A stretch of DNA of 60,643 nucleotides from Verrucomicrobiaceae bacterium (GTDB lineage: Bacteria; Verrucomicrobiota; Verrucomicrobiia; Chthoniobacterales; JAATET01), in the NCBI GenBank assembly GCA_027488755.1, contig JAIYAZ010000093.1, positions 1 to 60,643 on the forward strand. Direction: 5' to 3'. The position numbers and the translations under genes were made by a program. The first letter of the stretch is position 1. Every line of letters begins with the position of its first letter. The notes beneath the pieces were generated by a model that saw nothing but the letters and a program-made list of their open reading frames with translations, was not told the DNA's origin and did not search any database. Below are positions 1 through 60,643 of the stretch, piece after piece.

Positions 1-2
1 TC

Positions 3-1346
3 AAAAACGGCAACGTCACCTACAGCGCGCTCACCGGCTCGACCGACGCCACCAACGTCCGCGTCGAGGGCGGCACCTTCACCATCGCCCCGACCTCGGC
101 GCGCTACCAGGTCGCCTCGGCCAACCAGACCTTCCAGCTCCTCGGCGGACTCGTCGACGTCTCGAAGGTCACTTCCTTCGGCCTGCGCATCGGCGGCACC
201 GGCAGCGCCACGCAGGTCGGCGCGCAGGCCGTCACCGCCACCCAGTCCGGCGGCGCGCTGCTCACCACGTTCTGCACCATCGGCGGCAACGACACCACGT
301 CCGCAAAGAGCCCCGCCTACACCCTCACAAACGGCACCTTCACCACCACCAGCACCGCCGGAAACTCCCTCCAGATCGGCGCCGACCCCGCCGGCAACGG
401 CACCGCCACCTTCGCCCTCGCCGGCGGCCGGCTCGTCGTCCCCGGCACGCTCAGCGGCGCGCAGGCCGGCGCGCGCCAGGTCTTCGCCTTCACCGGCGGC
501 ACCCTCGCCGCCGCCACCGTCAACGTCACCAACCTCCGCTCCTCCGCCGTCGACCCCGCCAACGGCACGCTCGCCCAATCCGGCGGCACGCTCGCCCCCG
601 GCGATCTCGGCGTGGCCGGCCGCACCGCCCTCACCGGCAACTACAGCCTCGGCGCCGGTGCCGCGCTCGCCATCGACCTCGGCGGCCCCACCCAGGCCAG
701 CGCCTTCCAGACCGGCCAATACGACCTCCTCACCGTCTCCGGCACCACCGCCCTCGCCGGCCCGCTCCGCATCAACCTCCTGCCCGGCTACACGCCCGCG
801 AACTCCGCAAACTTCACCGTCCTCACCGGCACCGGCGCGCTCTCCGGCGCCTTCGCCAACGTCACCTTCGGCCAGCGCCTCGCGACCCAGGGAGGGGAGG
901 GGACCTTCGTCGTCACCCAGGTCGGCAACACCGTCCGCCTCGGACAATTCCTCAACGCCCTCGACTCCTGGCGCCTCGCCAACCTCGGCTCCAGCGCGAA
1001 CGCCGGCCTCGCCGCCGACGGCGCGGACCCCGACGGCGACGGCGTCCCGAACCTCCTCGAATACGCCCTGGACACCATTCCCACCTCCGCCGCCTCCGTC
1101 GCGACCCCCGGCCTCCAGGTCTCGGGTCTCCGTCCGCAGCCCTTGCTTCTCCAGATCTCCTTCCTCCGCGCCCGCGCCGACCTTACTTACATCGTCGAGG
1201 CCACCTCCGATCTCGCCGCACCCGCCGCCTGGTCCACCATCGCCACCAATCCTGGCTCCCTTGGCCAGCCCGTCACGGTCACCGACTCCGCCGATCTCTC
1301 CCTCACTCCCCGCCGCTTCCTCCGCCTCAGCGTTACCGCCCCATGA
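3..1346 (+). CDS. Secreted beta-strand-repeat protein, C-terminal part (5' end outside window)
   Basis: These are the last 447 residues of a larger protein; the frame is open from base 3 and the start lies to the left. The first ~310 residues are Gly/Thr/Ala/Ser-rich short beta-strand repeats like autotransporter-associated (PATR-type) passenger repeats. They end in a block (about 615-945) nearly identical to one in the gene at 9058. From about 955 a C-terminal module follows: a WRLANLG motif, a calcium-loop-like DPDGDGVPNLLEYAL, a beta-rich stretch with YIVEATSDL, and the end RRFLRLSVTAP. The next three genes end in the same module. No catalytic domain lies in the visible part, and no outer-membrane barrel follows, so it is not a classical autotransporter. 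It could be an adhesin or scaffold, or could carry an enzyme domain upstream. The stop overlaps the next start (ATGA). Confidence 0.8.
   Translation, partial: KNGNVTYSALTGSTDATNVRVEGGTFTIAPTSARYQVASANQTFQLLGGLVDVSKVTSFGLRIGGTGSATQVGAQAVTATQSGGALLTTFCTIGGNDTTSAKSPAYTLTNGTFTTTSTAGNSLQIGADPAGNGTATFALAGGRLVVPGTLSGAQAGARQVFAFTGGTLAAATVNVTNLRSSAVDPANGTLAQSGGTLAPGDLGVAGRTALTGNYSLGAGAALAIDLGGPTQASAFQTGQYDLLTVSGTTALAGPLRINLLPGYTPANSANFTVLTGTGALSGAFANVTFGQRLATQGGEGTFVVTQVGNTVRLGQFLNALDSWRLANLGSSANAGLAADGADPDGDGVPNLLEYALDTIPTSAASVATPGLQVSGLRPQPLLLQISFLRARADLTYIVEATSDLAAPAAWSTIATNPGSLGQPVTVTDSADLSLTPRRFLRLSVTAP
615..945 (+). repeat. Duplicated beta-strand-repeat coding block, copy A
   Basis: It encodes GRTALTGNYSLGAGAALAID and onward to the start of the C-terminal module. 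It is nearly the same as 10535-10868, with a perfect 50-base match between 702-751 and 10621-10670. Confidence 0.8.
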
Positions 1347-4300
1347 AGCGCTGCATCCTGTTCCTTTTCCTCGGGTTGATTGTCCGTCTTCCGGCCCAGA
1401 CCACGCTCACCAAGGCCGACAACGCCACTGCCCTCGATCTCGCCGCCGCCTGGTCCCCCGCCCAGGCTCCCGCCGTTGCCGACACCCTGCTCTGGACGGG
1501 CACCTACGCCAGCGCCAGCGCCTCCAGTTCCATCGGCGCGGGTCTTTCCGTCAACCTGCTCCAGATCAGCTCGCCTTCCCGCGTCATGACTATCGCGACG
1601 GGCACCGGCGCCCTCCGGCTCGGCGCGGGCGTGGACATGGCCGCCTCCAGCCAGAGTTTTTCCGTCAACTCCCCGCTCATCCTCGGGGCGAACCAAACCT
1701 GGTCCATCAACTCCACCCGCACCCTCACCGTTGGCGGATCCGTCTCCGATGAAGGCGCCGCGCGAGTGCTCACCCTCGCCGGCAACGGCACCGTTTCATT
1801 CTCGGGCAATAACACCTTCTCCGGTGGCCTCTTCATCTCGCCGCCCTCCGGCGGCCTGCCCACCTACAAATTCGGCGGTAACAATCCCTCCTCCATCGCC
1901 CGCCTCACCGGCGGTGCGTTCCCTGCGCCTATCACCGCCAATGGCCGCCTCGATATCACCGCCCCCATCGCCTCTCTCGGCGTGATCTCCGGCAACAACT
2001 CGTCCGGCCTCGTCTGGAACAGCTCCACCACCTCGCAAAACCTCACCTTCGCCGTCGGTAGCAGCTTCTCGATGTTCCAGGTCGGCGCCGATAATTCGCG
2101 CGCCATCCTCCGCCAATTCGGCTCCGGCAACGTCTCCTTCTCCTTCTTCGGCTACAACACCGCCGCGCCCAGCTCCCAGCACACCTTCGACGGCGGCACC
2201 TGGCTCCTCGGCCAGATCGGCCAGAACAACACCGGCGCCCAGGCCAGCGGCACCTTCACGCTCACCAACGCCGCCAACGTCACCATCTCCGCGCAGGGCA
2301 CCTTCGCCCACGGCACCTGGCGCGTCATCAACGGCTCTCTCCGCTTCAACTCCGCCATCGCCGTCCAGCACGGCAGCGCCACCGGCACCAACACCTCCCT
2401 CGTTTTCCAGGTCGACAACTCCGGCGGCGGCCCCGGCCTCCTCACCGCCACCGGCGGTCTCACCCTCGCCGACGGCGGCTCCATGGTGAACGCCAACTCC
2501 CTCACCATCGGTGCCGGCGGCACCGTAACCCTCGCCGGCGGTATCACCCTCGGCAGCACCACCGCCCGCACCGCCGAGACCGACACCATTAATCTCCAAG
2601 GCGGCAAACTCTCCTTCAATGGCACCCTCTCCGCCGCCGGCGCCGCCACCGGCCAGACCCGCACCTTCAACTGGACCGGTGGCCAGCTCACCGCCGCCAC
2701 CATCACGCCGTCCGCCGGCTTCGCCCCCGCTGCCGCCGGCGGCGTCACTCCCACCGCGCTCGTCCAGACCGCCGGTATCCTCGCCCCGGGCGATGTCGGC
2801 GGCACCGGACGCACCACCATTAACGGTGCCTATTCCCTCGGCGCCAACGCCACCCTCGCCATCGACCTCGCCGGCCCTTCCGCCGCCACCGCCTTCCAGC
2901 AGACCGGCACCTCCGACCAGCTCGTCGTCAACAACGGCCCCGTCACCCTCGCCGGCAACCTCACCATATCCCTCGTCGGCGGCTACGTGCCGACCGCCAA
3001 CGCGTCCTTCACCATCCTCAACAACACCGGCACCGGCGCGGGCCTCTCCGGCGCATTCGCCAACGCCGCCTCCGGTTCGCGCATCCTCACCGCCGATGGC
3101 AAGGGCTCCTTCCTCCTCACCGTCACATCCGCCGGCGTCGGCCTCTCCGATTTCCTCTGGGTCGCGCCCGAGCCCGTCATCACCGGCCAGCCGCTCTCAC
3201 TCGCCGCCGCCACCGGCAAGACCGCGGTCTTCTCCGTCTCCGTCGCCGGCCGCGGACCCTTCACGTATCAATGGCGCAAGGACGGCGTAAACCTCTCCGG
3301 CGCGACCGCCGCCACCCTCATTCTTCCGAATCTCCAGGCCGCCTCGGCCGATTCCTACGACGTCGTCGTCACCAATTCCCTCGGCTCTGTCACCAGCTCC
3401 GCCGCCGCCCTCACCGTCGAGGGCGCCGTGCCCGGAGTGCTTCGCTTCGAGATGGACCAGACGCCCGTCTCCACCGCCGACGGCATCACCAACTCCGGCG
3501 GCACCGGCAACGGCACTCTCGTCGGCAGCCCGCTGCCCGCCGTCGTCACCGGGGCGCGCGCCTCCACCGGCTCCGCCTGGGATTTCTCCGCCAAAACCTC
3601 CTGGCTGCGCGTCCCCTCCACCACACCCTTCCTCCGCACGCTCGGCAACCGCCAGCTCTCCAACGGCATCACCTTCTCTTTCTGGATAAACCTTGCCTAC
3701 GCCATCAACAGCGGCATGGATTCCGCCCGGCTCTTCCAGTTCAACAACGGCTCCGAGACCTACTCCGGCTACGTCAATGCCCCCTTCTTCACGCTCGGCC
3801 TGCCCGGCGAGCGACAGACCCTCACCTGGGCCGGGCTCGATGGCAATTGGGTCCACTACGTCGTCGTCTACGATTTTGAAAAGGCCACCAACAACGTCCT
3901 TCTCTACGGCAACAACGTCCTCCGCACCACCTACACCGTCGCCCCGCCCGCCCTCCGCTCCACCAACCCCGGCGACTTCGTCCTCGGGGCCATGGGACCC
4001 CAGGGCTACCTCTGGCCCGGCAAGATCGACCAGTTCCAGGTCTTCAACCGCGCCCTCGTCGCCGGCGAGGTGAACCAGCTCTGGACCGCCGGCGCCATCT
4101 CCAATCGTTCCCCAAGCGTGAGCGTCGGCGCCGGTCGCGACGTTCTGACCTGGCCCGCCAACAGCGTCACCGTCACCGCCTACGCGACCGACGACGCCCT
4201 GCCCACCGCCTCCCGCAACCTCACCCGCTCCTGGTCCAAGGTCAGTGGCCCCGGCACCGCCACCTTTGCGGGCAGCTCGCCCACCACCTCGCCGTCCGCG

Positions 4301-7300
4301 TTCTCCGACTCCACCACCGTCACCTTTTCCGCCGCCGGCACCTACGTGCTCCGCTGCACCGTAAGCGACGGTTCGCTCTCCAACTTCGGTGAGGTCACCG
4401 TCCAGGTCCTCGTCAACTCCGCCCCCGTCGTCACCGCGCGGGCCGACCGCACCACCGTCTCCTCCGCCGCGCCCGCCCGCGTCAACCTCACCGGCTACAC
4501 CCGCGACGACGGCCTGCCCGTCTCCCCCGGCATGGTCGTCGCCACCTGGTCGCAGGTCTCCGGCCCCGCCACCGTCACTTTCGATCGCACCGACCTGCTC
4601 TCCACCGCGGTCACGCTCCCCGCCGTCCCCGGCGATTACGTCATCCGCCTCGCCGGCACCGACAGCGCGCTCACCAGCAACGCGGACCTGACGCTCACCG
4701 TCACCGAGAATTTCCCGCCCACCGTCGCCATCCAGACTTCCTCCCAGACACTCGCCTGGCCAAACACCACCGCCACCCTCACCGGCATCGTCACCGACGA
4801 CGGCGTGCCCGGCTCACCTTCCGGCCAGTGGACCCAGATCAGCGGCCCCGCCACCGTAGCTTTCGCGAACGGCAACGCCCTCTCGACTACCGCTACGTTC
4901 CCTGCCAGCGGCCAATACGTCCTCCGCTTCACCGGCTCCGACGGGCAGAAAACCGCCTCTACCGACGCCTACTTCACCGTCTGGTCTCCCGGCGCTCCCT
5001 TCGTGAATCCCGGCAGCAGCCGCGCCGCCTGGCTGCCAAACGCCACCCTCCAGCTCAACGGCACATTCTCGGGCCACACCACCGCCTCGCCCGGCGTCGC
5101 CTGGTCCGTCCTGCAAACTCCGCCCGGCGTCGCCGCCAATACCGTCGCCTTCGCCTCGCCCAACAGCCTCCAGACCAACGTCAGCTTCACCTCCCCCGGC
5201 ACCTACGTGCTCGGCCTCACCGTCACCGACGGTGCCGTGTCCAACACCGGCCGGCTCGTCGTGCAGGTTTACGACAGCACCGTCTCCACCGCCGCGTTCC
5301 GCAACCGCACCGTCCCCGGCGGCAACTTCGGTTACACCCGCTCCCAGCTCGACGCCTTCACCGGCGACCTCGCCCTCGAGTTCGACCTTGCCGGGATCGA
5401 CTGGAATGTCGTCAAACCGCCGCCGCCCCCTGGCGTCCACCCCCGCCTCCTCGTCAACGCCGAGGACCTCCCCGAGCTCCGCGCCCGGCACGGCATCGGC
5501 CAACCCGCCACCACCACCGTCGGCCCCGTCCTCCTCCAAACCATCCGTGCCCGCTGCCTCGCCGAACTCACCGCGCCCGGCGCCACCTGGAACGCCGTCT
5601 TCAACCAGCTTCTCAACGGCGACACCACCCTCTATGCCGCCATGGACGGCGACGAGACCACCTACTTCTTCGGCATCCTCGCCTACGAGGCCTGGCGCTG
5701 CCTGCTTGAGAACGACACCGCCGCCGGCGCACGTGTCGGTGCCGCCATCGCCACCGCCTGCTCCCTCGACCTCGCCCGCATGCAGGCTTCGCCGACCGGC
5801 TACTGGGCCGCCATGGAGGGTCACCCCGGCACCTACTTCGACAACTTCACCAACGCCGTCCACTTCCACTTCACCGCCTACGCCTACGACTACGCCCATG
5901 CCTTCATGAGCGAGACGCAGCGATCCGTCGTCCGCCAGACGCTTTCCTTCGCTACCACCAACCAGACCATGGTCGGCCTCGACACCGTGCCCACCTGGTT
6001 CGCGAACTGTTCCAACCACATCTTCAACTCCGCCCTCTACATGCTCGCCAGCGTCCTCGCGATCGAGGGTGAGCCCGGCTATCCCGAGGACGTCCTGCCG
6101 CGCCTCGCCGCCGCCCACGACCGCCTCTACTCCATCGGCTTCGGCCCCGACGGCGCCATGTGGGAGGGCATGGGCAAGGGCCAGATGAACGCCGAAGCCC
6201 TCATCATGCTCGGCAAACGCGGCTACCTCGCCCCGCTCAGCACCGCCGCCCGTTACTGCATCCAGCGCCAATACCTCCACTCACTCGAAACCACCGGCTA
6301 CGGCTTCACCTGGGACGAATACAATCCCGCCAACGGCGGCCGCAACAACTTCGCCGCCGCCCGCTACGCCGACGTCCCCGTCCTCAAGGCCCTCTACCCG
6401 CAGGACCCGCTCATCGACTTCGTCCTGCGCAACGAATACGGCCGCCCCGACTACCTCGCCAGCTCCCGCCTCACCACCATCTCCGGCTCGTTCATCTACT
6501 CCCGCGCCGACCAGCTCGTCCGCAGCGCCCTCCTCCGCGACTTCCGCACCGACCTCTCGTGGGATCAGGCCGTCGCGCAGCAGGTCGAGCCCTTCGCGTC
6601 GCTCTCCCAGCTCTTCAACTCCCGCGGCCTCGTCACCGCCCGCAGTTCCTGGCGCGCCGACGGCCTGCGCCTCATGTTCCTGCCCCGCGCCAACAATGGC
6701 GGCCACGCCCTCGCCGACCGCAACGCCGTCGCCCTCAGCGCCCTCGGTCGTGTCTGGCTCCCCGTCGCCGGCGTCAGCCCCGTCAGCGCCGGCGATACCT
6801 CCCTCGCCGCCTCCGTCCCGCGCATCGATAATGTCGGGCCCACCACCGTCCCCGTCCGCATGCTCGAGTTCCGCGACACGCCCGACTTCTTCGTCGCGGC
6901 ATCGGATGCGAAGGACGCCTACAGCTACTCCGAGGCCGACCTTGTCACCGAAGCTGGCGCCATCTCCAACTTCATCACCCCCAACTCCCGTCTCATCACC
7001 CCGCGCCCCGTCGGCTGGGCCGATGTGCCCTTCTCCCTCGCCAATGACTGGCAGACCTCCGCCTACCCCTCCCGGCGCGATAATTTCCTCGTCCCGAACA
7101 CACCCGTTCAACGCGCCTTCCGCACCATCGCCCTCGTGCGCGGTGAACGCCCCTACGCCCTCGTCGCCGACGATATCCAGAAGGACGCCACCGCGCGCAC
7201 CTACACCTCGCGCCTCATGCTCGACGCCGACCTCACCAGCCTCACGGTGAACGGTAACGACGCCATCCTCACCGCGCCCGGTTCCACCACCAGCCTGCTC

Positions 7301-9058
7301 GTGCGGGTCGTCAATGCCTCCGGCGCGCCCACCTTCGCCCGCGTCTCTCCCTTCTCGCTCAACGCCCTCGACATCACCGTCACCGCCGTTTCGCCCGACT
7401 TCAAAGTCCTCCTCTATCCCTACCAGAACGGCGCCGCACTCCCGACCACGACTTGGAGCGGCAATGTCCTCACCGTCACCAGCGGCACGCAGGTTGACCG
7501 CATCCGTTTCGCCGCGAACGCCGACGGGCGCACCCGCCTCGCGCACACCCGCCCCACCGACCTCACCCCGCCCGTCCTCTCCGGCGTCACGGATGTCACC
7601 GTCACCCCCGATACCGCGAACCCCGTTCTCACCTTCCCCATCACCGCCACCGACAACGTGGACGGCCCCGTCCCCGTCACCCTTACCCGCGCGTCGGACG
7701 GCCTCGTCTTCGATCCCGCCGCCGGCGCCGCCTTCCCCGCCGGCACCACCACCACCGTCACTGCCGCCGCCACCGACTCCAGCCTCAACTCGGCAAACGC
7801 CACCTTCACCGTCACCGTCCAACCCTACACCACGCCCGCGCCCTCCGCGCCCTGGACGCTCGGTCAGGTCGGCGCCGGGACCGGCGGCTCCGCCTCCCAC
7901 GACGCCATTGCCCGCGTCATGAGGATCACCGGCTTCGGCGGCGACATCTGGAGCGGCACCAGCGAAAACTTCACCTACGTATCCCGCCCCTGGACCGGTG
8001 ACGGGGTCTTCACCGCCCGCGTCGCCTCGTTCACCGGTGGCACCGACAGCGCCGCCAAGGCCGGTATCATGTTCCGTGAAACCCCCGCCGCCGGCGCGAA
8101 AAGTAGCGTCTTTTATATGACCCGCGCGGGTGCCGCCACCTTCCAGAACAAGACCGTCACCAACGGCTCCTCCACCAACACGAACTTCTTCAGTTCCGCG
8201 ACCTCCGGCCGCGGCGTCCCCGAGTGGATCCGCCTCGTGCGTAACGGCGACATCTTCTCCGGCTACTTCTCCGACGACGGCATCACCTGGACCCAGCAGG
8301 GCAACTCCACGGTCGTTTCCATGGCTGGCAACGCCATTACCGTCGGCCTCGCCGTCGGCCCCCGCACCACCAGCCAGAACACCACCGTCGCCTTCGACAA
8401 CATCAGCTTCCTCGCCCGCCCCGCCGTGCCGACCGGCCTCGCTGCGTCCGCCAATGGCACCACCGTTGATCTGGCCTGGAGCGCCGTTCCCGACGCCGCC
8501 ACCTACGCCGTGAAACGCTCCACCGTGCCCGGCGGCCCCTACACGACCATCGCCGCGTCCGTCACCGCCACCAATTTCACCGACGTCTCCGCCCCGACCG
8601 GCGCGGCGGTATTCTACGTCATCACCGCCTCCAACCTTGTCGGCGAGGGGCCCGCCTCCGCCGAAGTTTCCGCCACCCCGCGCACGCCGCTCCAATCCTG
8701 GCGCTGGGCGAACTTTGGCGTCACCGCTAACACCGGCAACGCTACTGACTCCTTCGACCCCGACGGCGACGGCGCGCCCAACTTCCTCGAATACGCCTTC
8801 GGCACGACGCCCACCTCGGCCGCCTCCGTTCCGAATCTTCAAACCAAGGTCTCCGGCAATCGGCTCCAACTTACCTTCACCCGCGCCCGCTCCGATCTCA
8901 GCTACCGGGTTGATGTCTCATCCGATCTGTCCACCTGGAACGCACTTGCCACCAATCCCGGTGCCGTCGGCCAGTCCATCACCGTCACCGACACCGTCGA
9001 CTTCCCCGCCGCGACTCCGCCCCGCCGCTTCCTTCGCCTCCGCGTAACCAACCCGTGA
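1343..9058 (+). CDS. Giant secreted multidomain protein: beta-strand repeats, Ig, LamG, PKD-like repeats, heparinase II/III-like domain, C-terminal module
   Basis: A 2571-residue protein starting at an ATG that overlaps the previous stop; residues 1-19 are a signal peptide (MKRCILFLFLGLIVRLPAQ). Order of domains by eye: PATR-type repeats ~20-600; Ig-like ~607-693 (TYQWRKDG); LamG/concanavalin-like ~695-921; four PKD-like repeats ~922-1312; helical-toroid lyase domain from ~1360 (PPPPPGVHPRLLVNAEDLPELRAR) with WEGMGK (E1608); heparinase II/III-like beta-sandwich ~1763-2075 with GGHALAD (H1788); HYR-like ~2076-2159; DUF1349/LamG-like ~2167-2360 (GGDIWSGTSE); FN3 ~2361-2450; C-terminal module to residue 2571 with DPDGDGAPNFLEYAF and RRFLRLRVTNP. 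It probably cleaves uronate-containing polysaccharide outside the cell. The second His of the usual HxH motif is absent, so activity is uncertain. Confidence 0.85.
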   Translation: MKRCILFLFLGLIVRLPAQTTLTKADNATALDLAAAWSPAQAPAVADTLLWTGTYASASASSSIGAGLSVNLLQISSPSRVMTIATGTGALRLGAGVDMAASSQSFSVNSPLILGANQTWSINSTRTLTVGGSVSDEGAARVLTLAGNGTVSFSGNNTFSGGLFISPPSGGLPTYKFGGNNPSSIARLTGGAFPAPITANGRLDITAPIASLGVISGNNSSGLVWNSSTTSQNLTFAVGSSFSMFQVGADNSRAILRQFGSGNVSFSFFGYNTAAPSSQHTFDGGTWLLGQIGQNNTGAQASGTFTLTNAANVTISAQGTFAHGTWRVINGSLRFNSAIAVQHGSATGTNTSLVFQVDNSGGGPGLLTATGGLTLADGGSMVNANSLTIGAGGTVTLAGGITLGSTTARTAETDTINLQGGKLSFNGTLSAAGAATGQTRTFNWTGGQLTAATITPSAGFAPAAAGGVTPTALVQTAGILAPGDVGGTGRTTINGAYSLGANATLAIDLAGPSAATAFQQTGTSDQLVVNNGPVTLAGNLTISLVGGYVPTANASFTILNNTGTGAGLSGAFANAASGSRILTADGKGSFLLTVTSAGVGLSDFLWVAPEPVITGQPLSLAAATGKTAVFSVSVAGRGPFTYQWRKDGVNLSGATAATLILPNLQAASADSYDVVVTNSLGSVTSSAAALTVEGAVPGVLRFEMDQTPVSTADGITNSGGTGNGTLVGSPLPAVVTGARASTGSAWDFSAKTSWLRVPSTTPFLRTLGNRQLSNGITFSFWINLAYAINSGMDSARLFQFNNGSETYSGYVNAPFFTLGLPGERQTLTWAGLDGNWVHYVVVYDFEKATNNVLLYGNNVLRTTYTVAPPALRSTNPGDFVLGAMGPQGYLWPGKIDQFQVFNRALVAGEVNQLWTAGAISNRSPSVSVGAGRDVLTWPANSVTVTAYATDDALPTASRNLTRSWSKVSGPGTATFAGSSPTTSPSAFSDSTTVTFSAAGTYVLRCTVSDGSLSNFGEVTVQVLVNSAPVVTARADRTTVSSAAPARVNLTGYTRDDGLPVSPGMVVATWSQVSGPATVTFDRTDLLSTAVTLPAVPGDYVIRLAGTDSALTSNADLTLTVTENFPPTVAIQTSSQTLAWPNTTATLTGIVTDDGVPGSPSGQWTQISGPATVAFANGNALSTTATFPASGQYVLRFTGSDGQKTASTDAYFTVWSPGAPFVNPGSSRAAWLPNATLQLNGTFSGHTTASPGVAWSVLQTPPGVAANTVAFASPNSLQTNVSFTSPGTYVLGLTVTDGAVSNTGRLVVQVYDSTVSTAAFRNRTVPGGNFGYTRSQLDAFTGDLALEFDLAGIDWNVVKPPPPPGVHPRLLVNAEDLPELRARHGIGQPATTTVGPVLLQTIRARCLAELTAPGATWNAVFNQLLNGDTTLYAAMDGDETTYFFGILAYEAWRCLLENDTAAGARVGAAIATACSLDLARMQASPTGYWAAMEGHPGTYFDNFTNAVHFHFTAYAYDYAHAFMSETQRSVVRQTLSFATTNQTMVGLDTVPTWFANCSNHIFNSALYMLASVLAIEGEPGYPEDVLPRLAAAHDRLYSIGFGPDGAMWEGMGKGQMNAEALIMLGKRGYLAPLSTAARYCIQRQYLHSLETTGYGFTWDEYNPANGGRNNFAAARYADVPVLKALYPQDPLIDFVLRNEYGRPDYLASSRLTTISGSFIYSRADQLVRSALLRDFRTDLSWDQAVAQQVEPFASLSQLFNSRGLVTARSSWRADGLRLMFLPRANNGGHALADRNAVALSALGRVWLPVAGVSPVSAGDTSLAASVPRIDNVGPTTVPVRMLEFRDTPDFFVAASDAKDAYSYSEADLVTEAGAISNFITPNSRLITPRPVGWADVPFSLANDWQTSAYPSRRDNFLVPNTPVQRAFRTIALVRGERPYALVADDIQKDATARTYTSRLMLDADLTSLTVNGNDAILTAPGSTTSLLVRVVNASGAPTFARVSPFSLNALDITVTAVSPDFKVLLYPYQNGAALPTTTWSGNVLTVTSGTQVDRIRFAANADGRTRLAHTRPTDLTPPVLSGVTDVTVTPDTANPVLTFPITATDNVDGPVPVTLTRASDGLVFDPAAGAAFPAGTTTTVTAAATDSSLNSANATFTVTVQPYTTPAPSAPWTLGQVGAGTGGSASHDAIARVMRITGFGGDIWSGTSENFTYVSRPWTGDGVFTARVASFTGGTDSAAKAGIMFRETPAAGAKSSVFYMTRAGAATFQNKTVTNGSSTNTNFFSSATSGRGVPEWIRLVRNGDIFSGYFSDDGITWTQQGNSTVVSMAGNAITVGLAVGPRTTSQNTTVAFDNISFLARPAVPTGLAASANGTTVDLAWSAVPDAATYAVKRSTVPGGPYTTIAASVTATNFTDVSAPTGAAVFYVITASNLVGEGPASAEVSATPRTPLQSWRWANFGVTANTGNATDSFDPDGDGAPNFLEYAFGTTPTSAASVPNLQTKVSGNRLQLTFTRARSDLSYRVDVSSDLSTWNALATNPGAVGQSITVTDTVDFPAATPPRRFLRLRVTNP
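7847..9055 (+). repeat. 1.2 kb 3' module (DUF1349-like, FN3, C-terminal), copy 1
   Basis: It encodes APWTLGQVGAG through RRFLRLRVTNP. It matches 14492-15690 and 18922-20135 in order and length, and its final ~390 bases match 955-1343. Confidence 0.8.
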
Positions 9059-12000
9059 TGAAACCCCGCCGGCCCCGCCCCCCGCATCTGCGCCTCACCG
9101 CCGCCCTCCTCGCGGCGGCCTGCACCGCGCACGCCCAGGTCATTTACACAAAACTCGACAACACCCTCCCGCTCGATCAGGCCGCCAGCTGGAACCCCGC
9201 CGCCCTCCCGGCCGGCAACGACACGCTCACCTGGAACGGCACCTACGCGAACGCCACCGCCTCCGTTGGCGCCGGCCTCACCGCGCGCCAGCTCCACGTC
9301 GGCACCGTTTCCGCCGCCGTCACGATCAGCGCCGGCACCGGCAATCTCACCCTCGGCTCCGGCGGCGTCGACCTCACCACCGCGACGCAGGATCTCACCC
9401 TCGCCGCCCCGCTTCGCCTCTCCGCCGCCCAGTCCTGGCTCGTCCGCGGCGGCCGCAAGCTCGTCCTCACCGGCTCCCTCACCAACAACGCCTCCTCCTC
9501 CCTCACCGTCAACAACGCCTCGAACAACGGCCCGCTCATCCTCAGTCCCGCCGCCGGCAGCAACGTCACCCTCACCGGCAACACCACCGCCGCCGCCGCC
9601 CTGCTCGTCCAGGTGCGCAACGGCGGCCGTCTCATGCTCGGCGGCGACGACGTCCTCGCCCCCGCCACCACGAGCGTGAACACCCTCGTCAGCTCTGGCT
9701 CCCATGGCTCCCTCGCGCTCACCGGCAACGGCACCGTCCAGGTCAATTCCGGCACCTGGAACTTCGGCGACCTCGCCCGCAACGGCTCCGCCGATTTCTT
9801 CTCCGGAACCCTCGACGTGCGCGGCGGTCTCATCGCCTTCAACGGCGCGCGCTTCCTCGCCGGCGGCAACATCACCATCAGCGGCGGCACGCTCAAGTTC
9901 ACCAACCTCGGCTCGATCTACTCGAACGGCGGCAAGTTCGCCCTCGGCTCCTCCGGCACCAACGCCACCGCCACCATGACTATCTCCGGCGGTCTCGTCG
10001 ACTGGGCCCAGGCCAACGGCGCGGTCAACGGCGGCAACTCCCTCGGCCTCGCGATCCACACGCGCGTCTCCCAGACCGGCGGCATCGCCCAAAGCGGCCT
10101 CACCGTGGCCGGCGGCACCAACGGCGGCACCACCAACACGCTCACCATCGGCAGCTCCGGCCTCACCAGCACCGGCAGCGGCGCCACGCTCACCTATACC
10201 CCGCTCAACGTCCTCGCCGCCTACACCCTCTCCGGCGGCACCCTCCTCAGCGCCGGCACCATTCAGGGTATGACCCCCGCCGCCGCCGGCACGAACGGCA
10301 GCGCGGCCACGCCACCCAGCGTCACCGTCAATCCCGGCAGCGGCAACGTTCGCAACTTCAACTTCCTTGGCGGCACCCTCGCCACCGCCTCCTACAACGC
10401 GACCCTCCTCGGTTACGCCTCCGCGAACGCCACCGCCGGCGGCCCGCCTGCCGCCGACCCCACCGCGAACTCCGTCGGCCTCGGCACGCTCTACAACCAC
10501 GGTGGCACCCTCGCCCCCGGCGGCGTCGGCACCGCCGGCCGCACCGCCCTCACCGGCAACTACGTCGCCACCGCCGCCGCCACGCTCGCCATCGACCTCG
10601 GCGGCACCACGCAGGCCACCGCCTTCCAGACCGGCCAATACGACCTCCTCACCGTCTCCGGCACCACCGCGCTCGGCGGCAATCTCTCCGTCAACGTCCT
10701 GCCCGGATTCACCCCCGCCGCGAACGCCACCTTCACCATCCTCAACAGCACCGGCACGCTCTCCGGCTCCTTCGCCAACGTCGCCTTCGGCAGCCGCGTC
10801 ATCAGCGCAAATGGCCTCGCCACCTTCGTCGTCGCCAAATCCGGAAACACCGTCACCCTCGGCCAATACCTCCCCGTCACCGCCCCCACCGTCAGCGACA
10901 CCCTCGCGCCCGGTTCCGTCGTCGAGGGCGGCACCGTCACCTTCAGCGTCACCGTCAGCAGCCTCGCTCCCGTCACCTACCAATGGCGCAAGGACGGCGT
11001 CGCCATCGACGGCGCGACCTCCGCCTCCCTCACGATCTCCGGCGCAACCGTGCTGGACGCCGGCACTTACGACGTCGTCATCACCAACTCCGCCGGCAGC
11101 TTCACCAGCTCCGGCTTCCCGCTCACCGTCACCCTCCCGCGCGTCGCCCAGGTCGTCACCCTCGACGCCGGCACCTCGCGCACCTTCTCCGCCACGCCCT
11201 CCGCCACCGCCTTCGCCTGGAAACTCAACGGCGCCGCCGTCGGCTCGAACAACGCCACCTTCACCTACGCGCCCGACGTGAACGCCGTCGGCACCCACTG
11301 GCTCAAGGTCCGCGAAACCTATTCCAACAACAGCACCTACGACCGCCAGTGGCTCATCCGCGTGCGCATCCCCGAGACCACCGCCGCGATCAAATACTAC
11401 GTCTCCCCCACCGGCTCCGACGCGAACGCCGGCTCCATCGGCGCGCCCTTCCGCACGTTGGAAAAAGCCCGCGACACCCTCCGCACCCTCGGCCGCCCGC
11501 TGCCCGCCGGCGGCGCCGTCGTCTACCTCCGCGGCGGCACCCACACCCGCAACAGCACCTTCACGCTCAACGCCACCGACTCCGGCACCCCCGGCGCGCC
11601 CGTCGTCTACATGAGCTATCCCGGCGAGACCGCCACGATCTCCGGCGGCAAATCCCTCCTCGCCTCGCAGTTCGCCCCGCTCGCCTCCTCCGAGACCGCG
11701 CGCGTCGCCCCCGGCGTGGATGCCACCCGCATCTGGGAACTCGACCTCACCGCCGCCGGCATCACGCGCCGCGGTCCCTTCCCCGCCACCTACAACGAGT
11801 GGCAGATATACTCCCCGCTCTCGGGCAGCACCGCCGGCATCGGCGAACTTTTCTACAACGGCAAACGCATGCCGCTCTCCCGCTACCCGAACAACGACCT
11901 CACCGACGACCGCCTCACCGCGAACCTCCTCATGGACGGCGTGGCCACCGGCAACGCCACCGACGGCACCGGCTATCTCAACGCCGCCGGTAACTACACC

Positions 12001-15000
12001 TCGAGCAACGGCACCGTCACCATGGTCGGCGGCGCCTTCCACTACCGCGCCGCCGACGCCGCCCGCGTCTCCCGCTGGCAGACCGCGCTCTCCCGCGGCG
12101 GCCTCTGGGTCGTCGGCTACTGGCGCGTCGCCTGGCAGATCAACGGCGCCCGCGTGAACTTCATCGACGAAGGCAAACGCGCCTTCGGCTTCGCCACGAA
12201 CACGAGCAACGCCAGCAACGCCCTCGTCTCCGGAGGCATCGGCAACAAATACAACCGCCCGCTCGGCAGCAAAACCGAGCCCTACTGGGTCGTGAACCTC
12301 CTCGAGGAACTCGACCAGCCCGGCGAGTGGTGCATCGATTTCAGCCGCAACCGCCTCTACTTCCTCATGAATGGGGCCGGTGCCCCCGCCGACAACAGCG
12401 TCGTCCTCACCGACGGCGGCGCCACCGCGCTGGTCCAGATTTCCGGCAACCACACGACCCTCCGCTCCCTCCGCTTTGAATCCTGCCTCGGCCAGGCCGT
12501 CCAGGTCCTCGGCGGCTCGCGCAACCTCATCGCCGGCTGCACCTTCAAAAACATCGGCGGCTACGCCGTCGACCTCAACAACCTCTCCGGCGGCACCTTC
12601 AACGGCGTCGTGAGCTCCACCATGAACGACCTCGGCGCCGGCGGCGTCCTCTCCCGCGGCGGCAACAACACCCAGTCCCCCCGCGTTCCGGTGAACAACT
12701 TCATCGTCAACAACCGCATCACCGACTACGCCCGCGTCGTCCGCGTCTACGCCGCCGCCGTCGACACCGGTTACATGTATGGCCGCCCCTCCGTCGGCGT
12801 CCGCGTCGCCCATAACACCACCAGCGGCAGCCCCCACGTCGGCATGCTCTGGCGGGACTTCGACCACGTCTACGAATACAACGACATCAGCAAATACTGC
12901 TCCTTCTCCGAGGACATGGGCGGCATCTACACGTTCAACGCGAACTACGTCAGTAACACCACCATCCGCTACAACCACGTTCACAACAGCGACCTCGGCG
13001 AAGGCATCTACTTCGACTCCGACCACATCAACGCCATCGTCTACGGCAACGTCGTCAACCTCAAACCGGTCGCCGACTCCGGCCGCAGCTACGGCTTCTA
13101 CGACCAGAACCCCGGCGGCACCGCCCCCACCGCCGGCATGCCGCTCACCGACACCTACTACAACAACCTCGCCGTCAACTGCCGCTACGGTTTCCAGATT
13201 TACTCCGCCCCCGGCGGCGTCATCGAAAACAACGCCGGCTACAGCAACAGCCTCGCCTCCTTCCGCTGGAACCTCCTCGCCGTGGGCAACGGCTCCTACA
13301 CCAGCTCCACCTCGAACGGCACCGCCCTCGGCTCCGGCCCGAACATCTCCTACGCCATCGACCCCGGTTTCCTCGACTTCGCCGCCGATGACCTCCGCCT
13401 CCGTCCCGACGCCGCCATCTACACCGACATGCCCGGCTTCGAGCCCATCCCGCTCGAAATGGCCGGCATCTACAACGACGAATTCCGCAGCGACGCCCGG
13501 ATCTACCCGCCCTTCGTCACCACGACCGCGGCGACCAGCCACGGCGCCAACACCGCCACCTTCACCGGCGAACTCGTCTACCCGCAGTTCAACGCGGACA
13601 CCACCGTCCAGCTCTACTGGGGCCCCACCGACGGCGGATCCAGTGAGTCCGGCTGGCAAAACGTCATCGATCTCGGCGCGCCCGCCTCCGGAACCCTTAC
13701 GCAGGAACTCACCAGCCTCACGCCCGACACCCAGTATTTCTACCGCTTCCGCGCCACGAACGCCGCCGGCTCCCGCTGGGCTGAACAATCCGCCGCCGTC
13801 AAAACCTACCCCGCCGCCAACGTGGCCACCGGCGGCACCGCCGATGCCGCCAGCGGCGAGGCTTCCGCCGCGAACGCCTTCGATGGCGACCCCGCGACGA
13901 AGTGGCAGACCGCGCCCGGCATCACCACCGGCTGGATCCAATACCAGTTCGGCGGCGGCGCGGCCTTCGTCGTGACGCAGTATCAAATCACCAGCGCCGC
14001 CGATTCCCCCGCCCGCGATCCCCGCGACTGGCAGTTCCTCGGCTCGAACGACGGCCTCACCTGGACCACCCTCGACACCCGCTCCGGCGAGACCTTCTCG
14101 TCCCGCGGGCAGACGAAGACCTACTCGTTCGCGAACGCCCGCGCCTTCAAGTTCTACCGCCTGAACGTCACCGCCAACAACGGCGACGCCGACGGCCTCC
14201 AGATCGGCGATCTCCAGCTTCTCTCGCCCGTCATCACGCCCGACACCGTCGGCCCCGTCATCACCACGCCCGGCCCCGTCAGCGTCGCCGCCACCACCGT
14301 CGCCGGCACCACCGTGACTTACACGGTCACCGCCGTCGATGCCGGCTCGGGTTACGTCACCCCCACGGTGACCCCCGCCTCCGGCTCGTTCTTCAGCGTC
14401 GGCAACACGACCGTCAACGTCACCGCCAGCGACGCCTTCGGCAACACGTCCAACGCCTCCTTCGTTGTCACCGTCACCCCGCCCGTGCTGCCCGCCCCGT
14501 GGACGCAGCAGCGCGTCAGCGCCGCGACCTTCTCCAGCGCCGTCGCCTATTCCGCCTCGAACAACGGCACCTTCACCTTCCTCACCGGCGGCGGCGACAT
14601 CTGGACCGGCACCACCGAGTCCTTCACCTACGCGTGGCAGCCGTGGACCGGCGACGGCATCTTCACCGCCCGCCTCGCCAGCCTCCTCTGCACGGACACC
14701 GGGGGCAAGGCCGGCATCATGTTCCGCGAAACGCTGTCCGTCGGCGCGAAAAACGCCATCGCCTACATGACCACCGCCGGCGCCAGCAACTTCCAGACAA
14801 AGCCCGCCACCAACGGCACCGCGACGAACAACTCCACCGGCGGCCGCGGCCTGCCCGAATGGATCCGCCTCGTCCGCAGCGGCAACACCTTCACCGGCTT
14901 CTTCTCGGTCGACGGCGTCTCCTGGACGCAGCAGGGCAACGCCACCACGATCTCGATGAACGGCACCACGCTCTACGTGGGCCTCGCCGTCGCCCCGCGC

Positions 15001-15693
15001 ACCGCGACCTCCGCCAACGCCACCTTCGACAACGTCACCTTCCTCGCCCGCCCCGCCGCCGCCACCGGCTTCAGCGTCACCGGCGAAACCGGCCGCATCA
15101 CCCTCGCGTGGAACGCCGTCGCCACCGCGGCGACCTACACCGTGAAACGCGGCCCCGCCGTCGGCGGCCCCTTCACCGTCCTCGCCAGTGGCCTCACCAG
15201 CCCCGGTTACACCGACGCCAACGTGCCGGCTGGCACCACGTATTTCTACGTCGTCACGGCCACCAACGCCGTGGGCGAGGGGAACGCCACCTCCGCCCTC
15301 GGCGCCACCTCGCTCTCCGCCCTCGAAGCCTGGCGGCAGCTCCATTTCGGAACCACCGTGTCCGCCGGCGACGCCGCCGATGACGCCGATCCCGACGGCG
15401 ACCTCCTCACGAATTTCCAGGAATACGTCTTCGCCGGCGATCCCCTCATCCACGACCCCACGATCCGCCCGCAGACCCTCGTGGCCAACGGCCGCCTCCG
15501 CATCACCTTCAACCGCATCGCCGACCCCGCGCTCACCTACACGGTCGAAGGCACCTCCGCCCTCTCCGGCAACTGGACCTCCGTCTGGCAATCCTCCGGC
15601 CCCGCCAACACCCCCGGCCCCGTGTCCGTGGACGACACCACCGACATCCCCCCCGCCGGCCGCTTCCTCCGCCTCCGCGTGACCACGCCGTGA
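9058..15693 (+). CDS. Giant secreted multidomain protein with GH141-like right-handed beta-helix and F5/8C domain
   Basis: A 2211-residue protein. I chose the ATG overlapping the previous stop by one base (TGATG); a GTG three bases upstream is also possible. A signal peptide covers ~1-26. Order: PATR-type repeats ~27-600; Ig-like ~606-692; second short Ig-like; parallel beta-helix ~778-1468, opening YYVSPTGSDANAGS and containing FYNGKRMPLSRYPN, GLWVVGYWRVAW, GIGNKYNRP and LLEELDQPGEWCIDF; FN3-like ~1483-1583; discoidin (F5/8C) ~1584-1725; HYR-like; DUF1349-like (GGDIWTGTTE); FN3; C-terminal module ending RFLRLRVTTP. The beta-helix matches the proteins at 22465 and 46465 and, as I recall the family, GH141 (alpha-L-fucosidase/xylanase). 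A conserved Asp pair is kept (SEDMGG and IYFDSDH). Discoidin and LamG-like domains suggest carbohydrate binding. Confidence 0.82.
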   Translation: MKPRRPRPPHLRLTAALLAAACTAHAQVIYTKLDNTLPLDQAASWNPAALPAGNDTLTWNGTYANATASVGAGLTARQLHVGTVSAAVTISAGTGNLTLGSGGVDLTTATQDLTLAAPLRLSAAQSWLVRGGRKLVLTGSLTNNASSSLTVNNASNNGPLILSPAAGSNVTLTGNTTAAAALLVQVRNGGRLMLGGDDVLAPATTSVNTLVSSGSHGSLALTGNGTVQVNSGTWNFGDLARNGSADFFSGTLDVRGGLIAFNGARFLAGGNITISGGTLKFTNLGSIYSNGGKFALGSSGTNATATMTISGGLVDWAQANGAVNGGNSLGLAIHTRVSQTGGIAQSGLTVAGGTNGGTTNTLTIGSSGLTSTGSGATLTYTPLNVLAAYTLSGGTLLSAGTIQGMTPAAAGTNGSAATPPSVTVNPGSGNVRNFNFLGGTLATASYNATLLGYASANATAGGPPAADPTANSVGLGTLYNHGGTLAPGGVGTAGRTALTGNYVATAAATLAIDLGGTTQATAFQTGQYDLLTVSGTTALGGNLSVNVLPGFTPAANATFTILNSTGTLSGSFANVAFGSRVISANGLATFVVAKSGNTVTLGQYLPVTAPTVSDTLAPGSVVEGGTVTFSVTVSSLAPVTYQWRKDGVAIDGATSASLTISGATVLDAGTYDVVITNSAGSFTSSGFPLTVTLPRVAQVVTLDAGTSRTFSATPSATAFAWKLNGAAVGSNNATFTYAPDVNAVGTHWLKVRETYSNNSTYDRQWLIRVRIPETTAAIKYYVSPTGSDANAGSIGAPFRTLEKARDTLRTLGRPLPAGGAVVYLRGGTHTRNSTFTLNATDSGTPGAPVVYMSYPGETATISGGKSLLASQFAPLASSETARVAPGVDATRIWELDLTAAGITRRGPFPATYNEWQIYSPLSGSTAGIGELFYNGKRMPLSRYPNNDLTDDRLTANLLMDGVATGNATDGTGYLNAAGNYTSSNGTVTMVGGAFHYRAADAARVSRWQTALSRGGLWVVGYWRVAWQINGARVNFIDEGKRAFGFATNTSNASNALVSGGIGNKYNRPLGSKTEPYWVVNLLEELDQPGEWCIDFSRNRLYFLMNGAGAPADNSVVLTDGGATALVQISGNHTTLRSLRFESCLGQAVQVLGGSRNLIAGCTFKNIGGYAVDLNNLSGGTFNGVVSSTMNDLGAGGVLSRGGNNTQSPRVPVNNFIVNNRITDYARVVRVYAAAVDTGYMYGRPSVGVRVAHNTTSGSPHVGMLWRDFDHVYEYNDISKYCSFSEDMGGIYTFNANYVSNTTIRYNHVHNSDLGEGIYFDSDHINAIVYGNVVNLKPVADSGRSYGFYDQNPGGTAPTAGMPLTDTYYNNLAVNCRYGFQIYSAPGGVIENNAGYSNSLASFRWNLLAVGNGSYTSSTSNGTALGSGPNISYAIDPGFLDFAADDLRLRPDAAIYTDMPGFEPIPLEMAGIYNDEFRSDARIYPPFVTTTAATSHGANTATFTGELVYPQFNADTTVQLYWGPTDGGSSESGWQNVIDLGAPASGTLTQELTSLTPDTQYFYRFRATNAAGSRWAEQSAAVKTYPAANVATGGTADAASGEASAANAFDGDPATKWQTAPGITTGWIQYQFGGGAAFVVTQYQITSAADSPARDPRDWQFLGSNDGLTWTTLDTRSGETFSSRGQTKTYSFANARAFKFYRLNVTANNGDADGLQIGDLQLLSPVITPDTVGPVITTPGPVSVAATTVAGTTVTYTVTAVDAGSGYVTPTVTPASGSFFSVGNTTVNVTASDAFGNTSNASFVVTVTPPVLPAPWTQQRVSAATFSSAVAYSASNNGTFTFLTGGGDIWTGTTESFTYAWQPWTGDGIFTARLASLLCTDTGGKAGIMFRETLSVGAKNAIAYMTTAGASNFQTKPATNGTATNNSTGGRGLPEWIRLVRSGNTFTGFFSVDGVSWTQQGNATTISMNGTTLYVGLAVAPRTATSANATFDNVTFLARPAAATGFSVTGETGRITLAWNAVATAATYTVKRGPAVGGPFTVLASGLTSPGYTDANVPAGTTYFYVVTATNAVGEGNATSALGATSLSALEAWRQLHFGTTVSAGDAADDADPDGDLLTNFQEYVFAGDPLIHDPTIRPQTLVANGRLRITFNRIADPALTYTVEGTSALSGNWTSVWQSSGPANTPGPVSVDDTTDIPPAGRFLRLRVTTP
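10535..10868 (+). repeat. Duplicated beta-strand-repeat coding block, copy B
   Basis: It encodes GRTALTGNYVATAAATLAID and onward, the counterpart of 615-945. A more diverged third copy lies at about 2806-3160. Confidence 0.8.
14492..15690 (+). repeat. 1.2 kb 3' module (DUF1349-like, FN3, C-terminal), copy 2
   Basis: It encodes APWTQQRVSA through RFLRLRVTTP. Shared landmarks with the other copies are GDIW(S/T)GT, AGIMFRET, PEWIRLVR and QQGN. Confidence 0.8.
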
Positions 15694-15695
15694 TC

Positions 15696-18600
15696 ATGAG
15701 ACCGCGTCCTTCCCGCCTCCGGCTCCTGCTGCTCGCCCTCCTCGCGCTGGGCGTCGTCGCCGCGCCCGCGTCCCTTCGCGCCGGTTACAACGACCCGTTC
15801 GTGCGCGCGAAGGTCGTCCCGTCCGGCCAGCCGACCACCGCCGCGAACCAACCCATCCTCGCCCTCCCGCCCACCGGACCCGCCGCGGCAACCCTCGTGG
15901 CCGAGGCATTTTTCTTCACGCCCACGAGTTACTCCTGGTCGCAGGTCCTCCCGGCGGCGGGCAGCTCCCTCGCCTCGCTCGACGCCGTCACCTTTTCCGC
16001 GAACTCGACGACGGTTCCGCAGGTCAGCGTCACCTTCCCCAGCCGCGGCGTCTACCAACTCCAGGTCGTCGCCACCAACGGCACCGTCACCGCCCGCCAA
16101 TACCTCTGGATCCAGGTCTGGGACCGCCTCTCCGGTTTCAACCCCCTCCAGCAGGTCGGCCGCAACCCCGGCCTCACCCCGCCCCCCTCTGTGCGCCAGC
16201 TTTCCCCCGACCCCGGTCCCTACTTCCACCCCCGCCTGCTCTTCACCCGCGCCGACTGGCCCGACCTCAACGCCAAAACGAAAACTTCCACCGAAGTCTC
16301 CACCGCCCTCACCAGCCTCCAGACCTCGCTCGCCGCGAACTTCGACAAGTCCACCGCCCCCGCCGGCGTCCTCAAATCCTTCGCCGACATTCTCGTGACC
16401 TACGCCGACGGCGGCTACAACTCCACATACTACACGAACACCGTCCTGCCGTTCTACACGACGAACAATGCGGCCATGACGAGTCCGAATCTCCTCGGCC
16501 GCGCCCCCCGCGACGATTTCCCCGACGCCCTGCTCGCCGCCTCCTACCTCGCGTGGGTCAACGTCGACCCCACCCAGCCGCAATCCGCCGCCCCCACCGC
16601 CACGCAGGACCGCTTCCGTTACCTCGGCAAACTCGCCGCCGCCTTTGCGAAGGTCGAACTCGTCCGCGCCAACGGCGGCACCGTCCTCGCCGCCTACGAC
16701 CTCGCCGTCGTCTACGACATCCTCTACGACTGGATGACCGACGCCCAGCGCACCACGCTCCGCGACTACCTCTACGCCATCGGCTACGATTGGTTTAACA
16801 CCGGCGGCGGCGGCCTCTCCCGCACGCAGCCCGCCGCCTGGGTCGTCAACGGCGATTTCCCCAACCAGGTCGACGGCGCCATCCTCGCCAGCCTCGCCAT
16901 CGAGGGCGAGGAATCCAGCGTCACCGCCTCCATCCGCACCACCTACGGCCCGAATGTCCCCGCCGTCACCGGCCCCGCCGCCTGGCCGAACGCCGCGCCT
17001 TCCTCCGTCTACAATCTCGCGCGCCAATCCAGCTGGCTCAGCGACACCTTCATCACCCCCTGGGGCTCCGCCCTCAACCACCATGCCTACCTCGAGTGGA
17101 GCCTCGCCTACCTCAGCCCCTCCGCCCTCGCGCTCGCCCGCCGCGGACAAAACAACTTCGTCACCACGCACCTCTACCAGTCCTCGCTCAGCGCCTTCAA
17201 CGTCGCCTACCCGCGCCAGTCCGACGGCCGCCATGTCCTCTGGGACCACCACGACGCCACCAACTTCGCCACCGGCCCCGGCAGCAACAACGGCCGCTAC
17301 ATCCTCAAATACATGTTCCCCGATGACCCGCTCATCGACTTCATGCACCGCGCCTTCCGCGCCGAGGGCAGCACGCCGTTCGCGCAGGCCGTGTTCGGCT
17401 TCGACCCCGGCACCCAAAATCTCGCCGCCGTCGCCGCCGCCAAAAACATCCCCCTCACGCGCTTCGATCCCTTCCGCGGCGCCGCCAGCACCCGCAACTC
17501 CTGGGCCGACAACGACCTCGCCCTCTACTTCGAATGCCGCGCCGACGTGCAGGGCCACATGCACGCCGAGGCCAACAACTTCTCGCTCTACGCCCTCGGC
17601 CGCGCCTGGAGCTGCCCGCCCGGCTACCACTGCACGATCAACGACCTCTCCGCCACCGTCCTCATCCAGGACCCCTCCCTCGCCGCCGACCCCGCCACCG
17701 AGGGTTACATCGGCCAGAGCCCCAGCTCGGCCACGATGAACGTCACCCGCAGCCAGCACCCCCCGGCCCCCGCCAAATTCCTCGAAGCCGTCGAGGATCC
17801 CGCCGGCCAGTGGACCCTCTTCGCCGGAGACGCCTCGTCCGCCTACCGCTACGCCATCGAAAAGGGCCTCACCAGCAACCTCACCACCGGCCGCACCGAA
17901 CTCTCGTTCTTCTACGACGGCTGGGCGAACCACCTCTCCGCCGCCGAACGCGCGAAGTGGCAGGATCCCTTCCTCGTCTCCAACCTCGCCTACAACCCCG
18001 TCCAATACGCCTTCCGCACGGTCTTCAGCGCCCGCGGCGCGCGCCCCTACGTCCTCGTGCTCGACGACATCACCGTCGATGGCGTCACCCCGCGCAACTA
18101 CCGCTGGAACATGCCCGCCGCCATCAGCTTCGGCCCCAGCGGCGGCCGCTTCGTCGACGCCCGGAACAACAGCGTCTTCTCGTCCATGGCCATCCAGGCG
18201 AACGCCACCGCCACCGACGCCGTCCTCTACCACTCGCCCATCGACGACGAAAAAACCCCCGGCCAGACCGGACTGCCGCGCCTGCTCGTCCGCGATGTGA
18301 CCGAGCGCCCCACCGCCGGCCAGCCCGCCATCACCCTCGACAAGCGCGCCGTCGGCGACCCCCGCAGCAACCTCTCCTACGGCTGGGACAACAACTCGCT
18401 CAAATACGGCTACGTCGCCTCCAGCCGCCTCCTCATCACCCGGCAAAACGTCGCCACCCCCGGCTTCAAGGTCCTGCTCTTCCCCTACCGCACCGGCGAA
18501 CTCCCGCCGCTCACCACGTGGAGCAACAACCAGACCGTCCTCACCGTCGACCTCCGCAACGGCTTCACCGACCGCATCACCCTCGATCCCACCCGCGCCG

Positions 18601-20138
18601 ACAAACGCACCCGCGTCGTCGGCTTCTCCCGCAGCGCCAGCGGCCGCACCGCCCCCACGCTCGTCGTGCCCGCCGATTTTTCCGTCGCGGCCAGCCCGCT
18701 GTTCGTCGCCTTCACCGGACAGGACGGCGCCGCGCCGAACTTCTCCGTCACCACCACCGACGACGCCGGCACCCCGCTCACGCCCACCCTCAGCTCCCCG
18801 CCCGGCACGATCTTCCCCGTCGGCACGCACCCCGTCACCGCCAGCGTCACCGACAGCCGCGGTCAAACCACCACCCGCCAGTTCACGATCACCGTCACGC
18901 CTTACCTGCCCCCCGCGCCGCCCGCCCCGTGGACCGTGCGCAACATCGGCACGCAGCCCGTCACCCCCGGCTCCGCCACGCTCAATCCCTTCACCCGCGT
19001 GTTCGCCGTCACCGGCAACGGCGGCACCTCCGGCACCAACGGCGACATCTGGTCCGGCACCAGCGAAGGCTTCACCTACCTCTCCCAAAACTGGACCGGC
19101 GACGGCATCTTCACCGCCCGCGTCGCCTCCTTCAGCTCCACGGATTCCGGCGCCAAGTCCGGCATCATGTTCCGCGAAACCCTCACCGCCGGCGCGAAGA
19201 ACAGCATCATGTATCTGACCCGCGCCGGGTCAGCGATTTTCCAAAACAAGACCACGACCAGCGGCGGCGTCACCAGCCCCACGACCGCCAACCGCGGCAT
19301 CCCCGAGTGGATCCGCCTCGTCCGCTCCGGCAATACCTTCACCGGCTTTTATTCCGATGACGGGCAGACCTGGGTGCAGCAGGGCAACGCCACCGCCATC
19401 ACCATGAACGGCACCGCCCTCACCGTCGGCCTCGCCGCCGCCCCGCGCACCGGCGGCACCACGGCCAACGTCACCTTCGACAACGTCAGCTTCCTCGGCC
19501 GCCCCGCCGCCCCCGCCGGCCTCACCGCCACCCCCGCCGTCGGCCGCGTCGATCTCGCCTGGTCCGACGTGCCGGACGCCGCGACCTACACCGTCCGCCG
19601 CTCCGCCACCCCCGGCGGATCCGCCACGACCCTCGCCACCGGCCTCACCGCCCGCACGTTCTCCGATGCGACCCTCGCTCCCGGCACCACGGGCTATTAC
19701 GTCGTCGTCGCCGGCAACGTCGTGGGCGAGGGGACCCCGTCCGCCGAGGTGAACGCCGCCCCGCTCACCGCCCTGCAGGGCTGGCGGCGCAGCGAGTTCA
19801 ACTCCACGCTCAACTCCGGCTCCGCCGCCGACGCCGGCGACCCCGACGGCGACGGGGTGACCAACCTCCTCGAATACGCCCTCGGCACCGCGCCAAAGAT
19901 TCCCGGCCCGCCCATTCACGAAAGCCACGTCGCCAACCGCCGCCTCCACCTCACCTTCCCGCGCCTCCGCTCCGACGTGACCTACGTCGTCGAGGCCTGC
20001 TCCGACGTCTCCGGTTGGTCCGTGCTCGCCACCAACCCCGGCACCGTCGGGCAGAACGTCACCATCTCCGATTCCGTCGACACCGCCGCCCCCGGCAGCC
20101 CCCGCCGCTTCCTCCGTCTGCGCGTGACCACGCCATGA
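15696..20138 (+). CDS. Secreted heparinase II/III-like lyase with HYR, DUF1349-like, FN3 and C-terminal module
   Basis: A 1480-residue protein. The ATG two bases after the previous stop gives a clean signal peptide (RLLLLALLALGVVAAPASLRA); an in-frame GTG at 15690 overlapping that stop is possible. Unlike its upstream neighbours it lacks PATR repeats. Order: Ig/PKD-like ~50-140; toroid lyase domain from ~175 (HPRLLFTRADWPDLNAK); heparinase II/III-like beta-sandwich with GHMHAEANNFSLYALGRAW, keeping both His (H621, H623) of the HxH motif; HYR-like; DUF1349-like (GGTSGTNGDIWSGTSEG); FN3; C-terminal module with DPDGDGVTNLLEYAL and RRFLRLRVTTP. Of the four heparinase-like proteins here it looks the most likely to be an active polysaccharide lyase. 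Substrate cannot be read from sequence; a uronate-containing chain is expected. The stop overlaps the next gene (ATGA). Confidence 0.85.
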   Translation: MRPRPSRLRLLLLALLALGVVAAPASLRAGYNDPFVRAKVVPSGQPTTAANQPILALPPTGPAAATLVAEAFFFTPTSYSWSQVLPAAGSSLASLDAVTFSANSTTVPQVSVTFPSRGVYQLQVVATNGTVTARQYLWIQVWDRLSGFNPLQQVGRNPGLTPPPSVRQLSPDPGPYFHPRLLFTRADWPDLNAKTKTSTEVSTALTSLQTSLAANFDKSTAPAGVLKSFADILVTYADGGYNSTYYTNTVLPFYTTNNAAMTSPNLLGRAPRDDFPDALLAASYLAWVNVDPTQPQSAAPTATQDRFRYLGKLAAAFAKVELVRANGGTVLAAYDLAVVYDILYDWMTDAQRTTLRDYLYAIGYDWFNTGGGGLSRTQPAAWVVNGDFPNQVDGAILASLAIEGEESSVTASIRTTYGPNVPAVTGPAAWPNAAPSSVYNLARQSSWLSDTFITPWGSALNHHAYLEWSLAYLSPSALALARRGQNNFVTTHLYQSSLSAFNVAYPRQSDGRHVLWDHHDATNFATGPGSNNGRYILKYMFPDDPLIDFMHRAFRAEGSTPFAQAVFGFDPGTQNLAAVAAAKNIPLTRFDPFRGAASTRNSWADNDLALYFECRADVQGHMHAEANNFSLYALGRAWSCPPGYHCTINDLSATVLIQDPSLAADPATEGYIGQSPSSATMNVTRSQHPPAPAKFLEAVEDPAGQWTLFAGDASSAYRYAIEKGLTSNLTTGRTELSFFYDGWANHLSAAERAKWQDPFLVSNLAYNPVQYAFRTVFSARGARPYVLVLDDITVDGVTPRNYRWNMPAAISFGPSGGRFVDARNNSVFSSMAIQANATATDAVLYHSPIDDEKTPGQTGLPRLLVRDVTERPTAGQPAITLDKRAVGDPRSNLSYGWDNNSLKYGYVASSRLLITRQNVATPGFKVLLFPYRTGELPPLTTWSNNQTVLTVDLRNGFTDRITLDPTRADKRTRVVGFSRSASGRTAPTLVVPADFSVAASPLFVAFTGQDGAAPNFSVTTTDDAGTPLTPTLSSPPGTIFPVGTHPVTASVTDSRGQTTTRQFTITVTPYLPPAPPAPWTVRNIGTQPVTPGSATLNPFTRVFAVTGNGGTSGTNGDIWSGTSEGFTYLSQNWTGDGIFTARVASFSSTDSGAKSGIMFRETLTAGAKNSIMYLTRAGSAIFQNKTTTSGGVTSPTTANRGIPEWIRLVRSGNTFTGFYSDDGQTWVQQGNATAITMNGTALTVGLAAAPRTGGTTANVTFDNVSFLGRPAAPAGLTATPAVGRVDLAWSDVPDAATYTVRRSATPGGSATTLATGLTARTFSDATLAPGTTGYYVVVAGNVVGEGTPSAEVNAAPLTALQGWRRSEFNSTLNSGSAADAGDPDGDGVTNLLEYALGTAPKIPGPPIHESHVANRRLHLTFPRLRSDVTYVVEACSDVSGWSVLATNPGTVGQNVTISDSVDTAAPGSPRRFLRLRVTTP
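18922..20135 (+). repeat. 1.2 kb 3' module (DUF1349-like, FN3, C-terminal), copy 3
   Basis: It encodes APWTVRNIGT through RRFLRLRVTTP. The order of parts is as in the other two copies. Confidence 0.8.
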
Positions 20139-22444
20139 TTCCCCGCCTGCCCCGCTTCCCATTCAGCATTGCTCGGCGCCCCTCGCTGCGCCGCGCCGCG
20201 GGTGCGCTTGTCCTCGCCGCCTCCGCGCACCTGCCCGCAGCAGCCGCGGCGGATATCGGCCCGCGGGACCTCGCGCCCTACAACGTCATCTGGGATGCGC
20301 CCAGCGAGGATTCCAGCGGCTCCATGCCGCTCGGCAACGGAGAGATCGGCGTCAACCTCTGGGTCGAAAAATCCACCGGCGACGTGCTCCTCTATCTCGC
20401 CCGCGGCGACGCCTGGACGGAAAACGTCGTGCTCTACCGCGGGGACTACGGACTCGCCAAGGTCGGCCGCGTGCGCGTGAAACTCGGCAACGCCGCGTTC
20501 CTCAAGCCCGCCCGCTTCCGGCAGGAATTCGACCTCGCCACAGCTTCGGTCACCGTCGAGGCCGATGGCACCAAGCTCCGCGCCTGGGTCGATGCGAACC
20601 GCCCCGTCGTTCACCTGGAATTCACCGCCCCCGCTCCCTTCCGCCTGCGGACGGAAATCGAGACCTACCGCAAGGCGGAGATGCGCGGCACCCTCAAGTT
20701 CCAAAAGGTCCTCTACTCCGATTCGCTAAAACCCGCCGGTGGTGGCGATGCCCTCATTCTTTCCCGGGACACCCTCCTCCCGCCCCAACCCTCCCAAATC
20801 GGCTGGTGCTACCGGAACCAAAACCCCTACCGCATCCCCGAGTTGGAAAACTGGACCTTCGGCGCGCTTGTCCGCAGCGCCGCCATGAAATCCGACGGCG
20901 CCTCCGCCCTCGAATCCCGCGAACCCGCGGCGGACCAGCGCCTCGAAATCGCCGCCTTCGCCTTCCCGGCCGATTCCGTCGCCGACTGGCAGCGCGAGGC
21001 CGAGGCACGTCTCGACAAAAATCCCGCCCCCGACCCCGCCGCCGCCTGGGCCGCGCACGTCGCTTGGTGGCACGACTTCTGGAACCGCAGCTTCATCTTC
21101 GTCGAAGGCGACCCGGACGCCCGCGCGCTCACCCAGGGCTATCTGCTCGGCCGCCAGCTCCAGGCCTTTCAGGGGAGGGGAGCCTACCCGATCAAATTCA
21201 ACGGCGGCCTCTTCAACTTCGATAACGTGTGCCGCGTCCGAAGTCTCCAAACGGGCGAGTTCGAGGTGCGCCCGGTCAACGGCGACTACCGCGAGTGGGG
21301 CGGCCATTACTGGTTCCAGAACACCCGGCCCATGTATTGGCCCATGATGGCATCGGGGGATTTCGACCTCATGCGTCCCTTTTTCCGCATGTATCGGGAC
21401 ATCCTTTTCCGAAACGAAAAGGACGTCCGCACCCACTACGACCACGCCGGCGCCTATCTCGCCGAGACGGCACCGTTCATCGGCGGGCTCCCGAAAATCA
21501 CCGCCGACCAGGAGGGTAACCACACTCGCCACTACTACACGCCGATCCTCGAAATGAGCGTCCTGCTCCTCGACTACTTCGACCACACCCGCGACGAAAC
21601 CTTCGCCCGCGAATACCTCGTTCCAATGACGGATCTCGGCCTCACGTTTTTCCGCGAGCATTTTCCCCGCGACGAACAGGGCCGCCTCCGCATCGAGCCC
21701 GCGAATTCCGCGGAGATGTTCTGGAAAACCCGCAACCCGGTCACCGATGTCGCCGGCCTTCACTACCTCCTCCCCCGCCTGCTCGAGCTGCCCGACTCCT
21801 GCGTCCCGCCGGAAACCAGGGCCCGCTGGCGCGAAATGCTCGCCATCCTCCCGCCGATCCCGCAGCGCCGCGAAGGCGACCTCACCCGGCTCCTCCCCTA
21901 CGAATTCGCCGCCGACGAAAAGGCCTACAACAAGGAAAATCCCGAACTCTACGCCATCTACCCCTTCCGCCTCTTCACCGTCGGCCAGGGCGCCGAAAAC
22001 CAAAAAATCGGTCGCGCAAACTTCGACCTTCGCCGTTTCAAGCGCGCCGGCTGCTGGTATCAGGATCCCGTCCAGGCCGCCCTCGTCGGGGACGCCGACT
22101 CCGCCGCCCGCGACACCCTCCACGCCCTCACCAATCGCGACCCCCGTTGCCGCTTCCCCGCGTTCTGGGCCGCCGGCAACGACTACACGCCCGACTTTGA
22201 CAACGGCGGCCACGGCCTCCACGCCCTCCAATTAATGCTCCTCCAATCCGTCGGGAAATCGCTCTACATCGCCCCCGCCTGGCCCCGCAAGTGGAACGCG
22301 CGCTTCCGTCTGCACGCCGCATCGAATACCGTCGTCGAAGGCTCCATCCAGGACGGCGTCCCCACGCTCCTCGCCTTCACCCCCGCCGCCCGGCGCGCCG
22401 ACGCCGTTCTCCCCGACTCCCCCCGCCCCCTTTCCGTCCCCTAA
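20135..22444 (+). CDS. DUF5703-type putative glycoside hydrolase, secreted (copy 1)
   Basis: A 769-residue protein with a signal peptide over ~1-39; its ATG overlaps the stop of the preceding lyase gene (ATGA). The family is the one I recall as DUF5703: an N-terminal beta-rich domain with SMPLGNGEIGVNLW (63-76), then a probable helical-toroid domain with WWHDFWNRSF (from 311), GRGAYPIKFNGG (~347), WFQNTRPMYW (~393), and later EPANSAEMFWKTRNP. The N-terminal LGNG motif and the N-T-R-P-M-Y-W segment resemble GH95-type (alpha/alpha)6 fucosidase architecture, so a glycosidase acting on deoxy-hexose or related sugars is a reasonable inference. No activity is established to my knowledge. Two paralogs lie at 24680 and 37482. 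Confidence 0.8.
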   Translation: MIPRLPRFPFSIARRPSLRRAAGALVLAASAHLPAAAAADIGPRDLAPYNVIWDAPSEDSSGSMPLGNGEIGVNLWVEKSTGDVLLYLARGDAWTENVVLYRGDYGLAKVGRVRVKLGNAAFLKPARFRQEFDLATASVTVEADGTKLRAWVDANRPVVHLEFTAPAPFRLRTEIETYRKAEMRGTLKFQKVLYSDSLKPAGGGDALILSRDTLLPPQPSQIGWCYRNQNPYRIPELENWTFGALVRSAAMKSDGASALESREPAADQRLEIAAFAFPADSVADWQREAEARLDKNPAPDPAAAWAAHVAWWHDFWNRSFIFVEGDPDARALTQGYLLGRQLQAFQGRGAYPIKFNGGLFNFDNVCRVRSLQTGEFEVRPVNGDYREWGGHYWFQNTRPMYWPMMASGDFDLMRPFFRMYRDILFRNEKDVRTHYDHAGAYLAETAPFIGGLPKITADQEGNHTRHYYTPILEMSVLLLDYFDHTRDETFAREYLVPMTDLGLTFFREHFPRDEQGRLRIEPANSAEMFWKTRNPVTDVAGLHYLLPRLLELPDSCVPPETRARWREMLAILPPIPQRREGDLTRLLPYEFAADEKAYNKENPELYAIYPFRLFTVGQGAENQKIGRANFDLRRFKRAGCWYQDPVQAALVGDADSAARDTLHALTNRDPRCRFPAFWAAGNDYTPDFDNGGHGLHALQLMLLQSVGKSLYIAPAWPRKWNARFRLHAASNTVVEGSIQDGVPTLLAFTPAARRADAVLPDSPRPLSVP

Positions 22445-22464
22445 TCCTCCACCACCCTCCCACC

Positions 22465-24648
22465 ATGAAAACCAACCGCCTCCTCCCCCGCCTCCTTCTC
22501 CCGTTCGTGGCGCTCTGCGCCCCGCTCGGTGCGGCCACCCAGGAAATCTGGGTCTCCCCCTCCGGTAAGGACGACAACGCCGGCACGAAAGCCTCGCCTG
22601 TCGCCACCATCGAGCGAGCGACCGATCTCGTCCGCGCCGCCCGCGCCGCGAAACCCGCCGACGCCGTCACCGTCTGGCTCGCCCCCGGCGAATATCCGCA
22701 GACCCAGAGCATCCTCTTCGGCGCCGCGGATTCCGGCACTGCCGCCGCTCCCGTCGTCTGGCGCGGCGTCAATCGCGACACCGTCCGCATCATCGGCGCG
22801 AAACCCGTCGCCCCCGACCGCTTCAAGGCCGTGGAGGACCCCGCCCTGCTTGAGCGCATGGACCCCGCCGCGCGCGGCAAGATCGTGGAAATGGATCTCA
22901 CCGCCGAGGGCATCGAACACGCGAAGGAACTCCCCGACTACGTCCGCGACGCCGCCGACCTCTGCATCCTCTTCTTCAATGGCAAGCGCCTCCCGCTCTC
23001 CCGCTGGCCCAACGGCGAATACGGCTACACCACCATGGCCCGCGTCATCAGCAGCGGCAACTTCAAGGCCAACCGCCCCGACGGCGGCGTCTTTGAATAC
23101 CGCGAGGACCGCCCCGCCCGCTGGCAGACCGCCCTCAACGACGGCGGCGTCTGGATTCGCGGCTTCTGGCGTGTGCCCTGGGTCGCTGAGACCATCCGCG
23201 TGAAGTCCATCGATCCCGCCCAGAAAACCATCACCCTCAACGTCTCGATCTCCAACGGCATCGGCTCGAAATACTCCAAGCTCGTCGACGGCACCCGCGT
23301 CGGTGACGGCAAGGAAAACTGGTATGCCCTCAATCTCCTCGAGGAGATCGACCAACCCGGCGAATGGGCCATCGACTTCAAGCGCCAGCGCCTCTACCTC
23401 TGGCCGCCGGCCCCGCTCACCCCGGGCGCACTCGTCATCGCCGACCACAACGCCCCGCTCCTCCGCTTCGAGGGCGCCAGCCACGTGACCCTGCGTGACG
23501 TCAGCATCGGCCTCCAGCTCGGCGACGCCATCACCATCAACGATGGCGAGGCCGTCCAGATCGCCGGCTGCCACATCGAGGGCGTGGCCAAAAAGGGCAT
23601 CGTCATCCGCGGCGGAAAAAATCACCGCGTCCTGAGCTGCGACATCTCCGAGATCGGCCTTACCTCGATTGACGTCCTCGGCGGCGACCGCCCGACGCTC
23701 ACCCCCAGCGGCCACCAGATCGTGAACAACCACATCTTCCGCGTCGCCCTCGGTGCCCCCGTGCCGGCCCTCACCGCCGGCCTCGACATCAAGAATCAGC
23801 AGCTCGTCGGCGCCCGCATCGCCAACAACCGCATCCACGACGCGAGCTACGGCGGCATTACCTTCGCCGGCAACGACAACGTTCTTGAGCTCAACGAAAT
23901 CTACCGCATCGGCCTCGACGGCGGCGACCTCGGCGGCTTCTACAACACCGGCGGCTGGACCACCCGCGGCAACGTCGTCCGCGGCAACCTCATCCACCAC
24001 AGCGAGAACGCCAACGCCGTTTACATGGACGACGGCGCCAGCGGCGTGCTCGTCGAAAGCAACATCATGTATCGCACCGAATCCGGCGGATTCATCGGCG
24101 GCGGCCACGACAACATCATCCGCGGCAACCTCATGGTGGAATGCGAACGCGCCATCCACGTCGACGACCGCGGCATCGCCCGCAAATACGTCGCCACCGA
24201 CCCGCGCCTCCGCGGCGACCTGAATTCCGTGCCTTTCCTCGAGTCCCCGTGGAAGGACCGCTTCCCCGCCCTCACCCGCATTCTCGAAACCGACCCCGCC
24301 ATCCCCGCCGGCAACGTCATCGCCGACAATGCCGCCGTGGCCTGCCCCGCCTTCGCCCGCCAGAGCGGCAAGGCCGAGTCCCTCACCGGATTCACCTTCG
24401 AGAACAACAACGAATTCCCGAACCTCGACGTGCTCGTCGATCCCGCCGCGCTGAACTTCCAGGCCAAGGATCCCGCCGCCACGCCCGAGATCGCCGCGCT
24501 CAAGGTCCCGAAACTCGCCCAAATCGGCCTCCAGCTCGACGCCTACCGCAAGACCCTGCCCGAGCGGAACTGGGATCTCCTCCGCACCGGCGACACGAAG
24601 CGCAAATCCTTTGATTCCCAGCAGGACGTCGAGGCCTATCCCCGTTAG
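22465..24648 (+). CDS. GH141-like secreted right-handed beta-helix protein (putative alpha-L-fucosidase or related)
   Basis: A 727-residue protein. The start was set by the signal peptide MKTNRLLPRLLLPFVALCAPLGAA; a longer upstream reading frame runs back into the previous gene and looks like noise. The mature part opens EIWVSPSGKDDNAGTKASP and holds repeated beta-helix turns, with FFNGKRLPLSRWPN, GVWIRGFWRVPW, GIGSKYSKL, LLEEIDQPGEWAIDF and RLYLWPP. These motifs are shared with the proteins at 9058 and 46465. The likely catalytic Asp pair is in DGGDLGGFY and VYMDDGASG, fitting the two-Asp arrangement of GH141. The leader before the ATG is pyrimidine-rich (CCACCCTCCCACC) with no Shine-Dalgarno. 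Confidence 0.82.
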   Translation: MKTNRLLPRLLLPFVALCAPLGAATQEIWVSPSGKDDNAGTKASPVATIERATDLVRAARAAKPADAVTVWLAPGEYPQTQSILFGAADSGTAAAPVVWRGVNRDTVRIIGAKPVAPDRFKAVEDPALLERMDPAARGKIVEMDLTAEGIEHAKELPDYVRDAADLCILFFNGKRLPLSRWPNGEYGYTTMARVISSGNFKANRPDGGVFEYREDRPARWQTALNDGGVWIRGFWRVPWVAETIRVKSIDPAQKTITLNVSISNGIGSKYSKLVDGTRVGDGKENWYALNLLEEIDQPGEWAIDFKRQRLYLWPPAPLTPGALVIADHNAPLLRFEGASHVTLRDVSIGLQLGDAITINDGEAVQIAGCHIEGVAKKGIVIRGGKNHRVLSCDISEIGLTSIDVLGGDRPTLTPSGHQIVNNHIFRVALGAPVPALTAGLDIKNQQLVGARIANNRIHDASYGGITFAGNDNVLELNEIYRIGLDGGDLGGFYNTGGWTTRGNVVRGNLIHHSENANAVYMDDGASGVLVESNIMYRTESGGFIGGGHDNIIRGNLMVECERAIHVDDRGIARKYVATDPRLRGDLNSVPFLESPWKDRFPALTRILETDPAIPAGNVIADNAAVACPAFARQSGKAESLTGFTFENNNEFPNLDVLVDPAALNFQAKDPAATPEIAALKVPKLAQIGLQLDAYRKTLPERNWDLLRTGDTKRKSFDSQQDVEAYPR

Positions 24649-24669
24649 ACTTCAGCCGTCCCGTCGAAA

Positions 24670-24679
24670 AATCCCCCCC
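24670..24679 (+). promoter_or_regulatory. AATCCCCC-type leader directly before start codon
   Basis: AATCCCCCCC directly abuts the ATG at 24680, where a Shine-Dalgarno would normally sit. The same octamer precedes the starts at 29370, 35835, 42604, 49897 and 58227. Confidence 0.4.
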
Positions 24680-26848
24680 ATGAACATTCCAATCTGGAAG
24701 CTCCTCGCCGTTGCCGCGAGCCTGCTCGGCCCCGCCGCGCCGGCCGCGGCGGCGGATCCCCGCCCCGTCACCTGGACCGAGCCCGGCCACGACTCGCAGG
24801 ACTCCATGCCCCTCGGCAACGGTGACCTCGGGCTCAACGTCTGGACCCAACCCGACGGAATCGTCCGCTTCTACCTCTCGAAAACCGACGCGTGGAGCGA
24901 AGCCCCGCGCAGCGAGCTCGTCAAACTCGGCCGCGTCGCCCTCGCGCTCTCGCCCAACCCCTTCGCCGGCGCGCAGGACTTCCGCCAAACGCTCGACCCG
25001 CTAACCGCCGCCCTCACCCTCTCCGGCGGCGGCTGCCGCGTGCGCATCTGGATCGACGCCAACGCCCCCGTCGTCCGCGTCGAAATCACCGCCGACCAGC
25101 CGCTCACCGCCACCGTCCAGCTCGAACCCTGGCGCACCGAGCCCAAGGGCAAGGTCACCGCCGACGTCGTCGTCCCCGACGATCCCGCCGGCATCACCTG
25201 GTATCACCGCAACGCCGCCACCCGCGTCGATCCCCAACTCGCCGACCGCACCTTCGGCGGCCGCCTTTTCGGGCCCGGACTCGCGCGCACCTCCCTGCGC
25301 GAACTCACCTCCGCGAAACCCGCCCGCACCCAAACCCTCATCCTCGTCGCGCTCACCACCCCCGCGGGCCCGCTCGCCGACTGGACCGCCCGGCTCAACG
25401 AAATCGCCGCCACCGCCGCCGCGCAGGATCCCGCCCGCGCCTGGGCCGCGCACGTCCGCTGGTGGCGCGAATTCTGGGACCGCAGCCACATCGTCGTCAC
25501 CGGCGACGCCGACGCCGAGCGCGTCACCGACGGCTACGCGCTCCAGCGCTTCATCACCGCCGCCTCCGGCCGCGGCGCTTATCCGATCAAGTTCAACGGC
25601 TCGATCTTCGTCACCGACTTCCCCGGCAACACCACGAAGGACAAGGTCACAAAGGAAGTCATTCCGGCTCCCATGAACGCCGACGAACGCGCCTGGGGCG
25701 GCCAGTATTGGTTTCAAAACACCCGCCCGATGTATTGGCCCCGCCTCGCCGCCGGGGACTACGACCTCATGCTCCCGCTCTTCCGCATGTATCGCGACAT
25801 GCTCCCGCTGAATTCCCGGCGCGTCCGCGAATTCTACGGCCACGACGGCGCCTACTTCCGCGAGACCGCGCCGTTCTGGGGCGACCTCGGGAAAATCAAA
25901 CCCGAGGACAAGGGCAGCTACACCCAGCACTACTACCTGCCCATCCTCGAACTCTCCGCCATGGGCCTCGATTATTACGACCACACCGGCGACGAGACCT
26001 TCCTCCGCGACACGCTCCTGCCCGTCGCCACGGCCGGCCTCACGTTCTACGACGAGCACTTCCCCCGCGACCCGCAGGGCCGCCTGCTTCTCGAGCCGGT
26101 GAACTCCATCGAGATGTTCTGGAAGGTGCGTAACCCGCTCCCCGACCTCGCCGCGCTCCACGTCCTCCTCCCGCGGCTCCTCGCCCTCCCTCCCGACAAG
26201 GTCCCGCCCGCCGAACGCAAACGCTGGCAGGCCCTGCTCGCCGCGCTGCCGCCCATTCCCATTGGCGAGAAGGCCGGCCAGCGCGTCCTCCTGCCCTACG
26301 AGGGGGAACAAACCGCGCCCGGTCACAACACCGAGGTCCCCGAGCTCTACGCCGTTTACCCCTTCGCCCTCTACGGCGCCGGCCGGCCCGATCTCGACCT
26401 CGCCCGCGCCACGTTCGCCGCGCGCGCCATCAAGCGCACGAAATGCTGGCACCAGGATCCCGTCTGGGCCGCCTCGCTCGGCCTCGCCGAGGAAGCCCGC
26501 CGCGACGTGGTCGTCAACCTCACCAATCGCGACCCGCGCCTCCGCTTCCCCGCGTTCTGGGAAAAGGGCCACGACTTCGCCCCCGACCAGGACAACGGCG
26601 GCAACGGCGAACTCGCCCTCCAGCGCATGCTCCTCCAGACCGACGGCCGTCGCCTCCTGCTTCTCCCGGCCTGGCCCGCCGGGTGGTCCGCCGACTTCAA
26701 GCTCCACGCCCCCGGCCGCACCGTCGTCGCCGGCCGCGTGGACAAAGGCCGCCTCGTCGCCCTCGACGTGACCCCCGCCGCGCGCCGCGCCGACGTGGAA
26801 TTTCTCGGCCCCGTCGCCCCCGATCTCCTCCCCCCGAAAAAGCCATGA
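24680..26848 (+). CDS. DUF5703-type putative glycoside hydrolase, secreted (copy 2)
   Basis: A 722-residue paralog of the protein at 20135. A signal peptide (~1-25) precedes PVTWTEPGHDSQDSMPLGNGD. Shared family motifs are SMPLGNGDLGLNVW, WWREFWDRSH, GRGAYPIKFNGSIF, WFQNTRPMYW and EPVNSIEMFWKVRNP. The enzyme is expected outside the cytoplasm. Its stop overlaps the start of the alpha/beta-hydrolase gene (ATGA), and that gene in turn overlaps the acetylesterase-type gene, giving a three-gene translationally coupled unit that may remove sugars and acyl groups together. Function is inferred only from family resemblance to (alpha/alpha)6 glycosidases. Confidence 0.8.
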   Translation: MNIPIWKLLAVAASLLGPAAPAAAADPRPVTWTEPGHDSQDSMPLGNGDLGLNVWTQPDGIVRFYLSKTDAWSEAPRSELVKLGRVALALSPNPFAGAQDFRQTLDPLTAALTLSGGGCRVRIWIDANAPVVRVEITADQPLTATVQLEPWRTEPKGKVTADVVVPDDPAGITWYHRNAATRVDPQLADRTFGGRLFGPGLARTSLRELTSAKPARTQTLILVALTTPAGPLADWTARLNEIAATAAAQDPARAWAAHVRWWREFWDRSHIVVTGDADAERVTDGYALQRFITAASGRGAYPIKFNGSIFVTDFPGNTTKDKVTKEVIPAPMNADERAWGGQYWFQNTRPMYWPRLAAGDYDLMLPLFRMYRDMLPLNSRRVREFYGHDGAYFRETAPFWGDLGKIKPEDKGSYTQHYYLPILELSAMGLDYYDHTGDETFLRDTLLPVATAGLTFYDEHFPRDPQGRLLLEPVNSIEMFWKVRNPLPDLAALHVLLPRLLALPPDKVPPAERKRWQALLAALPPIPIGEKAGQRVLLPYEGEQTAPGHNTEVPELYAVYPFALYGAGRPDLDLARATFAARAIKRTKCWHQDPVWAASLGLAEEARRDVVVNLTNRDPRLRFPAFWEKGHDFAPDQDNGGNGELALQRMLLQTDGRRLLLLPAWPAGWSADFKLHAPGRTVVAGRVDKGRLVALDVTPAARRADVEFLGPVAPDLLPPKKP

Positions 26849-27825
26849 GCATCACCCGCTTCCTCCTCCCCCTCCTTCTCCTCGGCTCCGCCACCGCCGG
26901 CGCCCAGCCGCTCGCGACCTTCATGACCGCGCCGCCGCCGGAGGTCATCCCCTACGCAAATCGCGGCGGCCAGGAGCTCGTGCTGAACACCTTTCGCCCC
27001 GCCGGCCTCAAGCCCGGCGAAACCCGCCCCGCCATCGTCTGGATTCACGGCGGCGCGTGGATCGGCGGCAACACCGACGGCTTCATGCCGCTCGCCCGCT
27101 ACTTCGCGAGCCGCGGGATGGTCGCTTTCAACATCACCTACCGCCTCGCGAAACCCGGCGAAACCGGCGTGGGCGACTGCATCGCCGACTGCCGCTCCGC
27201 CGTCCGTTACATCCGCGCCCACGCCGCGGAACTAGGCGTCGACCCGAACCGCATCGCGGTCATCGGCGACTCCGCCGGCGGTCACCTCGCCGCGGCCCTC
27301 GGCACGCTCCCCGGATTCGATCACCCCGACGACGACGTGAAAATCTCCAGCCGTCCCGACGTCAAGATCCTCTGCAACCCCGTGCTCGACCTTAAGGAGG
27401 ACGACTGGATTCGCTTCGCCGTCGGCGGCCCCGCCCTTGCCGACCGCAAGACCACCCCGCGCCCCGATTCGCCCGAGGCCGTCGCCACCGCCCGCGCGCT
27501 GTCGCCCATCGACCACGTCGCGCCCGGGCAGCCTCCCGCCCTCATCCTGCACGGCCGTGCCGATCACGTCGTCCCGCTCAGCCAGGCCGAGCGCTTCCTC
27601 GCCGCCGCCCGCGCCGCCGGCAACCGCTGCGAACTCATCGTCCTCGAGGACAACATCGGCCACGCCTTCATCATCGCCGGCTACCGCTGGCCCGAGTCCG
27701 TTGTCGTTGACGCCGTCCGCCGGGTGGATGAATTTCTCGCCGCCCTCGGTTGGATCCAAGGTCCCCCCACGCTCACCACGTCCAATCCCCCCGCCTGGGC
27801 CACCCCGACGCCCAAGAAAAAATGA
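26845..27825 (+). CDS. Secreted alpha/beta-hydrolase (putative carbohydrate esterase)
   Basis: A 326-residue protein with a signal peptide MSITRFLLPLLLLGSATAGAQ; its ATG overlaps the previous stop. It has the hormone-sensitive-lipase/BD-FAE-like layout: oxyanion motif HGGAW (68-72), nucleophile elbow GDSAGGH with S143, acid D240 in HGRADHV, and H273 in NIGHAF. An intact triad suggests an active esterase, likely removing acetyl or other acyl groups from polysaccharide; a peptidase is less likely. The C-terminal tail after ~300 is Pro/Thr-rich. It overlaps the next gene by four bases. Confidence 0.85.
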   Translation: MSITRFLLPLLLLGSATAGAQPLATFMTAPPPEVIPYANRGGQELVLNTFRPAGLKPGETRPAIVWIHGGAWIGGNTDGFMPLARYFASRGMVAFNITYRLAKPGETGVGDCIADCRSAVRYIRAHAAELGVDPNRIAVIGDSAGGHLAAALGTLPGFDHPDDDVKISSRPDVKILCNPVLDLKEDDWIRFAVGGPALADRKTTPRPDSPEAVATARALSPIDHVAPGQPPALILHGRADHVVPLSQAERFLAAARAAGNRCELIVLEDNIGHAFIIAGYRWPESVVVDAVRRVDEFLAALGWIQGPPTLTTSNPPAWATPTPKKK

Positions 27826-29342
27826 CCCCCCTCCGTTTTCTCGCCCTCGTCCTCCTCGCCGGCTCCGCCCGCGCCGCGGAGTTCGCCCCCGTGTTCACCG
27901 ACAACGCCGTGCTCCAGCGCGACATGCCCGTTACCGTTTGGGGCTCGGGCCGCGACGGCGAAAAGGTCACCGTCGAATTCGGTAAACACCAGGCCACCAC
28001 CACCGCGCAAAACGGCCGCTGGCAGCTCACCCTGCCCGCCATGCCCGCCGCCGAGGGCGCGCCCCTGCGCCTGCGCGGTGACAACGTCGTCGAATTGAAC
28101 AACGTCGCCGTCGGCGAAGTCTGGATCTGCTCCGGCCAGTCGAACATGGAATGGCGCCTCAACCAAAGCTCGCCCTTCACCGACGCCGTGCTCGCCGCCC
28201 CCAACGAGCCCGCCATCCGCCAGATCAAGGTCCCGCTGCGCCCCTACGCCGGCGACCCGCTCCCCGCCTTCGCGTGGACGCCCTTCAACGCCAAATCCGC
28301 CGGCTTCTTCAGCGGGGTCGCCTTCTTCTTCGCCGCCAAGCTCCACCGCGAACTCGGCGTCCCCGTCGGCCTCGTGAACTGCAGCTTCGGCGGCACGCCC
28401 ATCGAGGCCTGGATGAGCCGCGAGGCCATCACCCGCGCGGGCTCGCAAAAACTCCTCGAGGACGACGCGAAAAAAGCCGCCGCCTATCCCGACGCCGCCG
28501 CCTACGAAAAGGCCTGGCAGTCCTACCTCGTCGCCCGCAAGGCCTGGGATGCCGCGCAGAAGGCCGGCAAAACGCCCGCCGAACTCGGCCCCCAACCCGC
28601 CGAACCCTACGGCTTCCGCACCAAGGGCCGCCCCGCCGGCTTGCGCGAATCCATGCTCGGAGTCATCACCCCCTACACCGCGCGCGGTGTGCTCTGGTAT
28701 CAGGGCGAAAACAACGCCGGCCGCCCGCAGGACTATGCCGCCCTGCTCACCCAGCTCATTGCCTCCTTCCGCGAGGACTGGCGCCGGCCCGACCTGCCCG
28801 TCTTCATCGGGCAGATTTCCTCGCCCTCGCCGAACTGGCCCGACGAACAGGACCCCTACGCCCGCATCCGCGAAGCCCAGCGCGCCGTCGCCGTGGCCAC
28901 GCCCCACTCCGGCTTCGTCGTCTCGCTCGACTACGGCGTCCGCGCCCAGGTTCACCCTCCCGACAAACAACCCATCGGCGAACGCTTCGCCGCCCTCGCC
29001 CTGCAAAAGGTCTACGGCCGCAAGGATGCCGCCGGCCAGAGCCCCTGGGCCCGCGAGGCCCGACTCGGCCCGGATGCCGTCACCGTGAGCTTCGCCGACC
29101 TCGGCGGCACCCTCGTGGCGCGGGATCCCGCGATCCCCACGCTTGAACTCCAACTGCCCGACGGCACCTGGGTGCCCGCCACCGCGAAAGCCGCCCCCGA
29201 CGGCCAGTCCCTCCGCGTCGCGCTGCCGCCCAACGCCCGGCCCCAGGCCGTTCGCTACGCGTGGCGAAACTTCTGCCCGCTCTCGCTCTACTCCGCCAAC
29301 GGCCGGCCCGTCAGCCCCTGGAGCCTTCCGGTCACTCCCTAA
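27822..29342 (+). CDS. Sialate O-acetylesterase-type SGNH carbohydrate esterase, secreted
   Basis: A 506-residue protein with a short signal peptide (MTPLRFLALVLLAGSARA), starting in an ATGA overlap. An N-terminal beta-domain (FTDNAVLQRDMPVTVWG) typical of this family precedes the SGNH core: CSGQSNMEW with S107, VLWYQGENN, and a C-terminal DYGVRAQVHPPDKQPIGERF holding the catalytic His (H378). Family members remove O-acetyl groups from sialic acids, but most environmental relatives act on other acetylated plant or microbial sugars, which suits this cluster better since no sialidase is present. Confidence 0.88.
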   Translation: MTPLRFLALVLLAGSARAAEFAPVFTDNAVLQRDMPVTVWGSGRDGEKVTVEFGKHQATTTAQNGRWQLTLPAMPAAEGAPLRLRGDNVVELNNVAVGEVWICSGQSNMEWRLNQSSPFTDAVLAAPNEPAIRQIKVPLRPYAGDPLPAFAWTPFNAKSAGFFSGVAFFFAAKLHRELGVPVGLVNCSFGGTPIEAWMSREAITRAGSQKLLEDDAKKAAAYPDAAAYEKAWQSYLVARKAWDAAQKAGKTPAELGPQPAEPYGFRTKGRPAGLRESMLGVITPYTARGVLWYQGENNAGRPQDYAALLTQLIASFREDWRRPDLPVFIGQISSPSPNWPDEQDPYARIREAQRAVAVATPHSGFVVSLDYGVRAQVHPPDKQPIGERFAALALQKVYGRKDAAGQSPWAREARLGPDAVTVSFADLGGTLVARDPAIPTLELQLPDGTWVPATAKAAPDGQSLRVALPPNARPQAVRYAWRNFCPLSLYSANGRPVSPWSLPVTP

Positions 29343-29359
29343 AATCCTCCCCCACAAAA

Positions 29360-29367
29360 AATCCCCC
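29360..29367 (+). promoter_or_regulatory. AATCCCCC leader octamer
   Basis: AATCCCCC lies two bases before the ATG at 29370. There is no purine-rich Shine-Dalgarno in the 27-base gap after the previous stop. Confidence 0.4.
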
Positions 29368-29369
29368 GC

Positions 29370-31133
29370 ATGAAAACCACCACCCTCGTTCCCGCCCTCG
29401 CGTTCGCCGCCCTCTCCATGGCGTCCGCCGCCACGCCGACGCCTGCGCCTGCGTCCAGCCCATCCGCCGCCGCCAACGCCGAACGGATGAAGTGGTTCGA
29501 CGACGCCCGCTTCGGCATGTTCATCCACTGGGGCGTCTACGCCGTCCCCGCCGGCGAATGGCAGGGCAAACCCGTCAACGGCATCGGCGAATGGATCATG
29601 AAAAACGGCCGCATCCCCGTGAAGGACTACCGCGCCTTCGCCAAGGATTTCACCGCCGCCAACTACGACCCCGCCGCCTGGGCGAAACTCGCCCACGACG
29701 CCGGCATGCGCTACATCGTCATCACCTCCAAACACCACGACGGCTTCGCGCTCTACGACTCCAAGGTCACCGACTGGGACGTCATGAATTCCGGTGCCAA
29801 CCGCGATCTCCTCGCTCCGCTCGCCGCCGCCGCCCGCGCCCAGGGGCTCAAATTCGGCCTCTACTACTCCCAGGCGCAGGATTGGAACCACCCCGGTGGC
29901 GGCAAGGCCGGCGGCAATAAAAGCTGGGACCCCGCGCAGGACGGCGACTATGACGCCTACCTCGCGAAGATCGCCCTCCCGCAGGTGAAGGAAATTGTCG
30001 CCGCCTACCAGCCCGACATCCTCTGGTGGGACACGCCCACGGAAATGACCCATGAGCGCGTGAAGCCCTTCGCCGAGTTCATGGCCACGCACCCCGCGAT
30101 CATCAACAACAACCGCCTCGGCAGCGGCTTCGCGGGCGACACCAAGACGCCCGAGCAGAACATCCCCCCGCGCGGCTACCCCGGCGAACGCTTCGAGGTC
30201 TGCATGACCATGAATGACACCTGGGGCTACAAAAAGAACGACCACAACTGGAAGAGCGTCCGCCAGATCCTCCGCAACCTCTCCGACATCTCCAGCAAGG
30301 GCGGGAACTTCCTCCTCAACGTCGGCCCGACCCCCGACGGCGTCATCCCGCCCGAAAGCGTCGAGCGCCTCCAGGCCGTCGGCCGCTGGATGGACGTCAA
30401 CGGCGAAGCGATTCACGGCACGCAGGCCGGACCGTTCCCGCGCCGCCTGCCGTGGGGCCGCGTGACCCAGCGGCAAAACGCCGACGGCTCCCAAACGCTC
30501 TACGTCCACGTCTGGGATTGGCCGGAGGATCGCCGCGTCGTGCTCCCGACCGTCACCGTCGCGCCCAAGTCCGCCCGCTGGCTCGCCGGCGGTGACACGA
30601 CGACCAAAATCGTCCCGGAAGGGCTCGAAATCTCGCTGCCCGAAAACCCCCTCGACCCCGACGTGTCCGTCGCGCGCCTCGATTTTGCCGCGCCGGTGAA
30701 GGTCACCCAGGAGCCCTTCATCACGCCCGGCGCTGACGGCCGCGTCGCCTTCGGCGCGCTCGATGCCGATGCCCACGGCCACTACGACGGCAACATCCAG
30801 ACCCGCGGCAGCGGCACCGACGTCTATCTCACCGATTGGAAAAACGCGAAGTGGAGCCTCGAATACCGCTTCCAGGCCCCCACCGCCGGCACCTGGGAGC
30901 TGTCCGCCGAGGTCGCCGCCCCCGACCCGACGTCCCTCACGCTTGAGGCGAACAAGGTCCCGCAAACCGTCACCGTCCCCGCCACCGGCCCGGGCCTCAC
31001 CTGGAAAATCGTCCCGCTCGGCAAAATCAACCTGCCCGCCGGCGAGACCGGCTTTACGCTCAAGGGCCTGCCGGAAGGCTGGAAGCCCCTCAGCGTCCGC
31101 CACGTCTGGCTCACCCCCGTCAAAACGCCCTGA
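29370..31133 (+). CDS. GH29 alpha-L-fucosidase, secreted (copy 1)
   Basis: A 587-residue protein with a signal peptide (~1-20). GH29 motifs are clear: RFGMFIHWGVYAVPAGEW, ITSKHHDGFALYDS, and ILWWDTPTEM, where the Asp after WW (D221) is the expected nucleophile. GGNFLLNVGPTPDG follows. Residues ~440-587 form a C-terminal beta-sandwich ending in ETGFTLKGLPEGW. It should release terminal alpha-L-fucose in the periplasm or outside the cell. A close paralog lies at 49897 with the same architecture and length. The next gene starts 14 bases downstream. Confidence 0.93.
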   Translation: MKTTTLVPALAFAALSMASAATPTPAPASSPSAAANAERMKWFDDARFGMFIHWGVYAVPAGEWQGKPVNGIGEWIMKNGRIPVKDYRAFAKDFTAANYDPAAWAKLAHDAGMRYIVITSKHHDGFALYDSKVTDWDVMNSGANRDLLAPLAAAARAQGLKFGLYYSQAQDWNHPGGGKAGGNKSWDPAQDGDYDAYLAKIALPQVKEIVAAYQPDILWWDTPTEMTHERVKPFAEFMATHPAIINNNRLGSGFAGDTKTPEQNIPPRGYPGERFEVCMTMNDTWGYKKNDHNWKSVRQILRNLSDISSKGGNFLLNVGPTPDGVIPPESVERLQAVGRWMDVNGEAIHGTQAGPFPRRLPWGRVTQRQNADGSQTLYVHVWDWPEDRRVVLPTVTVAPKSARWLAGGDTTTKIVPEGLEISLPENPLDPDVSVARLDFAAPVKVTQEPFITPGADGRVAFGALDADAHGHYDGNIQTRGSGTDVYLTDWKNAKWSLEYRFQAPTAGTWELSAEVAAPDPTSLTLEANKVPQTVTVPATGPGLTWKIVPLGKINLPAGETGFTLKGLPEGWKPLSVRHVWLTPVKTP

Positions 31134-31147
31134 TTTTTCTCCCCGCC

Positions 31148-34100
31148 ATGTTGTCCCGCCTCCTCGCCCTTCCCGTCTCGCTGCTGCTCGTCACCGGCTC
31201 CGGCCTCGCCGCAGAGCCCGACGCGTATTACACCGACCCCGGCTGGAAACCCCGCGCCGTCCTTCCCGCCAAGGACGCGCTGAAGGGCGACTTCTGGCCC
31301 GCCTCGCCGAAGGCGGGCGTCGATTACAACGCCCCCGGTTTCGCCGACGCGCGACTCTCGCCCCCGCCGCCCCCCGGCGTTCATCCCCGCGTGCTCGTCA
31401 CACCCGAGGACGTCGAACTCATCCGCGCCCGCGTGGCCGAGGGCGACAAGGCCCCCGCCGCGTTTCAGGTCATGTGGGAGCGCGTCAAACGCAACCGCTC
31501 CGCCTTCTACGCGCTCGTCGCCAACGACGACGAACTCGGCCGCCAGCTCGCCGCCGAGCTGTTCAAGAAGGTGGAAGCCATGGAGCCCAAGCTCGACAAG
31601 CTCGACAAGCAGGCCGACCGCGACAACCTCTGGGCCGCCGAACGCTCCATCGTGGCCTCCGGCGATCCCGAGCCGCCCCAAATCTGGGCCCTGCTCGACT
31701 ACGATTACCTCCACCGCTGGATGACGCCCGAGCAGCGGGCCGCCACCGAGCGCGTGATCGCCCGCCTCACCAAGGGCCGCATCACGAACTTCATGACGTA
31801 TCCCGATCACTTTTTGATCAACAACCACCAGGGATTCGGCATGGAATACATGCGCCTGCTGCTCCTCATCGAGGGCCAGCCCGGCTTCGACGACGCCGTC
31901 TACAAACTCGGCGAGGCGAAGGCCCGCGCCATGCTCGACTGGTATCTCAACGCCGACGGCATGTGCTTCGAGTCCATCAAGGGCTGGCTCAACGTCTCCG
32001 TCTTCGTCGCCCTCGCGCGCCGCGACCGCGACCTCCTCAAACACTCCCACCTCCGCGCGAAAATGCGCTTCTTCCAGAACGCGATCCACTGGCAGGACGG
32101 CCGCTGGCAGATCCGCGACGAGATGCGCGCCTCCGCCTTCCACGTCATCTGGACGATGCGGTATTTCTACCCCGACGATCCCGTCCTCAAGTGGCTCTAC
32201 GCCGCCACCTTCAGCTCCCACGACTTCCTCACCGACGCCAACGCCAAGTGGCCGAATCCCGTCGGCATCTCCGACGAACTCCTCCTCCTCTTCGCGCAGG
32301 ATGTCCCGCGTGATGCCGCCGGCAAGCCCATCGACTGGACCGAGCAGGCCCGCATCGACGAACTCAAACTCCCGCTCACCTGGAAGGACGACCAGCGCGG
32401 CTACCTCATCACCCGCAACTCCTGGAACAAGGACGACCTCCAGCTCGGCTTCACCACCAAGCAGGACTTTTTCTACGGCGGTCACGAAGGTTCCGAAAAC
32501 AACCGCATCGTCCTCTGGGCCGACGGCGTGAACTGGGTTCGCGACTCCAACATGCTCGCGGTCAAGGCCACCTTCCTCCAGAACATGCTCACCGTGGACG
32601 GCAAGGGCCTCGCCTGGCCGCCCGCGCCCGGCGTCTGGCTCGGCGTTCAGGAAACCCCCGCCGGCGTCGCCGCCGCCGGCGACGGCAAAATCGGCTACTC
32701 CTTTTCGAAGGTCATGCAGGTCCACCCGCTCGACTTTCCCTCGGCCAAGCTCCCGTATTACGCCCCCTTCGCCGAAGGCAACTTCGACCTCACCCGCGAC
32801 CAGCAGATCGCCTTCCACCCCGGCACCGTGAAGTGGAACGACGGCTACGCCCACACCGACTACGGCCCGTGGAGCGGAGAGACCCGCCTCGTCGAAAGCT
32901 ACCGCGAGAACAACCCGATGGAGCAGGCCTTCCGCACCGTCTACCTTGCCCGCGGCAAACATCCCTACGTGCTCGTCTTCGACGACGCGCGCAAGGACGG
33001 CGATCCGCACCTCTACGACTGGAACATCACCATCCCCGGCGGCATCGATCTCCTTGATGCCAAGACGGTCGAGGTGGCTTTCCAAAATGTCCCGCCCACC
33101 GACCGCCGAGACGGCGACCTCCTCCTCGGCAAGGCCGAGACCCCGCGCGACCCGAAGACCAACCAGGCCAAACCCAAGGCCGGCGACCCGCTCTTCCTCG
33201 TGCGCACGCTCTGGCGCAACTCGCCCTACGGCTTCCCCGTCCCCCGCTTCGAGAAGCTCAACGTGGAACCGCAGGCGCCCTACGGCGGTCTCGGCCATGT
33301 CACGATCCCCGCGATCTCCACCGAGCCCGAGTTCCGGGTTCTGCTCTACCCGCATCGGCAGGGCGACCCGATCCCGCAGACGAGCTGGAACGACGACCGC
33401 ACCGAGCTCACCGTGAAGATCGCCGACGTCACCGACGTCTACCGCTTCGGCAAAACCGACGCCGGCCGCACCGTCTTCTCCGTGCAGCGCAACGACGAGC
33501 CCGTCTTCCGCAGTGAGGCTCCGCCCGCCCGCCCGATCCTCCACGTGCGCGACGTCCGCTTCGACGCCAACGACCTCCGCACCACCCGCCTCGAAGGCAC
33601 CGTGCCGGTCTACAAATTCGCCGACGCCGTCGAGGTGCGCCTCGAACGCCCCGCCGCCCCCGCCTTCATCACCTACACGCTCGACGGCAGCGAACCCACG
33701 AAGGATTCCCCGCGCTACGAAGCCCCGCTGCGCCTCGATCGTTCGGCCAAACTCGCCGCGCGAACCTTCGATCCCGCCTGGACCGCCGGCCCGCCGCAAA
33801 GCGAGGTGCTCCGCGCCGACTTCGAGGCCGTGCCGCCCGCCAAGGGCCTCGCCGAGCCGCCCAAGGGCTCCCGCCCCGGCCTGCTCGCCCGCGTTTACGA
33901 AAAGAAAACCGTCCTCTGGAACGAGCGCGGATTCTTCGACGCCGCAAAAATCATGCTGCCCGACCTCGACCGCGAGACGCCCACGGTGGCCACGCTCGTC
34001 GAAGGCTTCCGCCTGCCCTACGTGAACCCCGCCCGCCCCGTCACCGAGCAGGCCAAGGGCTTCTACCGCTTCGACGGCTGGTTCCACGCGACGCAACGCG

Positions 34101-35812
34101 GCGTGCACACGTTCCTCGTCGATTCCTGCGGTCCCGTCCGGCTCCGTGTCGGCGGCCAGACGGCCATCGCCTCCACCGGCGTCTTCCACCAGCAGCAGGC
34201 CGAGCGCCGCGGCGACGTCGTGCTCGACGCTGGCTGGCATCCCGTCGAACTCATCGTCACCGACCCGCTGCTCTGGAACCTTCCGACCACCGGCGAAATG
34301 CCGTTCCGCGTCGCCCTCGGATTCGATGGCGGCGCGTTGGCCCCGGTTCCCGCGGACGCCCTTCGCGCCGTGCCGCCCGCCGGCCTCGCGCTGGTGAAAG
34401 AGCCCGAGCCCGCCTCGCGCAAGGCCGTCAAACCACCCGTCTGGAGCGAACCCGGCTTCCACCTCTCGCTCTTTGACCGCGAAGGCCGCAACCGCGACGC
34501 CGACTACCTCGACATCGACGGACAGAAACCCCTGACGACCCTGCCCGCCTCCCGGCTCGAGCCCAATGTCCGCCCCGCCGTTGTCCGCGTTTACGACGGC
34601 TGGTTCTTCGCGCCGATGGACGGCGAGTATGAGTTCCGTCTCGCCGCCCGCAAGGCCGAGAGCGCCGGCCTTGGCGAGCTCCGCTCCGCCTTCCAGAATC
34701 AGCTCCGCGTGGACGACGAAATCGTCGTCCAGCGCGGCGTCGCCGGACGCCGTCCCCTCGGTCACATCGACCTGGAAAAAGGCTGGCACCGCATTTCGTT
34801 CCGCCTTGGCGCCAGCTCCGCCGAGGGCTCCGTGACCTATCCCGACGGCGAGACGCGTCCGCTCGCGGAGGTGGATTTCCAACGCGAATCCCGCCTGGTC
34901 ATCCACCCGCGCGACGAGGCCGCCGGCGGCTCGGTGCAGGAAATCTTCCGCCCGACCGAGATCGTGATCGCACTGCCGCCCGACCGCAGCGGCACGATCC
35001 GCTACACGCTCGACGGCTCGAAGCCCGGCCCCACGTCCCCCGTCTACGAAGCCCCGATCAAGCTCGACCGTTCCGCGGTCGTCACCGCCACGGCCTTCCT
35101 GCCCGACGGCACGCCCGCCGCCAACGGCCAGGTGGATTTCCGCCTCGTCGCGGTGCCCGAACTCGGGCTCGTCGCCAAGGTCGGCTTCGCCGATTGGGAC
35201 GGAAAAACCGGCGCAACCAAGCTGGATGACTTGTCCGGCGTCTGGATCGCCCCCGGCTCCGTTGCGGGCAAGGCCCCGTTTGGTCCGACGCTCACCGTCA
35301 ACGGCGGAGCGGCTGGCGACGGCGGAAAACTCAAGTCCACCGTGGACGTGAACGTCGCCCGCCCCGTGCCCGCCGCGGGGTTGAAGGTCACCGGCCTGCG
35401 GATGCGCGAAAACGCCATCACCGTGGGCGTGCTGTTCCGCAGTCACGCCGGGGCCGGCAAAATCTTCGGCAAGGACGGTTACTCCGCCTTCGGCAAGGCG
35501 TATCGCACCGTCTCCAGCACCCTCCAGGGCGCGCGCGTTTCGGCGATGCCCGGCCGCCTCTCCGGCGACGGCTTCCGCCCCGAGGAATGGAATCAGGTCG
35601 TCCTCACCGCCGACGGGAAATCCTCGCAGCTGTATCTCAACGGAAAGCTCATCGCCGAGGGCGACGGGAGCATGACGCTCGTGACCGATGCCCTCGACTT
35701 CTTCACCGATCATCCCGCCGACGTGGGCGAAATCCGCATCTACGGCCGCGTGCTTCCGGCAAAGGATATCGCGCAGTGGCACGAAACGCTTCGCGCCAAA
35801 TTGGCCCCCTAG
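31148..35812 (+). CDS. Large secreted heparinase-like protein with chitobiase-C, PA14 and LamG domains
   Basis: A 1554-residue protein, signal peptide ~1-23. Order: toroid domain from ~75 (PPPPPGVHPRVLVTPEDVELIR); heparinase II/III-like beta-sandwich ~430-780 with FYGGHEGSENN (H446); chitobiase/beta-hexosaminidase C-terminal-like motif ~832-880 (YTLDGSEPTKDSPRYEAP); PA14-like ~908-1070 (GFYRFDGWFHATQRGVHTFL); second PA14-like ~1095-1247 (YDGWFFAPMDGEYEFRL); second chitobiase-C-like ~1265-1334 (YTLDGSKPGPTSPVYEAP); LamG-like ~1338-1554 (YLNGKLIAEGDG). The doubled (chitobiase-C plus PA14) units look like an internal duplication of binding modules. The HxH motif is degenerate (H-E-G), so catalysis is uncertain. 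There is no DPDGDG module here, unlike the first four genes. Confidence 0.82.
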   Translation: MLSRLLALPVSLLLVTGSGLAAEPDAYYTDPGWKPRAVLPAKDALKGDFWPASPKAGVDYNAPGFADARLSPPPPPGVHPRVLVTPEDVELIRARVAEGDKAPAAFQVMWERVKRNRSAFYALVANDDELGRQLAAELFKKVEAMEPKLDKLDKQADRDNLWAAERSIVASGDPEPPQIWALLDYDYLHRWMTPEQRAATERVIARLTKGRITNFMTYPDHFLINNHQGFGMEYMRLLLLIEGQPGFDDAVYKLGEAKARAMLDWYLNADGMCFESIKGWLNVSVFVALARRDRDLLKHSHLRAKMRFFQNAIHWQDGRWQIRDEMRASAFHVIWTMRYFYPDDPVLKWLYAATFSSHDFLTDANAKWPNPVGISDELLLLFAQDVPRDAAGKPIDWTEQARIDELKLPLTWKDDQRGYLITRNSWNKDDLQLGFTTKQDFFYGGHEGSENNRIVLWADGVNWVRDSNMLAVKATFLQNMLTVDGKGLAWPPAPGVWLGVQETPAGVAAAGDGKIGYSFSKVMQVHPLDFPSAKLPYYAPFAEGNFDLTRDQQIAFHPGTVKWNDGYAHTDYGPWSGETRLVESYRENNPMEQAFRTVYLARGKHPYVLVFDDARKDGDPHLYDWNITIPGGIDLLDAKTVEVAFQNVPPTDRRDGDLLLGKAETPRDPKTNQAKPKAGDPLFLVRTLWRNSPYGFPVPRFEKLNVEPQAPYGGLGHVTIPAISTEPEFRVLLYPHRQGDPIPQTSWNDDRTELTVKIADVTDVYRFGKTDAGRTVFSVQRNDEPVFRSEAPPARPILHVRDVRFDANDLRTTRLEGTVPVYKFADAVEVRLERPAAPAFITYTLDGSEPTKDSPRYEAPLRLDRSAKLAARTFDPAWTAGPPQSEVLRADFEAVPPAKGLAEPPKGSRPGLLARVYEKKTVLWNERGFFDAAKIMLPDLDRETPTVATLVEGFRLPYVNPARPVTEQAKGFYRFDGWFHATQRGVHTFLVDSCGPVRLRVGGQTAIASTGVFHQQQAERRGDVVLDAGWHPVELIVTDPLLWNLPTTGEMPFRVALGFDGGALAPVPADALRAVPPAGLALVKEPEPASRKAVKPPVWSEPGFHLSLFDREGRNRDADYLDIDGQKPLTTLPASRLEPNVRPAVVRVYDGWFFAPMDGEYEFRLAARKAESAGLGELRSAFQNQLRVDDEIVVQRGVAGRRPLGHIDLEKGWHRISFRLGASSAEGSVTYPDGETRPLAEVDFQRESRLVIHPRDEAAGGSVQEIFRPTEIVIALPPDRSGTIRYTLDGSKPGPTSPVYEAPIKLDRSAVVTATAFLPDGTPAANGQVDFRLVAVPELGLVAKVGFADWDGKTGATKLDDLSGVWIAPGSVAGKAPFGPTLTVNGGAAGDGGKLKSTVDVNVARPVPAAGLKVTGLRMRENAITVGVLFRSHAGAGKIFGKDGYSAFGKAYRTVSSTLQGARVSAMPGRLSGDGFRPEEWNQVVLTADGKSSQLYLNGKLIAEGDGSMTLVTDALDFFTDHPADVGEIRIYGRVLPAKDIAQWHETLRAKLAP

Positions 35813-35820
35813 AAAGCCCC

Positions 35821-35834
35821 ATCCCCAATCCCCC
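35821..35834 (+). repeat. Two ATCCCC-type units before start codon
   Basis: ATCCCC followed by AATCCCCC abuts the ATG at 35835. It is the same octamer as upstream of several other genes here. Confidence 0.45.
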
Positions 35835-37454
35835 ATGATGAAACGACTCGCCCTCCTCGGCGCGGCGCTGGCGCTTTGCGCCGCGCCGCTGGCCGCTGCT
35901 CCGCGCTCCCCGCTCAACCAGGTTTTTCAATTCACCTACGCCGACACCTGCTCGGATTGGGCCGATGGATCCACCTCGCGCGGCCGGCTCTATCTTTGGG
36001 TGCCCGAAGAATGCCGGCGCGTGCGCGGTCTCGTCATTCTCGCGACGAATGTCCCCGAGCACATGCTCGTCGGGCACGCCGCGATTCGCGAAGTCTGCCG
36101 CGCCAATGATCTCGGGCTCGTCTGGTCGGTGCCGACGTTCTGGAATTTTGCCAAGGGCACAAAGGGCCAGGAGGCCACCCAGGTCGCCTTCCTCCAAAAG
36201 CTGCTCGACGGCCTCGCCCGCGTTTCGGGTTACGACGAAGTCGCCCGCGTGCCCTGGGTGCCCGTCGGGGAATCCGGTCACCTGCTTATGGTCGTCGGCC
36301 TCGTGGACCAAAAGCCCGATCGCTGCATCGCGGCCATTTGCGTGAAGAATCCGCATTGGCCGAAGAACTTCACCGTTCCCATGCTCTGGACGCTCGGCAC
36401 CGCGCAGGAGTGGGGCCAATCGAAATCCGACATCCGCACGGGCTGGAGCACCACGGCCGCCGGTTATGGCGGCTGGGCCTCCGGACGCGCCGCGCGCGAT
36501 TGGCCGCTCAGCATGATCATCGAGCCCGCCACCGGGCACTTTTATTGCACCGACGAAATGGCGGACTACTTCGCCCGCTACATCAACGCCGCGGTGAAGG
36601 CGCGCCTCGACTCCGCCGGCGGCGACACGCTCCGCCCCGTCGACCTCAACGCCGGCTTCCTCGCCAATCTCCCCGTGCCCGGTCAAACCGACGAGCGCGT
36701 GATCCCCTACGCCGAGGCGAAGCCGGAGGAACGCAATCGCGCGTGGTTCTTCACCGCCGACCTCGCCCGCCGCGCGCAGGAACTCAGCCGCACCAACTGG
36801 CAGGCGGCCACCCAGCTCGTCGGCTTTACCGCCGACGGCAACTGCACCGCAACCCCGTTCAGCTTCAACTCGGTCACGGAAATCAATGTCCAGACCGACG
36901 GCGAGTTCGGCGTGAAGGCGCACCTGCTCGACGCCATCCCCGAGGGCTTCGCCGCCGCGGGGGAAAAGCTCGCGCGCACCGACGGCGAGCCCACCGTGGA
37001 ATGGATCTGCGGCCCGTTCGCCCCGGCCGGCCCCAACCGCTTCCGCATCGCGCTCGACCGCACATGGAAGACCGGCGCCGCGTCCTACCTCATCGCGCAG
37101 CAGCCCGGCACCGCCGACGTCCGCCGCTCCGTGCAGCCCGCCATGGTCAAGCTGCTCGAAAACAAGGAGGGCCCGCCGCAGACGATCACCTTCGAACCCA
37201 TCGCCGATGTGCCGGCCAGCACCCGCCGCGTCCCGCTTGCCGCGAAATCCGACGCCGGCCTGCCGGTGGAATTCACCGTGCTCTCCGGCCCGGCCGTGAT
37301 CGAAAACGGTGAGGTTGTCCTCACCCCGATCCCGCCGCGCGCCAAGTATCCCGTGGAGGTCACCGTCGGCGCCTGGCAGTGGGGCCGGGCCTCCGAGCCC
37401 AAGGTGCAAACCGCGGCCATGACCAACCAAACCTTCCGCATCCTCGCTCCATAA
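35835..37454 (+). CDS. Secreted esterase-like protein of unrecognised family (copy 1)
   Basis: A 539-residue protein; the first of two adjacent ATGs was taken and gives the signal peptide MMKRLALLGAALALCAAPLAAA. I do not recognise the family by name. The first ~270 residues read like an alpha/beta-hydrolase: LYLWVPEECRRVRGLVILATN, a nucleophile-elbow-like VPVGESGHLL (S147), and a late His in EPATGHFYC (H235). The elbow is GxSxH rather than GxSxG. A C-terminal beta-domain follows (TITFEPIADVPASTRRVPLAAKS cut by a GLPVEF motif). The protein at 42604 is a paralog with matching start (NQxxQF) and end. A secreted carbohydrate esterase is the best guess; a non-catalytic binding protein cannot be excluded. 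Confidence 0.7.
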   Translation: MMKRLALLGAALALCAAPLAAAPRSPLNQVFQFTYADTCSDWADGSTSRGRLYLWVPEECRRVRGLVILATNVPEHMLVGHAAIREVCRANDLGLVWSVPTFWNFAKGTKGQEATQVAFLQKLLDGLARVSGYDEVARVPWVPVGESGHLLMVVGLVDQKPDRCIAAICVKNPHWPKNFTVPMLWTLGTAQEWGQSKSDIRTGWSTTAAGYGGWASGRAARDWPLSMIIEPATGHFYCTDEMADYFARYINAAVKARLDSAGGDTLRPVDLNAGFLANLPVPGQTDERVIPYAEAKPEERNRAWFFTADLARRAQELSRTNWQAATQLVGFTADGNCTATPFSFNSVTEINVQTDGEFGVKAHLLDAIPEGFAAAGEKLARTDGEPTVEWICGPFAPAGPNRFRIALDRTWKTGAASYLIAQQPGTADVRRSVQPAMVKLLENKEGPPQTITFEPIADVPASTRRVPLAAKSDAGLPVEFTVLSGPAVIENGEVVLTPIPPRAKYPVEVTVGAWQWGRASEPKVQTAAMTNQTFRILAP

Positions 37455-37473
37455 TCTCCCCGCCCTTGGCTCG

Positions 37474-37481
37474 CATCCCCC
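37474..37481 (+). promoter_or_regulatory. CATCCCCC leader octamer (variant)
   Basis: CATCCCCC directly abuts the ATG at 37482, a one-base variant of the AATCCCCC leader found elsewhere in the window. Confidence 0.35.
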
Positions 37482-39752
37482 ATGCCCGCCACCTCACCTT
37501 TAATCCCGGTCTACGCGCCGCCCTTGCTCAGTTGGTCAACTCCCGGTGAGGGGCCGGCCGATTCCATGCCCCTTGGCAATGGCGATATCGGCTTGAACGC
37601 ATGGGTGGAGTCATCTGGCGATCTTGTCTTCACCATTGGGAAAACGGACGCCTGGGAGGACAATGCGCGTCTTGCGAAAGTCGGCCGCGTTCGCGTTAGC
37701 CTCGACCCGGCTCCCGCCCTGCAAATTTTTCGGCAGACGCTCTCCACCGCGAGCGGCGAGATGCTTGTTCACTTCCAGGCGTCCGACGGGGGAGTGCCAG
37801 GCCCAACGACGGTCATTCGCCTTTGGGTGGACGCCAATCACCCGGTCATCCACGTGGAAATCGATGGCGGGATTCCGCGGCGCGCTACCGCCACAATCGA
37901 GCTCTGGCGAACGACCCGCGAAGTGCTGCCCGCCATCGAGATGAGCGACGTGAACTTCTCGCACTCCGCCCCGGGCAATCAGGCGCAGCCAACCATTGTC
38001 GAGCCGGACACCTTTCTCGCCGCATCGGAGGAAGGGATCGGCTGGTATCATTTTAATGCCCGCTCGGTCGGCCCGCGGGAAACCCTGGAACACCAGGATC
38101 TCGCCGGACTTCCGGAGTGGTGTGACCCGATTCTCCACCGCACGTTTGGGGCGCTCATCCGCACTGCCGCGCGCCACTCCCGCACCGAAACGGCCCTCAC
38201 CACCGGGGAATCCACCCACCATCGCTTCGACATCCACGTCCTGACGAAGCACCCGTCGACGCCTGAAGATTGGCGGGAGTCCGTGATCGCCCAGGCCCGG
38301 CGGGTGGAGTCCTTTCCGTTCGAGGCCCGTCGCGCGGCGCATCAGCAATGGTGGTCCGCGTTCTGGCAGCGCAGTCACATCACGATCACGCCGGCCCCGG
38401 GTTGCCCCGATCCCGCCGCCGCCACCGAAGTGGCGGAAGCCTGGGCGCTCCAGCGATTCGTCACGGCATGCGGGGGGCGCGGAGCGTTTCCCATCAAGTT
38501 TAATGGCTCAATTTTCACCATGGAGTGGCCGGAGAAACCCGGTGGCCCGGATTACCGCCGATGGGGGCCGGGTTACTGGTGGCAAAACACGCGGCTGCCC
38601 TACGCCGGGGCCGTCGCGGCCGGCGACTTCGATGTGCTCGAGCCGCTCGTGCGCATGTATGCCGGCGCGGTTCGGGACATTTCCCGGCTGCGCGCGGAGC
38701 GGCACTTTGGCTTCAAGGATGCCCTCTACCTGCCCGAGTGCGTTTATTTCTGGGGCGCGAATTTCCCCGAAAGCTACGGCGATACCCCGGCAAAGAATCG
38801 GGAGGACAAACTCCAGCTCAGCGGCTGGCACAAGCGGGAATGGGTCGGCGCGCTTGAGTTCGCCCATCTCCTGCTCGATCTCTGCGAACACACCGGTGAC
38901 GAAGTTCTGGCCCGGGACCAACTGTTGCCCTTCGCGCTTCCCGCTTTGCGATTCTTCGACGCCTATTACCGGCCAGGCTCGGACGGACGGCTTTGCATGA
39001 CTCCCGCGCAGTCGCTGGAGACGTGGTGGGATGTCGTGAATCCGATGCCCGAAATCGCCGGCCTCCACGCCGTCACCACCCGGCTCCTCCGCCTCCCGGA
39101 AAGTGTGCTGCCCCCGGCCGAACGCGCTTGGTTGGAGGGCTTTTGCGACCGGATTCCCGGGCTTCCCACGATGGAAGTTGAAGGCGTCCACCAACTCGCC
39201 CCGGCCGAAACCTTTGCCGATTTGAGAAACTCCGAGGTTCCCGAGCTCTACGCCGTCTGGCCGTTCCGGCTCGTTTCCCTCGAAAAGGAAAATGCCCCCC
39301 TCGGACTCGCTGCGCTGGATCGGCGGAGATTCCGTGGGGCGGTGGACTGGCGACAGGATGAACTTTTTCTTGCCGTTCTCGGTCGCGCAGAGGAAGCCCG
39401 CGAATATCTCGTTCACCGCGTCCGCCTGCGGGGAATCGACCTCTTGCGCGACGGCTCCTACCCGATGCGTTTTCCCGCCTTCTGGGGGCCCGGCTACGAC
39501 TGGGTGCCGGAGCAATGCCATGGGGGCGTGGTTCAGGCCGCGGTCCAATCCATGCTGCTCCAGACGGAAGGGGATCGGATTTTCCTGCTGCCCGCATGGC
39601 CGGCGGACTGGGATGTGGTTTTTAAACTCAACGCCCCACAGCTCACCACGGTCGAGGCCGAAGTTCGCCATGGCCGGTTGGTCCGGCTCGATGTCCGGCC
39701 CGAGTGCCGCCGGCGCGACGTAATCATTCCCCCCATTTTTCACGCCCCATGA
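37482..39752 (+). CDS. DUF5703-type putative glycoside hydrolase without signal peptide (copy 3)
   Basis: A 756-residue paralog of the proteins at 20135 and 24680. It starts MPATSPLIPVYAPPLLSWST with no hydrophobic leader, so it is probably cytoplasmic. Kept motifs: SMPLGNGDIGLNAW (28-41), WWSAFWQRSH, GRGAFPIKFNGSIF. Divergent ones: WWQNTRLPYAG replaces WFQNTRPMYW, and TPAQSLETWWDVVNP replaces the EP-N-S-x-E-M-F-W motif. Its codon use is more relaxed (more GGG, CGG, ATT) than in the genes to its left, which may mean separate origin. It overlaps the GH106 gene (ATGA), suggesting joint action on imported oligosaccharide, although the GH106 product appears exported. Confidence 0.78.
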   Translation: MPATSPLIPVYAPPLLSWSTPGEGPADSMPLGNGDIGLNAWVESSGDLVFTIGKTDAWEDNARLAKVGRVRVSLDPAPALQIFRQTLSTASGEMLVHFQASDGGVPGPTTVIRLWVDANHPVIHVEIDGGIPRRATATIELWRTTREVLPAIEMSDVNFSHSAPGNQAQPTIVEPDTFLAASEEGIGWYHFNARSVGPRETLEHQDLAGLPEWCDPILHRTFGALIRTAARHSRTETALTTGESTHHRFDIHVLTKHPSTPEDWRESVIAQARRVESFPFEARRAAHQQWWSAFWQRSHITITPAPGCPDPAAATEVAEAWALQRFVTACGGRGAFPIKFNGSIFTMEWPEKPGGPDYRRWGPGYWWQNTRLPYAGAVAAGDFDVLEPLVRMYAGAVRDISRLRAERHFGFKDALYLPECVYFWGANFPESYGDTPAKNREDKLQLSGWHKREWVGALEFAHLLLDLCEHTGDEVLARDQLLPFALPALRFFDAYYRPGSDGRLCMTPAQSLETWWDVVNPMPEIAGLHAVTTRLLRLPESVLPPAERAWLEGFCDRIPGLPTMEVEGVHQLAPAETFADLRNSEVPELYAVWPFRLVSLEKENAPLGLAALDRRRFRGAVDWRQDELFLAVLGRAEEAREYLVHRVRLRGIDLLRDGSYPMRFPAFWGPGYDWVPEQCHGGVVQAAVQSMLLQTEGDRIFLLPAWPADWDVVFKLNAPQLTTVEAEVRHGRLVRLDVRPECRRRDVIIPPIFHAP

Positions 39753-42592
39753 TCAAAGCTCCCTTCATCGCTTTACTCCCCCTTCTTGTTTTGTCCGCCC
39801 CGGCATCTGCCGGCACGCTCGAGGAGGACTTTGCGAATCCGCCCACGGCCGCGCGACCGTTTGTCTGGTGGCATTGGATGGGCCCGCTTTTTCAAAAGGA
39901 CGGAATCACCCGCGACCTCGAGGCCATGAAGGCCGCCGGCATCGGCGGGGCGACGATTTTTAACATCACGTCCTCCGTGCAGGAGAGCAGCCATCCGCTC
40001 AAAAACCTGCCGTGGCCGGAGAATACCTACCGCGGGCCGGCCTACTGGGCCGCCGTCGCCCATGCCGCGGCCGAGGCGAAACGGCTCGGACTCACCATCG
40101 GCCTCCACAACACCGTCGGTTACTCGACTACGGGCGGCCCGTGGATCACCCCGAACCGCGGCATGCAACGCGTCGTCTGGAGTGAGACCGAAGTCGAGGG
40201 TGGGGGAGCGCGCGCGCTCAAGTTGGAACAGCCGGCCATCCCCGTCTACCGCGGCTGGGGCGGCGCGTATGCCCAGCCGATCACGCTCTACCGCGACATT
40301 GGCGTGGTCGCCGTGCCCGCGGGCGAGGTGGTGCGGGCCGCAGACGTGCTGGATCTCTCGGCCCGCCTGAAGGCGGATGGCTCGCTATCCTGGGAAGCTC
40401 CGCCCGGGCGGTGGAAACTTCTGCGGTTCGGTTATGCGCCCACGGGCGCGACCCCGCATCCCGTGCCGGACGACGTGATCGGCAAGACGCTGGAGGCCGA
40501 TAAAATGAGCCGCGAGCAGTCGGAGTATCATTGGGCGCAGGTGCTCGATCCGCTCCGCGCGCACCTCGGGGCGAATCTGGGTGCCAGCTTCGACCATGTG
40601 CTCATCGACAGCTACGAAGCGGGGCCGCAGACGTGGACGCCGGGCTTCCGCGAGGAATTTCGCCGCCGCAAGGGTTACGATCCGCTCCCGTGGATGGCCA
40701 CGCTTCCGCCCGTGCTCACGGGTGAGCGCAACGGGCGCCCGGCCCGCGTGATCGGCAGCGCCGACGAGACCGCCCGCTTCGAGTTTGATTTCAAGGAGGT
40801 CGTGGCCGAGCTCTACCGCGTGAATGGTTGGGAGCCCGCGGCGGAGAAGATTCACGCCGCGGGGTTGAAGCTCCAGTTCGAGCCCTACACGGGGCCGTTC
40901 GACACGGTGGCCGGCGCCGCGCTCGCCGATCTGCCGATGGGCGAATTCTGGACCGGAAGCGGCGGCGGGATTCAGCCGACCATTGTGCCCGCCGCGCGGG
41001 CCGCCGGGCGGCGCGTGATTGGCGCGGAGGCGTTCACCGGCCTGCCGCAGCGTAGCGATTGGAGCGAAACCCCCGCGTCGCTGCGCGCGGATGCCGACGG
41101 GGCCTATGTCGCGGGGGTGAACCGCCTCGTCCTGCACCACTGGGTCCACCAGCCGTTTGGCGACCAATGGCGTCCCGGGCTCGGCATGGGCTGGTGGGGC
41201 ACGCATTTCGGTCGCCTGCAAACGTGGCAAAAGCCCGGTCGGGAATTCTTCGCCTATCTCGGCCGCATCCAGGCCCTGCTCCAGCGCGGAGAGCAGACCG
41301 TCGACGTGCTCAGCGTGGCCCGCGCGGCTCCGAACGCCGACATCATTCCGCCGCACGAATTCTTTGCGGGCCTGCGCGTCGAGGACGGCCGCTTCGTTCT
41401 TCCCAGCGGCCGGCGTTATCCCGTGATGGTCGTGCCGCACGACGGGGCGCTGACGCCCGAGTTCGTCCGGCGGCTTGATGCGCTCGTCCGCGCGGGCGGC
41501 AACGTGGTTTGCAAGCGTCCCCAACGCAGCCCGAGTTTGCAGGATTACCCGAAGGCCGACGCCGCCGTGGTGGCGGCCGCCCGGGAGCTTTGGGGCGAGA
41601 AGGACGACCCCGTGCGCGTCGTGGGTAAGGGCCGGCTTTACGGCACCGGAGATCTCGCCCTCGCCCGGCGCGGGCAGCAGATCGACCGCCCGCTGGTCTC
41701 GTTCGCGGGTGAGACGGACGGCGTGCGCGACCTCCAGCGGCGCGACGGCGACGCGGAGATCTTTTTTGTCGCGCACGCGGGCAAACAACCGGCGCGCGTG
41801 ACGGCGTCTTTCCGCGTGGCCGGCCGGCTTCCGGAAATCTGGGACCCCGAGGACGGCAGCCGCCGCCCCGCTCCGAACTGGCGCGCGCGCGGCGACCGCA
41901 CCGAGGTGGACCTGACGCTTGAGGCGGTGGACGCGCAGTTTGTGATCTTCCGCCAGCCGACCGCGGAGACGGGCGCCCAAAGCCCCGAGCCCGCGTGGAA
42001 CGTGGTGCAAACCCTCGATGGGGCCTGGTCGGTGACCTTCCCCGGTCGCGCCCCGTTGCGCTTCAACCGCCTCACCTCGTGGAGCGAGCAGGTGAATCCC
42101 GCCCTGCGGTTTTTCTCCGGCACGGCGACCTACGAGCGGACGCTGGAAATCGACCCCGCGTGGCTCGCCGACGGACGCCGCCTGCGCCTTGATCTCGGCT
42201 CCGTGCGGGATCTCGTCGAGGTGCGTCTGAACGGTCGCCCGCTCCGCGTGCTGTGGGCACCGCCCTACGTCATCGACATTACGGATGCCGTGAAGGCCGG
42301 TGAAAATGCCCTCGCGCTCGCCGTGACGAACACCTGGCGCAACCGCCTGATCGGCGATGAGCAGGAGCCGCCGGATCTTGTCTGGGGCAAGGAGCGATTT
42401 TTCGGGCGCGACAAAAAGTCGGTGGGCCGCCCGCTTGAGGAAATTCCGGCCTGGGTGCTCGCCGGGGGTCCGCGTCCCTCGCCGGGACGCCAGACCTTCA
42501 CGAACTGGAATTACTTCACCGCGGATTCCGCCCTTCATCCCGCGGGCCTCCTCGGCCCCGTGAAACTTTGGGCCACGTCGGTGAAACCGTGA
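39749..42592 (+). CDS. GH106-type alpha-L-rhamnosidase, secreted
   Basis: A 947-residue protein starting in an ATGA overlap, with signal peptide MIKAPFIALLPLLVLSAPASA. The opening FANPPTAARPFVWWHWMGP with ITRDLEAMKAAGIGGATIF is the typical start of GH106 alpha-L-rhamnosidases. The TIM-barrel part includes LGLTIGLHNTVGYSTTGGPW and GASFDHVLIDSYEAGPQTW. Residues ~770-900 carry a GH2-type sugar-binding beta-sandwich (FFSGTATYERTLEID, VRLNGRPLRVLWAPPY). Length fits the family. It should remove alpha-linked L-rhamnose, as in rhamnogalacturonan or ulvan-like chains. I could not assign catalytic Glu residues with certainty. Confidence 0.88.
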   Translation: MIKAPFIALLPLLVLSAPASAGTLEEDFANPPTAARPFVWWHWMGPLFQKDGITRDLEAMKAAGIGGATIFNITSSVQESSHPLKNLPWPENTYRGPAYWAAVAHAAAEAKRLGLTIGLHNTVGYSTTGGPWITPNRGMQRVVWSETEVEGGGARALKLEQPAIPVYRGWGGAYAQPITLYRDIGVVAVPAGEVVRAADVLDLSARLKADGSLSWEAPPGRWKLLRFGYAPTGATPHPVPDDVIGKTLEADKMSREQSEYHWAQVLDPLRAHLGANLGASFDHVLIDSYEAGPQTWTPGFREEFRRRKGYDPLPWMATLPPVLTGERNGRPARVIGSADETARFEFDFKEVVAELYRVNGWEPAAEKIHAAGLKLQFEPYTGPFDTVAGAALADLPMGEFWTGSGGGIQPTIVPAARAAGRRVIGAEAFTGLPQRSDWSETPASLRADADGAYVAGVNRLVLHHWVHQPFGDQWRPGLGMGWWGTHFGRLQTWQKPGREFFAYLGRIQALLQRGEQTVDVLSVARAAPNADIIPPHEFFAGLRVEDGRFVLPSGRRYPVMVVPHDGALTPEFVRRLDALVRAGGNVVCKRPQRSPSLQDYPKADAAVVAAARELWGEKDDPVRVVGKGRLYGTGDLALARRGQQIDRPLVSFAGETDGVRDLQRRDGDAEIFFVAHAGKQPARVTASFRVAGRLPEIWDPEDGSRRPAPNWRARGDRTEVDLTLEAVDAQFVIFRQPTAETGAQSPEPAWNVVQTLDGAWSVTFPGRAPLRFNRLTSWSEQVNPALRFFSGTATYERTLEIDPAWLADGRRLRLDLGSVRDLVEVRLNGRPLRVLWAPPYVIDITDAVKAGENALALAVTNTWRNRLIGDEQEPPDLVWGKERFFGRDKKSVGRPLEEIPAWVLAGGPRPSPGRQTFTNWNYFTADSALHPAGLLGPVKLWATSVKP

Positions 42593-42600
42593 AATCCCCC
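42593..42600 (+). promoter_or_regulatory. AATCCCCC leader octamer
   Basis: AATCCCCC starts right after the GH106 stop and ends three bases before the ATG at 42604. Confidence 0.4.
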
Positions 42601-42603
42601 GCC

Positions 42604-44442
42604 ATGATTCCCCGATTCCTCTTCGCCCTCGTGTTGTCGCTTTGTCCGGCCCTCCCGGCCGCCCCGCCGCAAGCGGGGGATGCGGACGTGAATCAGATTT
42701 ATCAATTCTTCGTCCCCTCCACGGCGGCAAAGGCCCGGCCCAACTCCGGTGCGTATCTCTGGCTGCCGCCCGACGCGCCGCGGATTCGCGCGGTGATGGT
42801 GGCCGTGCACAACGGACTGCCGGTTTCCATCCTCCAGAGCCCGGCCGTCCGTGAGGTTTGCCGCCGCCACGGCATCGCCCAGATTCTGCTCACGCCGAAC
42901 GGCAGTGAGATCGGCCCCGTGATGCTGAAGGATCTGGCGTTCGACATCACCGACCCCGAGCGCACCGCGGTTTACGACGGCTACATGGACCGCCTGGCCG
43001 AGGTCTCGGGCCACCCCGAGCTCAAGACGGCTCCGGTCGTCCCGCTCGCGCACTCGGCCTACTGCAGCTTCCCGTTTGACGTCGCGATGCGCGATCCCTC
43101 GCGCAGCCTCGCGCTGCTGCCCATCAAGGCGGGGATTCCCGACGCCTACGTCTTCTACGGCGCGGGCGGCAAGGCGAAGGTGCCGGATCCTGGTCGCAAC
43201 CTCGGCGGGGTGCCCATCCTGTTCCTGCAGTCGTCCAGTCAGGAAACGGTCGGCTGGTCGGCGTATCCGCGCGGCGGCTCCAGCCTCCGCACCTATCGCC
43301 GGGATCGCCCTGACCATCCGGGCGACACCTACGAACCGCGCAACGAATTGTTCGGCGTGCAGTGGGAAATGATGAGCGGGCATTTTGATCTCCTGCCGCG
43401 GGACTATGCCTACGTCGCGGCATGGCTCGACGCGGTGGCGACCGCGCGGCTGCCCGCGCAACCCGGTCAGCCGCTCCGGCCCCTCACGCTGCGCGACGGG
43501 TGGCTCATCAATCCCGCCGTGCCCGTGAACGGTCCGCTCCCGGCGGACTTCCCGGTTCCCGCGCCCTACGCGGAGTTCACCGGCAACCGCACGGATGCGC
43601 TGTGGTATCCGAACCGCGCACTCGCCGAGGCGCAGTTTGCGCTCTACCGCGACGAGCCGCGCCGGGAGATCGAGCTGATCACGCTGCTCGATGCGTCGGG
43701 CAAACCGATCAGCCTCGCGCACGGGCACATGGCGGAGGTTCCGAAGAACAGCCTGCCGCTCCGGGGCAACGGCACCTTTGTGCTGACGGCGCGGCACCTC
43801 ACCAGCCCGCCCGAGATCTGCACGGTGCGAGAACGCGGGCACGAGAAAAAGTCCCCGGCTCCCTGCGCGTTTGCCAACGTCGGCTTCCCGGGCAAAACGG
43901 CGCTGCCCGTTTCCGCGCTGCCGCTGCGGTTCGACGCGAATGGCGCTCCGCTCGAATGCGTGGGGCAGGAGGTCGTTCGCGGACCGGATCGGGCGGGCGA
44001 CGTCCGCTTCACGCTGCGGATCACCCGCCACCGCCTCGCCTCCGAGGTCGGCTACCTGCAGAACTATCCGCGCATCTTCCACGAGGGCGATGCCCGCTTC
44101 GCCGCCACGGGCCGCACCGCCAAACTAGAGTGGACCTTGCCGGAACTCGCCAAGGGCGGGGCGGCGCAGACGATTGACTTCCCGGCGGTGAAGGACGTTT
44201 CGGCCCGCGCGGGCTCCGTCCCCCTCGGCGCGAAGAGCTCCGCGGGTTTGCCGGTGGAGTATTTTGTTGTGCAGGGTCCCGTGGTGGTGCGCGGCGACCG
44301 CCTCGTTCCCTTCGATGTGCCCAAGGGCCAGACGAAACCGATTGCGGTCACGGTGGGGGCCTACCAAAACGGCCGCTATGATCCCGGGGCCCTCGTCCAG
44401 CCTGCGCCCACGGTCTATCAGACGTTCCGATTGCTGCCCTGA
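42604..44442 (+). CDS. Secreted esterase-like protein of unrecognised family (copy 2)
   Basis: A 612-residue protein; the ATG was chosen for the signal peptide MIPRFLFALVLSLCPALPAAP. It is a paralog of the protein at 35835: NQIYQF near the mature start, YLWLPPDAPRIRAVMVAVHN, AVREVCRRHGIAQILL, a Ser in VVPLAHSAYCSFPF (S151), a late His in MSGHFDLLPRDYAYVA (H260), and the C-terminal GLPVEYFVVQGPVVV. The elbow is A-H-S-A-Y, even further from GxSxG than in copy 1, yet Ser and His are kept at similar spacing. I cannot name the family. It ends seven bases from a convergent gene. Confidence 0.72.
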   Translation: MIPRFLFALVLSLCPALPAAPPQAGDADVNQIYQFFVPSTAAKARPNSGAYLWLPPDAPRIRAVMVAVHNGLPVSILQSPAVREVCRRHGIAQILLTPNGSEIGPVMLKDLAFDITDPERTAVYDGYMDRLAEVSGHPELKTAPVVPLAHSAYCSFPFDVAMRDPSRSLALLPIKAGIPDAYVFYGAGGKAKVPDPGRNLGGVPILFLQSSSQETVGWSAYPRGGSSLRTYRRDRPDHPGDTYEPRNELFGVQWEMMSGHFDLLPRDYAYVAAWLDAVATARLPAQPGQPLRPLTLRDGWLINPAVPVNGPLPADFPVPAPYAEFTGNRTDALWYPNRALAEAQFALYRDEPRREIELITLLDASGKPISLAHGHMAEVPKNSLPLRGNGTFVLTARHLTSPPEICTVRERGHEKKSPAPCAFANVGFPGKTALPVSALPLRFDANGAPLECVGQEVVRGPDRAGDVRFTLRITRHRLASEVGYLQNYPRIFHEGDARFAATGRTAKLEWTLPELAKGGAAQTIDFPAVKDVSARAGSVPLGAKSSAGLPVEYFVVQGPVVVRGDRLVPFDVPKGQTKPIAVTVGAYQNGRYDPGALVQPAPTVYQTFRLLP

Positions 44443-44449
44443 CGGCCGG

Positions 44450-46468
44450 TCAGCGCACGAGGAGCTCGTGGCGGCCGGGGGCGAGCGGCCGGGAGGTTCC
44501 GGCGCGCGTCACCGCCGTCGGACCCGGATTGAACGTCAGCGCGGCGGTGCCGTCCGCGGATTTCAACTCCACGAGCCCCGACGGGGAAAGCGTGAGGGCG
44601 TCGGCGGACGCGGAGGGTTTGGCCCAGGCGGGGTAAATCTCCACGACGAAGAAACGCCGGTCGCCCTTCCGCGCGGGCGCGGGCGCGTCGCCGTCGTGGA
44701 GGACGATCTCGGTGGCGGTCGGGGCCTCCTCGCGGAAGTGCGGCGAGCGGTCCTGCACGCGCAGGTTGGCGTAGTTTGTCTGAACGATGCGCACGCGAAG
44801 ATCGCCGTAGGCAAACGTGTTCTCCGGCAGGGTTTGCAGCGTCTTGGGCTGAAGGCCCGGGCCCGCGCGGCCGTAACCGAGGGTGATGCGGCCGGTGATC
44901 TCCACGGGAGCGGAATCCTCCGTGGCTTCCACGGCGACAAAGCCGAGCAGGTGATCCCGCGAGAACAGCCACGCCTCTTCGCCCACCCAGCCCGCGCGGG
45001 GTTGAAAGCTCGGGCCGAAGCTGGAGCTGCCCAGGCCGTAGCGGGCGGTGAGCGCGCCGTGGCCGCCGGCGAGGGAAACCTGGTCGGTCGAGTTGTGGGA
45101 AAGGCTGGCGCTGCCCTGCCAGAGCGGCTTCTTCGGGTCGAAGCGGACGTTGGAGCCGACCTTGAGCACGGCGGCGTTGAGGGCTTGCAGGCGGGTCGGG
45201 CCATCGGTAACGAGCGCGCCGACGTAGGTGGCGCGGCCGAGATGAGCGCCCATGGCGGCCGCCGGGGCGCGGGTGGCGTGGATCGGCGCAAACGCATTGG
45301 TCCGGTCGCGGGCGTCGGCGAAGAAGGCAAAGCGACCGAAGCGGCCGCGCAGGCCGCCGATGTTGGCGTCGGGCTGGATGAGGTTGTCGGGCTGCGGGAG
45401 CGTCGGGGCCTTCGCGTCGTAGCAGCCCATGGTGACGAGCAGGGTGGACGGGGAAACGATGGCAAGCTGCGGGTTGAGCCGGCGCTGCTCGGCGGCGATG
45501 CCGCGGTTCACGGGATCCCCGGCGAAGTGCGCGACGATTTCCGGTCCGGCGGTGGTGCCGCTGCCGTTCCAGAACATTTTCCAACTCGGCGCGGTGGCGT
45601 ATTCCGCCACGCCGCCCGGCTCGAGGCTGAGCGGATAGTAGTCCCGCGATTTGCGGATGAGTTCGGCGGCGCGGGCGCTGCCGGTGAGGAAGTGGTAGCG
45701 GGCAAGGTCGCGCACGACGGACTCGTGGTAGGAGAAGCATTCGTTCTCGTTGCCGAGGTAGTTGAAGGCGCCCTGGGGCAGGAGGTGGCGCGCGGAGGTC
45801 TCGATCAGGGCGTCAGCCTTCGCGCGCAGGCGCGGGACGTCCGTGAGCGCGGCGCTGAGCGCGAGGAGGTTCGCGTAGCGGAGGTCGATGTTGGGGATGA
45901 GGCCGTATTCGCCGTTGTTCTCGTGGCCGGCGGGGTCGTTGACCTGGAAGGCGAGGCCCTTCCGGAGGAGGTCCTCCCAGCGCGCGAGGACTTCGGACGG
46001 AATGGTCCCGGGGGCGAGTGTGCGGAGCGCCAGGAGGTTGAAAGCGAAGTTTTCGAAGAAGAAGACGTTGTAGTGGTTGTCGACCTTCGGCGGATAGAGC
46101 GGGAAGTAGCTGCCGCCGGCGTAGACGAGGGCGGCGAGGTCCATGCGGCGGATGATGGCCTGGAGGGCCGCCGGGTCCTGGTGGAGCGGGGAACCGGGCG
46201 TGACGAAGGCCCAGATGAGAAGCTGCGTGTTCTCGGCGAAGGCGAAGGGTTTGGTGAATCCCGGCAGGGTGCGGGCGGCTTCCGCGCCGGTGGTCGCGGC
46301 GGGAATCTTCTCCTTGAGAATCCGCTCCGCGGCGCGGAGGGCGGCCTGCGCGTAGGGATTTTCCTCCAGCGGACCCGCGACCGGAAAGATGCGCGGGGAG
46401 GCGGGCGTCGTCGCGCTCGCTTGGATGACAAGCGTGAGCGCGAGAAGGACGGAGGCCAGGCGTCTCAC
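44450..46468 (-). CDS. Secreted putative polysaccharide-active enzyme (helical toroid plus beta-sandwich), unrecognised family
   Basis: A 672-residue protein. A GTG start overlapping the upstream stop (GTGA) gives a proper signal peptide, MRRLASVLLALTLVIQASA; earlier starts in the frame give only Arg/Pro-rich noise. I do not recognise the family. The first ~330 mature residues are helical with aromatic motifs (NHYNVFFFENFAFNLLAL, GHENNGEYGLIPNIDLRY, GAFNYLGNENECFSYHES). The remainder is beta-rich (GSASLSHNSTDQVSLAGGHG, GWVGEEAWLFSRDHLLGF). Toroid plus beta-sandwich is the layout of many polysaccharide lyases (PL8, PL12, PL15, PL17, PL21 types), and the context supports that. It forms a two-gene minus-strand operon with the beta-helix gene. 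Confidence 0.7.
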   Translation of the reverse strand: MRRLASVLLALTLVIQASATTPASPRIFPVAGPLEENPYAQAALRAAERILKEKIPAATTGAEAARTLPGFTKPFAFAENTQLLIWAFVTPGSPLHQDPAALQAIIRRMDLAALVYAGGSYFPLYPPKVDNHYNVFFFENFAFNLLALRTLAPGTIPSEVLARWEDLLRKGLAFQVNDPAGHENNGEYGLIPNIDLRYANLLALSAALTDVPRLRAKADALIETSARHLLPQGAFNYLGNENECFSYHESVVRDLARYHFLTGSARAAELIRKSRDYYPLSLEPGGVAEYATAPSWKMFWNGSGTTAGPEIVAHFAGDPVNRGIAAEQRRLNPQLAIVSPSTLLVTMGCYDAKAPTLPQPDNLIQPDANIGGLRGRFGRFAFFADARDRTNAFAPIHATRAPAAAMGAHLGRATYVGALVTDGPTRLQALNAAVLKVGSNVRFDPKKPLWQGSASLSHNSTDQVSLAGGHGALTARYGLGSSSFGPSFQPRAGWVGEEAWLFSRDHLLGFVAVEATEDSAPVEITGRITLGYGRAGPGLQPKTLQTLPENTFAYGDLRVRIVQTNYANLRVQDRSPHFREEAPTATEIVLHDGDAPAPARKGDRRFFVVEIYPAWAKPSASADALTLSPSGLVELKSADGTAALTFNPGPTAVTRAGTSRPLAPGRHELLVR

Positions 46469-48621
46469 TTGCGGTCGAGAATCTGGTAGCCCTCGAGCGC
46501 GTCGTGCTTCACGTGGCGGCCGGCGCGGTCGATTTTCTCGGGGTCCGGCAGGCGCGGGCGGTATTCGTCGACGTAGAGGCCGATTTTCTCGAAGGGGATG
46601 GGTTTGAAGTCCGGCAGGTCCTTGAGGAGGAGGGCGTCGGGGCGGAGGCGCAGGTCGCCGCCCGCGAGATTCACGAAGCCGGGGTCGGCGTCGTAGACCT
46701 TGTTCGGTCCGCTGGGGTAGGGGTCCGAGGGCTGCTTCCTGCCGTCCTTCACGACGTTCCACGTGAAGGGCGTGGGGCAGCGCACGGCGACGTTGTTGGC
46801 GATACGGGCGTCGGCCGGTCGCGCGCTCACGAACTCGAAGCCGAAGTTGGATTCGATCGCGATGTTGTTCTGGCAGTTGATGGATTGCGGGGACTTGGCC
46901 TGATCGCCGATCTTGTAGAGGAAGCTGGTGCCGCGTTTGCCCTTGCTCTTGAGGAAGGCGATGTTGCCGAAAACGGTGATGTCGGGGTGGTCGTGGTCGA
47001 AGTAGATCGCGTCGCCGTCGTCGCTTGAGTGGATGTAGTTGTAGCGGATGGTGTGGCCGCCGAACTGGTAGTAACGGTCGTAGCAGTAGATGCCGCCGAT
47101 GTCGTTCGAGACGGCGGCGAAGCGGAAGATTTCGTTGTATTCGATGACGTTGTCGTAGCTGCCGAGGAGGACGCCGGCGTGGGGCGTGTCGTGGATGAGG
47201 TTGTGCGCGACGGTCATGCCCACGCAGGTGTGGTGGCCGCCGTTGCCGCCGCCGGTGAAGCCGATGTTCACGCCCGGGGTGTAGACGCGCTGAAGCTCGG
47301 AGAAATGGTGGATGTGGTTGTTGATCACGCGGTGACCGGCCGGCACCCGGGGCGTGGCCTTTTCGTCGCCGCCGCTCAGAAAGACGCCGCCCGCGCCGAG
47401 GTGACTGAGGTCGCTGCTGAGGACGGTGTGATTTTTCCCCTCCTCGACGCGGACGCCGTAGTCATCGACGAGGCGCACGGTGCAGCCGGCGATGAGGTTG
47501 GCGGAGCCGCCGCGCATGGTGATGCCGGGGCCGGAGTTTGCGGTGACGAGGAGGCCGCGCAGGGTGATGTGTTCGGCGCGGTCGAGCAGGACGACGGGCT
47601 CGGTCGAGTCGGCGACGAAGATCTCGGCGTCCTTCGCGTCGTCGGGCGGCCAGAGGTAGATCTTTTTGTCCACAAAATCGAGGCACCACTCGCCGGGTTG
47701 ATCGATCTCCTCGAGGAGGTTCATCACCCAATAGGATTCGCGGCCGTTGCCCTCGGGGCGGGTGTATTTGTTGCCGATGCCGCCGGGCACGGGACGGCTG
47801 AGCGTGAGGACTTGTTTGGCCGGGTCGATGGCGCGGACGCGGATGGCTTCGTTCTGCCACGGAATGCGCCAGTAGCCTTTCACCCACACGCCGCGGTCGA
47901 GCAGGCGGGACCAGACTTCGTGGCGGGCGGCGAATTCGTCGCGGTATTCGAAGATGCCGCCGGTGGGGTGGTCTTCGAGGATGTGCCAGTCCGCGCCCTC
48001 CCATTTGCGGGTGGTGGGGCCGCCGGCGTTGAAGAGGATTTTGCGGATCGTCATGAACCCACGGTTGGGAAATCGCGAGATGGGCAGGCGGCGGTCCGGC
48101 GTGAAGAGGGCGAGAATGCCGCCCGTGTCGCTGAAGACGTCGGGGTAGGGGCCAAGGTGCTTGAATCCAAGGCGCGCGGCATCAATGGCTATGACCTTGC
48201 CCTTGGCGGCGGGGGCGATGCGCGCGAGGGTCGCGGGATCCGTGATGGGCGAAAAATCCTGCGGCCCGAGTCGGCGGGCGCCGAGCAGCCGGGGCGTGGC
48301 TCCTTCCGTGGCGCGCCAGACGACCGGGGCCTGGGCGGTGCCGGAGTCTTCGGGGCCGAGGATGAGCGGCTTGCCCTGCAGGTAGTCGCCGCCGGCGATC
48401 CAGACGGTGATCGGCGCGTCCGGCGCCTCCCGGCGGGCGGAGCGCACGAGGTCCCGGGCCCGCTCGAGGGAAGCGACGGGCTGGCTGGCGGTGCCGGGGG
48501 CGGCGTCGCTCCCCGTGGGGGCGACGTGGATGTCCGCCGCCTGCGCTGCGCTGCAAAGAAGGGCGTGGGCGGCGAGGGTGACGGCGACGGCCGGGATCAG
48601 GGAGGGAAAGCGGGAGATCAT
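46465..48621 (-). CDS. GH141-like secreted right-handed beta-helix protein
   Basis: A 718-residue protein. The ATG at 48621 gives signal peptide MISRFPSLIPAVAVTLAAHA followed by LLCSAAQA; longer upstream frames run through the divergent gene and are rejected. The mature part opens DIHVAPTGSDAAPGTASQP and carries RRLPISRFPN, GVWVKGYWRIPWQNEAIRV, GIGNKYTRP, LLEEIDQPGEWCLDF and IYLWPP, as in the two other GH141-like proteins here. The Asp pair appears as NDIGGIYCYD and AIYFDHDH, about 35 residues apart. Expected role: alpha-L-fucosidase or related exo-enzyme. Its leader is C-rich (CCCCTCCCCCTTTCC) with no Shine-Dalgarno, and its stop overlaps the GTG of the next gene. Confidence 0.83.
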   Translation of the reverse strand: MISRFPSLIPAVAVTLAAHALLCSAAQAADIHVAPTGSDAAPGTASQPVASLERARDLVRSARREAPDAPITVWIAGGDYLQGKPLILGPEDSGTAQAPVVWRATEGATPRLLGARRLGPQDFSPITDPATLARIAPAAKGKVIAIDAARLGFKHLGPYPDVFSDTGGILALFTPDRRLPISRFPNRGFMTIRKILFNAGGPTTRKWEGADWHILEDHPTGGIFEYRDEFAARHEVWSRLLDRGVWVKGYWRIPWQNEAIRVRAIDPAKQVLTLSRPVPGGIGNKYTRPEGNGRESYWVMNLLEEIDQPGEWCLDFVDKKIYLWPPDDAKDAEIFVADSTEPVVLLDRAEHITLRGLLVTANSGPGITMRGGSANLIAGCTVRLVDDYGVRVEEGKNHTVLSSDLSHLGAGGVFLSGGDEKATPRVPAGHRVINNHIHHFSELQRVYTPGVNIGFTGGGNGGHHTCVGMTVAHNLIHDTPHAGVLLGSYDNVIEYNEIFRFAAVSNDIGGIYCYDRYYQFGGHTIRYNYIHSSDDGDAIYFDHDHPDITVFGNIAFLKSKGKRGTSFLYKIGDQAKSPQSINCQNNIAIESNFGFEFVSARPADARIANNVAVRCPTPFTWNVVKDGRKQPSDPYPSGPNKVYDADPGFVNLAGGDLRLRPDALLLKDLPDFKPIPFEKIGLYVDEYRPRLPDPEKIDRAGRHVKHDALEGYQILDRK

Positions 48622-48789
48622 GGAAAGGGGGAGGGGACTTCCATTGATACCGGAATTGCCGGCGCGTGCAAATTTTGCGGCAATACCGAGGCCAAAACTT
48701 GGAATAATGCTGGCCGCGGACGGGCGGGCTTGGGAGGCTGGCGATCCCCCGATCCGCCGATCCCCCGGACGGGCGTGATCCTCCCCCCC
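48622..48789. promoter_or_regulatory. Divergent intergenic region with inverted repeat
   Basis: This is the longest gap in the window (168 bases) and the only divergent one, so promoters for both directions should lie here. It contains an inverted repeat, CGGAATTGCCG (48651-48661) and CGGCAATACCG (48678-48688), matching at 10 of 11 positions, and inside it a perfect small dyad GCAAATTTTGC (48668-48678). A weak leftward promoter (TTGCAC, 16 bases, TATCAA) can be drawn over the repeat. The dyads may be an operator, but no regulator gene is in the window. Confidence 0.4.
48743..48766 (+). repeat. Three tandem 8-base GATCCCCC units
   Basis: GATCCCCC, GATCCGCC, GATCCCCC run head to tail, and a further GATCCTCC lies just before the ATG at 48790. 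Period and sequence match the AATCCCCC array at 49849. Confidence 0.55.
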
Positions 48790-49830
48790 ATGCTGGAATC
48801 GCTTGCCTTTCACAACGTCGCCGAACTTGAGCCCCGACCCGGTGGCGGATGGCGCCTTCAGCGTTTTCCCGCGCGGGTGCGGGAGCGGCTCGGGTTTAAG
48901 CACCATTCGCGCGGGCGGTTTTTCGCGGAGCGCGCGGCGGGTTGCGAGATTCGGTTTGTGACCGCGGGGCCGTTTGTGCGGATCACGCTCGAGGCGACAG
49001 AGAGTGATGCGACGGTGGTGGTGAGCCGGGGCGATCATGCCCATTCGCGGCACACGCTGCGCGCGGGGGAGCGGACGGCTTTGTTTCTTGAGGAGCCGGA
49101 GTTTTTCGGGCGCATCCGCGCGGGGGCCATTCCCGCGGGGCGGTTCTCGCCGGCGGTCTGGCGGATTCGATTCCATCAGGATGCGCTCGTTACGTTTCAC
49201 GAGATCGAGTCCTTCGGTCACGCGCTCCGCCCGCCGCAACCGGGCGAGACTCCTGCGACGACGTGGCTGGCCTACGGCTCGTCGATCACGTTCGGCGGGA
49301 ATGCTTTTCATCCCGGCAATGCCTACACGCAGCGCGCGGCCCGGGAACTCGGCGTGGATGTCCTTTGCAAGGGCATTCCCGGCTCGTGTTTGTGTGAGCC
49401 GGAGATGGCGGAGTTTCTTGCGGGTCTGCCGGGGTGGGACTTTGCGACGCTGGAACTCGGCGTGAATCTGGCCGAGTTGGTGACGCCGGAGGAGTTTGCC
49501 GAGCGTGCGCGCCATCTCGTGGAAACCATCCACCGGGCCCGGCCCGATCGCCCTGTTTTTGTGCTCAACATTTACCCGAACCGCGCCGACCACCTGCTGG
49601 ACGCCACGGCACCCGCGGCGCGCAACAACCCGATTTTCAACGCCGAGATTCCCCGCCTCGTCGCGGACATCGGGCATCCGAATGTCCGCTTCCTCGATGG
49701 TCGCGAGGTCCTGCCCGACCTCGGCGGCCTTTGCACCGACCTCGTCCACCCCGACGACGACGGCCACATCCGCATGGGCGCGAACCTCGCGGCGCTCCTC
49801 CGGCGCTCGCTCGGTCTGGCGGATGCATGA
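48790..49830 (+). CDS. SGNH/GDSL-type carbohydrate esterase, no signal peptide
   Basis: A 346-residue protein starting at an ATG preceded by CTCCCCCCC. An N-terminal ~150-residue beta-domain precedes an SGNH core: LAYGSSITFG with S165, a conserved-looking LELGVNLAEL, and the C-terminal DLVHPDDDGH with D317 and H320. No signal peptide is visible, so it is probably a cytoplasmic deacetylase acting on imported oligosaccharide. Genes on both sides encode exported proteins. The very long reading frame upstream of this start is antisense to the beta-helix gene and was rejected. Confidence 0.84.
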   Translation: MLESLAFHNVAELEPRPGGGWRLQRFPARVRERLGFKHHSRGRFFAERAAGCEIRFVTAGPFVRITLEATESDATVVVSRGDHAHSRHTLRAGERTALFLEEPEFFGRIRAGAIPAGRFSPAVWRIRFHQDALVTFHEIESFGHALRPPQPGETPATTWLAYGSSITFGGNAFHPGNAYTQRAARELGVDVLCKGIPGSCLCEPEMAEFLAGLPGWDFATLELGVNLAELVTPEEFAERARHLVETIHRARPDRPVFVLNIYPNRADHLLDATAPAARNNPIFNAEIPRLVADIGHPNVRFLDGREVLPDLGGLCTDLVHPDDDGHIRMGANLAALLRRSLGLADA

Positions 49831-49848
49831 GACCCCGGCTCGTTTCCA

Positions 49849-49896
49849 AATCCCCCCAATCCCCCAATCCCCCAATCCCCCAATCCCCCAATCCCC
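49849..49896 (+). repeat. Six-copy AATCCCCC tandem repeat abutting the GH29 start codon
   Basis: Units at 49849-49857 (six C), 49858-49865, 49866-49873, 49874-49881, 49882-49889 and 49890-49896 (four C) run straight into the ATG at 49897. On the minus strand this reads as G-runs of about five separated by ATT, a strong G-quadruplex-type pattern on the template strand. An 8-base period is prone to slippage, but copy-number change would not shift the reading frame because the array lies outside the coding region. Confidence 0.85.
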
Positions 49897-51660
49897 ATGA
49901 CATTCCCCCGATCCCTCTGCGCCCTGCTGCTCAGCTTCCAACTTCCGGTGGCCTCCGGAACGGCCGCGCCGGCCGCCCCGCAAGCGTCGTCCTCCGAGCG
50001 CTTGAAATGGTTCACCGACGCGCGCTTCGGGATGTTCATCCACTGGGGGATTTATGCCGTGCCCGCCGGCGTCTGGAACGGACGCTCGATCGCGCCCAAG
50101 CAGGGCGGGGAGTGGATCCTCAAGCTGCTCAACATTCCGATCGCGGATTACAAGGGCTTCGGCAAGGACTTCACCGCGGCGAAATACGACCCCGCGGCCT
50201 GGGCGCGCCTGGCGAAGGAGGCCGGCATGAAATACGTCGTGATCACCGCCAAGCACCACGACGGCCTCGCGCTGTATGATTCCGCCGCGAGCGATTGGAA
50301 CGTCGTGCAGGCCACGGCCGCCAAACGTGATCTCATCGCCCCGCTGGAAAAAGCGGTGCGCGCCGAGGGCTTGAAGTTCGGGCTCTACTACTCACAGTCG
50401 CAGGATTGGACGAATCCCGGCGGCGGCATTTACGGCAACGGCCCGACGTGGGATCCCGCGCAGCGGGGCGACTATGACGCCTACCTGCAAAAGGTCGCGG
50501 CCCCCCAGATCGAGGAGATTCTCACCCGCTACCATCCCGACATCATCTGGTGGGACACGCCGGTGAGCATGAACCCCGCGCGCGTGAAGCCCTTCGCCGA
50601 TCTGCTGGCGAAACTTTCGCCCGAGATCATCAGCAACAACCGCCTCGGCTCCGGTTTCAAGGGCGACACGAAGACGCCCGAGCAGCACATCCCCGCGCGT
50701 GGATACCCCGGGGAGTTGTTCGAGGTCTGCATGACGATGAACGACACCTGGGGCTTCAAGACCCGGGATGAAAACTGGAAGAGCGTGCGCGTGCTGCTGC
50801 GCAACCTCTCCGACATCGCGAGCAAGGGCGGGAACTTTCTGCTCAACGTCGGGCCGAACGCCGAGGGAGAGATTCCCGCCGCCAGCGTCGAGCGCCTGCA
50901 GGCCATGGGCCGGTGGATGAAGGTCAACGGCGAGGCCATTTACGGCACCGAGGCCGGGCCCTTCCCGCGGCGCCTGGAGTGGGGCCGGGCCACCCAAAAA
51001 CGGAACGCCTCGGGCGGGGTGACGCTCTACCTGCATGTTTGGGACTGGCCCGAGGACGGCCGCATCCTTCTTCCCACGCTGAAGGAGACGCCCACCGCCG
51101 GCCGCGTGCTCGCCACGGGGGAGAAGGTGACGTCCGCGTCCACCGCCGAAGGCCTAGTCGTCACGCTCCCGAAAACCGCGCCGGACCCCGACGTTTCCAT
51201 CGTCGCCCTCGAGTTCTCCGGTCCGCTCACCGTCACTCAGGAGGCGCTCGTCTCCCCGGGCCCCGACGGCCGCATCGCGCTCACCGCGCTCGACGCGGAT
51301 GCCAGCGGCAGTCTGGGCGGCAACATCAAGGTCGAAGGCCGCGGGGTCGACGCCTTTCTGACCCAGTGGACTGATCCGGCCTGGCGGCTCGATTACCGCG
51401 TCAAAACTCCGGCTGCGCACGCATGGACCGTCCTCGCCGAGGTCGCCACCGCCGACCCTGTCCAACTCACCCTCGACGTGAAAAAGGTCGTCACCCCCGT
51501 CGCGGTTGCCGCCACGGGCGGTCCCGGCGCATGGAAAACCGTCGAGCTTGGCCGCATCGACCTGCCCGCCGGCGAGACCGGATTCAGCATCGTCCCGGTC
51601 AAGGAGGGGTGGAAGGGCAGCCTGAGCCTGCGTCGCGTCTGGCTGACTCCCCGCCCCTGA
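49897..51660 (+). CDS. GH29 alpha-L-fucosidase, secreted (copy 2)
   Basis: A 587-residue protein, the same length as the GH29 protein at 29370 and clearly its paralog along the whole sequence. A signal peptide covers ~1-27 (LCALLLSFQLPVASGTAAPA). Motifs: RFGMFIHWGIYAVPAGVW, ITAKHHDGLALYDS, and IIWWDTPVSM with nucleophile D220; GGNFLLNVGPNAEG follows, then a C-terminal beta-sandwich (~440-587). The short insert GRSIAPKQGGEW near the first active-site loop differs from copy 1 and may alter linkage preference. Its start is set by the ATG directly after the AATCCCCC array. Confidence 0.93.
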   Translation: MTFPRSLCALLLSFQLPVASGTAAPAAPQASSSERLKWFTDARFGMFIHWGIYAVPAGVWNGRSIAPKQGGEWILKLLNIPIADYKGFGKDFTAAKYDPAAWARLAKEAGMKYVVITAKHHDGLALYDSAASDWNVVQATAAKRDLIAPLEKAVRAEGLKFGLYYSQSQDWTNPGGGIYGNGPTWDPAQRGDYDAYLQKVAAPQIEEILTRYHPDIIWWDTPVSMNPARVKPFADLLAKLSPEIISNNRLGSGFKGDTKTPEQHIPARGYPGELFEVCMTMNDTWGFKTRDENWKSVRVLLRNLSDIASKGGNFLLNVGPNAEGEIPAASVERLQAMGRWMKVNGEAIYGTEAGPFPRRLEWGRATQKRNASGGVTLYLHVWDWPEDGRILLPTLKETPTAGRVLATGEKVTSASTAEGLVVTLPKTAPDPDVSIVALEFSGPLTVTQEALVSPGPDGRIALTALDADASGSLGGNIKVEGRGVDAFLTQWTDPAWRLDYRVKTPAAHAWTVLAEVATADPVQLTLDVKKVVTPVAVAATGGPGAWKTVELGRIDLPAGETGFSIVPVKEGWKGSLSLRRVWLTPRP

Positions 51661-51691
51661 GGCCGCCGCTTTTGCGAACTTCGAACCTCCC

Positions 51692-54115
51692 ATGAAAACA
51701 TCCCCCTTCCTCGCCTGCGCGCTGCTCGCGGCGATTCTTCCCGTGCTTCCCTGCGCCGCCGCCAACCCTCCGGTGGTCTTCTGGGCCGCGGACAACCTGG
51801 CCCCGGGCGACGTCGCCCTGCTCTATGGCGGCGGTCTTGCCGCCGTGAAGGAGGTTCGCGTCTGGCGGGTGGCCGATGACCTCAAGGCCGCCACGCCGTT
51901 GGTGGCCCCTCCCTCCGCGTTTCGCCCGGCGGCGGTGCAGGCGACCGACGCATCCCTCAAGTTCCGCCTGCCACCCGCGCTTACCCCCGGCGTGTTCGCC
52001 GCGCAGCCCGAGGGCGGAGCGGTCACTGTGCTCAACCGCCCGCAGCTCTGGTTTTTCCAGCCCGAGACGCTGCGCCCGGGACTCGTCGAGAACGAGGCCG
52101 CGCCCGGCGACGCGGTGCAGGTGATCGGAAAGGATTTTCTGCTGCCCGGCGACCTCGGCCGGCCGGTGATCGAACTGCGGGCCGCCGCCGGCGGAGCGCC
52201 GCAGCGGATCACGCCCGACGGCCCCGAGAAGTTTTCGCTCCGCGCCACCCTGCCGAAGTCCCTCGCCCCCGGGAAATACGAACTGCGCGTCTCCAACGGT
52301 TATGGCGGGGCGGCCGGCTGGAGCGAGCCGTTTCCGGTCACGATCAAGGTTCCCGACGTCTGGCCATCCAAGGTCTATAACGTGAAGGATTTTGGGGCCC
52401 TCGGGGACGACACCTCCGACGACACCTACGCCGTGCGCGCGGCGCTGGCCGAGGCCGAGAAGAATGGCGGCGGAGTCGTGTTTTTCCCCTGGGGCATCTA
52501 CCGCCTCACCGACTGGATCTGCATTCCCCGGCGGACGATCCTTCGCGGGGAAAACCGCGACGCCAGCATCCTCAAGTGGCCCGTGGACGAGCCTCTGACC
52601 GAAGCCGACATCACCCCCGCGGCGATCTACGGAGATACCTCCTACGGCGTCGAGGATCTGAGCCTGATCGCGCGCAAGGTGCGGACGATTTTTTATGACC
52701 TCAGCTCCGCCGACCGCGTCGTGAATGAACTCAAGCCCCGCGTGAATCCCGCCGGTTCGCGCGACGTCTTCTTCCGCCGCGTCGCCTTTCACCACTGGCT
52801 GCTCTGCAGCCACCCGTATCGCAACGCCGAGCTCTGGTCCACGGTCTACAAGTCGCCCGGTGAGAACTTCGCAAACAAATACGGCTCGATCCGGAACTTC
52901 GAGGTCAGCGACTGTCTCTTCCAGGGCGGCAATCAGCAGTTCTCCAACATCCGAAACGCGCGCCTGCTCCGAAACTCCTTCAGCAATGGCATGGGCTATG
53001 CCTGGACCTGCCTCGGAGGGGGCGCGTCGCACGTCGTGGCCGAGGGCAACGACCTCCGCGGTTCGTCCTCGTGGGGCTACGGCTTGATCGGGATGAACCG
53101 GATCTACTCCGCGCGGAACATCTGTCACAACTTCGTGCAGGGCGAACGCGAGGCGATGACGCTCGACATCAGCGCGCTCACCGCGACGCCGGCGGGGCCC
53201 GTGCCGAAGGGCGCGCATCCCATCGTCGGCCGAAACATGGCCTGGTTCGGCCCCCCCGCCGGCGTGAAGGGGAAGCAACTCACGCTCTCCGGGATCAAGG
53301 CCGCTCCGAACGAGTTCGCCGGCAAAACGGCCATGATCCTTGACGGCCCCGGAGCCGGCCAGTTCCGCGAAATCGTCCAAAATACGCCTACGGAATTCAC
53401 GCTCGAGCGCCCGTGGGACGTGCCCCCCACCGCGCAGAGCATCATCGGCCTGTGGGACCTCTCGCGCTACATGATCGTCTACCGCTGCGAGGGCTACGAC
53501 ACCTCCGCGTTCTCGCAGCTCTACGGGAGCTACTACGAGTTCATCGTCGACCGCTGCACCGTGGACCGCAATCAGGGCATCTGGGGACAGTCCGGTTGGT
53601 TCGTGCAGCTCCGCGACAACGTGGTGCGCTACGGCCAGAGCTACCATTCCCGCATCGGCATTCCCGGCACGAACCGCGAACGTAACGCCCCATTCGGCTT
53701 CAACGGTCTGGTGGACGGCAACCTGCGGATCACGAAGGCGGGATCCGCGCAATACGGACTTCCTGGCGGCAAGGCGATCTTCGTGAAGGATGTCGTCGGT
53801 CGCACGGTCCCCGGCGTGCGCGGCTGCATCATCCGCGGCAACCAGCTTGCCTACAACCAGCGCATCGTGCTCTCGCCCGACGAAAATCCCGCGCGGAAGC
53901 CCGGCCGCAATGACTTCCTGCGCATGGTCGACGCGGTCATCGACCGCAATACGATCCGCCGCGCCACCGTCGGCATCAACGTCGGCCCCTGCACGGCCGG
54001 CGTGCTGCTCTCCGACAACCGATTCGAGGACGTCACGACGCCGCTGCTTGTTGCGCCGGGCGTCCTTAACTTAGGCTCTCCCCAATCCCCGACCCAATCT
54101 CCCGTAAATCCATGA
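51692..54115 (+). CDS. Secreted pectate-lyase-3-type beta-helix protein with N-terminal beta-domains
   Basis: An 807-residue protein with signal peptide MKTSPFLACALLAAILPVLP (plus CAAA). Residues ~25-225 are beta-rich, IPT/TIG-like (ELRVSNGYGGAAGWSEPFPV). From ~228 comes VYNVKDFGALGDDTSDDTYA with GGGVVFFPWGIYRL, the hallmark of the pectate-lyase-3 / phage-tailspike-type beta-helix superfamily, running to the C-terminus with many short beta turns. The family includes glycosidases and lyases, so the exact reaction is open. Its stop overlaps the GH28 gene (ATGA), implying related substrates. The last codons run through pyrimidine-rich CCCCAATCCCC sequence like the leaders of other genes. Confidence 0.82.
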   Translation: MKTSPFLACALLAAILPVLPCAAANPPVVFWAADNLAPGDVALLYGGGLAAVKEVRVWRVADDLKAATPLVAPPSAFRPAAVQATDASLKFRLPPALTPGVFAAQPEGGAVTVLNRPQLWFFQPETLRPGLVENEAAPGDAVQVIGKDFLLPGDLGRPVIELRAAAGGAPQRITPDGPEKFSLRATLPKSLAPGKYELRVSNGYGGAAGWSEPFPVTIKVPDVWPSKVYNVKDFGALGDDTSDDTYAVRAALAEAEKNGGGVVFFPWGIYRLTDWICIPRRTILRGENRDASILKWPVDEPLTEADITPAAIYGDTSYGVEDLSLIARKVRTIFYDLSSADRVVNELKPRVNPAGSRDVFFRRVAFHHWLLCSHPYRNAELWSTVYKSPGENFANKYGSIRNFEVSDCLFQGGNQQFSNIRNARLLRNSFSNGMGYAWTCLGGGASHVVAEGNDLRGSSSWGYGLIGMNRIYSARNICHNFVQGEREAMTLDISALTATPAGPVPKGAHPIVGRNMAWFGPPAGVKGKQLTLSGIKAAPNEFAGKTAMILDGPGAGQFREIVQNTPTEFTLERPWDVPPTAQSIIGLWDLSRYMIVYRCEGYDTSAFSQLYGSYYEFIVDRCTVDRNQGIWGQSGWFVQLRDNVVRYGQSYHSRIGIPGTNRERNAPFGFNGLVDGNLRITKAGSAQYGLPGGKAIFVKDVVGRTVPGVRGCIIRGNQLAYNQRIVLSPDENPARKPGRNDFLRMVDAVIDRNTIRRATVGINVGPCTAGVLLSDNRFEDVTTPLLVAPGVLNLGSPQSPTQSPVNP

Positions 54116-55431
54116 AAGAAATCCTCCTCACCAGCTACCGTCGCGATTCCCACGCGCAACTCGACTCCCCCGCCATCCAGGCCGCGCTCGACGCCTGCTC
54201 CTCCGCCGGCGGCGGCACCGTCACGCTCGACCCCGGCACCTACCGCTGCGGCACGCTCTTCTTGCGCGACAATGTCACGCTGCATCTGCGCCGCGGCGCC
54301 GTCATCATGGGCAGCGCGCACCTCAAGGACTACCCGATGCCGGCCACGCCGTTCGTCGACGCCGTGGGCCACACCCGCGGCCGCGCCCTGCTCGTTGCGG
54401 ACCACGTGAGCGGATTTGCGCTCCGCGGCGAGGGCGTGATCGACGGCAATGGCGGCGCGTTTGCCCTCAACGACCCCGAGCATCTCCAGCGCCCGTTCCT
54501 GATCCGTCTCGTCGACGCGAAACGCTTCGAAATTCGCGGCCTCGTCATTCGGAATTCCGCCGCGTGGACCGTTCACCTGCTCAATTGCGAGGACGCCCTC
54601 ATCGAGCACGTCCGCATCGACAGCCGTATCAACGAAAACAACGACGGCATCGACATCGACAGCAGCCGCCGCGTGGTCGTGCGCCATTGCGAAATTCTCA
54701 CCGACGACGACGCCATCTGTCTGAAGGCCACCCGCGCCGAACCCTGCGAGGACGTGGACGTCCACGATTGCGTGCTCTCGACCGAGTGCAGCGCACTCAA
54801 GCTGGGCACGGAATCCTACGGCGACATCCGCCGCGTGAAACTCCACGACTGCCACGTGCTCTACGCCGCCACCGGCGCGATCAAAATCCTCACCAGCGAC
54901 GGCGGAGTTTACGAGGACATCGAGATCCGCAACGTCACCATCGACAAGGGCACCGGACCGATCTTCTTCCGCCTCGGTTCCCGCGGGCGCACCTACGCCC
55001 CCGGCTGCGAACGCAAGGGCCCGGGCATCATTCGCAACGTCGTGATCTCCGGCGTGCGCGCCAATGTCTTTGTCCCGCCGAAGGACACGATTGTTCCCTT
55101 CACCGGCGAGCCCATGCCGCCCGCGGCGTTCTCCGGCATGCTCTTCACCGGCGTGCCCGGGCACCCCATCGAGGACATCACGCTGGAGGACTGCGAGCTC
55201 ACGTTCATCGGCGGCTATCAGGGCGACCCGGCGGCCATCCGCACGCCCGAGCAGCCCGAAATGTATCCCGAGCACTTCTACTTCGGCGCGCTTCCCGGCT
55301 CGGCCGCGTTCTTCCGGCACGCCCGCAACATCACCCTGCGCAACGTGCAGCTGAAGGTTACGGCCCCCGATTCGCGACCGCTCCTCGCCAGCGAGGACGT
55401 CGAAGGTCTGCACGACGATCTTCCGCGCTAA
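54112..55431 (+). CDS. GH28-family glycosidase, no signal peptide
   Basis: A 439-residue protein starting MKEILLTSYRRDSHAQLDSP with no leader, so probably cytoplasmic. The GH28 beta-helix motifs are NNDGIDIDSS (D178, D181) and LTDDDAICLK (D199, D200), which supply the catalytic Asp residues. The usual GHG is replaced by LGTESYG (G232-T233-E234) and the RIK motif by A-I-K258. Loss of the GHG His and the Arg is compatible with an exo-acting or non-galacturonate specificity such as an unsaturated or substituted uronide, not classical endo-polygalacturonase. It is translationally coupled to the upstream beta-helix gene. Confidence 0.87.
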   Translation: MKEILLTSYRRDSHAQLDSPAIQAALDACSSAGGGTVTLDPGTYRCGTLFLRDNVTLHLRRGAVIMGSAHLKDYPMPATPFVDAVGHTRGRALLVADHVSGFALRGEGVIDGNGGAFALNDPEHLQRPFLIRLVDAKRFEIRGLVIRNSAAWTVHLLNCEDALIEHVRIDSRINENNDGIDIDSSRRVVVRHCEILTDDDAICLKATRAEPCEDVDVHDCVLSTECSALKLGTESYGDIRRVKLHDCHVLYAATGAIKILTSDGGVYEDIEIRNVTIDKGTGPIFFRLGSRGRTYAPGCERKGPGIIRNVVISGVRANVFVPPKDTIVPFTGEPMPPAAFSGMLFTGVPGHPIEDITLEDCELTFIGGYQGDPAAIRTPEQPEMYPEHFYFGALPGSAAFFRHARNITLRNVQLKVTAPDSRPLLASEDVEGLHDDLPR

Positions 55432-55436
55432 CCGCG

Positions 55437-56666
55437 ATGAAAATAGCCTGGCTCTCCCTCCTCGCGCTGGTCGCCGTCTCCGGCCTGCGGGCGCAAGCGC
55501 CCGCGCCGGAACTGCCGTGGGATCTGGAGGCCATGGCGAAGCCGCCGGAGGAGTTTGCCTCGCCGGCCATCCAAGCGTCCGATCCGCGCATCCGCGCGGT
55601 GTTTTTTGCGGGCCCGGACTACCGGGGCAAGCCCACGCGCGTGTTTGCCTGGCTGGGCGTGCCGGAGGTTCCCGCGGGAAAGACCGTGCCCGGCATCGTG
55701 CTGCTCCACGGCGGCGGCGGCACCGCGTTTGAATCCTGGGTGAAGCTCTGGCTCGACCGCGGCTATGCGGCCATCGCGATCGACAGCTTCGGCGGACTCC
55801 CCGTCCCGCTCGACGCCAAACCGCGGCCGCGCAATCCCGATGGCGGGCCGCCCGGCGGCAGCCTCGCCTTCCAGCAACTGGGCGAGCCGCTCGGCGACCA
55901 ATGGCCCCGGCATGCCATCGCGGCCGCGATCTCCGCCCACTCGCTGCTCCGTGTCCAGCCCGGCGTGGACCCCGCGCGCATCGGCGTGACCGGCATTTCG
56001 TGGGGCGGATACCTCACGTGCATCTTTGCGGGGGTCGATTCCCGGCTGCGTTTTGCGGCGCCCGTCTATGGGTGCGGCCATTATGGGGACACAACCTTTG
56101 CCGGCACCCTGAAAAAGCTCCCGCCTGCGAAGGCCGCGATCTGGTGGGAGCACTGGGATGCCTCGCTTTACCTCCCGCGCGTGCGCGTGCCCATCCTCTG
56201 GGCCAACGGCACGAACGATCATTTCTTCTGGCTCCCCGCGTGGCGGCAAAGCTACCGGCAGACGCCCACTGCACTGCGCACGCTTTGTCTGCGCCCGGGC
56301 ATGAAGCACGGCCATCCGCCCGAGGGCGATCCGCGCGAGATCACCGTCTTCGCCGACAGCATCGTGCGCGGCGGAGAGCCGCTGCCCGCCATCGTTGAGG
56401 AGACGCGAAGCGGGGATCGCCTTGAGGTCCGCTTCCGCGCCGTGCGCCCGGTCGTGCGCGCGGAGCTCGTGTTCACCCTTGATGACACGTCACCGTGGGA
56501 GAAGCGCGTCTGGCAGTCGCAGCCGGCGGAGCTGGCGGGATCAAGCGCCCGGGCCCGTCTGCCGGCCGGAGTGCGCGGATACTTCCTCAATCTCACCGAC
56601 GACCGCGGATGCCTCGTGAGCAGCGAACCGCGGATTTCTCCCGACGAAATGCCGCTCGCCCCGTGA
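55437..56666 (+). CDS. Secreted alpha/beta-hydrolase, acetyl-xylan-esterase/dienelactone-hydrolase-like
   Basis: A 409-residue protein; the ATG five bases after the GH28 stop gives signal peptide MKIAWLSLLALVAVSGLRAQ. Motifs: VLLHGGGGTAFESWV (oxyanion region), GISWGGYL with nucleophile S188, a downstream Asp in WANGTNDHFFW, and His in MKHGHPP, completing a triad. A C-terminal ~100-residue beta-domain follows. It resembles CE7/S9-like esterases in polysaccharide loci; a deacetylase or feruloyl-type esterase is likely. The stop overlaps the GTG of the GH43 gene (GTGA), so the two are probably co-translated. Confidence 0.83.
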   Translation: MKIAWLSLLALVAVSGLRAQAPAPELPWDLEAMAKPPEEFASPAIQASDPRIRAVFFAGPDYRGKPTRVFAWLGVPEVPAGKTVPGIVLLHGGGGTAFESWVKLWLDRGYAAIAIDSFGGLPVPLDAKPRPRNPDGGPPGGSLAFQQLGEPLGDQWPRHAIAAAISAHSLLRVQPGVDPARIGVTGISWGGYLTCIFAGVDSRLRFAAPVYGCGHYGDTTFAGTLKKLPPAKAAIWWEHWDASLYLPRVRVPILWANGTNDHFFWLPAWRQSYRQTPTALRTLCLRPGMKHGHPPEGDPREITVFADSIVRGGEPLPAIVEETRSGDRLEVRFRAVRPVVRAELVFTLDDTSPWEKRVWQSQPAELAGSSARARLPAGVRGYFLNLTDDRGCLVSSEPRISPDEMPLAP

Positions 56667-58135
56667 CCCCGCGGTTCCGCAATCCCGTTCTTCCCGGCTT
56701 TTATCCCGACCCGAGCGTCTGCCGCGTCGGTGCGGATTTTTTCCTCGTGAACAGCTCGTTCGAATTGTTCCCGGGTCTGCCCATTCACCACAGCCGCGAC
56801 CTCGTGCACTGGCGCTTGATCGGGCACGCGCTGGACCGACCCACGCAGGTCGATTTGCGTCACCGCCCCAGCTCGAAGGGCATCTTCGCGCCCACGCTCC
56901 GCTTTCATGCCGGCACGTTCTACCTCATCACGACCGACGTCGACGGCCTCGGCAACTTCATCCTGCGCGCCACCGATCCGGCCGGACCGTGGTCCGATCC
57001 CTTGCCTTTCTCCGCGGACGGCATTGATCCCTCGCTGCTGTTTCACGAGGGCCGCGCCTACGTGACGTTCTCGGCCTTCGGCCAGCGGGGAATCTTTGGC
57101 GGCGAGCTCGATCTCGAAACGGGCCGCTGGCGGTCGGGGCCGGACCTTTGGTGGAGCGGCACGGGCGGCAAATACCCCGAGGGCCCGCACCTCTACGTTC
57201 GCGACGGCTGGTTTTACCTGCTCATTTCGGAGGGCGGCACCGAGGCGGGCCACATGGTCACGATGGCCCGCAGCCGCCGGCCCGAGGGCCCCTACGAGCC
57301 CGCGCCCCACAACCCGCTGTTGAGCCATCGCAGCGTCGATCATCCCCTGCAGGCAACCGGGCACGCCGATCTCGTCGAGGCTGCGGACGGTTCGTGGTGG
57401 ATGGTTTTCCTCGCCACCCGCCCGCTGGGTTATCCGCCCATGCACCACCTCGGCCGCGAAACCTGCCTGGTGCCCGTGGACTGGCCCGCCGGTGGCTGGC
57501 CGCACGTCGAGAGCCCGCTCGCCCACGAGCTGCCCGCCCCCGGCGCGGATCGGGAATCCCCGTGGCCCGAACTTTCCCCCTGGGTCGCGCGCCGCCCGCT
57601 CCCGCCCGGAGTCGCGCTGCCGCCGGCCGACGTGCGCGACTGGGAGCTGACCTGCCTGCCGGGTTCGCTCGATGACGAGGCGCCCGTGGCCCTCGTCGCG
57701 AGGCGACAGACCGCCTTTGCCACGACGCTGGCCGCGACCCTTCACCCGCCGGCCGCGCCGAACCACGCCGCGCTCGTGGTCATCATGAACGAACGCCATT
57801 ACGCCTCGTGCCGTCTCGTCGGCGGACCCGATGGCGGCCGCCTGGAAGTGCTCCAGCGCATCGGCGACGTGCGGGCCACGCTCGCCAGCCGCTCGTGGCC
57901 GGTGCCGGCTCCCGCCCGCGTGCGCATCCGCACCACGCCGACGCACTACCACTTCGAACTCGCGAACGGGGAGGGGGACTGGCAGCCTTTGGCGGCGGTG
58001 GAAACGCGGCACCTTTCCACCGAGCTCGCGGGAGGCTTCACCGGCGTGCTCCTGGGCCTCCACGCGGGGGGCAGTCCGCCGGATGTCGCCGCCTTCCGCG
58101 CCATCGAATTCACCGCCGGCGGCGATGACCGCTGA
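56663..58135 (+). CDS. GH43-family beta-xylosidase/alpha-L-arabinofuranosidase, no signal peptide
   Basis: A 490-residue protein with a GTG start overlapping the previous stop; this start puts the conserved RNPVLPGFYPDPSVC at the usual place and leaves no room for a leader. Catalytic residues of the five-bladed propeller are visible: base D16 (YPDPS), modulator D122 (GIDPSLLF) and acid E173 (KYPEGPHLY). Residues ~310-490 form the C-terminal beta-sandwich common in GH43 xylosidases (WELTCLPGSLDDE). A cytoplasmic enzyme releasing xylose or arabinose from imported oligosaccharides is expected. Confidence 0.92.
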   Translation: MTPRFRNPVLPGFYPDPSVCRVGADFFLVNSSFELFPGLPIHHSRDLVHWRLIGHALDRPTQVDLRHRPSSKGIFAPTLRFHAGTFYLITTDVDGLGNFILRATDPAGPWSDPLPFSADGIDPSLLFHEGRAYVTFSAFGQRGIFGGELDLETGRWRSGPDLWWSGTGGKYPEGPHLYVRDGWFYLLISEGGTEAGHMVTMARSRRPEGPYEPAPHNPLLSHRSVDHPLQATGHADLVEAADGSWWMVFLATRPLGYPPMHHLGRETCLVPVDWPAGGWPHVESPLAHELPAPGADRESPWPELSPWVARRPLPPGVALPPADVRDWELTCLPGSLDDEAPVALVARRQTAFATTLAATLHPPAAPNHAALVVIMNERHYASCRLVGGPDGGRLEVLQRIGDVRATLASRSWPVPAPARVRIRTTPTHYHFELANGEGDWQPLAAVETRHLSTELAGGFTGVLLGLHAGGSPPDVAAFRAIEFTAGGDDR

Positions 58136-58205
58136 AAAATTGGCGTGAAAACCGGCCGGGATTGAAGCAGGTTTCGCGGCGCAGGCGGTTTCCCGTCGGC
58201 ACCTC

Positions 58206-58222
58206 AATCCCCCAAATCCCCC
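58206..58222 (+). repeat. Two AATCCCCC units before a start codon
   Basis: AATCCCCC at 58206-58213 and 58215-58222, separated by one A, end four bases before the ATG at 58227. The rest of the 91-base gap after the GH43 stop shows no clear terminator or promoter. Confidence 0.5.
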
Positions 58223-58226
58223 GCCC

Positions 58227-60643
58227 ATGAACCTCCCCCGGTTTCTCTCCGTCTGCGTGGCCGTGCTGCCCGCATCCCTCCTCGCCGAACTCCCCGCCGA
58301 CGCTTACCCCGGCCTCCGCACGCCCGACGGCGCCCTGCTCCCGAGCGTCGCGGGTTACCTCGGCACGGATGTGCAAACGCGGCAGAAAACCCTGAACCCG
58401 CAGATGCTCCAGGAGCGCGACAACTTCGGCTACTCGCCCGAGGAGGTGCAGCGTTATTTCAGCGCGCCGGTCAACATGCTGCTCGATGAGACGGGCCTCG
58501 ATCGGAGCTTCCTCAAGGCGCCGCCGGCTCCCGGCATCCACCCCCGCGTGCTCTTCAACCCCGACGATCTGCCCGCCCTCCGCGAACGCCTCAAGAACAC
58601 CGAGGCCGGCCGTTCCGCGATGGGCGCGATCCGCGAACGCGTGCAGAACATGATCACCGGCCCCGAGGCCAAGTTCGCCCTGGAATACCAACGGCTCCAG
58701 GCCGGGGAGATGCTCGAGAAACTCGACAACAACGTGGCCTACTGCCTCATGTATGAGGCGTTCCGCTGCCTCGTCGACGACGACCAGGAGGGCGGCAAAA
58801 AGGTCGCCGCCGCCATCACCACGCTGGCGAAAATCGCCGACAAGGAAATCGACGCAAACCGCGCCAACCCCCGCAACGCCGGCGCGCAGAACGACGCCCG
58901 CATTATCAGCCAGGGCCCCACGCGGGAATTCTCCCTCGGGCTCGACTACGACTTCGCCTACAATTTCATGACGCCCGAGCAGCGCGACATTGTGCGCAAG
59001 GCCCTCGTGAAGGCCACCGAAGGCATGACCGGCATCGGCTGCGAGACCCTGCACGCCCTCCAGACCGGGGCGAGCAACTGGATCTCCTGGGGCTGCCGCG
59101 CGCTCTTCGCCATCACCGCCATCGAGGGCGAGGAAGGCTACGACCACAGCACCTTCGAGCGCTTCGCCAACGCCCAGATCAACTTCATCAACGCCATGTA
59201 TCCCACCGGCGAGGCGTTCGAGGGCTGGGGCAAGAACTTCATGTTCCTCGAGCACATGATCATCATCGCCAAACGCTCCGAGGACCTGAACGTCATCGGC
59301 CACCAGAACGTCCGCGCGGCCTACAACAACTACTTCATCGCCTCGCTGTCGCCGTGGGGGAACAACTTCACGTTCTGCGATTCCCTCGCCCGCTCCGGCT
59401 GCAAGATCGCCCGCAACGCCGACGTCCTCATGTATCACACGCTGTTTCCGAAGGACGTCGCCGGCAATTTCATCTTCCGCAACCAGATCTCCAGCGACTA
59501 CGCGAACGTCGGCCCGAAGACGATCAACACCAGCCATCCCTTTTCGACGATGGACGCGCTCATGTGCGCCATCTTCGCCTCCGACATCGCGCCCACGCCG
59601 GCCGACCAGGAATTCGCCGCCGTGACCGCCGACCGTCCGCTCACCTACTTCAGCGAGGACACCTGCAACCTCATCACCCGCTCGGCGTGGGAGTCCGACG
59701 CGCTCTACCTCAACTACCTCAACCGCGCGCTCCCCGGCGGCCATCAATACAGCGACCGCTCTCACTTCAACCTCTACGGCGACGGCCGCTTCTGGAGCAT
59801 CTATCAGGCTTCGCGGCAGATTAAGGAACAATATGGCCCGATCATGCGCTCTGTCGTGATGGCCGACGGTCAGGGCCCCTCGACCGCCGAGGCGCGGGCC
59901 GTGAACTTCGTCGACAAGCCGCTCGCGACCTTCATGGTCACCGACCTCTCCACGCCGTGGAATTTCCAGACCTCCGGCCTCGAAAAACCCCCGGCCGGAG
60001 TCGAGAAGGGCCCGAAGACCTGGTCCTACAACGACTTTCGCCTGAAGCCCTCGCCCCTGGCCTGGATGAGCCTGCCCATCAGCCAACTGCCCGACTGGTA
60101 TTCGTCGGAGAAACCCGAGGCGGGCAAAGGCGACTGGTATCGCCGCTTCACCGTGAAGAAGGCCTTCCGCACCATCGGCCTCGTCCGGGGCAAGCACCCC
60201 TATTCGCTCGTGATCGACGACGTGCAGATCGACGATCAACCGCGCGGTTACGTCTGGGGCATGACCATGCCGACCGACGTCCAGCTCGAGTCGGTGAAAA
60301 CGCTTACGAAGACCACCGGCACCGCCTCCGCGGATGTGATTCTCACCGAATCCGAAAAGCCCGACCTCACCGTCGCCGCTGCGTCGGAACTCCGACGCAA
60401 GCTCTTCGTTCGCGTGCTTTCCGCTGACACGCTCGAGGACACGCCCGCCGTCGTCGAAAGCGTCAACGTGCCGAATCCCCCGCAACGCGACGTGGTGCTC
60501 AATCGCCTCCACATCAAGAGCCAGTCGGTCAGTCCCGGCTTCAAGGTGCTCCTCTTCCCGTTCCGCGAGGGCGAGCCGCTGCCGAAGACCGCCTGGAACA
60601 AAAGCCGCACGGCCGTGATGATCACCTGGCCCGACCAGACCGA
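58227..60643 (+). CDS. Secreted heparinase II/III-like protein (3' end outside window)
   Basis: The frame stays open to the end of the window, giving at least 805 residues. A signal peptide covers ~1-20 (MNLPRFLSVCVAVLPASLLA). The toroid domain starts near residue 100 (APPAPGIHPRVLFNPDDLPALRERL) and includes FEGWGKNFMFLEHMIIIAKR (E332), close to WEGMGK in the protein at 1343. The beta-sandwich carries GGHQYSDRSHFNLYG (H506), with the second His of HxH missing, followed by FRTIGLVRGKHPYSLVIDD and SPGFKVLLFPFREGEPLP, both shared with the other heparinase-like proteins here. Whether repeat or C-terminal modules follow cannot be seen. Confidence 0.87.
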   Translation, partial: MNLPRFLSVCVAVLPASLLAELPADAYPGLRTPDGALLPSVAGYLGTDVQTRQKTLNPQMLQERDNFGYSPEEVQRYFSAPVNMLLDETGLDRSFLKAPPAPGIHPRVLFNPDDLPALRERLKNTEAGRSAMGAIRERVQNMITGPEAKFALEYQRLQAGEMLEKLDNNVAYCLMYEAFRCLVDDDQEGGKKVAAAITTLAKIADKEIDANRANPRNAGAQNDARIISQGPTREFSLGLDYDFAYNFMTPEQRDIVRKALVKATEGMTGIGCETLHALQTGASNWISWGCRALFAITAIEGEEGYDHSTFERFANAQINFINAMYPTGEAFEGWGKNFMFLEHMIIIAKRSEDLNVIGHQNVRAAYNNYFIASLSPWGNNFTFCDSLARSGCKIARNADVLMYHTLFPKDVAGNFIFRNQISSDYANVGPKTINTSHPFSTMDALMCAIFASDIAPTPADQEFAAVTADRPLTYFSEDTCNLITRSAWESDALYLNYLNRALPGGHQYSDRSHFNLYGDGRFWSIYQASRQIKEQYGPIMRSVVMADGQGPSTAEARAVNFVDKPLATFMVTDLSTPWNFQTSGLEKPPAGVEKGPKTWSYNDFRLKPSPLAWMSLPISQLPDWYSSEKPEAGKGDWYRRFTVKKAFRTIGLVRGKHPYSLVIDDVQIDDQPRGYVWGMTMPTDVQLESVKTLTKTTGTASADVILTESEKPDLTVAAASELRRKLFVRVLSADTLEDTPAVVESVNVPNPPQRDVVLNRLHIKSQSVSPGFKVLLFPFREGEPLPKTAWNKSRTAVMITWPDQT

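Follow-up and report, generated by a model that had tools for sequence, protein, structure and literature searches.

The window, which is the whole stretch of 60,643 nucleotides analysed here, is a sugar-polymer-degradation cluster of an Opitutaceae-like genome. It encodes GH29, GH95-like/DUF5703, GH106, GH43, GH28 and esterase proteins, many of them with signal-peptide-like N-termini, and the nearest named relatives of one of its GH29 proteins belong to Opitutaceae and other Verrucomicrobia MAGs. Genome GC is 67%, the + strand is the coding strand for nearly all genes of the window, and this coding strand is C-rich (GC skew of about -0.3). An Rfam search of the window returned no match and a check of it for tRNA found none. 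A C-terminal tail, RRFLRLRVT(N/T)P, is common to successive large secreted proteins (window 1300-1346, 9020-9058, 15650-15693 and 20100-20138); similar tails occur on proteins of contigs C119 and C21, and the tail may be a signal for C-terminal sorting or anchoring. The leaders that concern us here are the following.

24670..24679, + strand: AATCCCCCCC, immediately 5' of ATG 24680 of a DUF5703/GH95-like protein; operon gap of 31 nt
29360..29369, + strand: AATCCCCCGC, ahead of ATG 29370 of a GH29 alpha-L-fucosidase
35827..35834, + strand: AATCCCCC, adjoining ATG 35835 of a secreted protein without Pfam match
37474..37481, + strand: variant CATCCCCC, adjoining ATG 37482 of a DUF5703 protein
42593..42603, + strand: AATCCCCCGCC, within the 11 nt that separate the GH106 stop codon from ATG 42604
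48742..48789, + strand: degenerate 8-bp array of CGATCCCC (3.2 copies), then GATCCTCCCCCCC, adjoining ATG 48790 of a GDSL lipase family protein
49849..49896, + strand: AATCCCCC copies including a perfect 5.5-copy 8-bp array, running into ATG 49897 of a GH29 protein
58206..58226, + strand: two AATCCCCC copies plus GCCC, ahead of ATG 58227
20105..20134, + strand: ...CACGCC at the coding end of the upstream gene, ahead of ATGA overlap start 20135

Where 3.4 copies of the octamer AATCCCCC would be expected, the window has 15, a number reached in 0 of 100 shuffles, with 13 copies on the + strand and 2 on the - strand. Six genes (24680, 29370, 35835, 42604, 49897 and 58227) have eleven of the 13 in their leaders, and the four copies outside leaders are within coding sequence (21355-, 27784+, 50045- and 60474+). 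A copy is found no more than 22 nt before 6 of the 23 starts, compared with a mean of 0.07 and a maximum of 2 starts in 5000 rounds of shuffling within each leader. The repeated octamer reported by the initial annotation is thus real, and so are the variants that it described ahead of 37482 and 48790. Its statement that the octamer ends 0-4 bases before the start is accurate for five genes (gaps of 2 nt at 24680 and 29370, 0 at 35835, 3 at 42604 and 4 at 58227) but not for 49897, where the closest complete copy lies at a distance of 7 bases and the ATG is adjoined by a truncated copy, AATCCCC. Full copies range from 1 to 5 per leader, operon-internal gaps ahead of octamer genes are short (11-31 nt), and signal-peptide-like N-termini downstream make most of these starts credible. 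Many genes of the same cluster have no AATCCCCC; at 20135, CC at positions -2/-1 comes from CCA, the last codon of the upstream gene, which gives the general start context without the octamer. The tandem array before 49897 occupies 49853-49896 with CCCCCAAT as its 8-bp unit, and the degenerate one before 48790 spans 48742-48767. The copy number of these two arrays may vary, and such variation could tune expression.

Outside the window the octamer is far less prominent. A first count of 17-19 octamer genes had included contigs fetched for holding matches, and the recount was made on contigs chosen without regard to the octamer and excluding the window (841 genes). Under a second-order position-specific model, AATCCCCC precedes 5 of these 841 starts against 1.3 expected, a mild enrichment, while the same model gives 0.04 expected for the window, where it precedes 5 of 21 called genes. 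The window is therefore a hot spot (5/21 vs 5/841, p 1e-6). C5 runs and TCCCCC outside it occur at about the rate predicted by the model. Within 20 nt of starts 19 copies are on the same strand and 1 on the opposite strand, in a partly biased sample in which AATCCCCC is also the commonest 8-mer at -20..-1. A whole-genome pattern, AATCCCCC-N0-14-ATG, looked striking against its backward version and was rejected, since a stop codon is part of that control and much of the difference can be put down to chance ATGs. The genome has 293 copies in total, and the majority are presumably words within coding sequence, which is the case for 83 of 136 in the sampled part. In relatives, orthologous GH29 starts end in ...caatcccaaccc, ...aatccccccaatccc, ...tttaatccc and the like, the exact octamer being missing; in these orthologues the character of the leader is kept and not its letters.

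None of the octamer genes has a Shine-Dalgarno (SD) sequence, as had been stated, though this holds equally for the whole genome. In a 1.375 Mb sample of the same genome, genes were called with a codon-based, home-made procedure that ignores leader sequence, and a start, always a predicted one, was considered confident when an in-frame stop lay no more than 60 nt upstream. SD 4-mers precede 9% of confident starts in this sample and 12% in the control interval, and matches of at least 6 nt to the anti-SD number 25 at starts and 21 in the control, of 1036. The identical procedure is able to detect SDs, because it found them in contigs of Planctomycetota (45% vs 15%) and Armatimonadota (56% vs 7%). 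These counts do not fit SD-led initiation, the purine-rich complement of the anti-SD not being enriched 5-12 nt before starts. The 16S gene is absent from the assembly of this genome; six relatives of the order carry the anti-SD CCUCC in their 16S, on the strand that was read. The genome also encodes bS21 and a bS1, a 732-aa open frame above the rpsA family cut-off. Leaderless initiation, in which the mRNA would begin at the start codon, seems less likely in view of the many octamer genes located in short same-strand operon gaps.

What precedes the starts instead of an SD is C. Position -1 is C in 67% and position -2 in 52% of confident starts, against a background of 36%, and leaders are C/T-rich and G-poor, with a G depletion that is specific to the start. 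Short operon spacers are likewise C/T-rich, and the hexamers enriched before starts form a family of words, mostly pyrimidine-rich. The sign of an AUG depletion near starts is weak (ATG/GAT 31/58 near starts, 45/72 upstream). In ten loci of Opitutaceae and related bacteria, C is at -1 in 20 of 20 confident starts and an SD in 0 of 20. Among relatives in the order, C at -1 reaches 46-58% in genomes of the same genus and 7% in one family of 45% GC, and orthologous starts are 64% identical at -1 where 43% is expected, in an underpowered comparison of only 33 pairs. SD-using Armatimonadota have C at -1/-2 raised too, to 54-59%, so the C bias need not substitute for an SD, and it may be spread more widely than SD loss.

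The strongest evidence that this context is selected comes from ATGA overlaps, in which position -1 coincides with the middle base of the last codon of the upstream gene. C occupies it in 84 of 133 overlaps; among all NNA codons the share is 10% (p 2e-50), and in other genes with an NNA last codon it is 18 of 83. Two codons that are rare elsewhere, CCA (41) and GCA (31), make up most of the 133 last codons. Out-of-frame ATGs are preceded by C in just 14.5% of cases, but internal in-frame Met codons are so in 58%, as a result of third-codon-position bias, and it is for this reason that the overlap test, rather than the raw frequency at -1, carries the argument. Since C is supplied there through otherwise rare codons, C before the start is selected beyond composition, and upstream coding sequence is bent to supply it. 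The upstream proteins of overlapping pairs, such as those at window 20135, 26845 and 54112, tend toward Pro/Ala ends, since the following start calls for CC ahead of it.

Predicted folding is in agreement with an open start region. A 60-nt stretch folds on average at -10.9 kcal/mol at starts, against -17.5 for the stretch upstream of them and -18.1 for the one downstream (p ~1e-15), and octamer genes are predicted to fold more weakly still (-7.4 vs -12.7 kcal/mol). There is a strong correlation between the G content of a leader and its structure (rho -0.65), and a C/T-rich, G-poor leader would thus be an effective way to keep the start open in a genome of 67% GC.

Taken together, we consider it likely, with a probability of roughly 0.7, that AATCCCCC is one spelling, over-used in this cluster, of a general translation start context of the lineage. 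The signal would be an SD-less tract of C/T-rich, G-poor RNA, roughly 10-20 nt long, that runs up to the AUG and has C, often CC, as its last letters. Such a tract could keep the start codon single-stranded, and the open leader would then offer the 30S subunit a landing place, probably through the long bS1. C at -1/-2 may help the start to be chosen in the exit-side mRNA channel, in the manner of a Kozak context. On this reading AATCCCCC is probably no element of its own. Its excess over the second-order model, strong in the window and slight elsewhere, stands against the one-spelling account; the part of it in the window would probably come from local duplication and slippage where a C-rich leader is tolerated or preferred. 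The earlier proposal of a translation-initiation or mRNA-level element is supported in part, since position before starts, single orientation, short operon gaps and the overlap test all speak for translation initiation; a fixed octamer as its unit is not well supported, given the 5 of 841 starts outside the window and the letters lost in relatives.

That the pattern is a mutational or compositional by-product, with a C-rich coding strand whose C tracts slip and duplicate in unconstrained intergenic gaps, is unlikely. The strong C skew, the perfect 8-bp slippage array and the ordinary frequency of C5 runs and TCCCCC outside the window all agree with it, but rare codons forcing C to -1 in ATGA overlaps contradict it for the general context, and neither the same-strand placement of the octamers near starts (in the partly biased sample) nor a G depletion and structure loss confined to the start is what it predicts. 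We find it distinctly improbable that AATCCCCC is a sequence-specific regulatory mRNA element, bound by a protein or small RNA and co-regulating genes of the cluster. The local hot spot and the first rank among 8-mers before starts, the latter again from the partly biased sample, would suit such an element; against it, the relatives' orthologous GH29 starts do without the exact octamer, the number of full copies varies between leaders, and many cluster genes have none. Pairing of the octamer with a G-rich segment of 16S rRNA seems very improbable: it could draw on the enrichment of C-rich words before starts and on several G4/G5 runs in the 16S of a relative, but the complement core GGGGATT is missing from this proxy, and the enriched words are many pyrimidine-rich spellings with no single complement. 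The mobile short repeat settling in intergenic gaps that was also suggested at first can hardly be entertained, for although several leaders hold at least two copies (49849-49889, 58206-58222 and loci L028 and L031) and one slippage array exists, the copies have a single orientation, adjoin start codons and share no flanks, and the genome's copies are for the most part expected to be coding.

The exception to the lack of SDs is rpsU. In this genome (L239, G000:C12:32062-32223:-) and in three genus-mates, AGGTGA lies 8 nt ahead of the ATG. Across 30 related genomes of the order (including loci L243-L271), which are not independent samples, a match of at least 6 nt precedes 18 of the 30 rpsU genes, 15 of them spaced 4-11 nt, against a background of about 2.4%. 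The SDs are of the types AGGTGA, AAAGGAGG and GAGGTGAT, and SDs are otherwise at background level where rpsU keeps one. In Flavobacteriales the SD of rpsU serves autoregulation of bS21 by ribosomes that lack bS21 (PMC9976891), and the likeness suggests that this feedback loop may extend past Bacteroidota. More tentatively, and at somewhat less than even odds, a C-based start signal, with C at -1/-2 closing an unstructured pyrimidine-rich leader, could replace the SD on Opitutales ribosomes, shape CCA/GCA last codons and leave the SD to bS21 autoregulation. If so, Opitutales would provide a second phylum with the logic, known from Bacteroidota, of SD-less initiation plus an SD on rpsU.

The way in which ribosomes locate starts without an SD has been studied mainly in Bacteroidia. 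If the one-spelling reading is correct, Opitutales would represent an independent, GC-rich solution with another sequence preference, and ATGA overlaps would offer a built-in comparative test, since the same bases are there subject to competing demands from coding and initiation. SD-based gene finders may misplace starts in these genomes. Within the phylum, few SD:anti-SD interactions and a conserved CCUCC have been described in Akkermansia and in Verrucomicrobia bacterium IMCC26134 (PMC10783764), which our genome resembles in having few SD interactions; searching that paper for terms on a C-rich, cytosine or pyrimidine start context gave no match, and searches of mostly open-access literature turned up nothing specific on such a C-rich context in Verrucomicrobiota or Opitutus. 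Short tandem slippage repeats are known from leaders and resemble the perfect 5.5-copy 8-bp array before 49897, but most octamer sites here are single-copy. The eukaryotic Kozak context, GCCRCCAUGG (quoted in PMC6847099), also has C at -1/-2 and needs no rRNA pairing; unlike it, the context described here has no dominant purine at -3, and bacterial operons with internal starts imply that there is no cap scanning. Another close likeness is to Bacteroidia, as studied in Flavobacterium johnsoniae (PMC6847099, PMC8710568, PMC9976891): SDs are missing genome-wide with the anti-SD kept in the 16S (here that of six relatives, on the strand read), structure at the start region is weak, as our predicted folds also indicate, the nucleotides just 5' of the AUG matter, and rpsU keeps its SD. 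In SD-independent initiation (same three papers) F. johnsoniae prefers A at -3, -6 and -12/-13, whereas A is at -3 in 16% and at -6 in 15% of our starts, so that this Kozak-like preference for A is not found and C at -1/-2 with C/T-rich tracts takes its place in a GC-rich genome. No Tyr is present in the bS21 encoded here, which therefore has no counterpart of Y54, the residue implicated in F. johnsoniae, so the mode of hiding the anti-SD may differ from that of Flavobacteriales. Starts that lack an SD and are C-rich point to a different way of finding the start codon.
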